Origin: an uncultured Clostridia bacterium
GTDB lineage: Bacteria; Bacillota; Clostridia; Christensenellales; Borkfalkiaceae
Length of the DNA stretch: 42,431 bases
NCBI GenBank assembly: GCA_944363045.1
Contig: CALVTT010000007.1
Location: 1-42,431, forward strand
Direction: 5' to 3'
Shown: positions 1 through 42,431 of the stretch, in pieces
How the letters are laid out: every line of letters starts with the position of its first letter
Numbering within the stretch: the first letter of the stretch is position 1
The notes under the pieces: generated by a model
Told to the model about the DNA's origin: nothing
The model's database searches: none
The model's input: the letters and a program-made list of their open reading frames with translations, nothing else
Program-made: the position numbers and the translations under genes

Positions 1-450
1 GTCGTCGAGGCGCTCGGGCGTCGTCACGTCGGTGAGCATGGCGTCGTAGAAGACGAGGCTGACCGAATAGCAGATCTTGGCGATGACGAAGACGGCGAGG
101 AAGGCGACCCAGCCCATGGGGATGCCGAGGGCGCCGCAGCCCAGAACGCCTAAGATAGCGCTGAAGAAAAAGAGCGGTTTCTTCCTGCCCACATCGTCGG
201 CAAAGGAGCCCAAGATGGGCGAGAGCACCGCGACGCACAGCGTGACCGCGCTCGCGGCATAGCCCCAGATGGCGGTGGCGTCCGTCGCTTCAAGCCCCGC
301 CGAGGTGACGAGATAGTTAAAATAGATGGGCAGCACCGTGCTCACGAGCAGCGTGAACGCCGAATTGCCCACATCGTACAAGATCCAGGCGATCTCCTTC
401 TTCCTGTTGGGGTTCGCCTGCCGCACTTTGGCGGCCTTTGCTCCACTCAT
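1..450 (-). CDS. MFS transporter, UMF1/Atg22-like, N-terminal part
   Basis: This is the first 150 residues of a membrane transporter; the rest lies beyond the left edge. The protein starts with a basic cytoplasmic stretch (MSGAKAAKVRQANPNRKKE) followed by IAWILYDVGNSAF, which matches the start of the UMF1/Atg22-like branch of the major facilitator superfamily. Two further hydrophobic segments and the loop SFADDVGRKKP follow; this loop is the usual MFS motif A position between helices 2 and 3. The ATG at 450 is preceded by AGGAGAG at good spacing. Related proteins are thought to export small solutes such as amino acids, but the substrate cannot be read here. It lies 91 bp downstream of the phospholipase-like gene on the same strand, with an imperfect stem-loop (GCCGAG/CTCGGC, about 509-541) between them. 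Confidence 0.85.
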   Translation of the reverse strand, partial: MSGAKAAKVRQANPNRKKEIAWILYDVGNSAFTLLVSTVLPIYFNYLVTSAGLEATDATAIWGYAASAVTLCVAVLSPILGSFADDVGRKKPLFFFSAILGVLGCGALGIPMGWVAFLAVFVIAKICYSVSLVFYDAMLTDVTTPERLDD

Positions 451-541
451 ATCATACTCTCCTGTTTATCTTCAGGTTTATTCTTTATTTATCTTTTTCA
501 AGCGAATGCCGAGTAAGCAGCCGCCGGATGCACCCTCGGCC

Positions 542-1333
542 CTATTCATAATTCCGATCCAAAAGCGGGCTCAGCTCCCCCTCCCCGCGCAGATACTTTT
601 CGTAGGAAGCGATGAGCGTGCACGCCTTGGGGACAGCGCACTCAAAGGCCTCCGCGAGCTCTTGATCGCAGTCCGCGCAGCGCTCGTCCTTTTGATAGGG
701 GATCATCATGCCGTGCATCTCGCGGTAGTTGCCCGTCAGGCGCAGAATGGCGCAGACGAGGCGGCGCTTTGCAAGGTGCGGCGCGCGCAGCAGGCGGTTA
801 TAAAAGAGGATGGAAGAGAGCGCCTTCCTTGTTTTGCGTTCGGACAGCCCGTAGTAGGCGGCGGAGATGTCCGCAAGCCGGGAAGAGGGGCGGATGTGCG
901 CCGTGAGGTCGGCGGAGAGCGGGTCCTTGCCCTCTTTTTCGAGCAGCATACGGTCGAAGGAGGACTCCGTCTCGGTATGCGTGACCTCGGGCGAGCGTTC
1001 GAGCTTGGCGCTCACCACGGGGTGGGCGGTGCTGTCGAGCGCGAAGTGGCACAAAAAGCCGAAAAGGTACGCCTCGTCCTCGGGGCGGCAGCCGCGCGCC
1101 GTAAAGACGGTCTTTGCGCGTTCGTAAAAAGGCATGGCCTTTTCAAAGTGCAGACGGTAGCCGACGGCGCTCGTCTTGTTGGCAAAGAGCGGGTGGTAGT
1201 AAAAGAGCAGGTCGGGACCGTGTACGCCGAGGGCGAAGGCGTCGAAATGCTCCTCAATGAGCGTTTGAAGCGGCGCGGGCAGGGCGTTCAAAACTTCCCT
1301 CCCGAAGGTGATGTGTGCATATGCCGCAGGCAT
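542..1333 (-). CDS. Zinc-dependent phospholipase C-like protein
   Basis: A 263-residue protein of the zinc-dependent phospholipase C/S1-P1-like family often annotated in Firmicutes. The N-terminus MPAAYAHITFGREVL and the following GVHGPDLLFYYHP, then FGFLCHFALDSTAHP, carry the spaced His and Asp residues that form the metal site in this family. There is no clear signal peptide, so it is probably cytoplasmic and may not be a secreted toxin; its true substrate is unknown. GGAGGG lies just upstream of the ATG. A TATACT -10 box at 1358-1363 overlaps one arm of the long palindrome at 1359-1422, so transcription may be affected by that structure. Confidence 0.8.
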   Translation of the reverse strand: MPAAYAHITFGREVLNALPAPLQTLIEEHFDAFALGVHGPDLLFYYHPLFANKTSAVGYRLHFEKAMPFYERAKTVFTARGCRPEDEAYLFGFLCHFALDSTAHPVVSAKLERSPEVTHTETESSFDRMLLEKEGKDPLSADLTAHIRPSSRLADISAAYYGLSERKTRKALSSILFYNRLLRAPHLAKRRLVCAILRLTGNYREMHGMMIPYQKDERCADCDQELAEAFECAVPKACTLIASYEKYLRGEGELSPLLDRNYE

Positions 1334-1358
1334 AGTTCCCTCCGTAGTGCTTATTTAG

Positions 1359-1422
1359 TATACTGCAAGGGAATAATAGGAACCCGATCAAAAGCGGGTT
1401 CGTACTGTTCCCTTACAGTATA
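1359..1422. repeat. 64-bp nested palindrome
   Basis: Three nested arm pairs are visible: TATACTG (1359-1365) with CAGTATA (1416-1422), AAGGGAA (1367-1373) with TTCCCTT (1408-1414), and GAACCCG (1380-1386) with CGGGTTC (1395-1401). The left arm overlaps a TATACT -10 box for the phospholipase-like gene. It could be an operator, a hairpin in RNA from either strand, or a tiny palindromic insertion. I see no second copy in the window. Confidence 0.7.
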
Positions 1423-1497
1423 GCGCGTTCTGCGCGCAAAATCGCAGATTTTTCGTCACAGAAAGGTAAAAAAGTTGTAAAAATTCCTCAAAGATAC

Positions 1498-1525
1498 AAA
1501 AGAGCGTCCCGCAGAACGCTCTTTT
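1498..1525 (-). terminator. Intrinsic terminator after the purine permease
   Basis: A perfect 10-bp stem AAAAGAGCGT/ACGCTCTTTT with an 8-base loop lies 24 bp past the stop codon of the AzgA-type permease. It reads as a terminator in both directions because of the flanking A and T runs. Confidence 0.85.
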
Positions 1526-1548
1526 GTCCTTTGTTTTGTCCGCTCTCT

Positions 1549-3111
1549 TTAATTGGTGAGCAGGAAAGTTGCAAGGAAGAAGGCGCCGATCACCCAGGTG
1601 GGAACGCTCACTTCTTTCACCTTGCCCGTGCACGTCTTGACGACGATATAGACGAGGATGCCCCAGCCGATGCCCTTGGAGATGGAATAGCCGAGCAGCA
1701 TGATGACCATCGTGAAGAAGGCGACGATGGCCTCGACGGCATCCGTCCAGTCGATCTTGGTGACGGAGGTCATCATCAGCACGCCCACCCAGATGAGGGC
1801 GGCGGCGGTGGCGCTTCTCGGGATGAGCTGCGCGATGGGGCTCAAGAACATGGCGACGGCAAAGCACAGCGCCGTCACAAGAGAGGTGAGGCCCGTCCTG
1901 CCGCCCGCGGCGACACCCGAGGAGGACTCGACAAAGGTCGTCACCGTCGAGGTGCCCGCAACGGAGCCCACGCAGGTGGCGATGGCGTCGGCGAGCATCA
2001 TCTTCTCCATGCGGATGGGCGTGCCCTTCTCGTCGAGCAAGTTGCCCTTGGCGCAGGCGCCGTACAGCGTGCCGATGGTATCGAACATATCGATCATGCA
2101 AAGAGAGAGCGCCGAGGTGATGAGCACCACCGCGAGCGTACCGCCGTTGTGGCCCTCTATGCCGAGGTACTGCGAGAAGTCAAAGCCCTCGTAGAAGACG
2201 GCGCCCGCCGAATCTTTGCCCCATGCCGCGAAGGCCTCGAAGGGGTTGGAGAGCGTGATGCCGGCAAAGAGGTCCGCCGCCCCCGCGCTGCTTGCGGCAT
2301 AAGCGATGCCCGCGAGGATATAATAGAGCGCAGCCGAACCCAAAAGCCCCCAGAGGATGGCGCCCTTGACGTTCTTCTTGGAGAGAACGGCGATGGCGAT
2401 GACGCCGAGGATGGCGACGATGGCGGGCATCATGCCGGAGACGGTGCCGTCCGCCGCCACCGAGATGAAGGGGGTGCTCCCCAAAACGTTGAAGGAGACA
2501 AAGCCGACGAGGGTGGAGCTGTCGACGATGATCCCCGCCTGCTGCATACCGATGAAGGCGATGAAGAGGCCGATGCCCACGGGGATGGCGTGGCGCACGC
2601 CTGCGGGGATGGCCTCAAAGATGCGCCGGCGAAGACCGGTGACCGTGAGGATGAGGAAGATGACGCCGTCGAGCAGGGTGAACACCATGCAGTTGGCGTA
2701 AGTGAGCCCCGTGCCGCCCAAAATGAGCGTATAGACGACAAAGGCGTTGATGCCCATGCCCGAGGCCTGCGCGAGGGGCATCTTGGCGAGCAGCGACATA
2801 AGAAGCGTACCCGCCACCGCGCCCACGGCCGTTGCGATATAGGCCGCTCCGTAGGCGTTTTCGCTTTCGATGACGGAGGCGAACATCCCCGCATTGACCA
2901 TGAGGATGTACACCATCGCCATAAAGGTGGTGAGGCCTGCCACGACCTCCACCCTGAAAGTGGAGCCGCTCGCCGTCACGCCAAAAAATTTGTCTAACTT
3001 ACTCACCTTTTTGGGGGGAAGGGCGGCCTCTCCCGCTCCCGCACCGTTAGGGCCTTGCTCGGGCACGCTCGTCTGCGCGTTCCCTTGCGGTTGTTTGCTT
3101 TCGTTTTGCAT
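1549..3111 (-). CDS. AzgA-type purine (hypoxanthine/guanine/adenine) permease
   Basis: A 520-residue inner-membrane nucleobase:cation symporter of the NCS2 superfamily, AzgA branch. It should import purine bases for salvage. The match rests on the N-terminal VEVVAGLTTFMAMVYILMVN, on MFDTIGTLYGACAKGNLL, and on GTSTVTTFVESSSGVAAGGR followed by TGLTSLVTA, which form the substrate-binding core of this family. About a dozen hydrophobic segments are visible. The protein is longer than the usual 430-450 residues: the first 40 residues are Gln/Pro/Ala-rich and probably disordered. It has its own promoter 35 bp upstream and a strong terminator, so it is likely a single-gene unit. No purine riboswitch fits into the very short leader. 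Start chosen because GGAGG sits 6 bp upstream. Confidence 0.9.
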   Translation of the reverse strand: MQNESKQPQGNAQTSVPEQGPNGAGAGEAALPPKKVSKLDKFFGVTASGSTFRVEVVAGLTTFMAMVYILMVNAGMFASVIESENAYGAAYIATAVGAVAGTLLMSLLAKMPLAQASGMGINAFVVYTLILGGTGLTYANCMVFTLLDGVIFLILTVTGLRRRIFEAIPAGVRHAIPVGIGLFIAFIGMQQAGIIVDSSTLVGFVSFNVLGSTPFISVAADGTVSGMMPAIVAILGVIAIAVLSKKNVKGAILWGLLGSAALYYILAGIAYAASSAGAADLFAGITLSNPFEAFAAWGKDSAGAVFYEGFDFSQYLGIEGHNGGTLAVVLITSALSLCMIDMFDTIGTLYGACAKGNLLDEKGTPIRMEKMMLADAIATCVGSVAGTSTVTTFVESSSGVAAGGRTGLTSLVTALCFAVAMFLSPIAQLIPRSATAAALIWVGVLMMTSVTKIDWTDAVEAIVAFFTMVIMLLGYSISKGIGWGILVYIVVKTCTGKVKEVSVPTWVIGAFFLATFLLTN

Positions 3112-3145
3112 CGCTTACCTCCGAAATATTTTCTCAAACAAGGTA

Positions 3146-3174
3146 ATTATACCATATCCGGCGCGCGCTTTCAA
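3146..3174 (-). promoter_or_regulatory. Promoter of the purine permease
   Basis: On the minus strand TTGAAA (3174-3169), a 17-bp spacer and a perfect TATAAT (3151-3146) precede the permease start by about 35 bp. The predicted transcript leader is under 30 nt. Confidence 0.85.
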
Positions 3175-3222
3175 CCACTTTTGACAAATTTAACCGCCCT
3201 TTGTAAATTTTGTTACAAATGC

Positions 3223-3251
3223 TTGACATCCGCCGCCCCGTGCGCTATCAT
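3223..3251 (+). promoter_or_regulatory. Promoter of the PfoR-like gene
   Basis: TTGACA at 3223-3228, a 17-bp spacer and TATCAT at 3246-3251. Transcription would start near 3258 and make a leader of about 100 nt before the ATG at 3360. Confidence 0.8.
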
Positions 3252-3274
3252 AGTGCAAAACAGAGAAAAGCGTA

Positions 3275-3345
3275 GAATGTACGGCTTGTTAAAAACAACA
3301 TTCGTTTTTGCCCCGAAGCCGTACTGCTTCGGGGCTCTGCTTTTC
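3275..3345 (+). promoter_or_regulatory. Leader with mutually exclusive hairpins (candidate attenuator)
   Basis: A 10-bp stem (3310-3319 with 3326-3335, loop CGTACT) followed by TCTGCTTTT resembles an intrinsic terminator placed before the start codon. GTACGGCTT (3279-3287) is the exact complement of AAGCCGTAC (3316-3324), which includes the loop and one side of that stem, so the two pairings exclude each other. A third structure can pair GAATG (3275-3279) with CATTC (3299-3303) and TTGTT (3286-3290) with AACAA (3294-3298), which would hide the anti-terminator strand. I do not recognise a known riboswitch class here. Confidence 0.55.
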
Positions 3346-3359
3346 CCGAAGGAGAAGAG

Positions 3360-4577
3360 ATGGAAGAGATGAACAAGGATGCGGCGCAGCTGCCGCCCGA
3401 ACGCAAGAGAAAGCTCTCGGAAATGACCTTGAAGGAGTGCAGCGGCGCAGGCGAAAAGCTCAAATGGCTCTTGAACTTCGTCTTCATCGACGGCATGAGC
3501 GGCATGGCGCTCGGCCTGTTTGCGACGCTCATCGCGGGCACCATCCTCTGGCAGCTCGGCAGCCTCATCGACAAGGCGGGCAACAACCCCTTCGGCCTTG
3601 CGCTCGAGGCGGTGGGCAAGGCGGCGCAGATCGCGATGGGCGCGGGCATCGGCGTGGGCGTGTGCTTAAAGCTCAAAAGGACGCAGCCGCTCGTCGTCGC
3701 CTCGGCGGTGGCGGCGGGCATGATCGGCTCGTACGCGCAGGCGGTCATCAAAGGCATCCTGGCCGCGATGGAGAGCGGCAGTGCCTTTGCGATCACGCTC
3801 TCCTCGGCGGGCGATCCCATGGGAGCCTTTGTGGGCGCGTTTGCCGCCATGACGCTTGCCTCCCTCGTCTCGGGCAGAACGCGCGTCGACATCCTCGTCA
3901 CCCCCCTCGTGGGCCTTGCGGGCGGCGCGCTCTTCGGCATCGGCGTGGGCTATCCCGTCTCGCTGGCATTGACCGAACTCGGCAATTTCATCGCCTGGGC
4001 AGCCTCGCTTTCCACCGTGGCGGCGGCAGTTACGGGGCTCATCGTCTCCGTCGTGATGGGCGTTGCCCTCACCCTTCCCATCTCCTCGGCGGCGATCGGC
4101 ATCTCCATCGGGCTTTCGGGCGTGGCGGCGGGGGCGGCGGTCGTCGGCTGCTGCTGCCAGATGATGGGCTTTGCCGCCATGAGCTTCCGCGAAAACCGCT
4201 GGGGCGGCTTTGTGGCACAGGGCTTAGGCACCTCCATGCTGCAGATCCCCAACGTCTTCAAAAAGCCCGTCCTCTTTGTGCCGCCCATCCTCTCCTCCGC
4301 CATTTTGGGCACGCTCTCGGTGCTTCTTCCCAACGGCACGGGAAGTTTGGGGCTCTTTGCGACGCGCACGGGCAGCGGTATGGGCACGGCGGGGCTGGTG
4401 GGGCCCATCGATATGCTCTTCGAGATGATCGGCACCGCAGGCTGCAATGTATGGCTGACCATCCTGTGGGTCGTCCTCTTCTGCTTCGTCCTCCCCGCCC
4501 TTTTGACGCTCGCCTTCTGCGAATTATTCCGCAAGTTAAACATCATAAAGTACGGCGATCTGACGTTGAAACTCTGA
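3360..4577 (+). CDS. PfoR-family PTS-IIC-like membrane protein
   Basis: A 405-residue polytopic membrane protein of the PfoR/PTS_EIIC_2 family (COG3641 type), related to EIIC sugar permeases of the phosphotransferase system and to the Clostridium perfringens PfoR toxin regulator. About ten Gly/Ala-rich hydrophobic segments are visible, with SSAGDPMGAFVGAF, GRTRVDILVTPLVG and the C-terminal GLVGPIDMLFEM typical of the family. No EIIA or EIIB gene is nearby, so sugar transport is not shown and the substrate is unknown. AAGGAG lies 5 bp before the ATG; a second in-frame ATG four codons on is less well placed. The gene has its own promoter and a leader with alternative hairpins, so expression is likely controlled after transcription starts. 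Confidence 0.8.
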   Translation: MEEMNKDAAQLPPERKRKLSEMTLKECSGAGEKLKWLLNFVFIDGMSGMALGLFATLIAGTILWQLGSLIDKAGNNPFGLALEAVGKAAQIAMGAGIGVGVCLKLKRTQPLVVASAVAAGMIGSYAQAVIKGILAAMESGSAFAITLSSAGDPMGAFVGAFAAMTLASLVSGRTRVDILVTPLVGLAGGALFGIGVGYPVSLALTELGNFIAWAASLSTVAAAVTGLIVSVVMGVALTLPISSAAIGISIGLSGVAAGAAVVGCCCQMMGFAAMSFRENRWGGFVAQGLGTSMLQIPNVFKKPVLFVPPILSSAILGTLSVLLPNGTGSLGLFATRTGSGMGTAGLVGPIDMLFEMIGTAGCNVWLTILWVVLFCFVLPALLTLAFCELFRKLNIIKYGDLTLKL

Positions 4578-4682
4578 AAAAATTTCGAAGCAAATCTTTC
4601 CCTGCGGGAAATCTTCGCTTCGAGGAGAGGGCGTTGTGCTTCCAAATCACACATTCGCCCACCTACCTTTTTGTCTTGATTT

Positions 4683-4755
4683 GACAATAAGCCTCAGGTA
4701 TGAGGCGAATTGGGTCCCGCAGCGGAGGGAAACCCTCCTCGCGGAAGAGATTTTT
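4683..4755 (+). repeat. Double-hairpin motif, copy L1
   Basis: Hairpin 1 is GCCTCA/TGAGGC with a 4-base loop (4691-4706). Hairpin 2 (4717-4744) has an outer stem CCGC/GCGG and an inner stem GGAGGG/CCCTCC separated by the internal loop AGC on the 5' side and TC on the 3' side. Confidence 0.75.
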
Positions 4756-4800
4756 AGGTTCACGAATTTCTTTTGCTGCGCAAAATAAATTCCGTGAGTT

Positions 4801-4866
4801 TAAGCCCTAAGCATAGGGCAAATTGGGGGAGCCAGCGCAGGGAGACCCTGCTCGGCTCAGTGATTT
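4801..4866 (+). repeat. Double-hairpin motif, copy L2
   Basis: Hairpin 1 is GCCCTA/TAGGGC (4804-4819). Hairpin 2 (4829-4858) has outer stem GAGCC/GGCTC and inner stem GCAGGG/CCCTGC with the same AGC/TC internal loop. It is followed at 4872-4895 by the 3' half of a copy like R1, so this locus seems to be a recombinant of two repeat types. Confidence 0.75.
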
Positions 4867-4933
4867 TGGAAGCAAAAGCGTGGTTTTGCTCGCGGAAGAG
4901 ATTTTAGAAGCAGGGCAACCGCTAACTTCCTTG

Positions 4934-5294
4934 CCTCCCTCTTTGAGGGAGGTGTCTGCGAAGCAGACGGAAGGAGTTACCCTTTTTCGCCGCAAATCTT
5001 TTGCTAACGCAAAATCTTTGCGGGAGCCCTAAATGGGAGCTGTCGCCGAAGGCGACTGAGGGAGTCGCCTTATTTTGGTAAGCTCGTTTGCGATAACGGC
5101 AGTTCTCTTCATCCTGCAAAAACTCCTTCAGTCTCGCTTCGCTCGACAGTTCCCTCTAAGAGGGAGCCACGGAGGATGCCGTTATTCCCTTGTCCCTTCA
5201 GGTCCCTAAAAAATGGACGAAGTGTTTTTTTGGGGTGGGTCGAGGGAGCTGTCACGACATCCGAAGCCTCCTTCTGTGTCGTGACTGAGGGAGT
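4934..5294. repeat. Four short CTCCCTC-type stem-loop elements (left group)
   Basis: Elements at about 4934-4978, 5035-5065, 5121-5168 and 5242-5294 share flanks of the form ACTCC(C/T)TC(A/C)GTC and GACAGCTCCCTC around hairpins with different sequences, for example GTCGCC/GGCGAC and GTCACGAC/GTCGTGAC. They resemble the dispersed REP-like elements common in gut Firmicutes. Confidence 0.7.
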
Positions 5295-5455
5295 AGTTCT
5301 TCGCTGCCCCCATTCAACCGCCGGTTGAGGGAAAATCAACGCATGGTTGGGCGGTTTCAACTTCCCGTCGCTGGAATTTTGCCGAAAAACGCGCTAAAAT
5401 GAAGGCACGAAATGCGGGAACCATCCGCAAATACCCAGCTATAAGGAGTTTTTTT

Positions 5456-5947
5456 ATGAACACATTGGGACAGCGCATCGCCTACTTCCGCAAGCAAAAG
5501 GGGCTCACGCAGGAAAATTTAGCCGAGCTGTGCTCGGTGAGCGCGCAGGCGGTCAGCAAATGGGAGAACGACCTCACCGCGCCCGACATCTCCCTCCTCC
5601 CCCGCCTTGCGGAAATTTTCTCCGTCACGACGGACGAGCTCCTCGGCACCAAGAAGGAGACGGCGGTCGCCGTCGATCCGAAGCACGTCGACTTTCAAAA
5701 GCTCATGCTGCGCGTCCGCATCCTCTCGGGTGAGGGCGACAAGGTGAACATCAACCTGCCCTTTGCCCTCGTCGAGGTCTTTTTGAAGGACGGCAGGCTC
5801 CCCTTCTCGGCAGACGGCTCCGCGGGCGAGGCGTTAAAGAGCATCGACTTTGCAAAACTTGCAGAGCTCGTGCACGCGGGCGTTCTCGGCAAGCTCGTCG
5901 ACATCGAGAGCGCGGACGGCGACATCATCGAAATTTGGGTAGAGTGA
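5456..5947 (+). CDS. XRE-family regulator with C-terminal SHOCT-like domain
   Basis: A 163-residue likely DNA-binding regulator. Residues 1-65 form a Cro/C1-type helix-turn-helix (LGQRIAYFRKQKGLTQENLA, then VSAQAVSKWENDLTAPDIS), as in many Firmicute XRE proteins. The C-terminal half (about 78-163) contains VRILSGEGDKVNINLPFALV and ends in GVLGKLVDIESADGDIIEIW, the pattern of the SHOCT-like domain found in YvlB/LiaX-type proteins of cell-envelope stress systems. ATG at 5456 is chosen because AAGGAG lies 7 bp upstream. It overlaps the next gene by one base (TGATG), so the two are translationally coupled. Its target is unknown; envelope or antimicrobial stress is a guess from the domain. The pair is flanked by inverted repeat islands. 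Confidence 0.8.
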   Translation: MNTLGQRIAYFRKQKGLTQENLAELCSVSAQAVSKWENDLTAPDISLLPRLAEIFSVTTDELLGTKKETAVAVDPKHVDFQKLMLRVRILSGEGDKVNINLPFALVEVFLKDGRLPFSADGSAGEALKSIDFAKLAELVHAGVLGKLVDIESADGDIIEIWVE

Positions 5948-6186
5948 TGGCAAAGATCGTGATCCGCGCGGAGGGGGTGCGCCTTGCCCTGCACGTTCCC
6001 CTCGGGCTGTGCCTGCGCCTTGCCGCCCAAAAAGCGGGGAAGGAGGAGGACGCCTTCAAGCGCTTTATGAAGGCGCACGGGCGGGAGATACGCTCCATTT
6101 TGAAGCAATACCGCAAAGACTGCGGGAAATTCGCCCTTGTCGACATCGAGACCGCCGGCGGGGAGAAAGTGAAGATCGTCGTATAG
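5947..6186 (+). CDS. Small SHOCT-like domain protein
   Basis: A 79-residue protein starting at the ATG that overlaps the regulator's stop codon. It repeats the layout of the regulator's C-terminal domain: a beta strand plus amphipathic helix (GVRLALHVPLGLCLRLAAQK), a Lys/Arg-rich helix (FKRFMKAHGREIRSILKQYR), and a closing CGKFALVDIETAGGEKVKIVV-like strand pair. It has no membrane segment or signal. It likely binds the regulator or the same partner, but this is inference from the shared domain and the coupling. Confidence 0.7.
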   Translation: MAKIVIRAEGVRLALHVPLGLCLRLAAQKAGKEEDAFKRFMKAHGREIRSILKQYRKDCGKFALVDIETAGGEKVKIVV

Positions 6187-6223
6187 CGCTGTGCTTGGAT
6201 CGTGCGGCGACATAGAACAGAAC

Positions 6224-6260
6224 GCGCCGCGGCGCCGACTTTGGGTCGGCGCCGCGGCGC
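6224..6260 (+). terminator. Strong GC stem-loop after the XRE operon
   Basis: A perfect 16-bp stem (6224-6239 with 6245-6260) with loop TTTGG, followed by TTAAAA. It closes the two-gene operon, though the T tract is poor. Confidence 0.7.
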
Positions 6261-6286
6261 TTAAAATGAGGAAATTCCACATTGTG

Positions 6287-6657
6287 ACCTCCTCTTCGGG
6301 GAGGTGGCGCGTTGTCCGAGGCTTGCCCTCGGCAACGTGACGGAAGGAGTTTGGGTTGGATCAAGAGAACCGCCGTTATCGCAAACGAACGTTCAGAAAT
6401 AAGGCGACTCCCTCCGTCGCCTTCGGCGACAGCTTCTTGCGCGGTAGAGACCGCACGAGAAAAGCAGGCATCAAAGCCCTGCCCTGACGAAGGAAGGGCT
6501 GGCGAAGTTTGCCTTGCTCCGACGCGGGAGGCAAGAAAAAGGAATTTACTCCCTCAGTCATGCCATCGACGCTTGCGTCGAATGGCATGACAGCTCCCCC
6601 GAGGAGGCGCTTAAAGTAAGGTAAACTCCTTCCGCCCCTTCGGGGCACCTCCCTCTT
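6287..6657. repeat. Four short CTCCCTC-type stem-loop elements (right group)
   Basis: Elements at about 6287-6352, 6406-6435, 6547-6600 and 6624-6657. The hairpins differ (GTCGCC/GGCGAC; GTCATGCCAT with ATGGCATGAC; CGCCCC/GGGGC) while the CTCC flanks stay the same, which indicates that pairing rather than sequence is kept. Confidence 0.7.
6463..6535 (+). repeat. 73-bp direct repeat, copy 1
   Basis: It matches 6713-6785 with one difference (GGCGAAG here, GGCTAAG there). It begins AGCAGGCATCAAAGCCCTG and ends GCGGGAGGCAAG. Confidence 0.85.
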
Positions 6658-6712
6658 ATACAGGGATCCCGCAAAGATTTTGCGTTAGCAAAAGATTTGT
6701 GGGAAAAGGAGG

Positions 6713-6785
6713 AGCAGGCATCAAAGCCCTGCCCTGACGAAGGAAGGGCTGGCTAAGTTTGCCTTGCTCCGACGCGGGAGGCAAG
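6713..6785 (+). repeat. 73-bp direct repeat, copy 2
   Basis: Second copy of the 6463-6535 repeat. Its right end runs into the block that is inverted at 4871-4940. Confidence 0.85.
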
Positions 6786-6814
6786 GAAGTTATTGGTCGC
6801 CCTGCTTCTAAAAA

Positions 6815-6884
6815 TAATTTCCGCGAGCAAAACCACGCTTTTGCGCTGCGGGACCCAAGTTGCCTCATACTTGAGGCTTACTGT
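6815..6884 (-). repeat. Double-hairpin motif, copy R1
   Basis: Read on the minus strand: hairpin 1 GCCTCA/TGAGGC (6877-6862), then hairpin 2 (6851-6821) with outer stem CCGC/GCGG and inner stem GCAAAA/TTTTGC around the same AGC/TC internal loop. Confidence 0.75.
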
Positions 6885-6989
6885 AAAATAAAGACAGACA
6901 AGCGGGCGGGCGAAAACGCCCCGTTAAAATCGCAGCAGCTCACCCCTCGGCGCGAAGATTTCCCGAAGCAAAAGATTTGCGGCGAATTA

Positions 6990-7060
6990 AAAATCACTGA
7001 GCCGAGCAGGGTTCCCCTGCGCTGGCTCCCCCAATTTGCCCTATGCCTAGGGCTTATTGT
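6990..7060 (-). repeat. Double-hairpin motif, copy R2
   Basis: Read on the minus strand: hairpin 1 GCCCTA/TAGGGC (7053-7038), then hairpin 2 (7028-6999) with outer stem GAGCC/GGCTC and inner stem GCAGGG/CCCTGC. It is nearly identical to L2 in inverted orientation. Confidence 0.75.
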
Positions 7061-7212
7061 TCAAGAAGGACAACGAGGTGCGCGGGCGATAAAGTAGGTT
7101 AAAATCAACCGACCCCTCTCCTCGCCGCGAAGATTTCCCGAAGGGAAAGATTTGCGCCGAAATCTCCTCGCCGCGAAGATTTTGCGCAGCAAAAGATTTG
7201 CGGCGAAACGCT

Positions 7213-7449
7213 TTACATTTTCTCATGGATCGTCCTGGCAATGACGTCGTCCTGCTGCTCTTTGGTGAGCTTGATGAAGTTGACCGCGTACCCGCTGACG
7301 CGGACGGTGAGCTGGGGGTACTTTTCGGGGTGCTTCTGCGCGTCGAGCAGCGTCTCGCGATCAAACACGTTGACGTTGAGGTGGTATCCGCCGTCTGCCA
7401 CATAGGCATCGAGCATATTGACAAGGTTTTCCGTCTGCTGTTTAGACAT
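7213..7449 (-). CDS. grcA: Autonomous glycyl-radical domain protein (GrcA-like)
   Basis: A 78-residue protein that equals the C-terminal glycyl-radical domain of pyruvate formate-lyase. The radical loop RVSGYAVNF carries the radical glycine at residue 53, and [18 protein letters not shown] plus [18 protein letters not shown] match the very end of full-length PflB. It has its own start and a clear AAGGAG site 24 bp after the stop of the truncated pflB, so it is expressed as a separate chain. In E. coli, GrcA (YfiD) can replace the damaged C-terminus of PFL; here it would have to serve as the normal radical-bearing subunit because the partner lacks this region. PflA encoded upstream should install the radical. 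Confidence 0.9.
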
Positions 7450-7473
7450 AGCTTTCTCTCCTTTTTCCTTTAT

Positions 7474-9534
7474 TTAATCTTCGTCCTTGCCGAGCGACTG
7501 CGGCGTCACCGAGAAGGTGTTGGAAATGCCGTCGCGGGCGTAGTCGTAGGGAAGTTTGGCGACCGATTCGAGGGATGCGAGCGCGCCGTGGCTGTCCCGC
7601 CCGTGCATGGGGTTGGCGCCGGGGGCGAGCGGCTCGCCCGCGCGCCTGCCGTCGGGCGTGTTGCCCGTCTTCTTGCCGTACACCACGTTGGAGGTGATGG
7701 TGAGGATGGACATCGTGGGCACCGACTCGCGGTAGGTGTAGCAGGACTTTATCTTATTCATGAACGTCTTGACGATCCACACCGCAAGCTCATCCGCCCT
7801 GTCGTCGTTGTTGCCGTACTTGGGGTAGTCGCCCTCGATCGTAAAGTCGGTGACGATGCCCTCCTCATCGCGCACGGGGTAGACCTTCGCATACTTGATG
7901 GCGGAGAGGCTGTCCGCCGCGCAGGAAAGCCCCGCGATGCCCGTCGCGAAGAAGCGGCGCACCTTGACATCGTGCAGCGCCATTTCGAGCGCCTCGTAGC
8001 AGTACTTGTCGTGCATATAGTGGATGAGATTGAGGGTGTTGACGTAGAGGCGGGCGAGCCAATCCATCATCTGCTCGTACTTGCGCATGACCTCGGCAAA
8101 GTCGAGGGGGCCGTCGCCGAGGATGGGCGCGTACTCGGGCGAGACCTGCATGGGCTTGCCCGTCTTCTTATCCTTCATCAGCTCGTCTTTGCCGCCGTTG
8201 ATGGCATAGAGAAGGCACTTGGCAAGGTTGGCGCGGGCGCCGAAGAACTGCATATCCTTGCCCACGCGCATGCTCGAGACGCAGCAGGCGATGCAGTAGT
8301 CGTCCCCCATCTCGGGGCGCATGAGATCGTCGCTCTCGTATTGGATGGCGCTCGTCTCGATGGAAACTTCGGCGCAGAAGCGCTTGAAGCCCTCGGGGAG
8401 CCTTCTCGACCACAGCACCGTGAGGTTGGGCTCGGGCGCGGGGCCGAGGTTTTTGAGCGTGTGCAGGATGCGGAAGCTGTTCTTGGTGACGAGCGTCCTG
8501 CCGTCCACGCCCATGCCGCCGATGGACTCGGTGACCCAGGTGGGGTCGCCGCTGAACAGCTCGTTATACTCCTTGATGCGCATGAACTTGACGACGCGCA
8601 GCTTCATCACGAAGTGATCGATAAGCTCCTGCGCCTCCTCCTCGGTGAGCTTCCCCTCGCGAAGATCGCGCTCGATGTAGATGTCGAGGAAGGTGGAGTT
8701 GCGGCCGATGCTCATCGCCGCGCCGTTCTGGTCCTTGACGGCGGCAAGATAGCCGAAGTACAGCCATTGGATGGCCTCCTGCGCATTCTCAGCGGGGCGG
8801 GAGATATCGAAGCCGTACTCTGCCGCCATCGCTTTGAGCGCCTTCAAGGCCTTGACCTGCTCGGAAACTTCCTCGCGGTCACGGATGCGGTCGGGGGTCA
8901 TGTCGCCGTCGATGAGCGCCTTGTCCTCCTCGCGCTTTTGAATGAGATAATCGACGCCGTAGAGTGCCACGCGGCGGTAATCGCCCACGATGCGCCCGCG
9001 GCCGTAGGTATCGGGCAGACCGGTGAGGATGTGCGCCGAGCGCGCCCGCCGCATCTCGGGGGTGTAGGCGTCGTACACGCCGTCGTTGTGCGTCTTCCTG
9101 TAATGCGTGAAGATATACTTGACCTCGGGGTCGAGGTGATAGCCGTACATCTCGAGCGCTTCCTCCGCCATGCGGATGCCGCCGAAGGGCTGTAGGGCGC
9201 GCTTGAAGGGCATGTCCGTCTGGAGCCCCACGATCTTTTCGAGAGACTTATCGAAATACCCCGCCTTGTGGCTTGCGACAGTGGAGACGATGGAGGTATC
9301 GGCGTCGTACACGCCGCCCCGCTCGCGCTCCTTTTTGGAATAGTCCATGACGATCTCCCAAAGCTTCTTGGTCGCTTCGGTGGCGGGGGCGAGAAAGGCG
9401 CCGTCGCCCTCGTAGGGGGTGTAGTTGCGCTGGATGAAGTCGCGCACGTCCACCTCGTCTTGGCTCCACTTGCCGGGCTCGAAGGAATGCCATGCCCCTT
9501 CGAAGTTATGTTGTACAAAGTCGTTTGCCGTCAT
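7474..9534 (-). CDS. pflB: Pyruvate formate-lyase catalytic chain lacking the glycyl-radical domain
   Basis: A 686-residue chain of formate C-acetyltransferase, which converts pyruvate and CoA to acetyl-CoA and formate under anaerobic conditions. The body aligns by eye with E. coli PflB from its start to GKDED, where E. coli continues for about 70 residues with the radical domain. The catalytic cysteine pair is intact ([10 protein letters not shown], Cys417-Cys418). [20 protein letters not shown] and [16 protein letters not shown] are also intact. The open frame ends in TAA followed by a ribosome binding site for the radical-domain gene, so this looks like a true gene split rather than a sequencing error. 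AGGAGG precedes the ATG by about 10 bp. Confidence 0.92.
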
Positions 9535-9575
9535 ATGGCTTTGACCTCCTGAAGTATGTTACGAACTTTGTTTCG

Positions 9576-9699
9576 TTTGAAAAAGAGTTTCGTCCGAGAC
9601 GAGGAGCCTGCGTAAGCGGCAAGGGAGCTTACTGAGCGGTAAGTGACCGCCGCCGCGCGCAAAGGCGACAAAGTATTCGGGCGAAAAACATTTTTCAAA
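9576..9699 (+). ncRNA. 124-bp structured element, copy 1 (candidate antisense RNA or mobile hairpin)
   Basis: Terminal arms TTTGAAAAA/TTTTTCAAA (positions 1-9 with 116-124 of the element) extend into a 10-bp stem (13-22 with 102-111). Inside are a 4-bp stem capped by GTAA (33-44) and a hairpin CTTAC/GTAAG (53-57 with 64-68). A second copy of equal length lies at 36290-36413; 16 of 124 positions differ and eight of these form four compensatory pairs. Wobble pairs and the GNRA loop exist only when the plus strand is read, so the plus strand is the better candidate for the RNA. It sits between the thioredoxin-like gene and pflB and contributes the TGA stop of the former. Confidence 0.6.
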
Positions 9700-9976
9700 G
9701 GCGGGCCTCTGAGATTTTGGCGTCCAGCCAAAGGGACAATATCTCCTCCGGCTGATAGCCCGTGCAGCGCGCCGTCACTTCGCCGTCCTTTAAGATGAGC
9801 ACCGTCGGCACGCGGTCAATTTGGTACTTTTTCACCTCTTCGGCGCTCTCCTCCGTCACTTCGAGGTGCCGAAGGGGGATGCCCCGCTCCGCCGCCAGCT
9901 TATGAAGGATCGGCAGCAGCGAAAAGCAGTTGGCGCAGCTCTCGCCGCTCACTTCCATCAGTTCAATGTTTGCCAT
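9695..9976 (-). CDS. Small thioredoxin-like protein
   Basis: A 93-residue thioredoxin-fold protein. The redox motif is Cys14-Ala-Asn-Cys17 (GESCANCFSL), followed by the fold's usual elements and the cis-proline loop RVPTV with Pro57. No signal peptide is visible, so it acts in the cytoplasm. Its ATG overlaps the TGA of pflA by one base, so it is coupled to pflA and lies between the activase and its target. A role in keeping PflA or PFL cysteines reduced is plausible but inferred only from position. The last codon and the TGA stop are formed by the end of the 124-bp element (9576-9699). Confidence 0.85.
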   Translation of the reverse strand: MANIELMEVSGESCANCFSLLPILHKLAAERGIPLRHLEVTEESAEEVKKYQIDRVPTVLILKDGEVTARCTGYQPEEILSLWLDAKISEARL

Positions 9977-10716
9977 CACTTCCCTCCTATGCCCCTGCAC
10001 AATATGGCGCGGGCGTTTTGGATGCGCTCCTTTTCGGGCGGCCGCACCCCCTCTAAGGGGTACTGTATGCCGAGGGCGCGGTATTTTGCGATGCCCAGCG
10101 TGTGATAGGGCAGCACTTCCACCTTTTCCACCGTCTTCAGACTGTCTATAAATTCTTTGAGGCGATGAAGCGCGCCGTCGTCGTCGGTGATGCCGGGCAC
10201 GAGGACGTGGCGGATCCACATGGGCTTGCCCTTATCGGAGAGGTACTCTGCGAACGCCCTTGCGTGCGCCTCCGAGCGCCCCGTGAGCGACTTATGCGCC
10301 TCCTCGTCGATGTGCTTGATGTCGAGGAGCACGAGGTCGGTGACTTTGAGGAGCTTTTCAAAGGCGCTCCTGTCGGCGTCTTTCCCGGCGGGGAAGGTCG
10401 CGGCGGACGTATCGAGGCAGGTATGCACGCCCTTCGCTTTGAGGAGCGAAAAGAGCTCTGTAAGGAAGTCAAGCTGCAGCATGGGCTCGCCGCCCGTCGC
10501 CGTCACGCCGCCCTTTTGCCCAAAATAACTCTTGTATTTGAGCGCTTCTTTGACGGCTTCTTCCGCAGTTACCTCCCTGCCGCCCCCCGCTTCCCAGGTA
10601 TCGGGGTTGTGGCAGTACTTGCAGCGCATCGGGCAGCCCTGAAAGAAGATGACGAAGCGGATGCCCGGGCCGTCGACCGTGCCGAACGATTCATAGGAAT
10701 GGATATGCCCCGTCAT
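9976..10716 (-). CDS. pflA: Pyruvate formate-lyase activating enzyme
   Basis: A 246-residue radical SAM enzyme that uses S-adenosylmethionine and a 4Fe-4S cluster to form the glycyl radical on PFL. The cluster motif is Cys28-x3-Cys32-x2-Cys35 (GCPMRCKYCHNPDTW). The N-terminal ESFGTVDGPGIRFVIF is diagnostic for PflA, and GGEPMLQ is the SAM-contact motif. Length equals the E. coli enzyme. The substrate glycine here is on a different polypeptide (7213-7449) from the catalytic cysteines. It is the first gene of a four-gene operon (pflA, thioredoxin-like, pflB, grcA-like) behind a ZTP-type riboswitch. GGAGG lies upstream of the ATG. Confidence 0.95.
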   Translation of the reverse strand: MTGHIHSYESFGTVDGPGIRFVIFFQGCPMRCKYCHNPDTWEAGGGREVTAEEAVKEALKYKSYFGQKGGVTATGGEPMLQLDFLTELFSLLKAKGVHTCLDTSAATFPAGKDADRSAFEKLLKVTDLVLLDIKHIDEEAHKSLTGRSEAHARAFAEYLSDKGKPMWIRHVLVPGITDDDGALHRLKEFIDSLKTVEKVEVLPYHTLGIAKYRALGIQYPLEGVRPPEKERIQNARAILCRGIGGK

Positions 10717-10757
10717 GCCGCCCTCCTTCTCTCGCCTTAGAGCGAGCCCTTCCGCAG

Positions 10758-10778
10758 TTTGTGCATTTTGTGCACAAA
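10758..10778. promoter_or_regulatory. Inverted repeat in the pflA leader
   Basis: Arms TTTGTGCA (10758-10765) and TGCACAAA (10771-10778) with a 5-bp spacer, between the riboswitch terminator and the pflA start. It contains a perfect 12-bp palindrome at 10767-10778. It could be an operator or an RNA hairpin near the ribosome binding site. The regulator is unknown. Confidence 0.4.
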
Positions 10779-10783
10779 TCCCT

Positions 10784-10896
10784 CAAAAAAACAGGAAAGG
10801 GCAGAACCTTACAAAGAGGTACTGCCCAGACGAAACGGCTGCTCTGCCCCTACGGTTTCACGCGGTGCTCCGCCAATTCGTCAGTCGCCGTAAGGT
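10784..10896 (-). promoter_or_regulatory. ZTP (pfl-motif) riboswitch with intrinsic terminator
   Basis: On the minus strand, P1 pairs UUACGG (10893-10888) with CCGUA (10855-10851). The joining strand holds CGACUGACGAA (10887-10877), close to the ZTP consensus GACUGGCGAA. P2 is GGCGG/CCGC capped by AGCA (10874-10862). The 3' part has CGUCUGGGCA (10832-10823), matching the consensus CGCCUGGGCA; its CGUC and the upstream GACG vary together relative to the consensus CGCC/GGCG. The CUGGGCAG segment is also the 5' arm of a terminator hairpin (10827-10799) followed by a run of U residues (down to about 10786). This is the classic arrangement in which ZTP/ZMP binding blocks termination and turns genes on. 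pfl operons are known hosts of this class. Confidence 0.78.
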
Positions 10897-10902
10897 GCTA
10901 TC

Positions 10903-10931
10903 ACTATACCACACAATATGCCCCCTGTCAA
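10903..10931 (-). promoter_or_regulatory. Promoter of the pfl operon
   Basis: TTGACA (10931-10926), 17-bp spacer, TATAGT (10908-10903) on the minus strand. The start point near 10896 places the riboswitch at the very beginning of the transcript. Confidence 0.88.
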
Positions 10932-10939
10932 GCGAAAAA

Positions 10940-10986
10940 GCACAAGATTTTCCGATGAAAAGTATTTTCACCACAAAATCTTGTGC
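10940..10986. terminator. Nested palindrome between mreB-like gene and pfl promoter
   Basis: A 12-bp perfect stem GCACAAGATTTT/AAAATCTTGTGC (10940-10951 with 10975-10986) encloses a second inverted repeat TGAAAA/TTTTCA (10956-10970). It probably ends the ppx-maf-mreB transcript. It lies only 9 bp above the -35 box of the pfl promoter, so it might also be an operator. Confidence 0.55.
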
Positions 10987-11018
10987 CAACAGAGGGAACG
11001 ATCCACTATATATACAAC

Positions 11019-12005
11019 TTATTCCAAACGGATGCGGCGCAGCAAAGCGGCGTTGCCGACCGCCCTGCCGCCCCCCAGGACGACCGCCATCTGCGGATCG
11101 CCCGAAAGGTGCGCCTCCATCTGCAGCTTGCGGGAGATATACTCCGCCAACCCCGCAATGTTGCACACGCCGCCCGAAAGGTACAGCCCGTTTTTGAGCA
11201 TGGCTGCCGAAACTTCGGCGGGGAGCTTCTTTAAGACGAGCTCCGCGTACTCCGCGATCTTATCGATATACACCTTGATGGGGAAGACGATGTCCGCCGA
11301 GGAGACGGAGACGGAGCGCGGGCGGCCCGACTTGATGTCGCGCCCGTTGATGATGGTGCTCTGGTTGTCGTCCTCGATGAGGCTGCCCACCGTGTTTTTG
11401 AGCTTCTCGCTCGTCAGCGAACCGATCTTCAAGGAGAAGGTATCGGCGATGTGGTCGATGATATGTACGTCCATATTGCTGCCGCCCACGTTCATGGAAA
11501 GGCCGGCGATGATGCCGTCCAGCGAAAAGGCGGCGATGGAGGTGACGCCCGCGCCGATATCGATGGCAAAGACGGGGTTGCTCTCCGAGAGGGGCACGTC
11601 CTGGCCGAGGACGCTCAAAAAGGGCGTTTCGGCAAAGTTGACCCTGCTGATGCCCGCCGCCTTGGCGACGCGGTACACTTTCTCGCGCGATTCCACCTTA
11701 TAGCCGCAGGGCACGCAGAAGAGCGCTTCGACGGAAGTCCCCCGCTTTACCACCTTGCGGAGGAAATATTCGAGCAGCGCCCCCGCGAGCCGTTCGGAGA
11801 CGATCTCCCCCTCGTAGACGGGAAAGCAGACGTCCGTCTGCTCGGCAGTCTTGCCGAGGAGGCGCTTTGCCTCATTGCCGAAGGCACGAATTTCCCCCGT
11901 ATCCTTCTGCACGGTGACCGCCGTCGCCTCGGCGAGCACGATGCCGCTGCCCAATTTGTAGATCTTCGTCACCGACGTGCCGAAGTCGATCGCAAGTTTT
12001 AACAT
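11019..12005 (-). CDS. Divergent MreB/Mbl-family actin-like protein
   Basis: A 328-residue actin-like ATPase of the MreB family, which guides cell-wall synthesis along the inner membrane. The phosphate-binding loops IDFGTSVTKIY and AIDIGAGVTSIAAF, and the SGGVCNIAGLAEYI segment near the C-terminus, are in the expected places. The region STIINGRDIKSGRPRSVSVS corresponds to the MreB segment with GRDLVTGLP. The usual DLGTAN and LTGGGA motifs are altered (DFGTSV, LSGGVC), so it is not a typical MreB and may be an Mbl/MreBH-type paralogue. No mreC or mreD follows. It overlaps maf by 7 bp, and maf and mreB are often neighbours in bacteria. Confidence 0.8.
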   Translation of the reverse strand: MLKLAIDFGTSVTKIYKLGSGIVLAEATAVTVQKDTGEIRAFGNEAKRLLGKTAEQTDVCFPVYEGEIVSERLAGALLEYFLRKVVKRGTSVEALFCVPCGYKVESREKVYRVAKAAGISRVNFAETPFLSVLGQDVPLSESNPVFAIDIGAGVTSIAAFSLDGIIAGLSMNVGGSNMDVHIIDHIADTFSLKIGSLTSEKLKNTVGSLIEDDNQSTIINGRDIKSGRPRSVSVSSADIVFPIKVYIDKIAEYAELVLKKLPAEVSAAMLKNGLYLSGGVCNIAGLAEYISRKLQMEAHLSGDPQMAVVLGGGRAVGNAALLRRIRLE

Positions 12006-12553
12006 AAGTGCATCTCCTTGATGTATTCACGCACGCGCTCGAGGGGGAGCCCCACGACGCACGAATAACTGCCCTCATAGCCCGAGACAAAGCCGCTGTC
12101 CTGAATGCCGTAGGCGCCCGCCTTGTCGAACGGGGAGCCCGTCCTGATATACGCCTCTATCTCCCCGTCGGTAAGGGGGCGGAAGGTGACGAGCGTCTCC
12201 TCGACGCCCTTCCTCTCCCCCTCGGGCGTGACAAGGCACACCCCGGTATAGACGGAGTGCGTCCTTCCGCTTAAGAGACGGAGCATCTCAAAGGCCTCCG
12301 CCCCGTCTTTGGGTTTGCCTAAAATTTCGCCGTCCAAAGCGACGACGGTATCCGCGCCCAAGACCGCCGCCTCGGGGAAGCGGGAAAAGACCTCCCTCGC
12401 CTTGCCCTCGGCAAAGCGCAGACAGCGCTTTTTTCCGCTCTCCCCCGCCCGCGAAAGCTCCTCGAAAAGGGAGGGCACGACCTTAAAGGCGGGAACGAGT
12501 TCCGAAAGGAGCTCCCTCCGCCGCGGGGAATTGCTGGCAAGGATAAATCTCAC
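11999..12553 (-). CDS. maf: Maf-family nucleotide pyrophosphatase
   Basis: A 184-residue Maf protein. Family members hydrolyse non-canonical or pyrimidine nucleoside triphosphates to the monophosphate and pyrophosphate, and affect septum formation in Bacillus. The N-terminal FILASNSPRRRELL and GADTVVALDGEILGKPKD carry the phosphate-binding and catalytic Asp residues; LLSGRTHSVYTGVCLV is the third family motif. The start is GTG at 12553, overlapping the stop of ppx by four bases (GTGA), so translation is coupled. Its 3' end overlaps the mreB-like gene. Confidence 0.92.
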   Translation of the reverse strand: MRFILASNSPRRRELLSELVPAFKVVPSLFEELSRAGESGKKRCLRFAEGKAREVFSRFPEAAVLGADTVVALDGEILGKPKDGAEAFEMLRLLSGRTHSVYTGVCLVTPEGERKGVEETLVTFRPLTDGEIEAYIRTGSPFDKAGAYGIQDSGFVSGYEGSYSCVVGLPLERVREYIKEMHLC

Positions 12554-14064
12554 AAAATCTCCAGATTTTTCTTGAAAGTGCGCTTGAAGTCGGCGTTCGC
12601 CTTGAGCGCCTGGTTGATCTCCAGCGTGGCGTCGCCGATGACCTCCGTCTTCATGATGACGGAGTCGCCCAGAACGTCGCAGTTGATGCCCGTGACCATG
12701 CCCTGGCCGCTCCTGTCGAGGCTCTCGGCGATGCGCAAAAGCACCCCGAGCTTTCTGACGACTTCGACGTCCTCCTCGTTGACGATGTCCTTATAGCGCG
12801 CCCAATCGGAGGAAGCGAGGTCCTCCTTGGTATGGCAGCCCGCCACAAAGGCGGCGAGCACGATCTCGCGGTGAGTGGCGCCGTAGATGGGCGAATTGAG
12901 GATGATATAGCGGCTGTGCTGCTGGTTGTTGTAAAAGCGCACGCGCTTGCCGCAGTCGTGCAGGCTCGCCGCGATCTTTAAGACCTTCAAATAGATGCGC
13001 GGGAACTTATGCAGCACCCGAAGCTGCTTGAAGAGCTGGATGGAAAGCTTGACGACGTGCTCGACGTGCGCCTCGTCGCAGCCGTAGTACTTTAAGAGCG
13101 TGCTCAAAGAGTAGCCGAGGACATCGGAAAGCGGCCGCTCCTCCGTCATGGGGACGGCCTGGTTGAACATGATGCCCTCTCTTAAGCCGCAGCCGCTGAC
13201 GAGGAAGTTCTCGATGTGCAGATAGTCGAGGAAGGACTTGACGATGGCGAGCGCCGCGGGCATGATGTCCGCCCTGTTGGGCGAAAGGCCGCGGATGCGC
13301 TTGCGCTTCTCGACGTCGAGGACGCGGATCATCTCGTACACCGAGCGGAAGTCGTCCGCCGCGAAGGAGTAGTTGTGCACGATGCTCAAGGGGTACTTCC
13401 TCACGAGGCGGTTGATCTTATAGAGGTTGCGGAAGGTGCCGCCCACGCCGATCATCTGCGTGTCGGGCTCCACTTCCGAAAGCCAATCGATCTTCTTGAA
13501 CTGCTCGGTGAAAAATTCCTCTATTTTTGCCGTCTGCTCCTCGGGGGAGACGCCCTCGTCGGCAAAGAGGTCGGTGAGGGTGACGGCGCCGAAGCCCAGC
13601 GTCGCATAGTGCAGGATGGTGCGGCGGTTGTAGTAGACGATCTTGGTGCTGCCGCCGCCGATCTCGAGGATGATGCCCTTGGGCACGTCCATCGAGTTGA
13701 TGACGCCGCGATAAACGAGCGTCGCCTCCTCCTCTTCCGAGAGGACGCGCACCCGAAGGCCGCACGTCGCCTGGATCTCGTCGAGGAAGGAGCGCTGATT
13801 TTTGGCATGGCGGACTGCCGCCGTCGCCACGGGGATGATGCGGTCTACATGAGACGCCTCCGAGAGGCGTTTGAACATTTTAAGCGTTTTGATGGTCTCC
13901 GCCACGCGCTGCGGTTTCAAAAAGCCGTCGCGGTCCATATCCTGGCCGAGGCGGACGCTCTCCTTGATCTCGTCCTCCACCATGAAGTGCCCCTCACGGA
14001 AGATGTTGACGATGACGAGCCGCGCAGAATTGGAGCCCAGATCGATGATACCTAATTTTTCCAT
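12550..14064 (-). CDS. ppx: Ppx/GppA phosphatase (exopolyphosphatase-type) with HD domain
   Basis: A 504-residue enzyme of the exopolyphosphatase/guanosine pentaphosphate phosphatase family. The N-terminal actin-like fold has GIIDLGSNSARLVI and EIGGGSTKIVYYN as phosphate-binding loops. The C-terminal half carries an HD-type phosphohydrolase-like domain (AASLHDCGKRVRF, then HSRYIILNSPIYG). It should act on polyphosphate chains or pppGpp, linking phosphate storage and the stringent response. ATG at 14064 is chosen because AAAGGA lies 9 bp upstream and the homology starts there; an upstream in-frame ATG has no ribosome binding site. It heads the ppx-maf-mreB operon. Confidence 0.9.
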   Translation of the reverse strand: MEKLGIIDLGSNSARLVIVNIFREGHFMVEDEIKESVRLGQDMDRDGFLKPQRVAETIKTLKMFKRLSEASHVDRIIPVATAAVRHAKNQRSFLDEIQATCGLRVRVLSEEEEATLVYRGVINSMDVPKGIILEIGGGSTKIVYYNRRTILHYATLGFGAVTLTDLFADEGVSPEEQTAKIEEFFTEQFKKIDWLSEVEPDTQMIGVGGTFRNLYKINRLVRKYPLSIVHNYSFAADDFRSVYEMIRVLDVEKRKRIRGLSPNRADIMPAALAIVKSFLDYLHIENFLVSGCGLREGIMFNQAVPMTEERPLSDVLGYSLSTLLKYYGCDEAHVEHVVKLSIQLFKQLRVLHKFPRIYLKVLKIAASLHDCGKRVRFYNNQQHSRYIILNSPIYGATHREIVLAAFVAGCHTKEDLASSDWARYKDIVNEEDVEVVRKLGVLLRIAESLDRSGQGMVTGINCDVLGDSVIMKTEVIGDATLEINQALKANADFKRTFKKNLEIL

Positions 14065-14100
14065 TTGGTTCCGTCCTTTCCATGTAAAATCGTAAGAGCG

Positions 14101-14124
14101 CCGTGCGGATGCCCCTCCGCACGG
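14101..14124 (-). promoter_or_regulatory. Hairpin in the ppx 5' leader
   Basis: A perfect 9-bp stem CCGTGCGGA/TCCGCACGG with a 6-base loop, about 40 nt before the ppx start. It has no T tract, so it may act as a stability or translation element. Confidence 0.5.
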
Positions 14125-14180
14125 ACTACGACGGAATATAAATAAAGACCCATTCTTATTCCAAATCTTACTCTGTGCCC

Positions 14181-14209
14181 ATTTTAACACACGCGGGGGA
14201 ATTTGTCCA
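14181..14209 (-). promoter_or_regulatory. Promoter of the ppx-maf-mreB operon
   Basis: TGGACA (14209-14204), 17-bp spacer, TAAAAT (14186-14181) on the minus strand, giving a leader of about 110 nt. Confidence 0.7.
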
Positions 14210-14236
14210 TACCCTTTGGAAAAATAATTTCCCTTT

Positions 14237-14635
14237 TCACGAAGTTTTTTGGCGCTTTTCGCCCCTTCCGCCCCTCTCCTTGCGTGCGGAGAGCAGTTTC
14301 GCCGCCGAAAGCGCGATGAGGAACGCCCCGAAGGCGCGGCGGAGGAGCAGGGCGGGGAGCCGGGCAGCGAGCAGCGCCCCCGCCGCCGAAAAGGCGAGCG
14401 CGGGCAGGACGAGAAGAAGGAGCCCCTCCCTTTGCAAAAGCCCGTTCTTTGCGTGCACGGAGAGGGCGAGCGCCGCCATGGGGAAGAAGGACAAAAGATT
14501 GACGCCCTGCGCCGCCGTCTGCGTGACGCCGCAGAGCAAGGTCAAAAGAGGGATGAGCGCCGTTCCTCCCCCCATGCCCATGCCGCCCAAGATCCCGCCC
14601 AAGAGCCCGCAGGCAAAGAAGAGATAAAAACTCAC
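14237..14635 (-). CDS. Half-size TauE/SafE (TSUP) membrane protein, second of pair
   Basis: A 132-residue membrane protein with about four helices. The first helix has the TSUP signature GLLGGILGGMGMGGGTALIP. Full-length TauE/SafE permeases, which move sulfite, sulfoacetate or related organosulfur anions, are about 250 residues and contain this motif twice. Here the two halves are separate genes overlapping by four bases, so they likely form a heterodimer equivalent to one full transporter. The substrate is unknown. A basic, Lys/Arg-rich tail closes the protein. Confidence 0.8.
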   Translation of the reverse strand: MSFYLFFACGLLGGILGGMGMGGGTALIPLLTLLCGVTQTAAQGVNLLSFFPMAALALSVHAKNGLLQREGLLLLVLPALAFSAAGALLAARLPALLLRRAFGAFLIALSAAKLLSARKERGGRGEKRQKTS

Positions 14636-14991
14636 GGCAGCAAAAGCCTCACGCCCGCCGCGAACATGACGAGCTCAAAGAGCAGGGAAACGGCCTTTAA
14701 GGGGAGCCTGCCGAGCAGTTTGGCGCCGAGGGCGCCCCCCAGGAGCACCCCCAAAGAGACGGGGACGAACAGCCCCATCGGCACCAGCCCCTCGATGAGA
14801 TAGAGGACGCCGCTCAAAAAAGAGGCGGGTGCGATGACGGCGATGGCGGTCGCATGGGCGGACCGCTCGGGAAGGCCGGCGCGCTCCAATATAGGCACGG
14901 CGAGCATCCCCCCTCCCCCGCCCAGGAGCCCGTTGACCGCCCCCACCGCGGCGCCCCCCGCAAGGTACGCTTTTTTGCCCGATCTTTGCAT
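14632..14991 (-). CDS. Half-size TauE/SafE (TSUP) membrane protein, first of pair
   Basis: A 119-residue protein with four predicted membrane helices and the motif AVGAVNGLLGGGGGMLAVPI near the N-terminus, the TSUP half-repeat. The ATG at 14991 is chosen because GGAGGGAAGAAT precedes it; a longer frame starting at 15078 would add a basic stretch without homology. It overlaps the next half by four bases (ATGA), so the two are made together. No sulfur-metabolism gene is nearby to hint at the substrate. Confidence 0.8.
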   Translation of the reverse strand: MQRSGKKAYLAGGAAVGAVNGLLGGGGGMLAVPILERAGLPERSAHATAIAVIAPASFLSGVLYLIEGLVPMGLFVPVSLGVLLGGALGAKLLGRLPLKAVSLLFELVMFAAGVRLLLP

Positions 14992-15088
14992 ATTCTTCCC
15001 TCCCGCGGGCAGAAACGCCCGTTTTTTAACAGTTTGCGCGCCTGCAAAAAAAATTACCCTTTTTTTCGCGGTTTTCATGCAGAAATGC

Positions 15089-15117
15089 TTGCCTCTCGGC
15101 GCGTTTTCTTGTAAAAT
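15089..15117 (+). promoter_or_regulatory. Promoter of the large lipoprotein gene
   Basis: TTGCCT (15089-15094), 17-bp spacer, TAAAAT (15112-15117). The start codon is 78 bp downstream. Confidence 0.6.
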
Positions 15118-15194
15118 AGTGCTATTGCAAGAATTGGCTCACGGGGGCGCAGTATGCCCTTCGCAAGCCCGAGATCAAATAAAAAGGGTGTTTT

Positions 15195-18100
15195 ATGGCT
15201 AAAAACAATCGCAAGGAAACCTGGAGGAAGTACGTCCTTTCCGCGCTCTCGCTCACGGTCGCGACGACTCTCTCCTTAGGCATCCTCACCGCCTGCACGG
15301 ACGATACGCAGGATACGGATGACGACGACAGCACCGTCTCCGCGACGGATACCCAGCTCATCCGCAACGGCAATTTTGAATTTTACTCCGACAAGGACAT
15401 TGAAGAAGTCCGCGAAAAGCTCGGCGTCGTCAATACGCCGAACAATTGGACGTTCTCCGCGGGTTCCCCCACGTCGGACACCGCCTCGGGCATCATCGAC
15501 GCGGCAGCTTGGTCGTACTTCACGCGCACGGGCGGCTATCCCTTCACGACCTACACGAAGGACGACGAGGAAGTGACCACCTTCGCCTCCGTCGAGGATG
15601 CCGCCGCGCATTGGGAAGACGAAAACGTCTCCGCCTACGACCGCCTCAAATTCCTCGATATCTACGAGGATGAGATCGACGACCTCGACGAAAATTCCGC
15701 CGAAGCGGAGCTCTTCGACGAGTACAGCTACTCCGTCGACTTTGAGGACGTGGAATACCTGATGGAGGAGATCGGCGCCGACCTCACCCTGCACGACGAC
15801 ACCGCCCAGCGCGAGAACGGCGACACGAGCGTGCTCATGATCCACAACAGGAGGACGAGCGAGAACGTCCTCGGCACCGCCCAGCACTACACCTCGGGCA
15901 CGACCATCACCCTCGCGGCAGGCACGGCGGCAAAGGTCTCCGTCTGGGTACGCACGGACGATCTCAACCACTACTATTCCGAGAGCGAGTCGACGGAAGT
16001 CACCCGCCGCGGCGGCGCCTACATCGGCATCACCAACACGGTGGGCGGCACCACGCTCGACCAGATGCAGATCAAGAACATCAACACCAAGGGCGAATGG
16101 CAGCAATACACCGTCTATGTGCGGGCAAGCACCTTCGCCTCCTCCACCTTCACGGTGGTGCTCGGCCTCGGCCAGGGCAGCTCCTCCGACCGCTACGAGC
16201 ACGTCAACGGTTACGCCTTCTTCGACGACGTCTCCTGCGAGATCATCTCCGCCGAAGCCTATGAGGATGCGGTGACAAATGACGTGCACCTCTGCACCGT
16301 CAACTCCCTCGCCGAAGAGAAGATCTTCGATAGGGACACCGTCACGGGCGACACCTATGCGCTCGACCTCTATGCGGGCTTTGACGCGGCGGCAGATCTC
16401 CTCGAAGGCACGACCTTCTCGCTCACGAGCGAAGTTTCGGGCAGCAAGACGTACACCTCCGAGAGCATCGACGCCTCCCTCGGCGACAGCGAGGACAACG
16501 TGACGGGGCGCATGACGATGGATGAGATCGCCGCAAGCTCCAACCGCTATCTGCAAAACGTCTACAAGAACGACCTCGAGGACAAGTACCCCTTCGGCGA
16601 GGACGGCGATATCCTGATGCTGCTCTCGGCGAACGGCGCTGCTTACACCGCGAAGTCGGGCGACATCACCCTCGCCGCGGGCGAGCGGATGCTCGTCTCC
16701 TTCTTCGTCAAGACGAGTGAGATCGCCTCTGGCCTCACGGGCGCGAACGCCACCCTCGTGGACGGCGAGAACCGCACCTCCCTCACCGCCTTCGATTCCA
16801 ACACCGTCGACACCGTGGACATCGACGACGAGAACAAAGACATCTATTCGGGCTGGGTGCAGTGCTTCTTCTTCCTCACCAACGAGACGGACGAGGATAA
16901 GACCTGCCACATCGAATTTACCTACGGGCCCACGAGCATCGTCTCCTCCGACCGCTACGACTATGAGGACGGCTACGCGGCCTTCACCAACTTCGAGACC
17001 AAGTCCTTGACGCGCACCGAATACAGCTACGCCTCGACGGGCGACCGCGCGGTGAAAGTCTCCCTGACGGGCAAGACGGAAAACACGAGCGCCTTTGACG
17101 AAGTTTCGGCGACGGCAAGAAAGGACATCGAACAGCGCCCCGCCCTGCCCGCTTCCTTCACGGGCACCCTCGGCGGCAGCACGGCGGTCGTTCCCGACGG
17201 CGGCGTCTCCAACGTCAAGCCCGAGAACGTCTACGCGGGTCTTCTCGATGCCGAATACGCCGATAACTACTACGCCTCCTCCGAGGCATGGAGAAACATC
17301 CTCGACACCTCCGCCGCAAACGGCGATGAGTGGTGGACGGGCCTCTTCGGCAACGCCAACCGCCCTCTCGTGATCGCGAACGGCGAAGAAGCCTCCTACG
17401 GCTTCATCTCGGGCAGCCTCACCCTCTCGGCGAGCACCGCACAGCGCGTCTCCATGCGCGTGCGCCTCTCCGAAGACGCCAAGGCGTACATCCTCCTCAC
17501 GGATACGACGAACTCCAAGGCCGCGGGCGAGCCCATGTCGGTGAATACCCCCGCCGTCACCTATTGGTACGACGACAACGGCGATATCTGCCGCATCGAC
17601 CCCTCCTCCGACGACTTCGACCGCCGCAGTGACGTGCTGTTCACCCTGAACGATAACGGGCTCTATACCCGCACGGACGGCTCCGACTCCGCATATTATG
17701 CCAACCTCTACAACTATGAGACGGACGAGGAGGGCAACTATGTTTCCCGCGACGGCACGGTGGCATTCTGGGTCAACGACGGCAAGACCTATGCCTACTA
17801 CGACTTCGAGACGGAAAGCTACTCCACCGAAGTTTCCTGCCTTCCCACCGAAGTGGACGGCGAGACCATCACCCGCTACGACTTCCGCCAAACGGCGCTC
17901 CCCTCCGCCGTCATCGAAGTGGACGGCGCCAAGGCGGCAGGCGAATGGGTGACGGTGAGCTTCTATCTCAACGCGGGCAGCGAAGAGAAGACCTACCGCC
18001 TGGAAGTGTGGAGCGGCTCGCGCGACGGCTCCGCGCCCAACCCCGCGGGCAGCTATGTCATCTTCGACAACTACGCGAACGAGACGGCGAGCGACTTTGA

Positions 18101-18689
18101 AACGCTCCGCGATGAGGCGCTTGCCGAAGTGAAGGAAGCGAACGGCATCGGCGAGGACGACAACATCACCGACTCCGCCATCGCCATGTACTACACCTTC
18201 ACCTTCTACGACGCGACGAGCTACATGCGCTACGACGCGACGCAGGATGAGGAGGAACTCGGGAACCCCTACGGCTCGTATGCGCAGTCCGAATACGAAG
18301 AGCAGCTCGTCTACCTCTACTGGGATGACAGCGAAGGCCTTGCGACGGGCAGACCCGCCTATACCTTCTTCCTCGACTACACGGCGACCGATGTCGAGGT
18401 GGAAGAGGACGATCTGACCAGCGACGACACCGAAGAGGACGACACCTCGACCACCACGACGGACAGCAACGTGTGGCTGCTCATTTCCTCGGGTGTGCTT
18501 GCCGTCGTATTGGTGGCAGTGATCGTGCTCGTCATCGTCAGGCGCAGCCTCGAGAAGCGCAGCCGCAAGCAGCGCATCAAGGCAGAGAGCACGCCCGTCG
18601 TGCGTCCCCTCCCCCCCAAGGTGAGAAAGGAAAATGCCAAGAAGGACGAAAAGCCCGCAGACGATAAGAACGATCCCTACAACGATTGA
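15195..18689 (+). CDS. Large acidic surface lipoprotein with repeated beta-rich modules and a C-terminal membrane helix
   Basis: A 1164-residue extracellular protein I cannot assign to a named family. A signal sequence ends in the lipobox ILTAC, with Cys34 as lipid site, followed by an Asp/Thr-rich linker. Three large modules follow (about residues 53-355, 356-605 and 669-985). Each has a KVSVWVRTDDL-like strand (also MLVSFFVKTSEI and RVSMRVRLSED) and ends in a GYAFFDD-like strand, as in beta-jelly-roll carbohydrate-binding modules. After an acidic Thr/Asp stretch comes a membrane helix (about 1093-1116) and a basic cytoplasmic tail rich in Lys and Pro. Two anchors, a lipid at the front and a helix at the back, are unusual. 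Very many Asp, Glu, Ser and Thr residues suggest a surface or calcium-binding role. It is transcribed alone from its own promoter. Confidence 0.8.
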   Translation: MAKNNRKETWRKYVLSALSLTVATTLSLGILTACTDDTQDTDDDDSTVSATDTQLIRNGNFEFYSDKDIEEVREKLGVVNTPNNWTFSAGSPTSDTASGIIDAAAWSYFTRTGGYPFTTYTKDDEEVTTFASVEDAAAHWEDENVSAYDRLKFLDIYEDEIDDLDENSAEAELFDEYSYSVDFEDVEYLMEEIGADLTLHDDTAQRENGDTSVLMIHNRRTSENVLGTAQHYTSGTTITLAAGTAAKVSVWVRTDDLNHYYSESESTEVTRRGGAYIGITNTVGGTTLDQMQIKNINTKGEWQQYTVYVRASTFASSTFTVVLGLGQGSSSDRYEHVNGYAFFDDVSCEIISAEAYEDAVTNDVHLCTVNSLAEEKIFDRDTVTGDTYALDLYAGFDAAADLLEGTTFSLTSEVSGSKTYTSESIDASLGDSEDNVTGRMTMDEIAASSNRYLQNVYKNDLEDKYPFGEDGDILMLLSANGAAYTAKSGDITLAAGERMLVSFFVKTSEIASGLTGANATLVDGENRTSLTAFDSNTVDTVDIDDENKDIYSGWVQCFFFLTNETDEDKTCHIEFTYGPTSIVSSDRYDYEDGYAAFTNFETKSLTRTEYSYASTGDRAVKVSLTGKTENTSAFDEVSATARKDIEQRPALPASFTGTLGGSTAVVPDGGVSNVKPENVYAGLLDAEYADNYYASSEAWRNILDTSAANGDEWWTGLFGNANRPLVIANGEEASYGFISGSLTLSASTAQRVSMRVRLSEDAKAYILLTDTTNSKAAGEPMSVNTPAVTYWYDDNGDICRIDPSSDDFDRRSDVLFTLNDNGLYTRTDGSDSAYYANLYNYETDEEGNYVSRDGTVAFWVNDGKTYAYYDFETESYSTEVSCLPTEVDGETITRYDFRQTALPSAVIEVDGAKAAGEWVTVSFYLNAGSEEKTYRLEVWSGSRDGSAPNPAGSYVIFDNYANETASDFETLRDEALAEVKEANGIGEDDNITDSAIAMYYTFTFYDATSYMRYDATQDEEELGNPYGSYAQSEYEEQLVYLYWDDSEGLATGRPAYTFFLDYTATDVEVEEDDLTSDDTEEDDTSTTTTDSNVWLLISSGVLAVVLVAVIVLVIVRRSLEKRSRKQRIKAESTPVVRPLPPKVRKENAKKDEKPADDKNDPYND

Positions 18690-18709
18690 CGTCTGAAAAT
18701 CACCAAAGC

Positions 18710-18739
18710 AGAGGCTCCCCGCACAGGGAGCCTCTTTTA
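18710..18739 (+). terminator. Terminator of the lipoprotein gene
   Basis: A perfect 10-bp stem AGAGGCTCCC/GGGAGCCTCT with a 6-base loop followed by TTTT, 20 bp after the stop codon. Confidence 0.92.
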
Positions 18740-18761
18740 ATTACCGTAAAATAGGAATAGC

Positions 18762-18826
18762 TGCCGCAAAGAGCGGGAAAAATGCCGCAAAGGGCGAAAA
18801 AAAAGCCGCAAAGAGCGGGAAGATAA
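18762..18826. repeat. Three tandem 21-22 bp repeats
   Basis: Units at 18762-18782, 18783-18804 and 18805-18826 share GCCGCAAAG(A/G)GCG followed by an A-rich tail. They lie between two convergent genes and encode nothing obvious. Confidence 0.75.
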
Positions 18827-18861
18827 GCGCGGCATGAAAAGAAGTAGAAAGAGATCAGAAC

Positions 18862-18893
18862 GCCGCGGGCGCCCCTTCCCGGGCGCCCGCGGC
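18862..18893 (-). terminator. GC-rich hairpin downstream of the opp operon
   Basis: A perfect 13-bp stem (18862-18874 with 18881-18893) with a 6-base loop. It may be a second, back-up terminator for the opp transcript or a transcript-end stabiliser. Confidence 0.5.
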
Positions 18894-18923
18894 AAATAAA
18901 AGCAGCGCGTTCTGCAAAATGAA

Positions 18924-18954
18924 GAAGCGTCGGCCCCTGCGGGCCCGCCGCTTC
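18924..18954 (-). terminator. Terminator of the opp operon
   Basis: Stem GAAGCG/CGCTTC plus inner stem GGCCC/GGGCC with one-sided bulges, starting 10 bp after the stop codon at 18964; followed on the minus strand by TTCATTTT. Confidence 0.65.
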
Positions 18955-18963
18955 TTTCGGTCA

Positions 18964-20241
18964 TCAGGCTTTGAGACGGGCGGTATAGGCGCGGCCGTCG
19001 GCATAGGAGAAGGCTTCCACGGCAAGACCCTCGTCGAAATAGACGATCTCATCGCCGAGGCAATAGACGGAGAAGATCCCTTCGCTCAAAAGCGCGGTGA
19101 GGCAGCTCTCCTCGAAGGTATCCGCCGTATAGACGGGCAGCACGGCGAGCATGAGCTCGGCGCAGCTCATCCGCACGGAGTAGGCGAAGAGCTCGTCCAT
19201 GCAGCTCGCACACCGCCCCTCTTCGTCCAGATAGGCGTGCACGGCGGTGCCGTCCGCATAGGTATATTTATATCCGCGCTCGGAAGCAGAGATCATATAC
19301 GAGCGCAGCTGCACCGAGCGCACCGCGCCCGTTCCCGAGGCCTTGCCTGCAAGATACACACCCTCCTCCGTCCTGTCGTAGATGTCCGTCTGAAAGCTCC
19401 CTTCCCCTTCCAGCACGCGCGAATATCCGTCGTAGCTTGTGAGCATCCCGTGCGTATATCCCGCCGCAATGAGGTTCTCCGCCATGTAGTCGACGATGAA
19501 GGCGTTGCGCAGCACAAAGAAGTCGAGATAGACGGCCGTACCGTCCTCCGCCGTAAAACTGTTGTCGCGCACGAACTGCATATACTCCCCGGAGACGTTC
19601 AGCCGAACGCGCCCCTCGCCCAAGAGCTCCAGCCCGATACACTCCTCGTCTGCGGCAAAGGCAGCAAGCTGTGCCACAAGAGCGGCCGTCTCCTCGCTGC
19701 GAGCGGGATCGTAAAGGGCTGCCGACTCGTCGTCGAGGGCATAGAAGAGGCGGTCGTAGAGCTGATAGACGGGACCATAATAAGCGAGCCGTGACGCGCT
19801 CCCCGCAAGCGTCTCAAAGGCGCGGTAAAGAGCGTCATCCACCGTCACAACGCGGTTGGGATTGGCGTTGACATAGGCAAGATTATACACGCCCTCGAAC
19901 TGCTCCGTGGCGCGGAAGATGCGATAGGCGTTCACGGTGACCTCGTTGTAGGCGTTGGTGAGTGCCTGCAGCTCCTCCGAGCCCTTGAGGCCGCCCTCTT
20001 GGATCTCATAGTAAAAGACGAACTCGCCGCCGCAGTTTTCCTCTGCCGTCTGCGTCTGTACCTGCCGCCAGCCCGCATCCGTGGAGAGCACAGACACGAT
20101 GGCAAAGCCGAAAGCGACAAGCGCCACGGCGATGAACAGGACGACGAGAACGATGCGCAGCTTGATGTGCCGCTCGGAGAGCTCTATCTTCTCCACGGGC
20201 TTGACGTTGGGCGTATGATCGGGCGCTTTTCTTTCCTTCAT
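18964..20241 (-). CDS. Membrane-anchored protein with a degenerate ApbE-like domain
   Basis: A 425-residue protein with one N-terminal membrane helix (about residues 28-52) and an extracellular body. The body loosely follows the ApbE (FAD:protein FMN transferase) fold: a segment near YVNANPNRVVTVDDALYRAF resembles the ApbE LN-x-VSxEL region, LAYYGPVYQLYDRLFYA resembles its GPL-x-LW region, and AFIVDYMAENLIAAGYTHGM then SYDGYSRV resembles the KGYAVDRAxELL...GG region. The usual Lys-Gly and Gly-Gly motifs that bind FAD and Mg are missing, so flavin transfer is doubtful. As last gene of the opp operon it may assist peptide uptake. The function is unknown. Confidence 0.5.
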   Translation of the reverse strand: MKERKAPDHTPNVKPVEKIELSERHIKLRIVLVVLFIAVALVAFGFAIVSVLSTDAGWRQVQTQTAEENCGGEFVFYYEIQEGGLKGSEELQALTNAYNEVTVNAYRIFRATEQFEGVYNLAYVNANPNRVVTVDDALYRAFETLAGSASRLAYYGPVYQLYDRLFYALDDESAALYDPARSEETAALVAQLAAFAADEECIGLELLGEGRVRLNVSGEYMQFVRDNSFTAEDGTAVYLDFFVLRNAFIVDYMAENLIAAGYTHGMLTSYDGYSRVLEGEGSFQTDIYDRTEEGVYLAGKASGTGAVRSVQLRSYMISASERGYKYTYADGTAVHAYLDEEGRCASCMDELFAYSVRMSCAELMLAVLPVYTADTFEESCLTALLSEGIFSVYCLGDEIVYFDEGLAVEAFSYADGRAYTARLKA

Positions 20242-20291
20242 AGAACGGTTGTTGTCACTCCTCCGTAATATATCGCTGCATAAAATGAAGA

Positions 20292-20312
20292 CGGCCGCGT
20301 TTTCAGCGGCCG
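20292..20312 (-). promoter_or_regulatory. Intercistronic hairpin between oppF and the ApbE-like gene
   Basis: Stem CGGCCGC/GCGGCCG with a 7-base loop just after the oppF stop, followed on the minus strand by GTCTTCATTTT. It could partly terminate the transcript and lower expression of the last gene. Confidence 0.55.
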
Positions 20313-20317
20313 CCCGT

Positions 20318-21676
20318 TCAGATCAAAGTAGACAATAGAACAATGCCAAACAGCAGGATGATCGCACCGATGACCGACCAGCCGATGATGGTGCCCTTCT
20401 TGCAGGCCTTGTAGTTCCTGATATACCGCTTTGCCTTGAAGATGGGAAAGAGGATGAGCCCTAAGATGGGCAGGAAGAAACAGAGCACGGAATACCATAC
20501 GCTGCCCGTATCGTGAATGGGCGAATCGAGGATGGGCTCGTTGGAAACGGGGTATTCCTCCTCCGCCGCGGGCGCCTTTCTCGCATCCTTCCCGCTCTTG
20601 ACGACCTTGATGGTCTTGATCGGTTCTCCCTTCTCGCGCAGCGCCTTATACTCTTCGATCTCCTTCTTGTTGCCGTACACATAGTGATCGTGCCCGATGT
20701 TGACCATTTCGGGCTTGTCTTCCGAGTAGTCGTGGACGGAGGGATCGTAGGTGTAGAGCACCTTGTGCTTTTCGAGCGAGGGATCGGGGATGGGGATGGC
20801 GGAAATAAGGGAGTGCGTGTAGGGGTGCATGGGGAAGTTGAAGAGTTCCTCCGCCTCTGCGATCTCCACGATGTTGCCCTTATAGATGACGCCGATCCTG
20901 TCCGAGATAAAGCGGACGATGGAAAGATCGTGTGCAATGAAGAGATAGGTGATGCCCTTTTCCTGCTGGAACTTCTTCAAGAGGTTGAGCACCTGCGCAC
21001 GGATGGAGACATCGAGCGCCGAAATGGGCTCGTCCGCAACGACAAACTCCGGGTCCATGACCATCGCACGCGCAAGGCCGATCCTCTGCCGCTGACCGCC
21101 CGAGAACTCGTGCGGGTAACGGGTAAGATGCTCGGGCAGCAGGCCGACCGCATCGATGATGGACTCTACCTTGTGCACCCTGTCCGCTTCATCCTTAAAG
21201 AGGTGGAAGTTGTAAAGGCCTTCGGAGACGATATAGTCGACGGTGGCGCGCTCGTTAAGGGAAGCCGCGGGATCTTGGAAGACCATCTGCACGTTGCGGA
21301 TGACCTCTCTGTCCAGAGAATGCGGGATCTTGCCCGAGATACGCACGCCCTTATAATCGATCTCGCCGGCAGAGCAGGGATTGACGCGGATGACGGCACG
21401 ACCGATGGTCGTCTTACCCGAGCCGCTCTCGCCCACAAGCGAGAAAGTCTCGCCCTTGTAGATGTCGAACGTGGCGTTCTTGACTGCCTTTACGGCCTTG
21501 TCGCCCTTGCCGAAGGTGATATCCACATTCTTGACGGAGAGCAGCACTTCCCTGCCCTGTTCGTCGATGGGACCGTGCTCGGGAAGATGATCCGCCGTGC
21601 TGTTCTTTTCCGCATTCACAGGGGCGTCCTTGGACTTTTTGCCGAATTTTCCCCGAAAGAGATCTTTGACTGACAT
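20318..21676 (-). CDS. oppF: Oligopeptide ABC transporter ATPase OppF with C-terminal membrane extension
   Basis: A 452-residue ATPase that powers peptide import. It has Walker [11 protein letters not shown] (about 81-90), Q-loop VFQDPAASL, signature FSGGQRQR (Ser192) and Walker [12 protein letters not shown], and the OppF/DppF C-terminal region [16 protein letters not shown]. Typical OppF is about 310-330 residues. Here about 100 more follow: a charged Lys/Glu linker and then two membrane helices (about 392-452) with a basic loop [16 protein letters not shown] between them. That would attach the ATPase to the membrane independently of OppB and OppC. The ATG at 21676 overlaps the oppD stop (TGATG), and AGGAGGTGA lies inside the oppD end; the in-frame GTG one codon earlier is the alternative. 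Confidence 0.9.
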
Positions 21677-23442
21677 CACTCGGTCACCTCCTCGATATTG
21701 AATGCTTTGACGAGCTTCTCGTGAATGTTCTTGATGAGCTCCGGCTTTTCCGTCTTGGGCGCACGGGGGTCGAGCAGCCAGGTCTTGGCAAAGTGCGTAT
21801 CCGTGATGCGGAACATGGGGGGCTCTTTCAGCGTGTCGATTTTCAGACAGTAAGGGTTTCTCGGGGCAAAGGGATCGCCCACGATCTTGTTATAGAGTGA
21901 GGGCGGCGTACCCGAGATGGAATAGAGAACGGTGTTCCTCTCTGCCAGCTGCGGCAGAGAGGAGAGCAGTGCCCAGGTATAGGGGTGACGGGGGTCGTGG
22001 AACACTTCGTCCACATTCCCCAGCTCCACGATCTGGCCGGCATAGAGCACGGCGACGCGGTCGGCAATGTTGGCGACAACGCCCAGATCGTGCGTGATGA
22101 ACACGATCGTATAGTTGAACTCCTTCTGAAGGTCCTTGATGAGCTGCAGAATCTGCGCCTGGATGGTGACGTCGAGCGCCGTCGTCGGTTCATCGCAGAT
22201 GAGGATCTTGGGCTGACAGGAGAGCGCGATGGCGATGACGATCCTCTGGCGCATACCGCCCGAATATTGGAAGGGATAGTCGTCGTAGCGCGCCTCCGCG
22301 TTCGGGATGCCGACCATCTTCATCAGTTTGATGGCACGGGCGCGCGCCTCCACCTCTGAGCAGTGCTGATGCTTGATGATGATGGAGGAGATCTGCTTGC
22401 CGATGGTGATGATGGGGTTGAGCGAGGTCATGGGGTCCTGGAACACCGTCGCGATCTTGCCGCCGCGGATCTGCTGCCAGTCCTTGGTGTACTTGATCTT
22501 GGCGAGGTTGAGGACGCACACGCCGTGCAGCACTTCCTCCGTCTCGTCGAGGTACCGCACGCGGAAGGCAACGTTGTCGAAGACGGCATTGCGCTGCCCC
22601 TCGTCGGCGAGATCGACGCCCATGCGCATCGCCTTCCCCAACGCGCGGACGAGCTTAAAGAGCAGCCAGAAACGCTGGATGAGGTTTGCATAGCGGCCGA
22701 TGGAGAGATAGATCTCCTTGGCGAGGATGAGGTTGCGCTCCCGCGTCTCCTCGGCGATCTCCCCGGAGATCTCCCCTGCATACTTGGCGTTGAGCTCTTT
22801 GAGCCTGCGCCGAAACTCCTGCGCACGCTCCTTCTCACGGCGCGCCTGACGCTTATGTTCGGAAACGCGCGCCGCCGCCTGCTTGCTGAGCTCCTTGATC
22901 TCCACCGTATAGCGGGCGATCTCGTCGGAGACTTCGCGGTACTTCTTCTTTTCCTTGCGGGGATCGAGCGTCTGCTTGAGGTTGGATGCCTCGGTGCGGC
23001 GGTAGACGAGGTCTTTGATCCGGTCATCGTAGGCCTTCTTCTCCTCCTCGCTCAGCTTGAAGCGCGCCTTTTCGTCGCTCTTCACCTGCACGATCTCCCG
23101 GTACGTCTCCGCACCGAGCTCGCGCTTAGAGAGGCGGTCGAGCCGCTTCTTGGCGATATTCACCGCAAATTTAGCCACTTTCCCGTTCTTGACGACGGTG
23201 TCGTCGAGCTCCTCGTCGTTGAACACGAGGTCGCCCTCGGAAATATAGCCGTTAGAGTCGAGCATGCCCGCAAAGGTCTTGGTAAAGACGGACTTGCCCG
23301 AACCGCTCTCGCCCACGATGGCGATGGACTCATTCTCATAGATATCGAGCGAAATGCCGCGGATGGCAGTCAGCGTCCTGCCGCGCACGCGGAACTTGAC
23401 CTCGAGGTCCTTGACGGAAAGCAATACTTTTTTATCTTCCAT
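21676..23442 (-). CDS. oppD: Oligopeptide ABC transporter ATPase OppD with a large coiled-coil insertion
   Basis: A 588-residue ATPase subunit of the Opp importer. Walker A is VGESGSGKS (about 43-51), but the Q-loop [11 protein letters not shown] is reached only at Gln335, whereas in ordinary OppD the two are about 50-60 residues apart. The extra 235 or so residues (about 83-320) are very rich in Lys, Arg and Glu with heptad-like spacing (for example [19 protein letters not shown] and [19 protein letters not shown]), predicting a long charged coiled coil. The rest is normal: signature YSGGMRQR (Ser394), [16 protein letters not shown], and the C-terminal [15 protein letters not shown] and [11 protein letters not shown] region. 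The ends of the insert lie in frame without gaps, so it is not an assembly fault. Confidence 0.92.
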
Positions 23443-23454
23443 AGTCCGCCACCG

Positions 23455-24429
23455 TTACATATGCGTTCTGGGGTCGGAGGCATCGCCCAGGTTCTGCCCC
23501 ACAACGTAGAGCACGATGGTGATGATGGAGGCGATGGCGACGGGCGCCCAGAATTCCCACTGCCAGCCAGGCGTGAGCATGGAGCCCTGCGCCTCCTCAA
23601 TGAGGCGGCCGAGCGACATATCCGAAAGACCCATGCCGATGTAGGAGAGGAACACTTCATAAGAGATATACGAAGGGATCTCCGTGGCGGCGAGCGTGAC
23701 GATGACCGAAGTCATGAAGGGCAGGATGTTCCTCTGTGCGATGCGGAAGATGCTCGTACCCAGACACCGCGAGGCAAGGTTGTACTCGCGGTCGCGGATG
23801 ATGATGACCTGCGTGCGGATAAAGTAAGCGATCGCCAGCCACCCTGTGACGGTAAGAGCAAAGACCATCGTCCAGAAGGACGCCGACATGATGAGCACCA
23901 TGACCGAAATGAACAGCACATACGGGATGTTGCCGAGGATGTTGTAGACCTCGTTCATGACGATGTCCACCTTCTTGGAAAAACCCCAAATAGCGCCGAT
24001 GATGACGCCGATCGTCAGGTTGATGAGCGCGCAGACAAAAGCGAGCGAGATGGAGATGCTCGCGCCGTACCACACGGCGTCGAACGTGCTCTCGCCGCCC
24101 GCGCCCGCACCGAAGATCCACTTCAGCGCCGCGCCGAAATGGGCAAACGCCTCGGCAGGGTTGAGGTGATGCGACTCGGGGTCGGTGTTATACACATACT
24201 CATACTGCGTGATGAGCGGATACAGGTAGGCAAAGATGACGATGAAGGCCAGAAGGCACAGCATGATGATGTTCAGCTTGTTCCTGAAGAACACGCGCGC
24301 CACCGACTTCCAGTACGAATAGCGGGGAGCGGTGATCTTCTCCGTCTCGTACTGCGAGATATCGTAGGGTGCAAACAGCTCTTCTTCGGAAAGCTCGAAT
24401 TCCGACAGATCCATTACATTCTCGTTCAT
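23455..24429 (-). CDS. oppC: Oligopeptide ABC transporter permease OppC
   Basis: A 324-residue permease of normal length. An acidic N-terminal tail precedes the first helix (LNIIMLCLLAFIVIFAYLYP). After a periplasm-equivalent loop come five more helices, with the EAA-like loop near the C-terminus (RCLGTSIFRIAQRNILPFMT) that contacts the ATPases. It pairs with OppB to form the channel. ATG at 24429 follows the oppB stop by three bases and GGGAGG is part of the oppB end. Confidence 0.92.
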   Translation of the reverse strand: MNENVMDLSEFELSEEELFAPYDISQYETEKITAPRYSYWKSVARVFFRNKLNIIMLCLLAFIVIFAYLYPLITQYEYVYNTDPESHHLNPAEAFAHFGAALKWIFGAGAGGESTFDAVWYGASISISLAFVCALINLTIGVIIGAIWGFSKKVDIVMNEVYNILGNIPYVLFISVMVLIMSASFWTMVFALTVTGWLAIAYFIRTQVIIIRDREYNLASRCLGTSIFRIAQRNILPFMTSVIVTLAATEIPSYISYEVFLSYIGMGLSDMSLGRLIEEAQGSMLTPGWQWEFWAPVAIASIITIVLYVVGQNLGDASDPRTHM

Positions 24430-24432
24430 ATC

Positions 24433-25998
24433 CTACCTCCCTTTTGACGAAAACGATATTCTCGGGTCCATCAGCGCCATCAGGATATCGCCCAATATGA
24501 TGGCTAAAACGGATAGTACCGCATAGAACAGCGTGACGCCGATGATAACGCTGTTGTCGTAGGCGGCGATGGCATTTGTCAACAAATTGCCGACGCCGGG
24601 CACGACATAGACAGATTCTGTGATGATGGCGCCCGTCAGTGCCCCGAGCACGCTTGCCGGGATGTTGTGCACGAGCGGGATAGCCGCATTCTTCATGATG
24701 TGCCGCCGCGAGATCTCCCCTTCCGAAAGGCCGCCCGCCCTGGCGAACTTGACGTAGTCCGAATTGCGCTGGTCGATCATATATCGGCGCATCCACTTCA
24801 TCAAGTTGGCGATGGACGGCAGCGCCAGCGAGATGATGGGCAGGATCCACATCAGCGTCGTGGGATTGGTGAGGCTGAAGGTCGTAGGAAGCCCGATCGC
24901 GCCGCCGATGGTCTGGAACATGAAGATATAGGCGAGCGAAGGCACAGCCATGATGAAGATGATATAGACGGTGCCGATCTTGTCGATCGCGCCGTCCTTG
25001 CGGCGCGCCATGACGATGCCGAGCGGGATGCCGACGGCGTAGGCGAGCAGCACCGAGATGATGCCGATGACGAAGGAATATCCCATGCGCGACATACCGT
25101 CGAGATTGGTCGTGAGGACGGTGTAATCGTCGGTGAAGCGCTGCGCGGTATATTCGCCGCCCGCCTCGAGCGAGCCTTCCGAATAGACGGCGGAATGCAG
25201 GTCGTCGGCGTTGTTTGCCTCGTATCCCGTGGGATAGGTGATCGGCGCGGAGACGATATTGCCCTGTTCATCCGTCATCGTATTCCACACGTCGATGTTG
25301 CGGTTGACCGAATAGGACGAACCGAGGCTCAGCGTGATGATGTTCTGATGGACGAAGGGGAACTCGTTGTCAAAATACAGAAGGTATTTGTGGCGGGTGC
25401 CGTTGCCGATGATGGCGGGCGAGAACTTCTCTCCGCCGTAGGCAGGGTCGAACCAGGTGAAGGTGATGCCGCGCTCTTCATCGGCAATGCCCTCGGCATA
25501 GTGGATATTGTCGATCTGGATGAGGCTCGTGATGTAATTCCAAAGCCGCACAAAGACGTTGATATCGCGGTAAGCAAACAGCTGGCTCGCGGTACGGGTG
25601 GAACCCTGGCGCACCGCGTCGAGACGGGTGATGGTATAACCGTGATCCTCGTAATACTCGGTATATTTGGCAACATACTCCGCCGTGATGGCAGAATCGT
25701 CCTCCGCCGTATTGCCGAGGCGCGCGGCAGAAGCGCGCGTCTCCGCATCGAGCGAGCCTTCCGCGACGAGCTCGTCGAGATAGTCGGTATAGGGTACATA
25801 GTCAAGATAGCCGTATGCCTCCCACTGCCGATACATATACACGGTGCGGTTGGTCCCCGAAAGATGCGAATAGTTCGGGTCTGCCTTGAAGATCAGCTGC
25901 CTGTCCATCAGCGTATAGACGAGCAGCATGACGAGGAAGACGACGATGAGGACGGATATGATGCCGTGGATGATGCGCTTGATGAGGTATTTGCCCAT
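24433..25998 (-). CDS. oppB: Oligopeptide ABC transporter permease OppB with large external domain
   Basis: A 521-residue permease. The first helix (IIHGIISVLIVVFLVMLLVY, about 9-31) is standard for OppB/DppB. The next helix (FVIGIISVLLAYAVGIPLG) starts only near residue 304, so about 270 residues lie outside the membrane between them; E. coli OppB has a much shorter loop. This domain is rich in Asp, Glu, Tyr and Thr and shows no motif I know. The C-terminal half has the normal five helices and the EAA loop (FARAGGLSEGEISRRHIMKN). AAGGAG precedes the ATG at 25998; a frame extending further upstream lacks homology. Confidence 0.9.
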   Translation of the reverse strand: MGKYLIKRIIHGIISVLIVVFLVMLLVYTLMDRQLIFKADPNYSHLSGTNRTVYMYRQWEAYGYLDYVPYTDYLDELVAEGSLDAETRASAARLGNTAEDDSAITAEYVAKYTEYYEDHGYTITRLDAVRQGSTRTASQLFAYRDINVFVRLWNYITSLIQIDNIHYAEGIADEERGITFTWFDPAYGGEKFSPAIIGNGTRHKYLLYFDNEFPFVHQNIITLSLGSSYSVNRNIDVWNTMTDEQGNIVSAPITYPTGYEANNADDLHSAVYSEGSLEAGGEYTAQRFTDDYTVLTTNLDGMSRMGYSFVIGIISVLLAYAVGIPLGIVMARRKDGAIDKIGTVYIIFIMAVPSLAYIFMFQTIGGAIGLPTTFSLTNPTTLMWILPIISLALPSIANLMKWMRRYMIDQRNSDYVKFARAGGLSEGEISRRHIMKNAAIPLVHNIPASVLGALTGAIITESVYVVPGVGNLLTNAIAAYDNSVIIGVTLFYAVLSVLAIILGDILMALMDPRISFSSKGR

Positions 25999-26027
25999 AG
26001 CTTTCTCCTTATTCCCGGGGCAGCCGT

Positions 26028-26099
26028 GCGCCCGCGGGAAGCGGGCGCGCAAATGCCCGATTGAGCAAGAAGAGAATGACCCGTATTAGGCCATTCTCT
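26028..26099 (-). promoter_or_regulatory. Intercistronic hairpins between oppA and oppB
   Basis: Two stem-loops lie in the 143-bp gap: a GC-rich stem GCGCCCGC/GCGGGCGC (26028-26048) and AGAGAATG/CATTCTCT extended by CC/GG (26071-26099). Such hairpins often protect the 3' end of the binding-protein message and reduce read-through, which would explain more OppA than OppBCDF. Confidence 0.6.
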
Positions 26100-26141
26100 T
26101 CAAGAACGACTTCTATTCAGGCCTTGCGGCCGTGGTTTTGC

Positions 26142-28391
26142 TTAGAAGAGACCCAGGCTCTTGACACTGAAACCAGTGGGGGTCATCGTACCAAGATAGG
26201 TGGAAGGATCGCCGTAGTCGGGCGCCCAGAGGCTGGTCGTATCGATATCGAAGTTGCAGTCCTTGCCGGCAGGTGCATAGTAACCGGAGTAGTACCAGTC
26301 GGACTCGCTGGAGACGCCGACGAGGTTGAACTGCACTTCATCGAGCACGTTCTCGATGCTCTGCTTGTAAGCCTGACCCATGTTGTTCCAGACGGTGACC
26401 GTGGACACATAGACATGGTCGACCTGCACGGGGTTCTCGGCAGAGATGTTGATGACGATCTGCTCGCCGTTCTCATCCATCATGGGGTTGCCGTAGACGT
26501 CGACAAGAGGCGTGCCGTTGAGCTCTTCAATGGCGAGCGCCATCTCCTTCTTGGCTTCCTCGGGGTTGTACCAGCCGTCGAACCCTGCAGAGCTCATCTC
26601 GCCGTTGACTTCCTTGAAGACAGTGACAGGGAGACCGTCTGCCGTGATCTGATCCTGCACGATCTCACCGTAGTAGGTGCCTGCGGGATAGGTGGTCGCC
26701 GTGCCGTTGATGTCGACGGTCACTTCGGCAGGGAGCTGCACGAAGGTGCCGGGCGTATAGGTGTTGATGATGGGGTTCGCCGCAAGTTCGGCGCCCATGC
26801 GGGCTGCGTTCCAGGTCACACGGTCGAAGGCATAGGTGAGCGCCCTTCTGAAATGTACGTTCTGCATTGCCGCATTGGAAATGGCAGCCTCGACTTCCGT
26901 CTTGGGAGAGACGCCCTTCGTATCGTCGTTGAAGTTGGCGTGCGCGACGCGGGCAAGGTTATAGAAAGCCGTACCTGCGGAAGCGTCGACCTGCGTCGTG
27001 TAACCGAAGAGTTCGAAATAGGTACCGCTGTTGCCGTGGACGTCCGTCGTCGTCTGATCTTTGGCAAGCACGAGGGTGCTCTCGGTAAGACCGGTGCCAT
27101 CCGTCGTACCGGCGACCGCATCCGTGAAGGACTTCGTCGCATTCTGACCGTCGTTATAGAGCCAGGTGATCTTCTTCAGATTGATATGATCGTAGTTGTA
27201 GTAACCCTCATAGGAATCGAAGACGATCGTGCTCTTGGCCGTTGCGTTCGTAGCGATGTAAGGACCGCAGTAGAGGATGTTATCGGGCGTCTTGCCGTAG
27301 GTGTAATCGGTAGCCGTCGCATCGTAATCTGCGCCGAACGCACCGCCCTGCGACTCGAAGAACTGCCTGTTCATGGGGCAGAAGATGCTGTAAGCGAGCA
27401 TGGTCATGAAGTAGGAAGTGGGCTGCTCGAGCGTGTACTGCACATACTCGCCGTTCTCGTCCTCTTCACCCTCGGCATTCACCTGCTTGACGCCGACTTC
27501 CTCGAAGCCGGCCGCGCCATTGATATACTCGCTCGCGCCTGCGACGACGCCGTCAACGAGGTACTCAAGGCCTGCCTGCGCGTCGAGCATGTGCTGGAAG
27601 CCCGCCACGAAGTCATCCGCCGTCACGGATGCATACGCATCGCCCGAACGGGTGTACCACTTGGCATCGGTGCGGATGTGGAAGGTGTAGGTGAGGCCGT
27701 CTTCCGACTCGGTGTAGCTGTCTGCAAGAGCGGGCTGGAGCTCGTTCATCTCGTCGTACTCCATCAGACCGTCAATGGTATTGACGATCGCCTCGCTGTC
27801 AACTGCCTGCGAAGTTGCAAGGATATCCCAGGTGGTGGGATCCTGGTTGTAAGCGAAGGTATAGCTGTCCTTGATGGTGTAGCCTTCTTCCGTCAGGTAT
27901 GCTCGGACGGAATCATTGAATTCATCCGCAGACGTCCCATCCGTAAGGGCGGTGTTATACATCTCGTTGATGTGCGTTCTGTCGGCAGCGGCAATGAACT
28001 CATTCGCAACAAGAGCCTGATGATACTTCCTGTTGTCGGTACCCCAAAGCACATAGGGATAGGTACGGTTGACGAGCTTGGAGACCGCATAGTTGCCGCC
28101 CTGACCGGTCAGAGGAGCGAAGACCGAAGCTTCCAGAAGCTTTGCCTCTGCGATCGCCATCTCTGCATATCTCTCGGCAAGAGAGTCGGGATCGGCGCTC
28201 GTGATCTGGGAAGCCTTCTCGTAGAGCTCGTAGAACTCGCCGAGCTGCGCGTCGTAAATGTCCTGATATTCGACCGTAGTGTCCTTCGGGACTTCGGGCT
28301 CATCGGGCTTGCAGCCTGCAAGGCCCATTGCCATCGATGCAGTGAATACGGCGGCAACAGCCGTCACACCGATCTTCTTCCAATTCTTCAA
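26142..28391 (-). CDS. oppA: Oligopeptide-binding lipoprotein OppA
   Basis: A surface substrate-binding protein of the SBP_bac_5 family, about 749 residues, longer than the usual 530-620. From the TTG start the signal is KNWKKIGVTAVAAVFTASMA, ending in lipobox GLAGC; the Cys carries the lipid. Family segments include TYTFHIRTDAKWYTRSGDAY followed by VTADDFVAGFQHMLD, and HFRRALTYAFDR. The start at 28391 (TTG) is preferred because GGAGG lies 8 bp upstream, inside the five codons of the alternative ATG at 28406, which itself has no ribosome binding site. It is the first gene of the opp operon behind a consensus promoter. Confidence 0.92.
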   Translation of the reverse strand: MKNWKKIGVTAVAAVFTASMAMGLAGCKPDEPEVPKDTTVEYQDIYDAQLGEFYELYEKASQITSADPDSLAERYAEMAIAEAKLLEASVFAPLTGQGGNYAVSKLVNRTYPYVLWGTDNRKYHQALVANEFIAAADRTHINEMYNTALTDGTSADEFNDSVRAYLTEEGYTIKDSYTFAYNQDPTTWDILATSQAVDSEAIVNTIDGLMEYDEMNELQPALADSYTESEDGLTYTFHIRTDAKWYTRSGDAYASVTADDFVAGFQHMLDAQAGLEYLVDGVVAGASEYINGAAGFEEVGVKQVNAEGEEDENGEYVQYTLEQPTSYFMTMLAYSIFCPMNRQFFESQGGAFGADYDATATDYTYGKTPDNILYCGPYIATNATAKSTIVFDSYEGYYNYDHINLKKITWLYNDGQNATKSFTDAVAGTTDGTGLTESTLVLAKDQTTTDVHGNSGTYFELFGYTTQVDASAGTAFYNLARVAHANFNDDTKGVSPKTEVEAAISNAAMQNVHFRRALTYAFDRVTWNAARMGAELAANPIINTYTPGTFVQLPAEVTVDINGTATTYPAGTYYGEIVQDQITADGLPVTVFKEVNGEMSSAGFDGWYNPEEAKKEMALAIEELNGTPLVDVYGNPMMDENGEQIVINISAENPVQVDHVYVSTVTVWNNMGQAYKQSIENVLDEVQFNLVGVSSESDWYYSGYYAPAGKDCNFDIDTTSLWAPDYGDPSTYLGTMTPTGFSVKSLGLF

Positions 28392-28537
28392 GGTAATATC
28401 CTCCATAAAATTTTTCAGCAGTGCCTCTTTTCCCCTGCCGCTCCCTTGCGGGAACAGGCAAAAATACGCACGGCTCTTTATCTTGTTGTACTGCGCATCG
28501 CGCGGAATATCCGCTCCACGCTCAAATACATATATTT

Positions 28538-28566
28538 ATTATACCCGCCTCGCAAAGTGATGTCAA
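28538..28566 (-). promoter_or_regulatory. Promoter of the opp operon
   Basis: Perfect consensus on the minus strand: TTGACA (28566-28561), 17-bp spacer, TATAAT (28543-28538). The leader is about 140 nt; it holds the inverted repeat GCGGA-TAT-TCCGC (28501-28514) and a hairpin capped by GCAA. The 28567-28686 stretch upstream holds nothing else I can name. Confidence 0.92.
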
Positions 28567-28686
28567 GCTCAAATGTGCGAAAAATACAATTTCCATCCCA
28601 ACTTTTGCTGATATCTGCCATAATCTACGCGTATATATACATTTTGCCGCACCCGCACCCTTCTTATGCGCCCCGCTGCAGCGCGG

Positions 28687-30087
28687 TCAGGAGAGTTTGG
28701 CGGCGCGGAGGGCTTTGGGCAGATGGTTTTTGAGCATCCCTCCCGCCAATTTGCCGAGGCCTAAGGGATAGCCCTTGTACCCGACCATACACCAGCCCTC
28801 TCCCATCCCGCCGCGAGGTTCCGCCGCGAGCCCCCCGCCGAGCGTCTCCGCCGAAAGTGCTTCCCCGAGGGATCCGCCGCGAGACTCCGCCGAAAATGCT
28901 TCCCCGAGCGTCTCCGCCGCAAGCGCCTCGCCGTGCAGGTACTGTTCCGCCGCCGCCCGCTCTAAAGAGACAAAGCGCCTGACCTCTCCCCTTTTCGCGC
29001 TCATCGCAAGAGCGTGGGCGGGCGTAAAGCGCTTGCCGTTGTACTCGCCGAGCTCCACCCCCGCGCGCAGCACGCGCCCCGGGAGGGCGGGCAGCCCTTC
29101 GGGCAGAAGATACATCCTGCCGTCCGCAAGCGTCGTGAGCGTTCCCTCGGGGGGTGACACAAAAAAGTCCGAGGCGAACTCTCTCCACGCCTTCTCGGCG
29201 GCGCGGTCGCGCCGCACGGGGAAGGGGCGCGGCTTGCAGGGCTCCTCCGCCCCGCGCTTTGCAAAGAGGGCGGCAAAGTGGCCCTCCCCCCGCACCTTGT
29301 GCGGCATCAGGCGGTGCTGCTCCAAAAGTTCAAACTCGGGGTGGCGGCAGAGGAAGTCCTCGGCCTGCCCCTCATCCTCCCCGCGCGCAAAGGTGCAGGT
29401 GGAATAGACGAGCCGTCCGCCCGCCCGCACGAGGCGCGCCGCCCCGTCCAAAATATCGCGCTGACGGGCGATGCAGCGCAAAACATTCTCCTCGCTCCAC
29501 TCCGCGATGGCGGCGGGGTCCTTCCTGAACATCCCCTCGCCCGAGCAGGGCGCATCGACCAAGACTTTATCGAAATAGGCGGGAAGCGCGTCTGCGAGCT
29601 CCGCCGCGGAGGCGCTGACGACGGCGCAGTTTTTTAAGCCCAGCCGCTCGACGTTCTGCGAAAGGATCTTTGCGCGGTCGAAGATATATTCGTTGGCGAC
29701 GAGCACGCCCTCCCCCGCCATGGCGGCGGCGAGCTGCGTCGTCTTTCCTCCGGGCGCGGCGCAGAGGTCGAGCACGCGCTCTTTGGGCTGGGCTTGAAGG
29801 AGGGGAGCGGCGCACATCGCCGAGGGCTCCTGGCAGTAGTAAAGCCCCGCGAAGTGCTCGATGAACGCCCCGGGACGCTCCTCCCCGGTATAGAAGCCAT
29901 CCGCCGCCCACGGCACTTTTTCCCCCAGCGGGAAGGGCGCAAGGCGGGCAAATCCTTCCGCCGAACACTTCAAAAGATTGGCGCGCACGCCCTTCACGGG
30001 CGGATCCTCATAGCAGCGAAGGAAGGCGGGAAACTCCTCTTTGAGCTCCCCTTCCATGCGCGTTAAAAACGGCTCAGGCAGGTCCAT
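28687..30087 (-). CDS. RNA m5C methyltransferase (RsmF/NOP2/Sun family)
   Basis: A 466-residue S-adenosylmethionine-dependent RNA cytosine-C5 methyltransferase, of the RsmF-type group that modifies 16S rRNA (tRNA is possible). The SAM site is VLDLCAAPGGKTTQLA; the two catalytic cysteines lie in DAPCSGEGMFRKD and YSTCTF. The C-terminal part is the RsmF-specific RNA-binding region (YNGKRFTPAHALAMS, and GWCMVGYKGYPLGLGK). Between these, about residues 383-426, is a low-complexity insert built from repeats of a Gly-Glu-Ala-Leu-Ser-Ala-Glu-Thr-Leu-like unit. ATG at 30087 has GGAGG 5 bp upstream; the longer in-frame start lacks one. Confidence 0.88.
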   Translation of the reverse strand: MDLPEPFLTRMEGELKEEFPAFLRCYEDPPVKGVRANLLKCSAEGFARLAPFPLGEKVPWAADGFYTGEERPGAFIEHFAGLYYCQEPSAMCAAPLLQAQPKERVLDLCAAPGGKTTQLAAAMAGEGVLVANEYIFDRAKILSQNVERLGLKNCAVVSASAAELADALPAYFDKVLVDAPCSGEGMFRKDPAAIAEWSEENVLRCIARQRDILDGAARLVRAGGRLVYSTCTFARGEDEGQAEDFLCRHPEFELLEQHRLMPHKVRGEGHFAALFAKRGAEEPCKPRPFPVRRDRAAEKAWREFASDFFVSPPEGTLTTLADGRMYLLPEGLPALPGRVLRAGVELGEYNGKRFTPAHALAMSAKRGEVRRFVSLERAAAEQYLHGEALAAETLGEAFSAESRGGSLGEALSAETLGGGLAAEPRGGMGEGWCMVGYKGYPLGLGKLAGGMLKNHLPKALRAAKLS

Positions 30088-30120
30088 ACCATCCTCCCGC
30101 GGCGTTTGCCGCAAACAAAA

Positions 30121-30140
30121 GGGCAGCCGCTTGGCTGCCC
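30121..30140 (-). terminator. Terminator after the exonuclease gene
   Basis: Stem GGGCAGCC/GGCTGCCC with a 4-base loop, followed on the minus strand by TTTTGTTTG. It lies right after the stop at 30145 and before the methyltransferase start. Confidence 0.75.
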
Positions 30141-30144
30141 GCAG

Positions 30145-31101
30145 TTACATATCGAGCGCTCCCGTGAGGCTTTCGAGCGGGATATACGCCGCCCCCGCCG
30201 TGAGGGCGTTCTGGAAGCGCAGCCCCCCTTCGCCGCGGGCGATATAGACGTTGCACTCGGTGGGGTGCGAGGTGTACTTGCCGCCCGAATCGTAGATGGC
30301 GGCGACGAGCCGGCGGGAGATCTCCACGTCGTCCTCGATGTCCTTTGCGAAGCAGAACACCTTGCCCTCGAGCGAGCCGCCTTTGGGACGCCGCTGGTGC
30401 ATCTTCTTGTTGACGAAGCGGTAGAACTCCTCATGCGCCTTGGCGTGGCGTTCGCGCGCCTCGTCCCGCTCGCGGATGTACGCCCTGAGCCCCTCGGAAG
30501 TGAGCGGCCGTATCTGATAGCCCGCGATCTTGCCCGCACGGATGCCGTAGCGGCGGCAAAGCCCCGTGACGTTCGTCTTCTCCTCGGCGCAGAGCACGCG
30601 GCATACGCGCATGGTGGCGTAGGCGTCGTCGGCGGCGCGGTGGGGCACGAAGTCGACCCCCAGCTCCTCCGCCATCGCTCCCAGCCCCACCTGACGGGTA
30701 AATTCCGAGCGCGTGTTCATATAAAAGAACTGCGTATCGTAAAAGTCGAAGCGGAAGGAAGGGAGATGATAGCGGCGCGTCTCTAAATTGAGGTAATTGA
30801 CGTCGTTCATGGTGGCGTGCCCCAAAACGACGGCGTCCTTGTCCTCCAAAAGCGCCTTGATGCGTTGATATTCGGCGGGGAAGGCGGGATGCTTTTTGAA
30901 GTCCTCGTACTCATAGGGGAGCACGAGCCCCTCGCCGCCCTTGCGGCCCGTGAGGTGGAACTTGCCGCGGGGATCGATGAGGATGTCCTCCTTTTTCAGG
31001 ACGTTGAAACTTTCATCCGTCAGCACATACCCGAAGGCGCAGATCTTCGCCGTGTTCTTAAAGACGCAGGCGCACTCGATGTCGAAAAAAACGTACTTCA
31101 T
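30145..31101 (-). CDS. DnaQ-like 3'-5' exonuclease with C-terminal BRCT-like domain
   Basis: A 318-residue DEDDh exonuclease. Exo I is FFDIECA (Asp7, Glu9), Exo II is GHATMNDVNYL (Asp100) and Exo III is HRAADDAYAT (His154, Asp159). After a basic helical linker, residues from about 240 on (SLEGKVFCFAKDIEDD, then LVAAIYDSGGKYTSHPTECN) look like a BRCT domain, as in DNA polymerase III epsilon-type proteins of Firmicutes and in DNA ligase. It may act in DNA repair or RNA trimming; the substrate cannot be read from the sequence. It starts 9 bp after the serS stop, so both are probably co-transcribed. Confidence 0.82.
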   Translation of the reverse strand: MKYVFFDIECACVFKNTAKICAFGYVLTDESFNVLKKEDILIDPRGKFHLTGRKGGEGLVLPYEYEDFKKHPAFPAEYQRIKALLEDKDAVVLGHATMNDVNYLNLETRRYHLPSFRFDFYDTQFFYMNTRSEFTRQVGLGAMAEELGVDFVPHRAADDAYATMRVCRVLCAEEKTNVTGLCRRYGIRAGKIAGYQIRPLTSEGLRAYIRERDEARERHAKAHEEFYRFVNKKMHQRRPKGGSLEGKVFCFAKDIEDDVEISRRLVAAIYDSGGKYTSHPTECNVYIARGEGGLRFQNALTAGAAYIPLESLTGALDM

Positions 31102-31110
31102 CCAAACAGC

Positions 31111-32397
31111 TTACTTCTTGGGCACGATCTCCTTGGTGCCGCCCATATACGGCCACAGCACTTCGGGGATCCCGACGCTGCCGTCCGCGCGCAGGTGGTT
31201 CTCGACAAAGGCGATGAGCATACGCGGGGGTGCGACGACGGTGTTGTTGAGGGTATGTGCAAAGGCGGTGCCCTTGCCGCTCTTATAGCGGATGTTGAGG
31301 CGGCGCGCCTGCGCGTCGGTGAGGTTGGAGCAGGAGCCCACTTCAAAGTACTTCTTCTGGCGGGGGCTCCACGCCTCCACGTCCACGCTGCGGTATTTGA
31401 GGTCGGCAAGGTCGCCCGAGCAGCATTCGAGCGTGCGCACGGGGATGCCCATGGAGACGAAGAGCTCGACGGTGTAGCGCCACATCTTTTCGTACCACTC
31501 GGCGCTCTCCTCGGGCTTGCAGATGACGATCATCTCCTGCTTTTCAAACTGATGGATGCGGTAGATGCCGCGCTCCTCGATGCCGTGCGCGCCCTTCTCC
31601 TTGCGGAAGCAGGGGGAATAGCTCGTGAGCGTCAGGGGGAGCTTGCTTTCGTCGATGGTCTGGCCCATGAAGCGGCCGATCATGGAGTGTTCGCTCGTGC
31701 CGATGAGATAGAGGTCCTCGCCCTCGATCTTGTACATCATGCCGTCCATCTCTTCAAAGCTCATGACGCCCGAAACGACGTCGGAGCGGATCATGAAGGG
31801 CGGGATGCAGTAGGTGAAGCCCTTCCCGATCATGAAGTCGCGCGCATAGGCGAGCACGGCGGAATGCAGGCGCGCCACGTCGCCCGTCAAATAGTAAAAG
31901 CCCTGGCCGCTCGTCCTTCTGGCGCTGTCGATGTCGATGCCCGCAAGCTTTTCCAAAATATCGAGGTGATAGGGAACTTCGAAGTCGGGCACTTTGGGCT
32001 CCAAAAAGCGCCGGCCTTCGACGTTCTCCGTGTCGTCCCTGCCGATGGGCGTCTCGGGGGAGATGATGTTGGGGATCGCCATCATCACCTTTTTGAGCTG
32101 TTCGGAGACCTCCCCTTCCTCCTTCTCGATCTTAACAAGGCGCTCTGCGTCGGCATTGACCTGCGCCTTGACCTTCTCCGCCTCCTCCGTCTTCTTTTCG
32201 CGCATGAGCATACCGATCTGCTTGGAGAGGGCGTTGCGGCCGGCGCGGAGATTATCGCCCTCCTGCGTGAGGGCGCGGCGGCGCGCGTCGAGAGAGAGCG
32301 CCTCATCGACGAGGGGGAGCTTCCTCTCCTGGAATTTCTTTCTGATGTTCTCGCGCACCAGCTCGGGCTGCGTGCGGATGAGATTGATATCGATCAT
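31111..32397 (-). CDS. serS: Seryl-tRNA synthetase
   Basis: A 428-residue class II aminoacyl-tRNA synthetase that charges tRNA-Ser. The N-terminal MIDINLIRTQPELVRENIRK and the long antiparallel coiled coil (about 25-105) that grips the tRNA variable arm are typical. Motif 2 is SPCFRKEKGAHG...RIHQFEKQE and motif 3 is NNTVVAPPRMLIAFVENH. Length is standard. GAGG lies upstream of the ATG. The leader is only about 25 nt long, so there is no room for a T-box, which controls serS in many Firmicutes. Confidence 0.96.
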   Translation of the reverse strand: MIDINLIRTQPELVRENIRKKFQERKLPLVDEALSLDARRRALTQEGDNLRAGRNALSKQIGMLMREKKTEEAEKVKAQVNADAERLVKIEKEEGEVSEQLKKVMMAIPNIISPETPIGRDDTENVEGRRFLEPKVPDFEVPYHLDILEKLAGIDIDSARRTSGQGFYYLTGDVARLHSAVLAYARDFMIGKGFTYCIPPFMIRSDVVSGVMSFEEMDGMMYKIEGEDLYLIGTSEHSMIGRFMGQTIDESKLPLTLTSYSPCFRKEKGAHGIEERGIYRIHQFEKQEMIVICKPEESAEWYEKMWRYTVELFVSMGIPVRTLECCSGDLADLKYRSVDVEAWSPRQKKYFEVGSCSNLTDAQARRLNIRYKSGKGTAFAHTLNNTVVAPPRMLIAFVENHLRADGSVGIPEVLWPYMGGTKEIVPKK

Positions 32398-32427
32398 ATT
32401 TGCCTCGAAATATCGTTATTCGGCTTT

Positions 32428-32456
32428 ATTATACACCATATTTGTATAAAAATCAA
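32428..32456 (-). promoter_or_regulatory. Promoter of serS
   Basis: TTGATT (32456-32451), 17-bp spacer, TATAAT (32433-32428) on the minus strand, 31 bp above the serS start. Confidence 0.85.
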
Positions 32457-32507
32457 ACGTTTGCCCGCCGTTTTGAAAAGGCGAAGGGCGGCGCGCAAAA
32501 ATTTTCT

Positions 32508-32536
32508 TTGACTTTTCGCCCGCATTCCTGTATAAT
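32508..32536 (+). promoter_or_regulatory. Promoter of the P-type ATPase gene
   Basis: TTGACT (32508-32513), 17-bp spacer, perfect TATAAT (32531-32536). It is divergent from the serS promoter, with the two -35 boxes about 50 bp apart. Confidence 0.88.
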
Positions 32537-32597
32537 GATATTATCTTGCACGATTACCCTGCGGGGCGGCAGCGCCCCGTTTCCATCGGGAGGAACT

Positions 32598-35204
32598 ATG
32601 GCTAACGACGAAAGACCGAACGGCAGGAACCGCACCTTCTTTACCCATCTTTTAGAGCGCGGCGGCATCCGCCTCTCCGCCCCCAACAAGCAGCGGCAGA
32701 AGCTGATGCGCAAATTCAAAAAACTCAAAAAGTTGCCCTCCGACGCCGATACGGAGCGCTTTTCCCCCGCGCCCGACGAGGGCCTTTCGGAGGAGCAGGT
32801 CGAGCGCCGCTTCAATGAATTTTTATTCAACGACGTCAACAAGCGCTACTCGAAATCGTACGCCTCCATCTTCATCGGCAACATCTGCACCTTCTTCAAC
32901 CTTCTGTGCGTGCTCGTCGCGGCGGCGCTCATCTTTGCGGACGCCGAGATCACCCAATTCCTCTTTGTCGTCATCTTCTCCGCCAACCTTCTCATCGGCA
33001 TCGTGCAGGAAATTTTAGCCAAACAGCAGATCGATAAGCTCGCCGTGCTGCTCTCTTCCAACGTCAAAGTACTGCGGGGCGGCAAGGAGAGCGAGATCCC
33101 CGTCAAAGAGGTCGTCCTCGACGACATCCTCTTTCTGGACGCCGGCCAGCAGGTGCCCGCCGACTGCATCCTCCTCGACGGCAGCATCGAAGTCAACGAA
33201 TCGCTTTTGACGGGCGAGAGCGACTCCGTCAAAAAGCGCGAAGGGGAGACGCTGTATGCGGGCTCCTTCGTGGTGAGCGGCGCCTGCCGCGTGCGTGCCG
33301 ACAAAGTGGGCGCCGCGACCTACCTCAACAAGCTCACCTCGAAAGCCAAAAAATATAAGCGCCCCTCCTCGGAGATCATGAACTCCATCCGCCTCTTCAT
33401 CCGCGCCATTGCTCTGCTTATCGTCATCGTGGCGGCGCTGATGAGCTGGACCAACTGGAAGAACATCGACGCGGACAATATGGGCGATCTCATTTCTGAG
33501 ACCATCCAATATTCGGGCGCCGTCGTCGTGGGCATGATCCCCTCGGGGCTCCTGCTCTTAACGTCGCTTGCGATGGCGGTGGGCGTGAGGCGCCTCGGCA
33601 AGAAGCAGACGCTCGTGCAGGACCTTTACTCCCTCGAAATGCTCGCCCGCGTCAACGTTTTATGCCTCGACAAGACGGGCACCATCACGGACGGCAGGAT
33701 GACGGTGAGCGACTGCATGATCTTGGAGACGGAGACGGAATACACCGTCGACGAGGTGATGGGCAGTATGCTCTCCGCCCTCGACGACAACAACCAGACC
33801 TCCATCGCCCTTTTAGACCGCTTCGGCGCGACGCCCGTTCTGCAGCCGACGGCGCTCCTGCCCTTCTCCTCCAAGCGCAAGCTCTCCGCCGTCACCTTCG
33901 GACAGGACGGCACTTATGTGATGGGCGCGCCCGAGTTCGTGCTCCGGCCCATGCCCGCCCGCATCGAGCGCATCGTCAAGCAGTATGCCCAGTCGGGGCT
34001 GCGCGTCCTCGCCCTCGCCCATGCCGAGGGCAGCATCGAGGGGGAGGCCATCCCCGCCGGGGCGCGCGCCGTCGCCCTCATCACCCTTGCCGACAACCTG
34101 CGCCCCGAGGCGACGGAGACCGTCAAGTGGTTCCGCGACAACGACGTGAATATCCGCATCATCTCGGGCGACAACCCCGTGACCGTCGCCGAAGTCGCCC
34201 GCCGCGCGGGCGTCCCGGGAGCAGGGAAGTATATCTCCCTCGACGGGCTCACCGACATCGAAGTGGAGAACATCGCCCATGAGTACACGGTGTTCGGCCG
34301 CGTCACGCCCGAGCAGAAGGCCGTCCTCGTCCGCACCCTGAAGCGCGAAGGGAATACCGTCGCCATGACGGGCGACGGCGTCAACGATATCCTCGCCCTC
34401 AAGGAGGCGGACTGCGCCATCTCCGTCGCCTCGGGCAGCGAGGCGGCGCGCAACGTCTCGCACATCGTCCTCATGAACAACAACTTCATGAACCTGCCTT
34501 CCGTCGTCAACGAGGGGCGGCGCGTCATCAACAACATCAAGAACAGCGCCTCCCTCTATATCATGAAGACGCTCTTTACGGCGCTCCTCGCCATCCTCTG
34601 CGTCTTCATGCAGGTGCCCTACTTCTTCACCACCAACAACCTCATCCTCTTTGAGATGTTCGTAGCGGCGATCCCCTCCTTCGTCATCGCCCTGCAGCCC
34701 AACAACAACCGCGTCAAGGGCAACTTTATGATGTACGTCCTCTCGCGCTCGGTGCCGGGCGCGGTGACCCTGCTTTTGTGCGTGCTCGCAGTGCATATCG
34801 GCAACGTCTACCTGAGCGGCGAGCTCTTTGTTCCCGCCGTCGACGAAGGCGGCATCCCCATCCTCGGCGCGGCGGGCGAGGCGCTCGGCACGATGCAGCC
34901 CACGCTGGGCTTCGGCGACAACTTCAAGCCCATGCTGGTGCTCGCCGTCACCTTCGGCGGCATCGTCATGCTCTACCGCATCCTGCAGCCCCTCAACGTG
35001 CTGCGCGCCCTCGTCTACTTCGGCAGCCTCGCCATCTGCGTCATCATCCTGAGCGTGCCCGTGCTCGGCAACCTCGTCTATACGGGCTGGGGGGACGTCT
35101 CCTTCACCCTGCAGCAGATCTTGTATATCGTCTGCATCATGCTGGCAGCCTTCCCCGTCTCGGGCTTCCTGACGAAGGCGTGCGACCTCTTCAACAGCGA
35201 TTGA
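32598..35204 (+). CDS. P-type cation ATPase, CtpE-like
   Basis: An 868-residue P-type ATPase pumping cations across the membrane. The phosphorylated aspartate is Asp358 in CLDKTGTITDG. The actuator loop is SLLTGESDSV, and the hinge motif is AMTGDGVNDILALKEAD. The helix-4 motif is GMIPSGLLLLTSLAMAVGV and the C-terminal part has IPSFVIALQPNNNRV, both as in the CtpE-like group (calcium uptake in mycobacteria) rather than in heavy-metal pumps. There is no metal-binding CxxC domain at the N-terminus; instead a basic 60-residue tail precedes the first helix. The ion is not certain. GGGAGG lies 5-6 bp before the ATG. It is a single-gene unit with its own promoter and terminator. Confidence 0.9.
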   Translation: MANDERPNGRNRTFFTHLLERGGIRLSAPNKQRQKLMRKFKKLKKLPSDADTERFSPAPDEGLSEEQVERRFNEFLFNDVNKRYSKSYASIFIGNICTFFNLLCVLVAAALIFADAEITQFLFVVIFSANLLIGIVQEILAKQQIDKLAVLLSSNVKVLRGGKESEIPVKEVVLDDILFLDAGQQVPADCILLDGSIEVNESLLTGESDSVKKREGETLYAGSFVVSGACRVRADKVGAATYLNKLTSKAKKYKRPSSEIMNSIRLFIRAIALLIVIVAALMSWTNWKNIDADNMGDLISETIQYSGAVVVGMIPSGLLLLTSLAMAVGVRRLGKKQTLVQDLYSLEMLARVNVLCLDKTGTITDGRMTVSDCMILETETEYTVDEVMGSMLSALDDNNQTSIALLDRFGATPVLQPTALLPFSSKRKLSAVTFGQDGTYVMGAPEFVLRPMPARIERIVKQYAQSGLRVLALAHAEGSIEGEAIPAGARAVALITLADNLRPEATETVKWFRDNDVNIRIISGDNPVTVAEVARRAGVPGAGKYISLDGLTDIEVENIAHEYTVFGRVTPEQKAVLVRTLKREGNTVAMTGDGVNDILALKEADCAISVASGSEAARNVSHIVLMNNNFMNLPSVVNEGRRVINNIKNSASLYIMKTLFTALLAILCVFMQVPYFFTTNNLILFEMFVAAIPSFVIALQPNNNRVKGNFMMYVLSRSVPGAVTLLLCVLAVHIGNVYLSGELFVPAVDEGGIPILGAAGEALGTMQPTLGFGDNFKPMLVLAVTFGGIVMLYRILQPLNVLRALVYFGSLAICVIILSVPVLGNLVYTGWGDVSFTLQQILYIVCIMLAAFPVSGFLTKACDLFNSD

Positions 35205-35218
35205 GCAAAACACGATCG

Positions 35219-35248
35219 CGGCGCGGGCTCCCCGCGCCGTTTTATTTT
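35219..35248 (+). terminator. Terminator of the P-type ATPase gene
   Basis: A 9-bp stem CGGCGCGGG/CCCGCGCCG with a 3-base loop followed by TTTTATTTT. Confidence 0.92.
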
Positions 35249-35292
35249 GGAAAGGGGCGGCGCTGTTTGCGCCGCCCCCCAATTTGGAAGCA

Positions 35293-35322
35293 CCCGCGGG
35301 GCGGCATCGGCCGCCCCGCGGG
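35293..35322 (-). terminator. Terminator after the ABC exporter permease
   Basis: A 13-bp GC-only stem (35293-35305 with 35310-35322), 30 bp past the permease stop; followed on the minus strand by GCTTCCAAATT. A second GC stem at about 35256-35277 follows. Confidence 0.65.
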
Positions 35323-35351
35323 CGCTCTTTATTTTCTCACTCTTATTTCGT

Positions 35352-36257
35352 TTATACCCGGTGCTTCTTTGCGCGTAGATAGGCGGCAAAGACGAAGCAA
35401 GCCGCAAACAGCAGCGCAACGCCCGCCAGAATGACCGCCGCGCCCCAGCCGGGGAGCTGCGTGCCGAAGAAATCGATGTGTACGGAGAACTCGCCCGAAA
35501 GGGCGTCCGCAAAGGGCTTGCCCGCGACGCTCTCCATCTCCCCCAGCGCCCCCTGCATCAGAAAGCCGCGGAAGAGCCCCGCAGAGTAGCTCCCGGGCAC
35601 AAAGAGGGTGATGTACTGCACCCACTCGGGGAAGGAACTGATGGGGATATAGGCGCCGATGAGGAAGCCCGTCACCGTGCCGACGATGATGTTGATGCCC
35701 GTAAACGCTCCCTCCGACTGCAAAAAGCCCATCAAAAAGACGAGCATCGTCGAGGAGGCGACGACAGAGAGGAGCGCCGTGCCGATGGTGCCGAGAACGT
35801 CGGTAAGCGTTAAAAACCAGCTCCCGGAAAGGGCAAGATAGGCAAAGCAGACGCCCAGCACGATGAGCGAGATGACCGCCCCCGCGATGAGCACGGACAA
35901 AAAGTAGGCAGCCGGCGCCGCCCACGAGGGCACGGGAGAGGAGAGAAAGTCCGCCGCCGCCCCCTTGATGCGGTCCTGGATCATGATGCCGCAGGCGCAG
36001 AGGGGCACGGTGATGCAGGTGGTCGCCATCACGCCCGAGAGCATCCAGCTGTCGCTGAAGGCGCGCACGGTATCGTCCGCCTCCACCCCGAACGCCGCCA
36101 GCGCCTCAATGATGCCGTCCGACTGCATTCGCCCGATAAAGAGCACATACAGCCCCAGCACGATGAGGGGGGAGAGCAGCGAGAAGAAGACGTTTGCCCT
36201 GTCCCGCAGAAATACTTTTAAGTTGCGCATGGTGAGCGCGTAGAGGGCGGTGGTCAT
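35352..36257 (-). CDS. ABC-2 type exporter permease
   Basis: A 301-residue membrane protein of the ABC2_membrane family, with the typical N-terminus MRNLKVFLRDRANVFFSLLS, an extracellular loop after helix 1, and five further helices. It should form the channel for the ATPase encoded upstream. Related pairs export antibiotics, bacteriocins, lipids or polysaccharides; the substrate is not evident. GGAGG lies 13 bp before the ATG, rather far, so translation may be weak. The 124-bp structured element lies 32 bp upstream, between the two exporter genes. Confidence 0.85.
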   Translation of the reverse strand: MTTALYALTMRNLKVFLRDRANVFFSLLSPLIVLGLYVLFIGRMQSDGIIEALAAFGVEADDTVRAFSDSWMLSGVMATTCITVPLCACGIMIQDRIKGAAADFLSSPVPSWAAPAAYFLSVLIAGAVISLIVLGVCFAYLALSGSWFLTLTDVLGTIGTALLSVVASSTMLVFLMGFLQSEGAFTGINIIVGTVTGFLIGAYIPISSFPEWVQYITLFVPGSYSAGLFRGFLMQGALGEMESVAGKPFADALSGEFSVHIDFFGTQLPGWGAAVILAGVALLFAACFVFAAYLRAKKHRV

Positions 36258-36289
36258 ATTGATACGATATCCTCCATGGAAAGCGTCGG

Positions 36290-36413
36290 TTTGGAAAAGA
36301 GTTTTGGCTGAGACGAGGAGCCTGCGTAAGCAGCAAGGGAGTTTACGAAACGGTAAATGACCGCAGATGCGCGCAAAGGCGACAAAGTATTCAGCCAAAA
36401 AACATTTTTCAAA
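36290..36413 (+). ncRNA. 124-bp structured element, copy 2 (candidate antisense RNA or mobile hairpin)
   Basis: Same length as copy 1 at 9576-9699, 108 of 124 positions identical. Its long stem (positions 13-22 with 102-111) is fully Watson-Crick here, while copy 1 has three different pairs and one G-U. The GTAA-capped stem and the TTTAC/GTAAA hairpin are present. The right end provides the TGA stop of the ABC ATPase. It is in the same orientation relative to its host operon as copy 1. Confidence 0.6.
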
Positions 36414-37320
36414 CCCCTTGCAGGCTTCTGCCCGTCACATTGAGAAACACATCGTCCATGCTCCCCTTGACGTATTCAAAGTCCCGGCAGAGGTCGGGAT
36501 GCTCTGCAAGAAAGGCGCGCGCCCGTTCGGCGCTCTCGCAGGAGACGGTGAGGCAGTTCTCCCCCTCCCCTGCCGCGATGCCCGCCGCCTGCATCTTATC
36601 GCGCAGAGCGGGAAGGTCGCCGTAGAGCTTTAAGGAGCTCTCCGAATACTTATTTTTGAGCTCCTGCGGGCTGCCGTCGGCAGCGATGAGGCCGCGGTCT
36701 AAGATCATCACGCGGTCGGAGCTGTCCGCTTCCTCCATGTAGTGGGTGGTGAGAAAAACGGTCATCTGCGTCTCGCGGCGCAGCCGCTGCACCGTCTCCC
36801 ACACCGTGCGGCGAGTCTGCGGGTCGAGGCCCGTCGTCGGTTCGTCCAGAAAGAGCAGCTCTGGCGCATGGATGAGCCCGCGCGCGATGTCCGCCCGCCG
36901 CCGCTGTCCACCGCTCAGCTTGCCGAAGGGGCGATCGAGGATGTCGGCAAGGGAGAGCATGCTGTCAAGCTCTTCAAGGCGCTGCTTCCACGCCCTGCCG
37001 CCCATGCCGTAGAAGGAGGCGCGCGTTAAAAGGTTCTCGCGCACGGTGAGCTTGTCGTCGAGCACCGTCTTCTGGAAGACGACGCCCACCCGCCGCTTGA
37101 TGTCCTGCGCCCTCCTGTCGAGGTCGAAGCCGCAGATGGTGACCTTGCCCTCGTCCTTGGGCAGAATGGAGCAGAGGATGTTGATGGTCGTGCTCTTGCC
37201 CGCGCCGTTGACGCCGAGGAAGGAGAAGAGGCTCCCCCGCTCCACGCGGAAGGAGATGCCCTTGACCGCCTGCGTTTCGCCGTACGATTTTTTTAAGCCC
37301 TCCGCTTCGATGATGTCCAT
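36409..37320 (-). CDS. ABC exporter ATPase
   Basis: A 303-residue ATPase of the DrrA/CcmA-like group. Walker A is GVNGAGKSTT, the Q-loop VVFQKTVLDDKLTVREN, signature KLSGGQRRR, Walker B LLFLDEPTTGLD and the switch histidine lies in LTTHYMEEAD. A C-terminal regulatory domain of about 80 residues follows, as usual in this group. It is the first gene of the exporter operon, with the permease downstream. The TGA stop lies inside the end of the 124-bp element, so the last residues may have been set by that insertion. GGAGGGGAC precedes the ATG. Confidence 0.9.
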   Translation of the reverse strand: MDIIEAEGLKKSYGETQAVKGISFRVERGSLFSFLGVNGAGKSTTINILCSILPKDEGKVTICGFDLDRRAQDIKRRVGVVFQKTVLDDKLTVRENLLTRASFYGMGGRAWKQRLEELDSMLSLADILDRPFGKLSGGQRRRADIARGLIHAPELLFLDEPTTGLDPQTRRTVWETVQRLRRETQMTVFLTTHYMEEADSSDRVMILDRGLIAADGSPQELKNKYSESSLKLYGDLPALRDKMQAAGIAAGEGENCLTVSCESAERARAFLAEHPDLCRDFEYVKGSMDDVFLNVTGRSLQGV

Positions 37321-37538
37321 GTCCCCTCCCTTATTTCGCCGCGTTTATTACTTTGCAGATTTTATCGCTTGCCGCGTTTATCATTTTGCCGCGTTCAGAG
37401 CACGGCGCTTTTATCTTGTGCCTTTTCGCCGTCGCTTTTCAGCGCTCGCCGCCGCATTTCGTCGCTTTTCGCCCGCTTTTTCGGCACTTTTCGCCCGCTT
37501 TTGCCTGATTTTAGCCGCTTTTTTTGCGCTCTTTATTG

Positions 37539-37698
37539 CTTCGCCCCTCTCAATGCGCAGCATAAGGCTCTGCCGTTACCGTGACTTCGCCCCTCTCAAT
37601 GCGCAGCATAAGGCTCTGCCGTTACCGTGACTTCGCCCTTTCTATGCGCAGCGTAAGGCTTTACCGTTACCGTGACTTCGCCCCTCTCAATGCGCAGC
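37539..37698. repeat. 46-bp tandem repeat, about 3.5 units
   Basis: Units start at 37539, 37585, 37631 (45 bp) and 37676 (partial). The first two are identical; the third differs at several places. They lie immediately downstream of the exporter promoter, within its transcribed leader. The remainder of the 37321-37847 gap holds a Lys/Arg-codon-rich stretch, degenerate TAAACGCGGC words near 37330-37395 and the promoter. Confidence 0.9.
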
Positions 37699-37709
37699 AC
37701 TCTGTTTTT

Positions 37710-37738
37710 AGTTTATCATATCCCCTCTTCCCTGTCAA
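37710..37738 (-). promoter_or_regulatory. Promoter of the ABC exporter operon
   Basis: TTGACA (37738-37733), 17-bp spacer, TAAACT (37715-37710) on the minus strand. The leader would be about 380 nt long and begins with the 46-bp tandem repeats. Confidence 0.7.
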
Positions 37739-37808
37739 CCACAGAATGTCATAAAATTGTAAAATTTATAAACGATCTCCCCTTCTCTTCCCCTGCCGAA
37801 CACAAAAC

Positions 37809-37834
37809 AAAAAACCCGCCGAAGCGGGTTTTTT
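37809..37834. terminator. Bidirectional terminator after ppdK
   Basis: Stem AAAAAACCCGC/GCGGGTTTTTT with a 4-base loop, 14 bp past the ppdK stop codon. Confidence 0.93.
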
Positions 37835-37847
37835 GCCCATCCGCAAT

Positions 37848-40493
37848 TTAGTTGCGGGGATTCTTGATATTCGCCTGAGCGGCGGAGAGGCGCGCGATCG
37901 GCACACGGAAAGGCGAGCAGGAGACGTAGTCGAGCCCGATCTCGTGGCAGAACTCGATGGAGGAAGGATCGCCGCCGTGCTCACCGCAGATGCCGCAGTG
38001 CAGTTCGGGACGGGTCTTGCGGCCGAGCTCGACCGCCATCTTCATCAGCTTGCCGACGCCCACCGTGTCGAGACGGGAGAAGGGATCAGATTCGTAGATC
38101 TTGTTCGCATAGTATGCGGGCAGGAACTTGCCGGCGTCATCGCGCGAGAAGCCGAACGTCATCTGGGTGAGGTCGTTCGTGCCGAAGCAGAAGAACTCCG
38201 CCTCCTTGGCGATGTCGTCCGCGGTGAGCGCCGCGCGGGGGATCTCGATCATGGTGCCGACCTCATACTTGAGCTCGACGCCCGCCTTGGCGATGCACTC
38301 GTCCGCCGTCTTGACGACGATGTCCTTGACGAACTTCATCTCCTTGACTTCGCCCGTGAGAGGGATCATGATCTCGGGAACGATGTTCCAATCGGGATGA
38401 CGGCCCTTGACGGCGAGCGCTGCCTTGATGACGGCGTTGGTCTGCATGACCGCGATCTCGGGATAGGTGACGGTGAGGCGGCAGCCGCGGTGACCCATCA
38501 TGGGGTTGAACTCGTGGAGATCGGAAATGATCTGCTTGATCTGCGCGACCGTCTTATTCTGCGCCTTTGCAAGCGCCTCGATGTCGGCCTCCTCGGTGGG
38601 AACGAACTCGTGAAGAGGGGGATCGAGGAAGCGGATGGTGACGGGATAGCCGCCGAGCGCTTCGAAGAGGCCCTCAAAGTCGGCCTGCTGCATGGGCTCG
38701 ATCTTGGCGAGCGCGGCTTCGCGCTCCTCGACCGTCTCGGCGCAGATCATCTCGCGGAAGGGCTCGATGCGGCCCTCGCCGAAGAACATATGCTCGGTAC
38801 GGCAGAGGCCGATGCCCTGCGCGCCGAAGGCAGCTGCCTGCTTGGCATCCTTGGGCGTATCGGCGTTGGTGCGCACGCCGAGTGCCTTGTACTTATCGGC
38901 CATCTCCATGATGCGGCCGAAGTAACCGCTGTTGGGATCGGCGGGAACGGTGGCGATGATGGTATCGTAGATCTTACCGGTGGAGCCGTCGAGGGAGAGC
39001 GCGTCGCCTTCCTTGAAGACCTTGCCGGCGAGGGTGAACTGCTTGTTCTCTTCGTCCATCTTGATATCGCCGCAGCCGGAGACGCAGCAGGTGCCCATAC
39101 CGCGGGCAACGACGGCCGCGTGAGAGGTCTGGCCGCCGCGGACGGTGAGGATGCCCTGTGCGTACTTCATGCCTTCGATGTCCTCGGGGGAGGTTTCGAG
39201 GCGGACGAGGACGACCTTCTTGCCGGCCTTGCCTTCCTTAACGGCATCCTCTGCCGTGAAGACGATGGTACCTGCGGCAGCGCCGGGGGAAGCGGCGATA
39301 CCCTTGCCGACGACGTTGTTCTTGTCGGCGGCCTTGAGGGCGTTGGGATCGAACTGAGGGTGAAGGAGCATATCGAGCGACTTGGCGTCGATCTGCATGA
39401 GGGCTTCCTGCTCGGTGATCATGCCTTCGTCGATGAGGTCGCAGGCGATCTTGATGGCGGCAGCGGCCGTGCGCTTGCCGTTACGGGTCTGGAGCATATA
39501 GAGCTTCTCGTTCTCGACGGTGAACTCCATATCCTGCATATCGCGGTAGTGGTTCTCGAGGATCTTGCAAACTTCCTGGAACTGCTCGTAGACCTTGGGG
39601 AAGACTTCTGCCATCTTGGCGATGGGCATGGGGGTGCGGACGCCGGCGACGACGTCTTCGCCCTGCGCGTTGGTGAGGAATTCGCCCATGAGGCCCTTCT
39701 CACCGGTGGCGGGGTTGCGGGTGAAGGCAACGCCCGTGCCGCAGTTGTCGCCCATGTTGCCGAACGCCATCATCTGCACGTTGACGGCGGTACCCCAGCT
39801 GTAAGGGATGTCGTGGTCCATGCGGTAGACGTTGGCGCGGGGGTTATCCCACGAACGGAAGACGGCCTTGATGGCCTCGAAGAGCTGTTCCTTGGGATCG
39901 GAGGGGAAGTCCTTGCCGAGCTGGTTCTTGTACTCCGCCTTGAACTGGTTGGCGAGCTCTTTGAGATCGTCTGCGGTGAGCTCGACGTCCTGCGTGACGC
40001 CCTTTCTCTCCTTCATCTCGTCGATGAGCTTCTCGAAGTACTTCTTGCCGACTTCCATAACGACGTCGGAGAACATCTGGATAAATCTTCTGTAGCAGTC
40101 CCAAGCCCAGCGGGGGTTGTTGGACTTCTTGGCGATGGTCTCGACGACCTCCTCGTTGAGGCCGAGGTTAAGGATGGTATCCATCATGCCGGGCATGGAA
40201 GCGCGGGCGCCCGAACGGACGGAGACGAGGAGAGGGTTCTCCTTATCGCCGAACTTCTTGCCGCAGATCTTCTCCATCTTGTCGACGTACTCCATGATCT
40301 CGGCCTGGATCTCGGGATTGATCTGACGGCCGTCCTCATAGTACTGCGTGCACGCCTCGGTAGAGATGGTGAAGCCCTGAGGCACGGGGAGACCGATGTT
40401 GGTCATCTCTGCAAGGTTTGCGCCCTTGCCGCCGAGCAGGTTTCTCATCGTTGCGTTACCTTCGGTAAAAAGATAACAATACTTTTTTGCCAT
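37848..40493 (-). CDS. ppdK: Pyruvate, phosphate dikinase
   Basis: An 881-residue enzyme that interconverts ATP, phosphate and pyruvate with AMP, pyrophosphate and phosphoenolpyruvate. In anaerobic Clostridia it often serves glycolysis or PEP supply. Domains in order: ATP-grasp nucleotide domain (GGKGANLAEM, then SVRSGARASMPGMMDT), the swivelling phosphohistidine domain with GGQTSHAAVVARGMG (His458), and the PEP/pyruvate barrel with GTNDLTQMTFG and CGICGEHGGDP (Cys836). All key residues are present and length matches the Clostridium symbiosum enzyme (874). Its own promoter, an AGGAGG site and a terminator make it a single-gene unit. Confidence 0.97.
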   Translation of the reverse strand: MAKKYCYLFTEGNATMRNLLGGKGANLAEMTNIGLPVPQGFTISTEACTQYYEDGRQINPEIQAEIMEYVDKMEKICGKKFGDKENPLLVSVRSGARASMPGMMDTILNLGLNEEVVETIAKKSNNPRWAWDCYRRFIQMFSDVVMEVGKKYFEKLIDEMKERKGVTQDVELTADDLKELANQFKAEYKNQLGKDFPSDPKEQLFEAIKAVFRSWDNPRANVYRMDHDIPYSWGTAVNVQMMAFGNMGDNCGTGVAFTRNPATGEKGLMGEFLTNAQGEDVVAGVRTPMPIAKMAEVFPKVYEQFQEVCKILENHYRDMQDMEFTVENEKLYMLQTRNGKRTAAAAIKIACDLIDEGMITEQEALMQIDAKSLDMLLHPQFDPNALKAADKNNVVGKGIAASPGAAAGTIVFTAEDAVKEGKAGKKVVLVRLETSPEDIEGMKYAQGILTVRGGQTSHAAVVARGMGTCCVSGCGDIKMDEENKQFTLAGKVFKEGDALSLDGSTGKIYDTIIATVPADPNSGYFGRIMEMADKYKALGVRTNADTPKDAKQAAAFGAQGIGLCRTEHMFFGEGRIEPFREMICAETVEEREAALAKIEPMQQADFEGLFEALGGYPVTIRFLDPPLHEFVPTEEADIEALAKAQNKTVAQIKQIISDLHEFNPMMGHRGCRLTVTYPEIAVMQTNAVIKAALAVKGRHPDWNIVPEIMIPLTGEVKEMKFVKDIVVKTADECIAKAGVELKYEVGTMIEIPRAALTADDIAKEAEFFCFGTNDLTQMTFGFSRDDAGKFLPAYYANKIYESDPFSRLDTVGVGKLMKMAVELGRKTRPELHCGICGEHGGDPSSIEFCHEIGLDYVSCSPFRVPIARLSAAQANIKNPRN

Positions 40494-40553
40494 GAAACTT
40501 CCTCCTAATAAATTTTCAGCTTACGCTCCGCTTTCGCGGAATATCCGTTTATT

Positions 40554-40582
40554 ATTCTACAACATTCTCGTGAAAATTTCAA
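40554..40582 (-). promoter_or_regulatory. Promoter of ppdK
   Basis: TTGAAA (40582-40577), 17-bp spacer, TAGAAT (40559-40554) on the minus strand. The CGGATATTCCGCG word at 40535-40547, near the start point, is shared with the opp leader. Confidence 0.8.
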
Positions 40583-40640
40583 GCTCTTTCGGAAAAATTT
40601 TCCCCGTCCGAAGCAAGAAAATCGTGCAAGACGCGCAAAA

Positions 40641-40667
40641 GGGCGCCGCACGCACGGTGCAGCGCCC
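40641..40667 (-). terminator. Terminator of gyrA
   Basis: Stem GGGCGC/GCGCCC plus GCAC/GTGC with a one-base mismatch on each side, followed on the minus strand by CTTTTG, 30 bp after the gyrA stop. Confidence 0.8.
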
Positions 40668-40697
40668 GGATTTTGGCTGTATTGCGGCGAATGAAGA

Positions 40698-42431
40698 TCA
40701 CGCCTCGTCGTTTTCGCCCTCGTCGCCCGCCTCGGAAAGCGCTTCGTCGGAGGCCGTCGTCTCCTCGGGCGCGGTCACTTCCTCCTCCTCGTCGCGCTGG
40801 GTGGTGGCGACGGTCGCGACGACGCCCTCCTTGAGCGTCATCAGCTTGACGCCGCGCGTGTTCCTGCCGATCGTGAGGATGTCCTCCGCGTGCATCCTTA
40901 TGACGATGCCCGCCGACGAGACGAGCAGCACGTCGTCCTCGTCCGAGACGAGCTTCATGCCCGCGAGGCGCCCCGTCTTTTCGTTGAAGACGCCCGCCTT
41001 GATGCCCTTGCCGCCGCGCGTCTGGACGCGGTAGTCCTCGGGGAGCGAACGCTTGCCGTAGCCGTTCTCGGTGACGGTCAGTATCTCCGCGCCCTCCCGA
41101 AGCACGATCATATCCACCGCCTCATCCCCTTCCGAAAGGGAGATGGCGCGAACGCCCGTCGTATCTCTGCCCATCGGGCGCACGTCCGCCTCCTTAAAGC
41201 GGATGCACTTGCCGAAGCGGCTCGCGACGAGGATGTCGTCCTCGCCCGAAGAGAACTGCACGGAGATGAGCTCGTCGTCCTCGTTGATGCGGATGGCGAT
41301 CTTGCCGCTGCGCAGGATATGGTCGAATTCGCTCGTCTTGGTCTTCTTGATGATGCCGCGCTTGGTCGCCATCACGAGGAAGCCCGTGCCCTGCTCCTCG
41401 ACGGGCAGCATGGCGGCGATCTTCTCGCCCGCGGAGAGAGGCAGAATGTTGACGACGGCGCGGCCGCGTGCCGTCTTGTTGGCCTCGGGGATCTCGTAGC
41501 CCTTGACGGAGTACACCTTGCCGAAGTTGGAGAAGAAGAGGATGGGAACGTGGGTGGAGCAGACGAACATCTGCTCGACGAAGTCGTCCTCCTTGGGCTT
41601 ATGGCCGGTGACGCCCACGCCCCCCCTGTTCTGGGCGCGGTACTCGGCGACGGGGAAGCGCTTGATATAGCCGCCGCCCGTCATGGAGATGACGACGTCC
41701 TCCTCGTCGATGAGGTCCTCGTCCTCGATGGCGCCGTAGTCGACGGAGATCTCCGTGCGGCGGGGGGAGGGGTACTTCTCGCGGATGGTCATAAGGTCGG
41801 CGCGGATGATGGCAAGAACGCGCGCCTCGTTGGCGAGGATGTCTTTAAGGTCGGCGATGGTGGCGTGCAGGGCGTTGAGTTCCTCGTTGAGCTTCTCCAC
41901 TTCGAGGGAGGTGAGGCGCTGCAATCGCATCTCGAGGATGGCGTTGGCCTGCTTTTCGCTCAATTCAAAGGCCGTGAGCAGCTTTTCAACGGCGTCGTTC
42001 TTATCGCGCGAGCTCTTGATGATGGCGATGACTTCGTCGATGTTGGCAAGCGCTAAAACGAGGCCTTCGATGATGTGCGCGCGCTCCTCCGCCCGCGCGA
42101 GGTCGAAGCGGGTGCGGCGGGTGATGACCTCTTTCTGATGTTCCAAATAGTAAACTAAAATTTCGCGCAGGTTGAGGACTTTGGGCTCGGTGCCGTTCTC
42201 GACGAGGGCGAGCAGGATGATGCCGTCCGACACCTGCAGATTGGTATGCTTATAGAGGGAGTTGAGCACGACCTGTGCGTTGGCGTCGCGCTTGCAGTCG
42301 ATGACGATGCGCATGCCGTCGCGGCCCGATTCGTCGCGGATATCGGCGATGCCCTCGATGCGCTTGTCGCGCACCATGTCGGCGATGGTCTTGACGAGCT
42401 GCGCCTTGTTGACCTGATAGGGGATCTCCGT
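40698..42431 (-). CDS. gyrA: DNA gyrase subunit A, C-terminal part
   Basis: The last 577 residues of GyrA; the N-terminal catalytic part with the active-site tyrosine lies beyond the right edge. The visible part starts with [20 protein letters not shown] and [20 protein letters not shown] of the breakage-reunion domain, continues with the long coiled-coil (EEVITRR... to [13 protein letters not shown]) and then the six-bladed DNA-wrapping domain. The GyrA box is QNRGGVG at [15 protein letters not shown], which is degenerate relative to the consensus QRRGGKG; a better match, QTRGGKG, is in the last blade. ParC usually lacks a box, so gyrase A is favoured. An acidic Glu/Ala/Thr-rich tail ends the protein. 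Confidence 0.93.

Follow-up and report, generated by a model that had tools for sequence, protein, structure and literature searches.

A dispersed, covarying repeat of Clostridia that resembles ERIC and lies at the ends of antisense genes

Introduction

The window analysed here, i.e., a whole stretch of 42,431 nt of a Borkfalkiaceae genome (contig CALVTT010000007.1 of GCA_944363045.1; coordinates refer to the forward strand), contains two copies of a 124-bp sequence, copy 1 at 9576–9699 and copy 2 at 36290–36413. The question raised by this locus is what such an element is, on which strand its structure is maintained and how it came to lie between the genes of two operons. A term of comparison is offered by ERIC (enterobacterial repetitive intergenic consensus, also called IRU or RU-1), a repeat described in 1990–91 and long in use for the fingerprinting of gut bacteria.

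The two copies in the window

As claimed by the original prediction, the copies align without gaps over 124 bp with exactly 16 differences (87% identity). In the minimum-energy fold of each copy, ten of these differences fall into five compensatory pairs: the four pairs already proposed (element positions 16/108, 18/106, 20/104 and 53/68) are formed and changed on both sides, and so is 43/79 (G-C → A-U). Position 43 had instead been listed, together with position 5, as preserving its pairing through G-U, a reading that is correct for position 5, which is A-U in one copy and G-U in the other.

The plus strand of each copy folds into a single rod of 124 nt, the one long imperfect-palindrome hairpin typical of ERIC (about 127 bp), with z = −7.6 for copy 1 and −6.7 for copy 2 and none of 200 shuffles equal; the minus-strand fold is weaker (z = −3.2 and −2.9, with 0/200 and 2/200 shuffles as good, respectively). 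In copy 1 the outer stem P1 pairs 9577–9584 with 9691–9698, stem P2, which holds 16/108, 18/106 and 20/104, pairs 9588–9600 with 9673–9686, and the central hairpin (9623–9648, GGGAG-CUUAC-loop-GUAAG-UGACC) has a form common to ERIC. Its core, GGAG-CUUAC-N-GUAAG-UGAC, reads GGGAGCUUAC...GUAAGUGACC in copy 1 and has U-A for C-G in copy 2 (36337–36362, GGGAG-UUUAC-loop-GUAAA-UGACC). As regards an intrinsic terminator (a GC hairpin with a U tract behind it), both window copies have a U5 tract, which lies inside P1 and is absent in several other subfamilies. The GNRA loop that had been proposed is not borne out as a hairpin loop: the closing pairs that it requires form in 65% and 23% of the sequences, and in an alignment of 31 copies the GNRA-like bases sit within a two-sided internal loop.

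The element is indeed antisense to minus-strand operons. The TGA stop (9695–9697) of a thioredoxin-like gene (9695–9976, minus strand; NCBIfam thioredoxin, 4.2e-10, under the curated cut-off) is contained in the 3′ arm of P1 of copy 1, and the next gene in the minus direction encodes pyruvate formate-lyase (7474–9534, minus strand; TIGR01255, 1088.6 bits, above the cut-off). Likewise, P1 of copy 2 contains the TGA stop (36409–36411) of an ABC transporter ATPase gene (36409–37320, minus strand; drrA-like TIGR01188, 276.5 bits, under the curated cut-off), which is followed by an ABC permease gene (35352–36258, minus strand, the start at ~36258 being read from an ATG after GGAGG).

Spread and covariation of the family

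R1, a covariance model built from 31 copies, all from Clostridia, matches copy 1 with 114.6 bits (E 1.2e-24 in its own genome) and copy 2 with 109.1 bits. The description of the element as a twin proved an understatement, the same genome having at least 18 R1 matches at E ≤ 0.01; these further copies rule out a two-copy curiosity. The family was found in 87 of 101 genomes of the genus, in 130 of 297 genomes of the order and in 13 of 397 other genomes of the phylum, the clostridial records being mostly metagenome assemblies. Within one genus the matches range from none (14 of 101 genomes) to at least 32, such per-genome counts being lower bounds obtained by scoring 33 (genus), 11 (order) or 8 (phylum) candidates per genome.

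The seeds of alignment A2 were BLAST hits passed through a hairpin pattern, so that its central hairpin, as opposed to the outer stems, was preselected; A3 took 70 of 117 named stretches and A6 was made without L292, L290, L302, L270 and L275, the first of which (genome G473) folds and resembles a family member. Over 31 copies, 88.6% of the cells are paired vs 68.6% after shuffling, 30 of 39 pairs are double-changed and not one of 500 shuffles reaches the observed value in any of the five measures used. P1 has nine out of nine pairs double-changed, and the central hairpin has 100% of its cells paired in these copies, themselves chosen by that hairpin. Homologues lacking covariation would have refuted the original prediction; the covariation found over the 31 copies is strong instead. 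As to individual pairs, 53/68 forms in 100% and 16/108 in 84% of the 31-copy alignment, whereas 18/106 and 20/104 form in exact register in 23% and 19%, P2 being offset by one base in the majority of the other copies. The alignments thus show the element to be dispersed and covarying.

Several known categories were considered. The impression that the element belongs to no known family is borne out by Rfam, which gave no match over it in the window at the gathering score, at six loci at E ≤ 1 or at 19 loci at the gathering score; weak hits of locus L002 at E ≤ 1 fall off the element, and a known Rfam RNA is rejected. Carriage by phages or plasmids was likewise dismissed, the exact pattern in viral contigs and blastn of copy 1 giving no match. 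The possibility of a longer RNA, suggested by a right flank that is alike in a subset of copies, was discarded once the flank had been identified as the 3′-terminal part of queA. What emerges is a large and apparently unnamed family of small, mobile repeat elements of DNA.

Strand bias

In the variable outer stem P1 of the 31 copies, G-U outnumbers A-C by 31 to 5 on the plus strand, whose fold is the stabler one in 31 out of 31 copies. The G-U:A-C bias is weaker over all mostly Watson-Crick pairs of A2 (40:22), amounts to 87:55 and 114:102 in the model-fitted alignments A3 and A4, and is 19:14 (p 0.49) in distant Bacillota; a similar bias (28:4) is found in ERIC. In A4, 34 of the 102 A-C fall in one pair, which is shifted in a subfamily. 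The predicted selection on the plus-strand fold is therefore sustained by P1, with a smaller excess over all pairs: as judged from predicted folds and wobble counts, the plus strand is the better-folding one, with an outer stem that retains G-U and seldom A-C. A G-U bias of this kind fits RNA and single-stranded DNA alike.

Placement at gene ends

It had also been suggested that the element may regulate the downstream gene; the neighbour that stays constant is the gene upstream, which has its stop codon at the 3′ end of the element. Placement was examined with 139 of the 205 model matches of A3 and A4 (66 having been dropped for short flank, partial match or duplication). In 104 of these copies the right end falls between −10 and +17 nt relative to the stop codon of the antisense gene, against 10 for the left end, with 80 distinct gene C-termini; the corresponding figures are 14 vs 0 of 25 in distant Bacillota and 21 vs 6 of 68 in ERIC (p 0.006), the ERIC copies comprising the 30 best BLAST matches in genome G388, the best 20 of the 33 R1 matches in G390 and 20 of 20 in G391, of which 18 were kept. 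Among co-directional settings the element is antisense to the operon in 44 out of 46 (67 out of 76 with a looser gene caller, in the run of which an open frame crosses the element in 29 of 150 copies). Three out of four copies thus have their 3′ end at the stop codon of a gene antisense to them, a placement rule that is new and is seen in three groups. It follows that in the upstream mRNA the complement of the element stands directly after the stop codon, and can supply it.

The location of stop codons at the element could also indicate a host-owned 3′-UTR control element, active in mRNA decay, termination or ribosome release, whose orientation reflects a function in the upstream mRNA. This reading, which we consider doubtful, accords with the recurrence of queA as the neighbour (26 of 150 copies, spread over several genera and showing 18 different P1 pair strings) and with the reported orientation dependence of the effects of ERIC on mRNA (PMC2229807). 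However, the strand within the upstream mRNA is the less stable one, the matches range from none to at least 32 within one genus, and the insertion of copy 2, described below, disrupted a tight gene overlap. The placement could arise by selection after insertion.

Insertion history

The mobility that had been suggested finds support in a clean empty site of copy 2: this copy is absent from six relatives (G001, G043, G056, G015, G045 and G004), in which the ATPase and permease genes are adjacent, and in G001 the two genes overlap. Copy 2 is, on the evidence of these sites, a recent insertion, by which the tight overlap of the genes was broken. The trx-pflB site of copy 1 was compared in 16 relatives, 13 of which have a short gap without the element (the gap is longer at L238, and L235 was left out of the judgement); in G001 this site retains about 20 nt resembling the end of copy 1. 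Beside the element ends the empty sites have diverged too far for a TA target-site duplication, such as would be expected of ERIC, to be read. Site comparison thus shows that insertions of the presence/absence type occur in the family.

A small, dispersed and palindromic element with presence/absence polymorphism could be an ordinary MITE, cut and pasted as a duplex by a transposase acting in trans, its structure being a by-product of the inverted repeat; indeed, ERIC has been classed as a MITE (PMC2229807). Nevertheless, this explanation is unlikely. A fixed terminal inverted repeat was rejected, since the outer stem varies from copy to copy and shows covariation, and duplex transposition accounts neither for a strand-biased structure with two conserved internal loops nor for the one-sided placement at stop codons.

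Probable kinship with ERIC

Relatives of the element, ERIC among them, had been missed by the original prediction. Like the window element, ERIC is about 124–127 bp long, forms one long imperfect hairpin and occurs in many dispersed copies; the two share the central GGAG-CUUAC...GUAAG-UGAC core, the better-folding strand and the side at stop codons, one internal loop can be aligned by its form, and two Erwinia genes have been described whose 3′ ends are fused to ERIC (PMC2759123). In the whole enterobacterial genomes G388, G390, G391 and G392, R1 has 32, 33, 20 and 8 matches, respectively, at E ≤ 0.1; these four genomes were reached through the hairpin pattern, their R1 matches being not preselected, and the ERIC hairpin is present in 38 of 40 R1 matches fetched from two of them. 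In G389, a gammaproteobacterial genome also picked by the pattern, R1 has no match at E ≤ 0.1. Conversely, an ERIC model run on the window finds copy 1 at E 0.005, an off-element match at 0.35 and no match to copy 2 at E ≤ 1. In copies from genome G514, the ERIC loop AAGGCGGC / AGCCAACG(C/A)A occurs beside a Bacillota-type fold.

There are also differences. ERIC is found in Enterobacteria and has near-constant ends (TACCC...GGGTA) and primer sites, whereas the copies found in Clostridia have variable, covarying outer stems. Against the ERIC1R and ERIC2 primers, whose strings occur in ERIC-PCR papers, copy 1 has 10 and 10 and copy 2 has 11 and 11 mismatches out of 22, i.e., the background level of shuffled copy 1 (averages 11.1 and 10.4), compared with medians of 4 and 3 in 29 ERICs of Buttiauxella. 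Having neither the primer sites nor the fixed ends, the window copies are by these sequence features not ERIC proper.

That the likeness is due to convergence on one hairpin rather than to descent might be argued from the confinement of close sequence likeness to the hairpin core and from the weakness of the reciprocal search. We regard this as rather improbable in view of the full-length R1 matches obtained in whole genomes without preselection, the combination of the ERIC loop with a Bacillota-type fold in G514, and the wobble and placement biases common to the two groups. On sequence and fold, the window family and ERIC look like distant relatives, and most likely the former belongs to a wider superfamily that includes the ERIC of Enterobacteria.

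Possible mode of movement and comparison with other systems

The explanation that we favour as probable is that the element is a mobile repeat akin to ERIC, which a putative enzyme moves in trans in the form of a folded single strand and joins to DNA at the 3′ ends of genes. The element itself would be non-coding. By way of two conserved G·A-rich internal loops, the putative trans-acting enzyme would recognise the folded single strand, be it RNA or single-stranded DNA, and would join the 3′ end of the element to DNA at gene ends, after which the pairing of the outer stem would be kept while its sequence drifts. Once in place between the genes of an operon, the element may alter mRNA decay, as has been reported for ERIC, or uncouple translation. 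More tentatively, ERIC might be one branch of a superfamily extending across Bacillota and Pseudomonadota, with Campylobacterota and Bacteroidota as further possible hosts, of SINE-like, protein-less elements that would spread as folded single strands, be joined antisense at stop codons and share a partner enzyme.

The new family contributes what ERIC by itself could not provide, i.e., a depth of covariation by which the fold is established and one strand singled out, and the rule of placement at stop codons in three groups. A 2007 review states that the movement of such repeats had no experimental answer (PMC2229807); that of ERIC-like repeats now becomes testable, the object of the search being a one-strand G·A-loop binder acting at gene ends.

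Other systems offer partial parallels. The attC sites of integrons lie directly behind the stop codon of a gene, with a folded strand antisense to it and variable stems; they have conserved end boxes, whereas the window family is conserved at its centre and variable at its ends; the likeness is one of working only. REP/BIME are dispersed palindromes, as is the window element, and are often near stop codons. Were the element a REP-like hairpin of single-stranded DNA, with a RAYT/Y1 transposase as its mover, folding on one strand would be accounted for, and the GGAG beside the central palindrome resembles REP tags. Yet this reading is largely refuted and most improbable: Y1_Tnp occurs in 9 of 31 genomes and is missing from the copy-rich G009, G012 and G000 (as well as G001, where no Y1 transposase was found either), six Y1 loci examined have no copy of the element, and the size and double internal loop are unlike those of REP, which measures 20–40 bp (PMC3733652). 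Unlike REP/BIME with their RAYT (Y1) transposases, the window family has no Y1 linkage, and RAYT was rejected as the mover. From their descriptions alone, the window element may be likened to bcr1 of the Bacillus cereus group (PMC2267715) and to RUP and Correia/NEMIS (PMC2229807), all of them structured repeats of small size that lie between genes and have traits of mobility; an IS630-like mover has been reported for RUP.

A reverse transcriptase was rejected as the mover on account of its absence from the three copy-richest genomes (G012, G111 and G100); it is present in five of ten copy-rich genomes vs none of the 13 zero-copy genomes tested (out of 14).

The repeat and its fold

The two copies, located at 9576–9699 (copy 1, between trx and pflB) and 36290–36413 (copy 2, between the genes of an ABC ATPase and a permease), belong to a family of elements that is a real, strongly covarying, mobile repeat not in Rfam. 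Direct reading of both copies, of 124 bp apiece, upheld the original observation of a gapless alignment with 16 differences. On the plus strand they fold into like rods (copy 1, -58.2 kcal/mol, z -7.6; copy 2, -47.8 kcal/mol, z -6.7), the corresponding values of the minus strand being -41.7 kcal/mol (z -3.2) and -29.6 kcal/mol (z -2.9). The four compensatory pairs previously claimed (element positions 16/108, 18/106, 20/104 and 53/68) all stand, and position 43, which had been taken for a wobble, forms with position 79 a fifth compensatory pair; the change from A-U to G-U that was said to maintain pairing at position 5 is indeed seen. The supposed GNRA inner loop is not borne out as a hairpin loop, its bases falling inside an internal loop.

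BLAST yielded additional copies within the same genome; of 41 genomes, 9 gave matches, this one counted. In a MAFFT alignment of 31 copies (A2), on which a 39-pair structure was drawn by hand, 88.6% of the cells are paired vs 68.6% after shuffling and double changes affect 30 of the 39 pairs (235 cells vs 66.9 shuffled); none of 500 shuffles attains any of the five measured values, a test in which kinship among the copies alone may outdo the shuffles. Sliding the partner by 1–3 columns leaves only 32–41% pairing, a result partly explained by the structure having been drawn from the same alignment.

From the outside inward, the element consists of an outer stem (P1), an asymmetric loop, P2, internal loop A (about ACGAGGAG / CGACAAAGU), P3 and the central hairpin GG-GAG-CUUAC-loop-GUAAG-UGA-CC. 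P1 is mostly 9–12 bp, rarely longer, and its sequence varies among copies. The G.U adjoining the G.A steps is conserved in all 31 copies of A2, and we infer that GAG/UGA and GAG/CGA are tandem G.A steps.

Strand bias

The P1 cells of A2 comprise 31 G-U vs 5 A-C. At mostly Watson-Crick pairs the G-U:A-C ratio is 40:22 in A2 (p 0.03), 28:4 in the ERIC alignment A5 and 19:14 (p 0.49) in the distant Bacillota (A6), with 87:55 and 114:102 in the model-fitted alignments A3 and A4; these counts tally sequences rather than events, and a single pair, in another register in a subfamily, supplies 10 of the 22 A-C cells of A2 and 34 of the 102 of A4. In 31/31 (A2), 29/29 (A5) and 21/23 (A6) copies the plus strand has the greater stability. 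Taken together, wobble bias and plus-strand stability speak for a selection that would act on one strand, either RNA or single-stranded DNA, and most strongly in P1.

Spread of the family

Within the genus, a covariance model (R1) built from the 31 clostridial copies detects the family at E≤0.01 in 87 of 101 genomes, with 18 matches in the genome of the window and 32 in G012. Across the order it does so at E≤0.001 in 130 of 297 genomes, covering 51 of 125 genera, and a sample of 398 genomes from the phylum yields 14 at E≤1e-4, the window's own among them. The genus takes in Candidatus Gallimonas gallistercoris, since the DNA of that species is shared by G100, which belongs to the genus. The matches listed from a pattern scan of named genomes include Candidatus Coproplasma, Gallimonas and other Clostridia, as well as Buttiauxella, Citrobacter, Serratia, Raoultella, Pantoea and Leminorella; pattern-picked stretches gave E-values of 1.5e-11 (Sulfurovum), 7.5e-5 (a Flavobacteriales bacterium), 4.5e-4 (a Saprospiraceae bacterium) and 3.3e-3 (an Opitutaceae bacterium).

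A draw from the phylum of Buttiauxella gave matches in 13 of 398 genomes at E≤0.001, G388 among them. The ERIC hairpin is present within five substitutions in 12 of the 19 loci inspected and absent at that distance from the other seven (G1154, G807, G1177, G844, G1140), which look like other branches. Four loci of this phylum (L376, L381, L382 and L386, in G1177, G844 and G1140) carry a repeat of different sequence built on ERIC's plan, e.g., GAGCCAGGCAAGGC ... GGAGTTTAC ... GTAAATGAGCA.

Probable kinship with ERIC

Judged by their core, the enterobacterial elements are ERIC (enterobacterial repetitive intergenic consensus); the published ERIC primers show median mismatches of 4 and 3 out of 22 against 29 Buttiauxella copies, one of which is matched in 5376 of 5426 E. 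coli genomes. R1, trained solely on Clostridia, found 32, 33, 20 and 8 matches in four whole enterobacterial genomes, with best E-values of 3e-5 to 2e-4. A model built from ERIC alone (R2) matched locus L023 (E 1e-5), three copies of G514 (2e-4 to 6e-4) and copy 1 of the window (0.005); copy 2 was not found at E≤1. The two groups are bridged by G514, which comes from the phylum of the window and whose copies bear ERIC's AAGGCGGC / AGCCAACG loop. Shared descent is the most likely origin of the ERIC-like window copies, and the family is probably a distant kin of ERIC. That these copies are ERIC proper is ruled out, since their primer sites are at background and their ends are not fixed.

ERIC is described as a 127-bp repeat that in Yersinia affects the mRNA of the upstream gene according to its orientation, and the movement of such repeats as unproven (review, PMC2229807); E. 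coli, Y. pestis and V. cholerae are named as carriers (PMC2267715), and two Erwinia genes are reported with ERIC at their 3' ends (Delihas 2007, PMC2759123). Among the titles listed by searches of open-licence papers on ERIC and related repeats, some aimed at Firmicutes or Clostridia, none describes the family. The repeat class is a known one, while the branch and the stop-codon rule appear to be new.

Placement at stop codons

Placement was analyzed with 139 full copies having at least about 1 kb of flank on either side, genes being plain, unannotated open frames of ≥300 nt (450 in the co-directional and ERIC recount). In 104 of these copies the end of a gene antisense to the element falls between -10 and +17 nt from the element's right (3') end, the mirror case at the left end occurring in 10; the 104 gene ends display 80 distinct C-terminal hexamers, 25 being queA-like. 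The distant Bacillota (25 copies) give 14 right and 0 left. Between co-directional genes, the element lies antisense to the operon in 44 of 46 cases; a more permissive gene caller puts this at 67 of 76. For ERIC the right vs left counts are 13 v 4 in Buttiauxella (n=30), 4 v 0 in Serratia (n=20) and 4 v 2 in Citrobacter (n=18), i.e., 21 v 6 of 68 when pooled (p 0.006); the placement rule is common to ERIC, being weaker there. In the genome of the window the element itself supplies the stop codons of both upstream genes.

A QueA-like gene end lies at the right of 26 of 150 copies, and the two that were checked match QueA models nearly full length. P1 overlaps the last codons in most of these copies, which possess 18 distinct nine-pair P1 strings with at least two standard pair types per position. 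The recurrence at queA may stem either from one ancient insertion retained across genera or from a target that was hit repeatedly. Head-to-tail arrays of 2–4 diverged units, mostly spaced 122–155 bp, occur at L036, L061, L066, L083, L087 and L136; at queA, the array spacer duplicates a piece of the queA end.

Insertion sites and neighboring features

At the copy 2 site of the relative G001, whose ATPase is 90% identical, the ATPase and permease genes overlap by ATGA with no insert, and the element is likewise absent from the orthologous sites in G043, G056, G015, G045 and G004. A long, unlike insert with apparently structured stretches follows the end of the ABC ATPase at the orthologous position in G024:C75 (L360). 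As to the copy 1 site, the trx-pflB gap among 16 relatives is short in 13 and longer in one, one having been left unjudged; in G001 the gap contains about 20 nt akin to the element end, read here as a remnant.

Searches for Y1 transposases and reverse transcriptases found no mover enzyme for the element. Reverse transcriptases are present in 5 of 10 copy-rich genomes (G092, G058, G009, G077 and G106) and in 0 of 13 zero-copy genomes, and are lacking in the three copy-richest ones; the association with copy number is suggestive. A ZMP/ZTP riboswitch scoring above the Rfam gathering score (10817–10898, minus strand) lies upstream of the pflA-trx-pflB genes.
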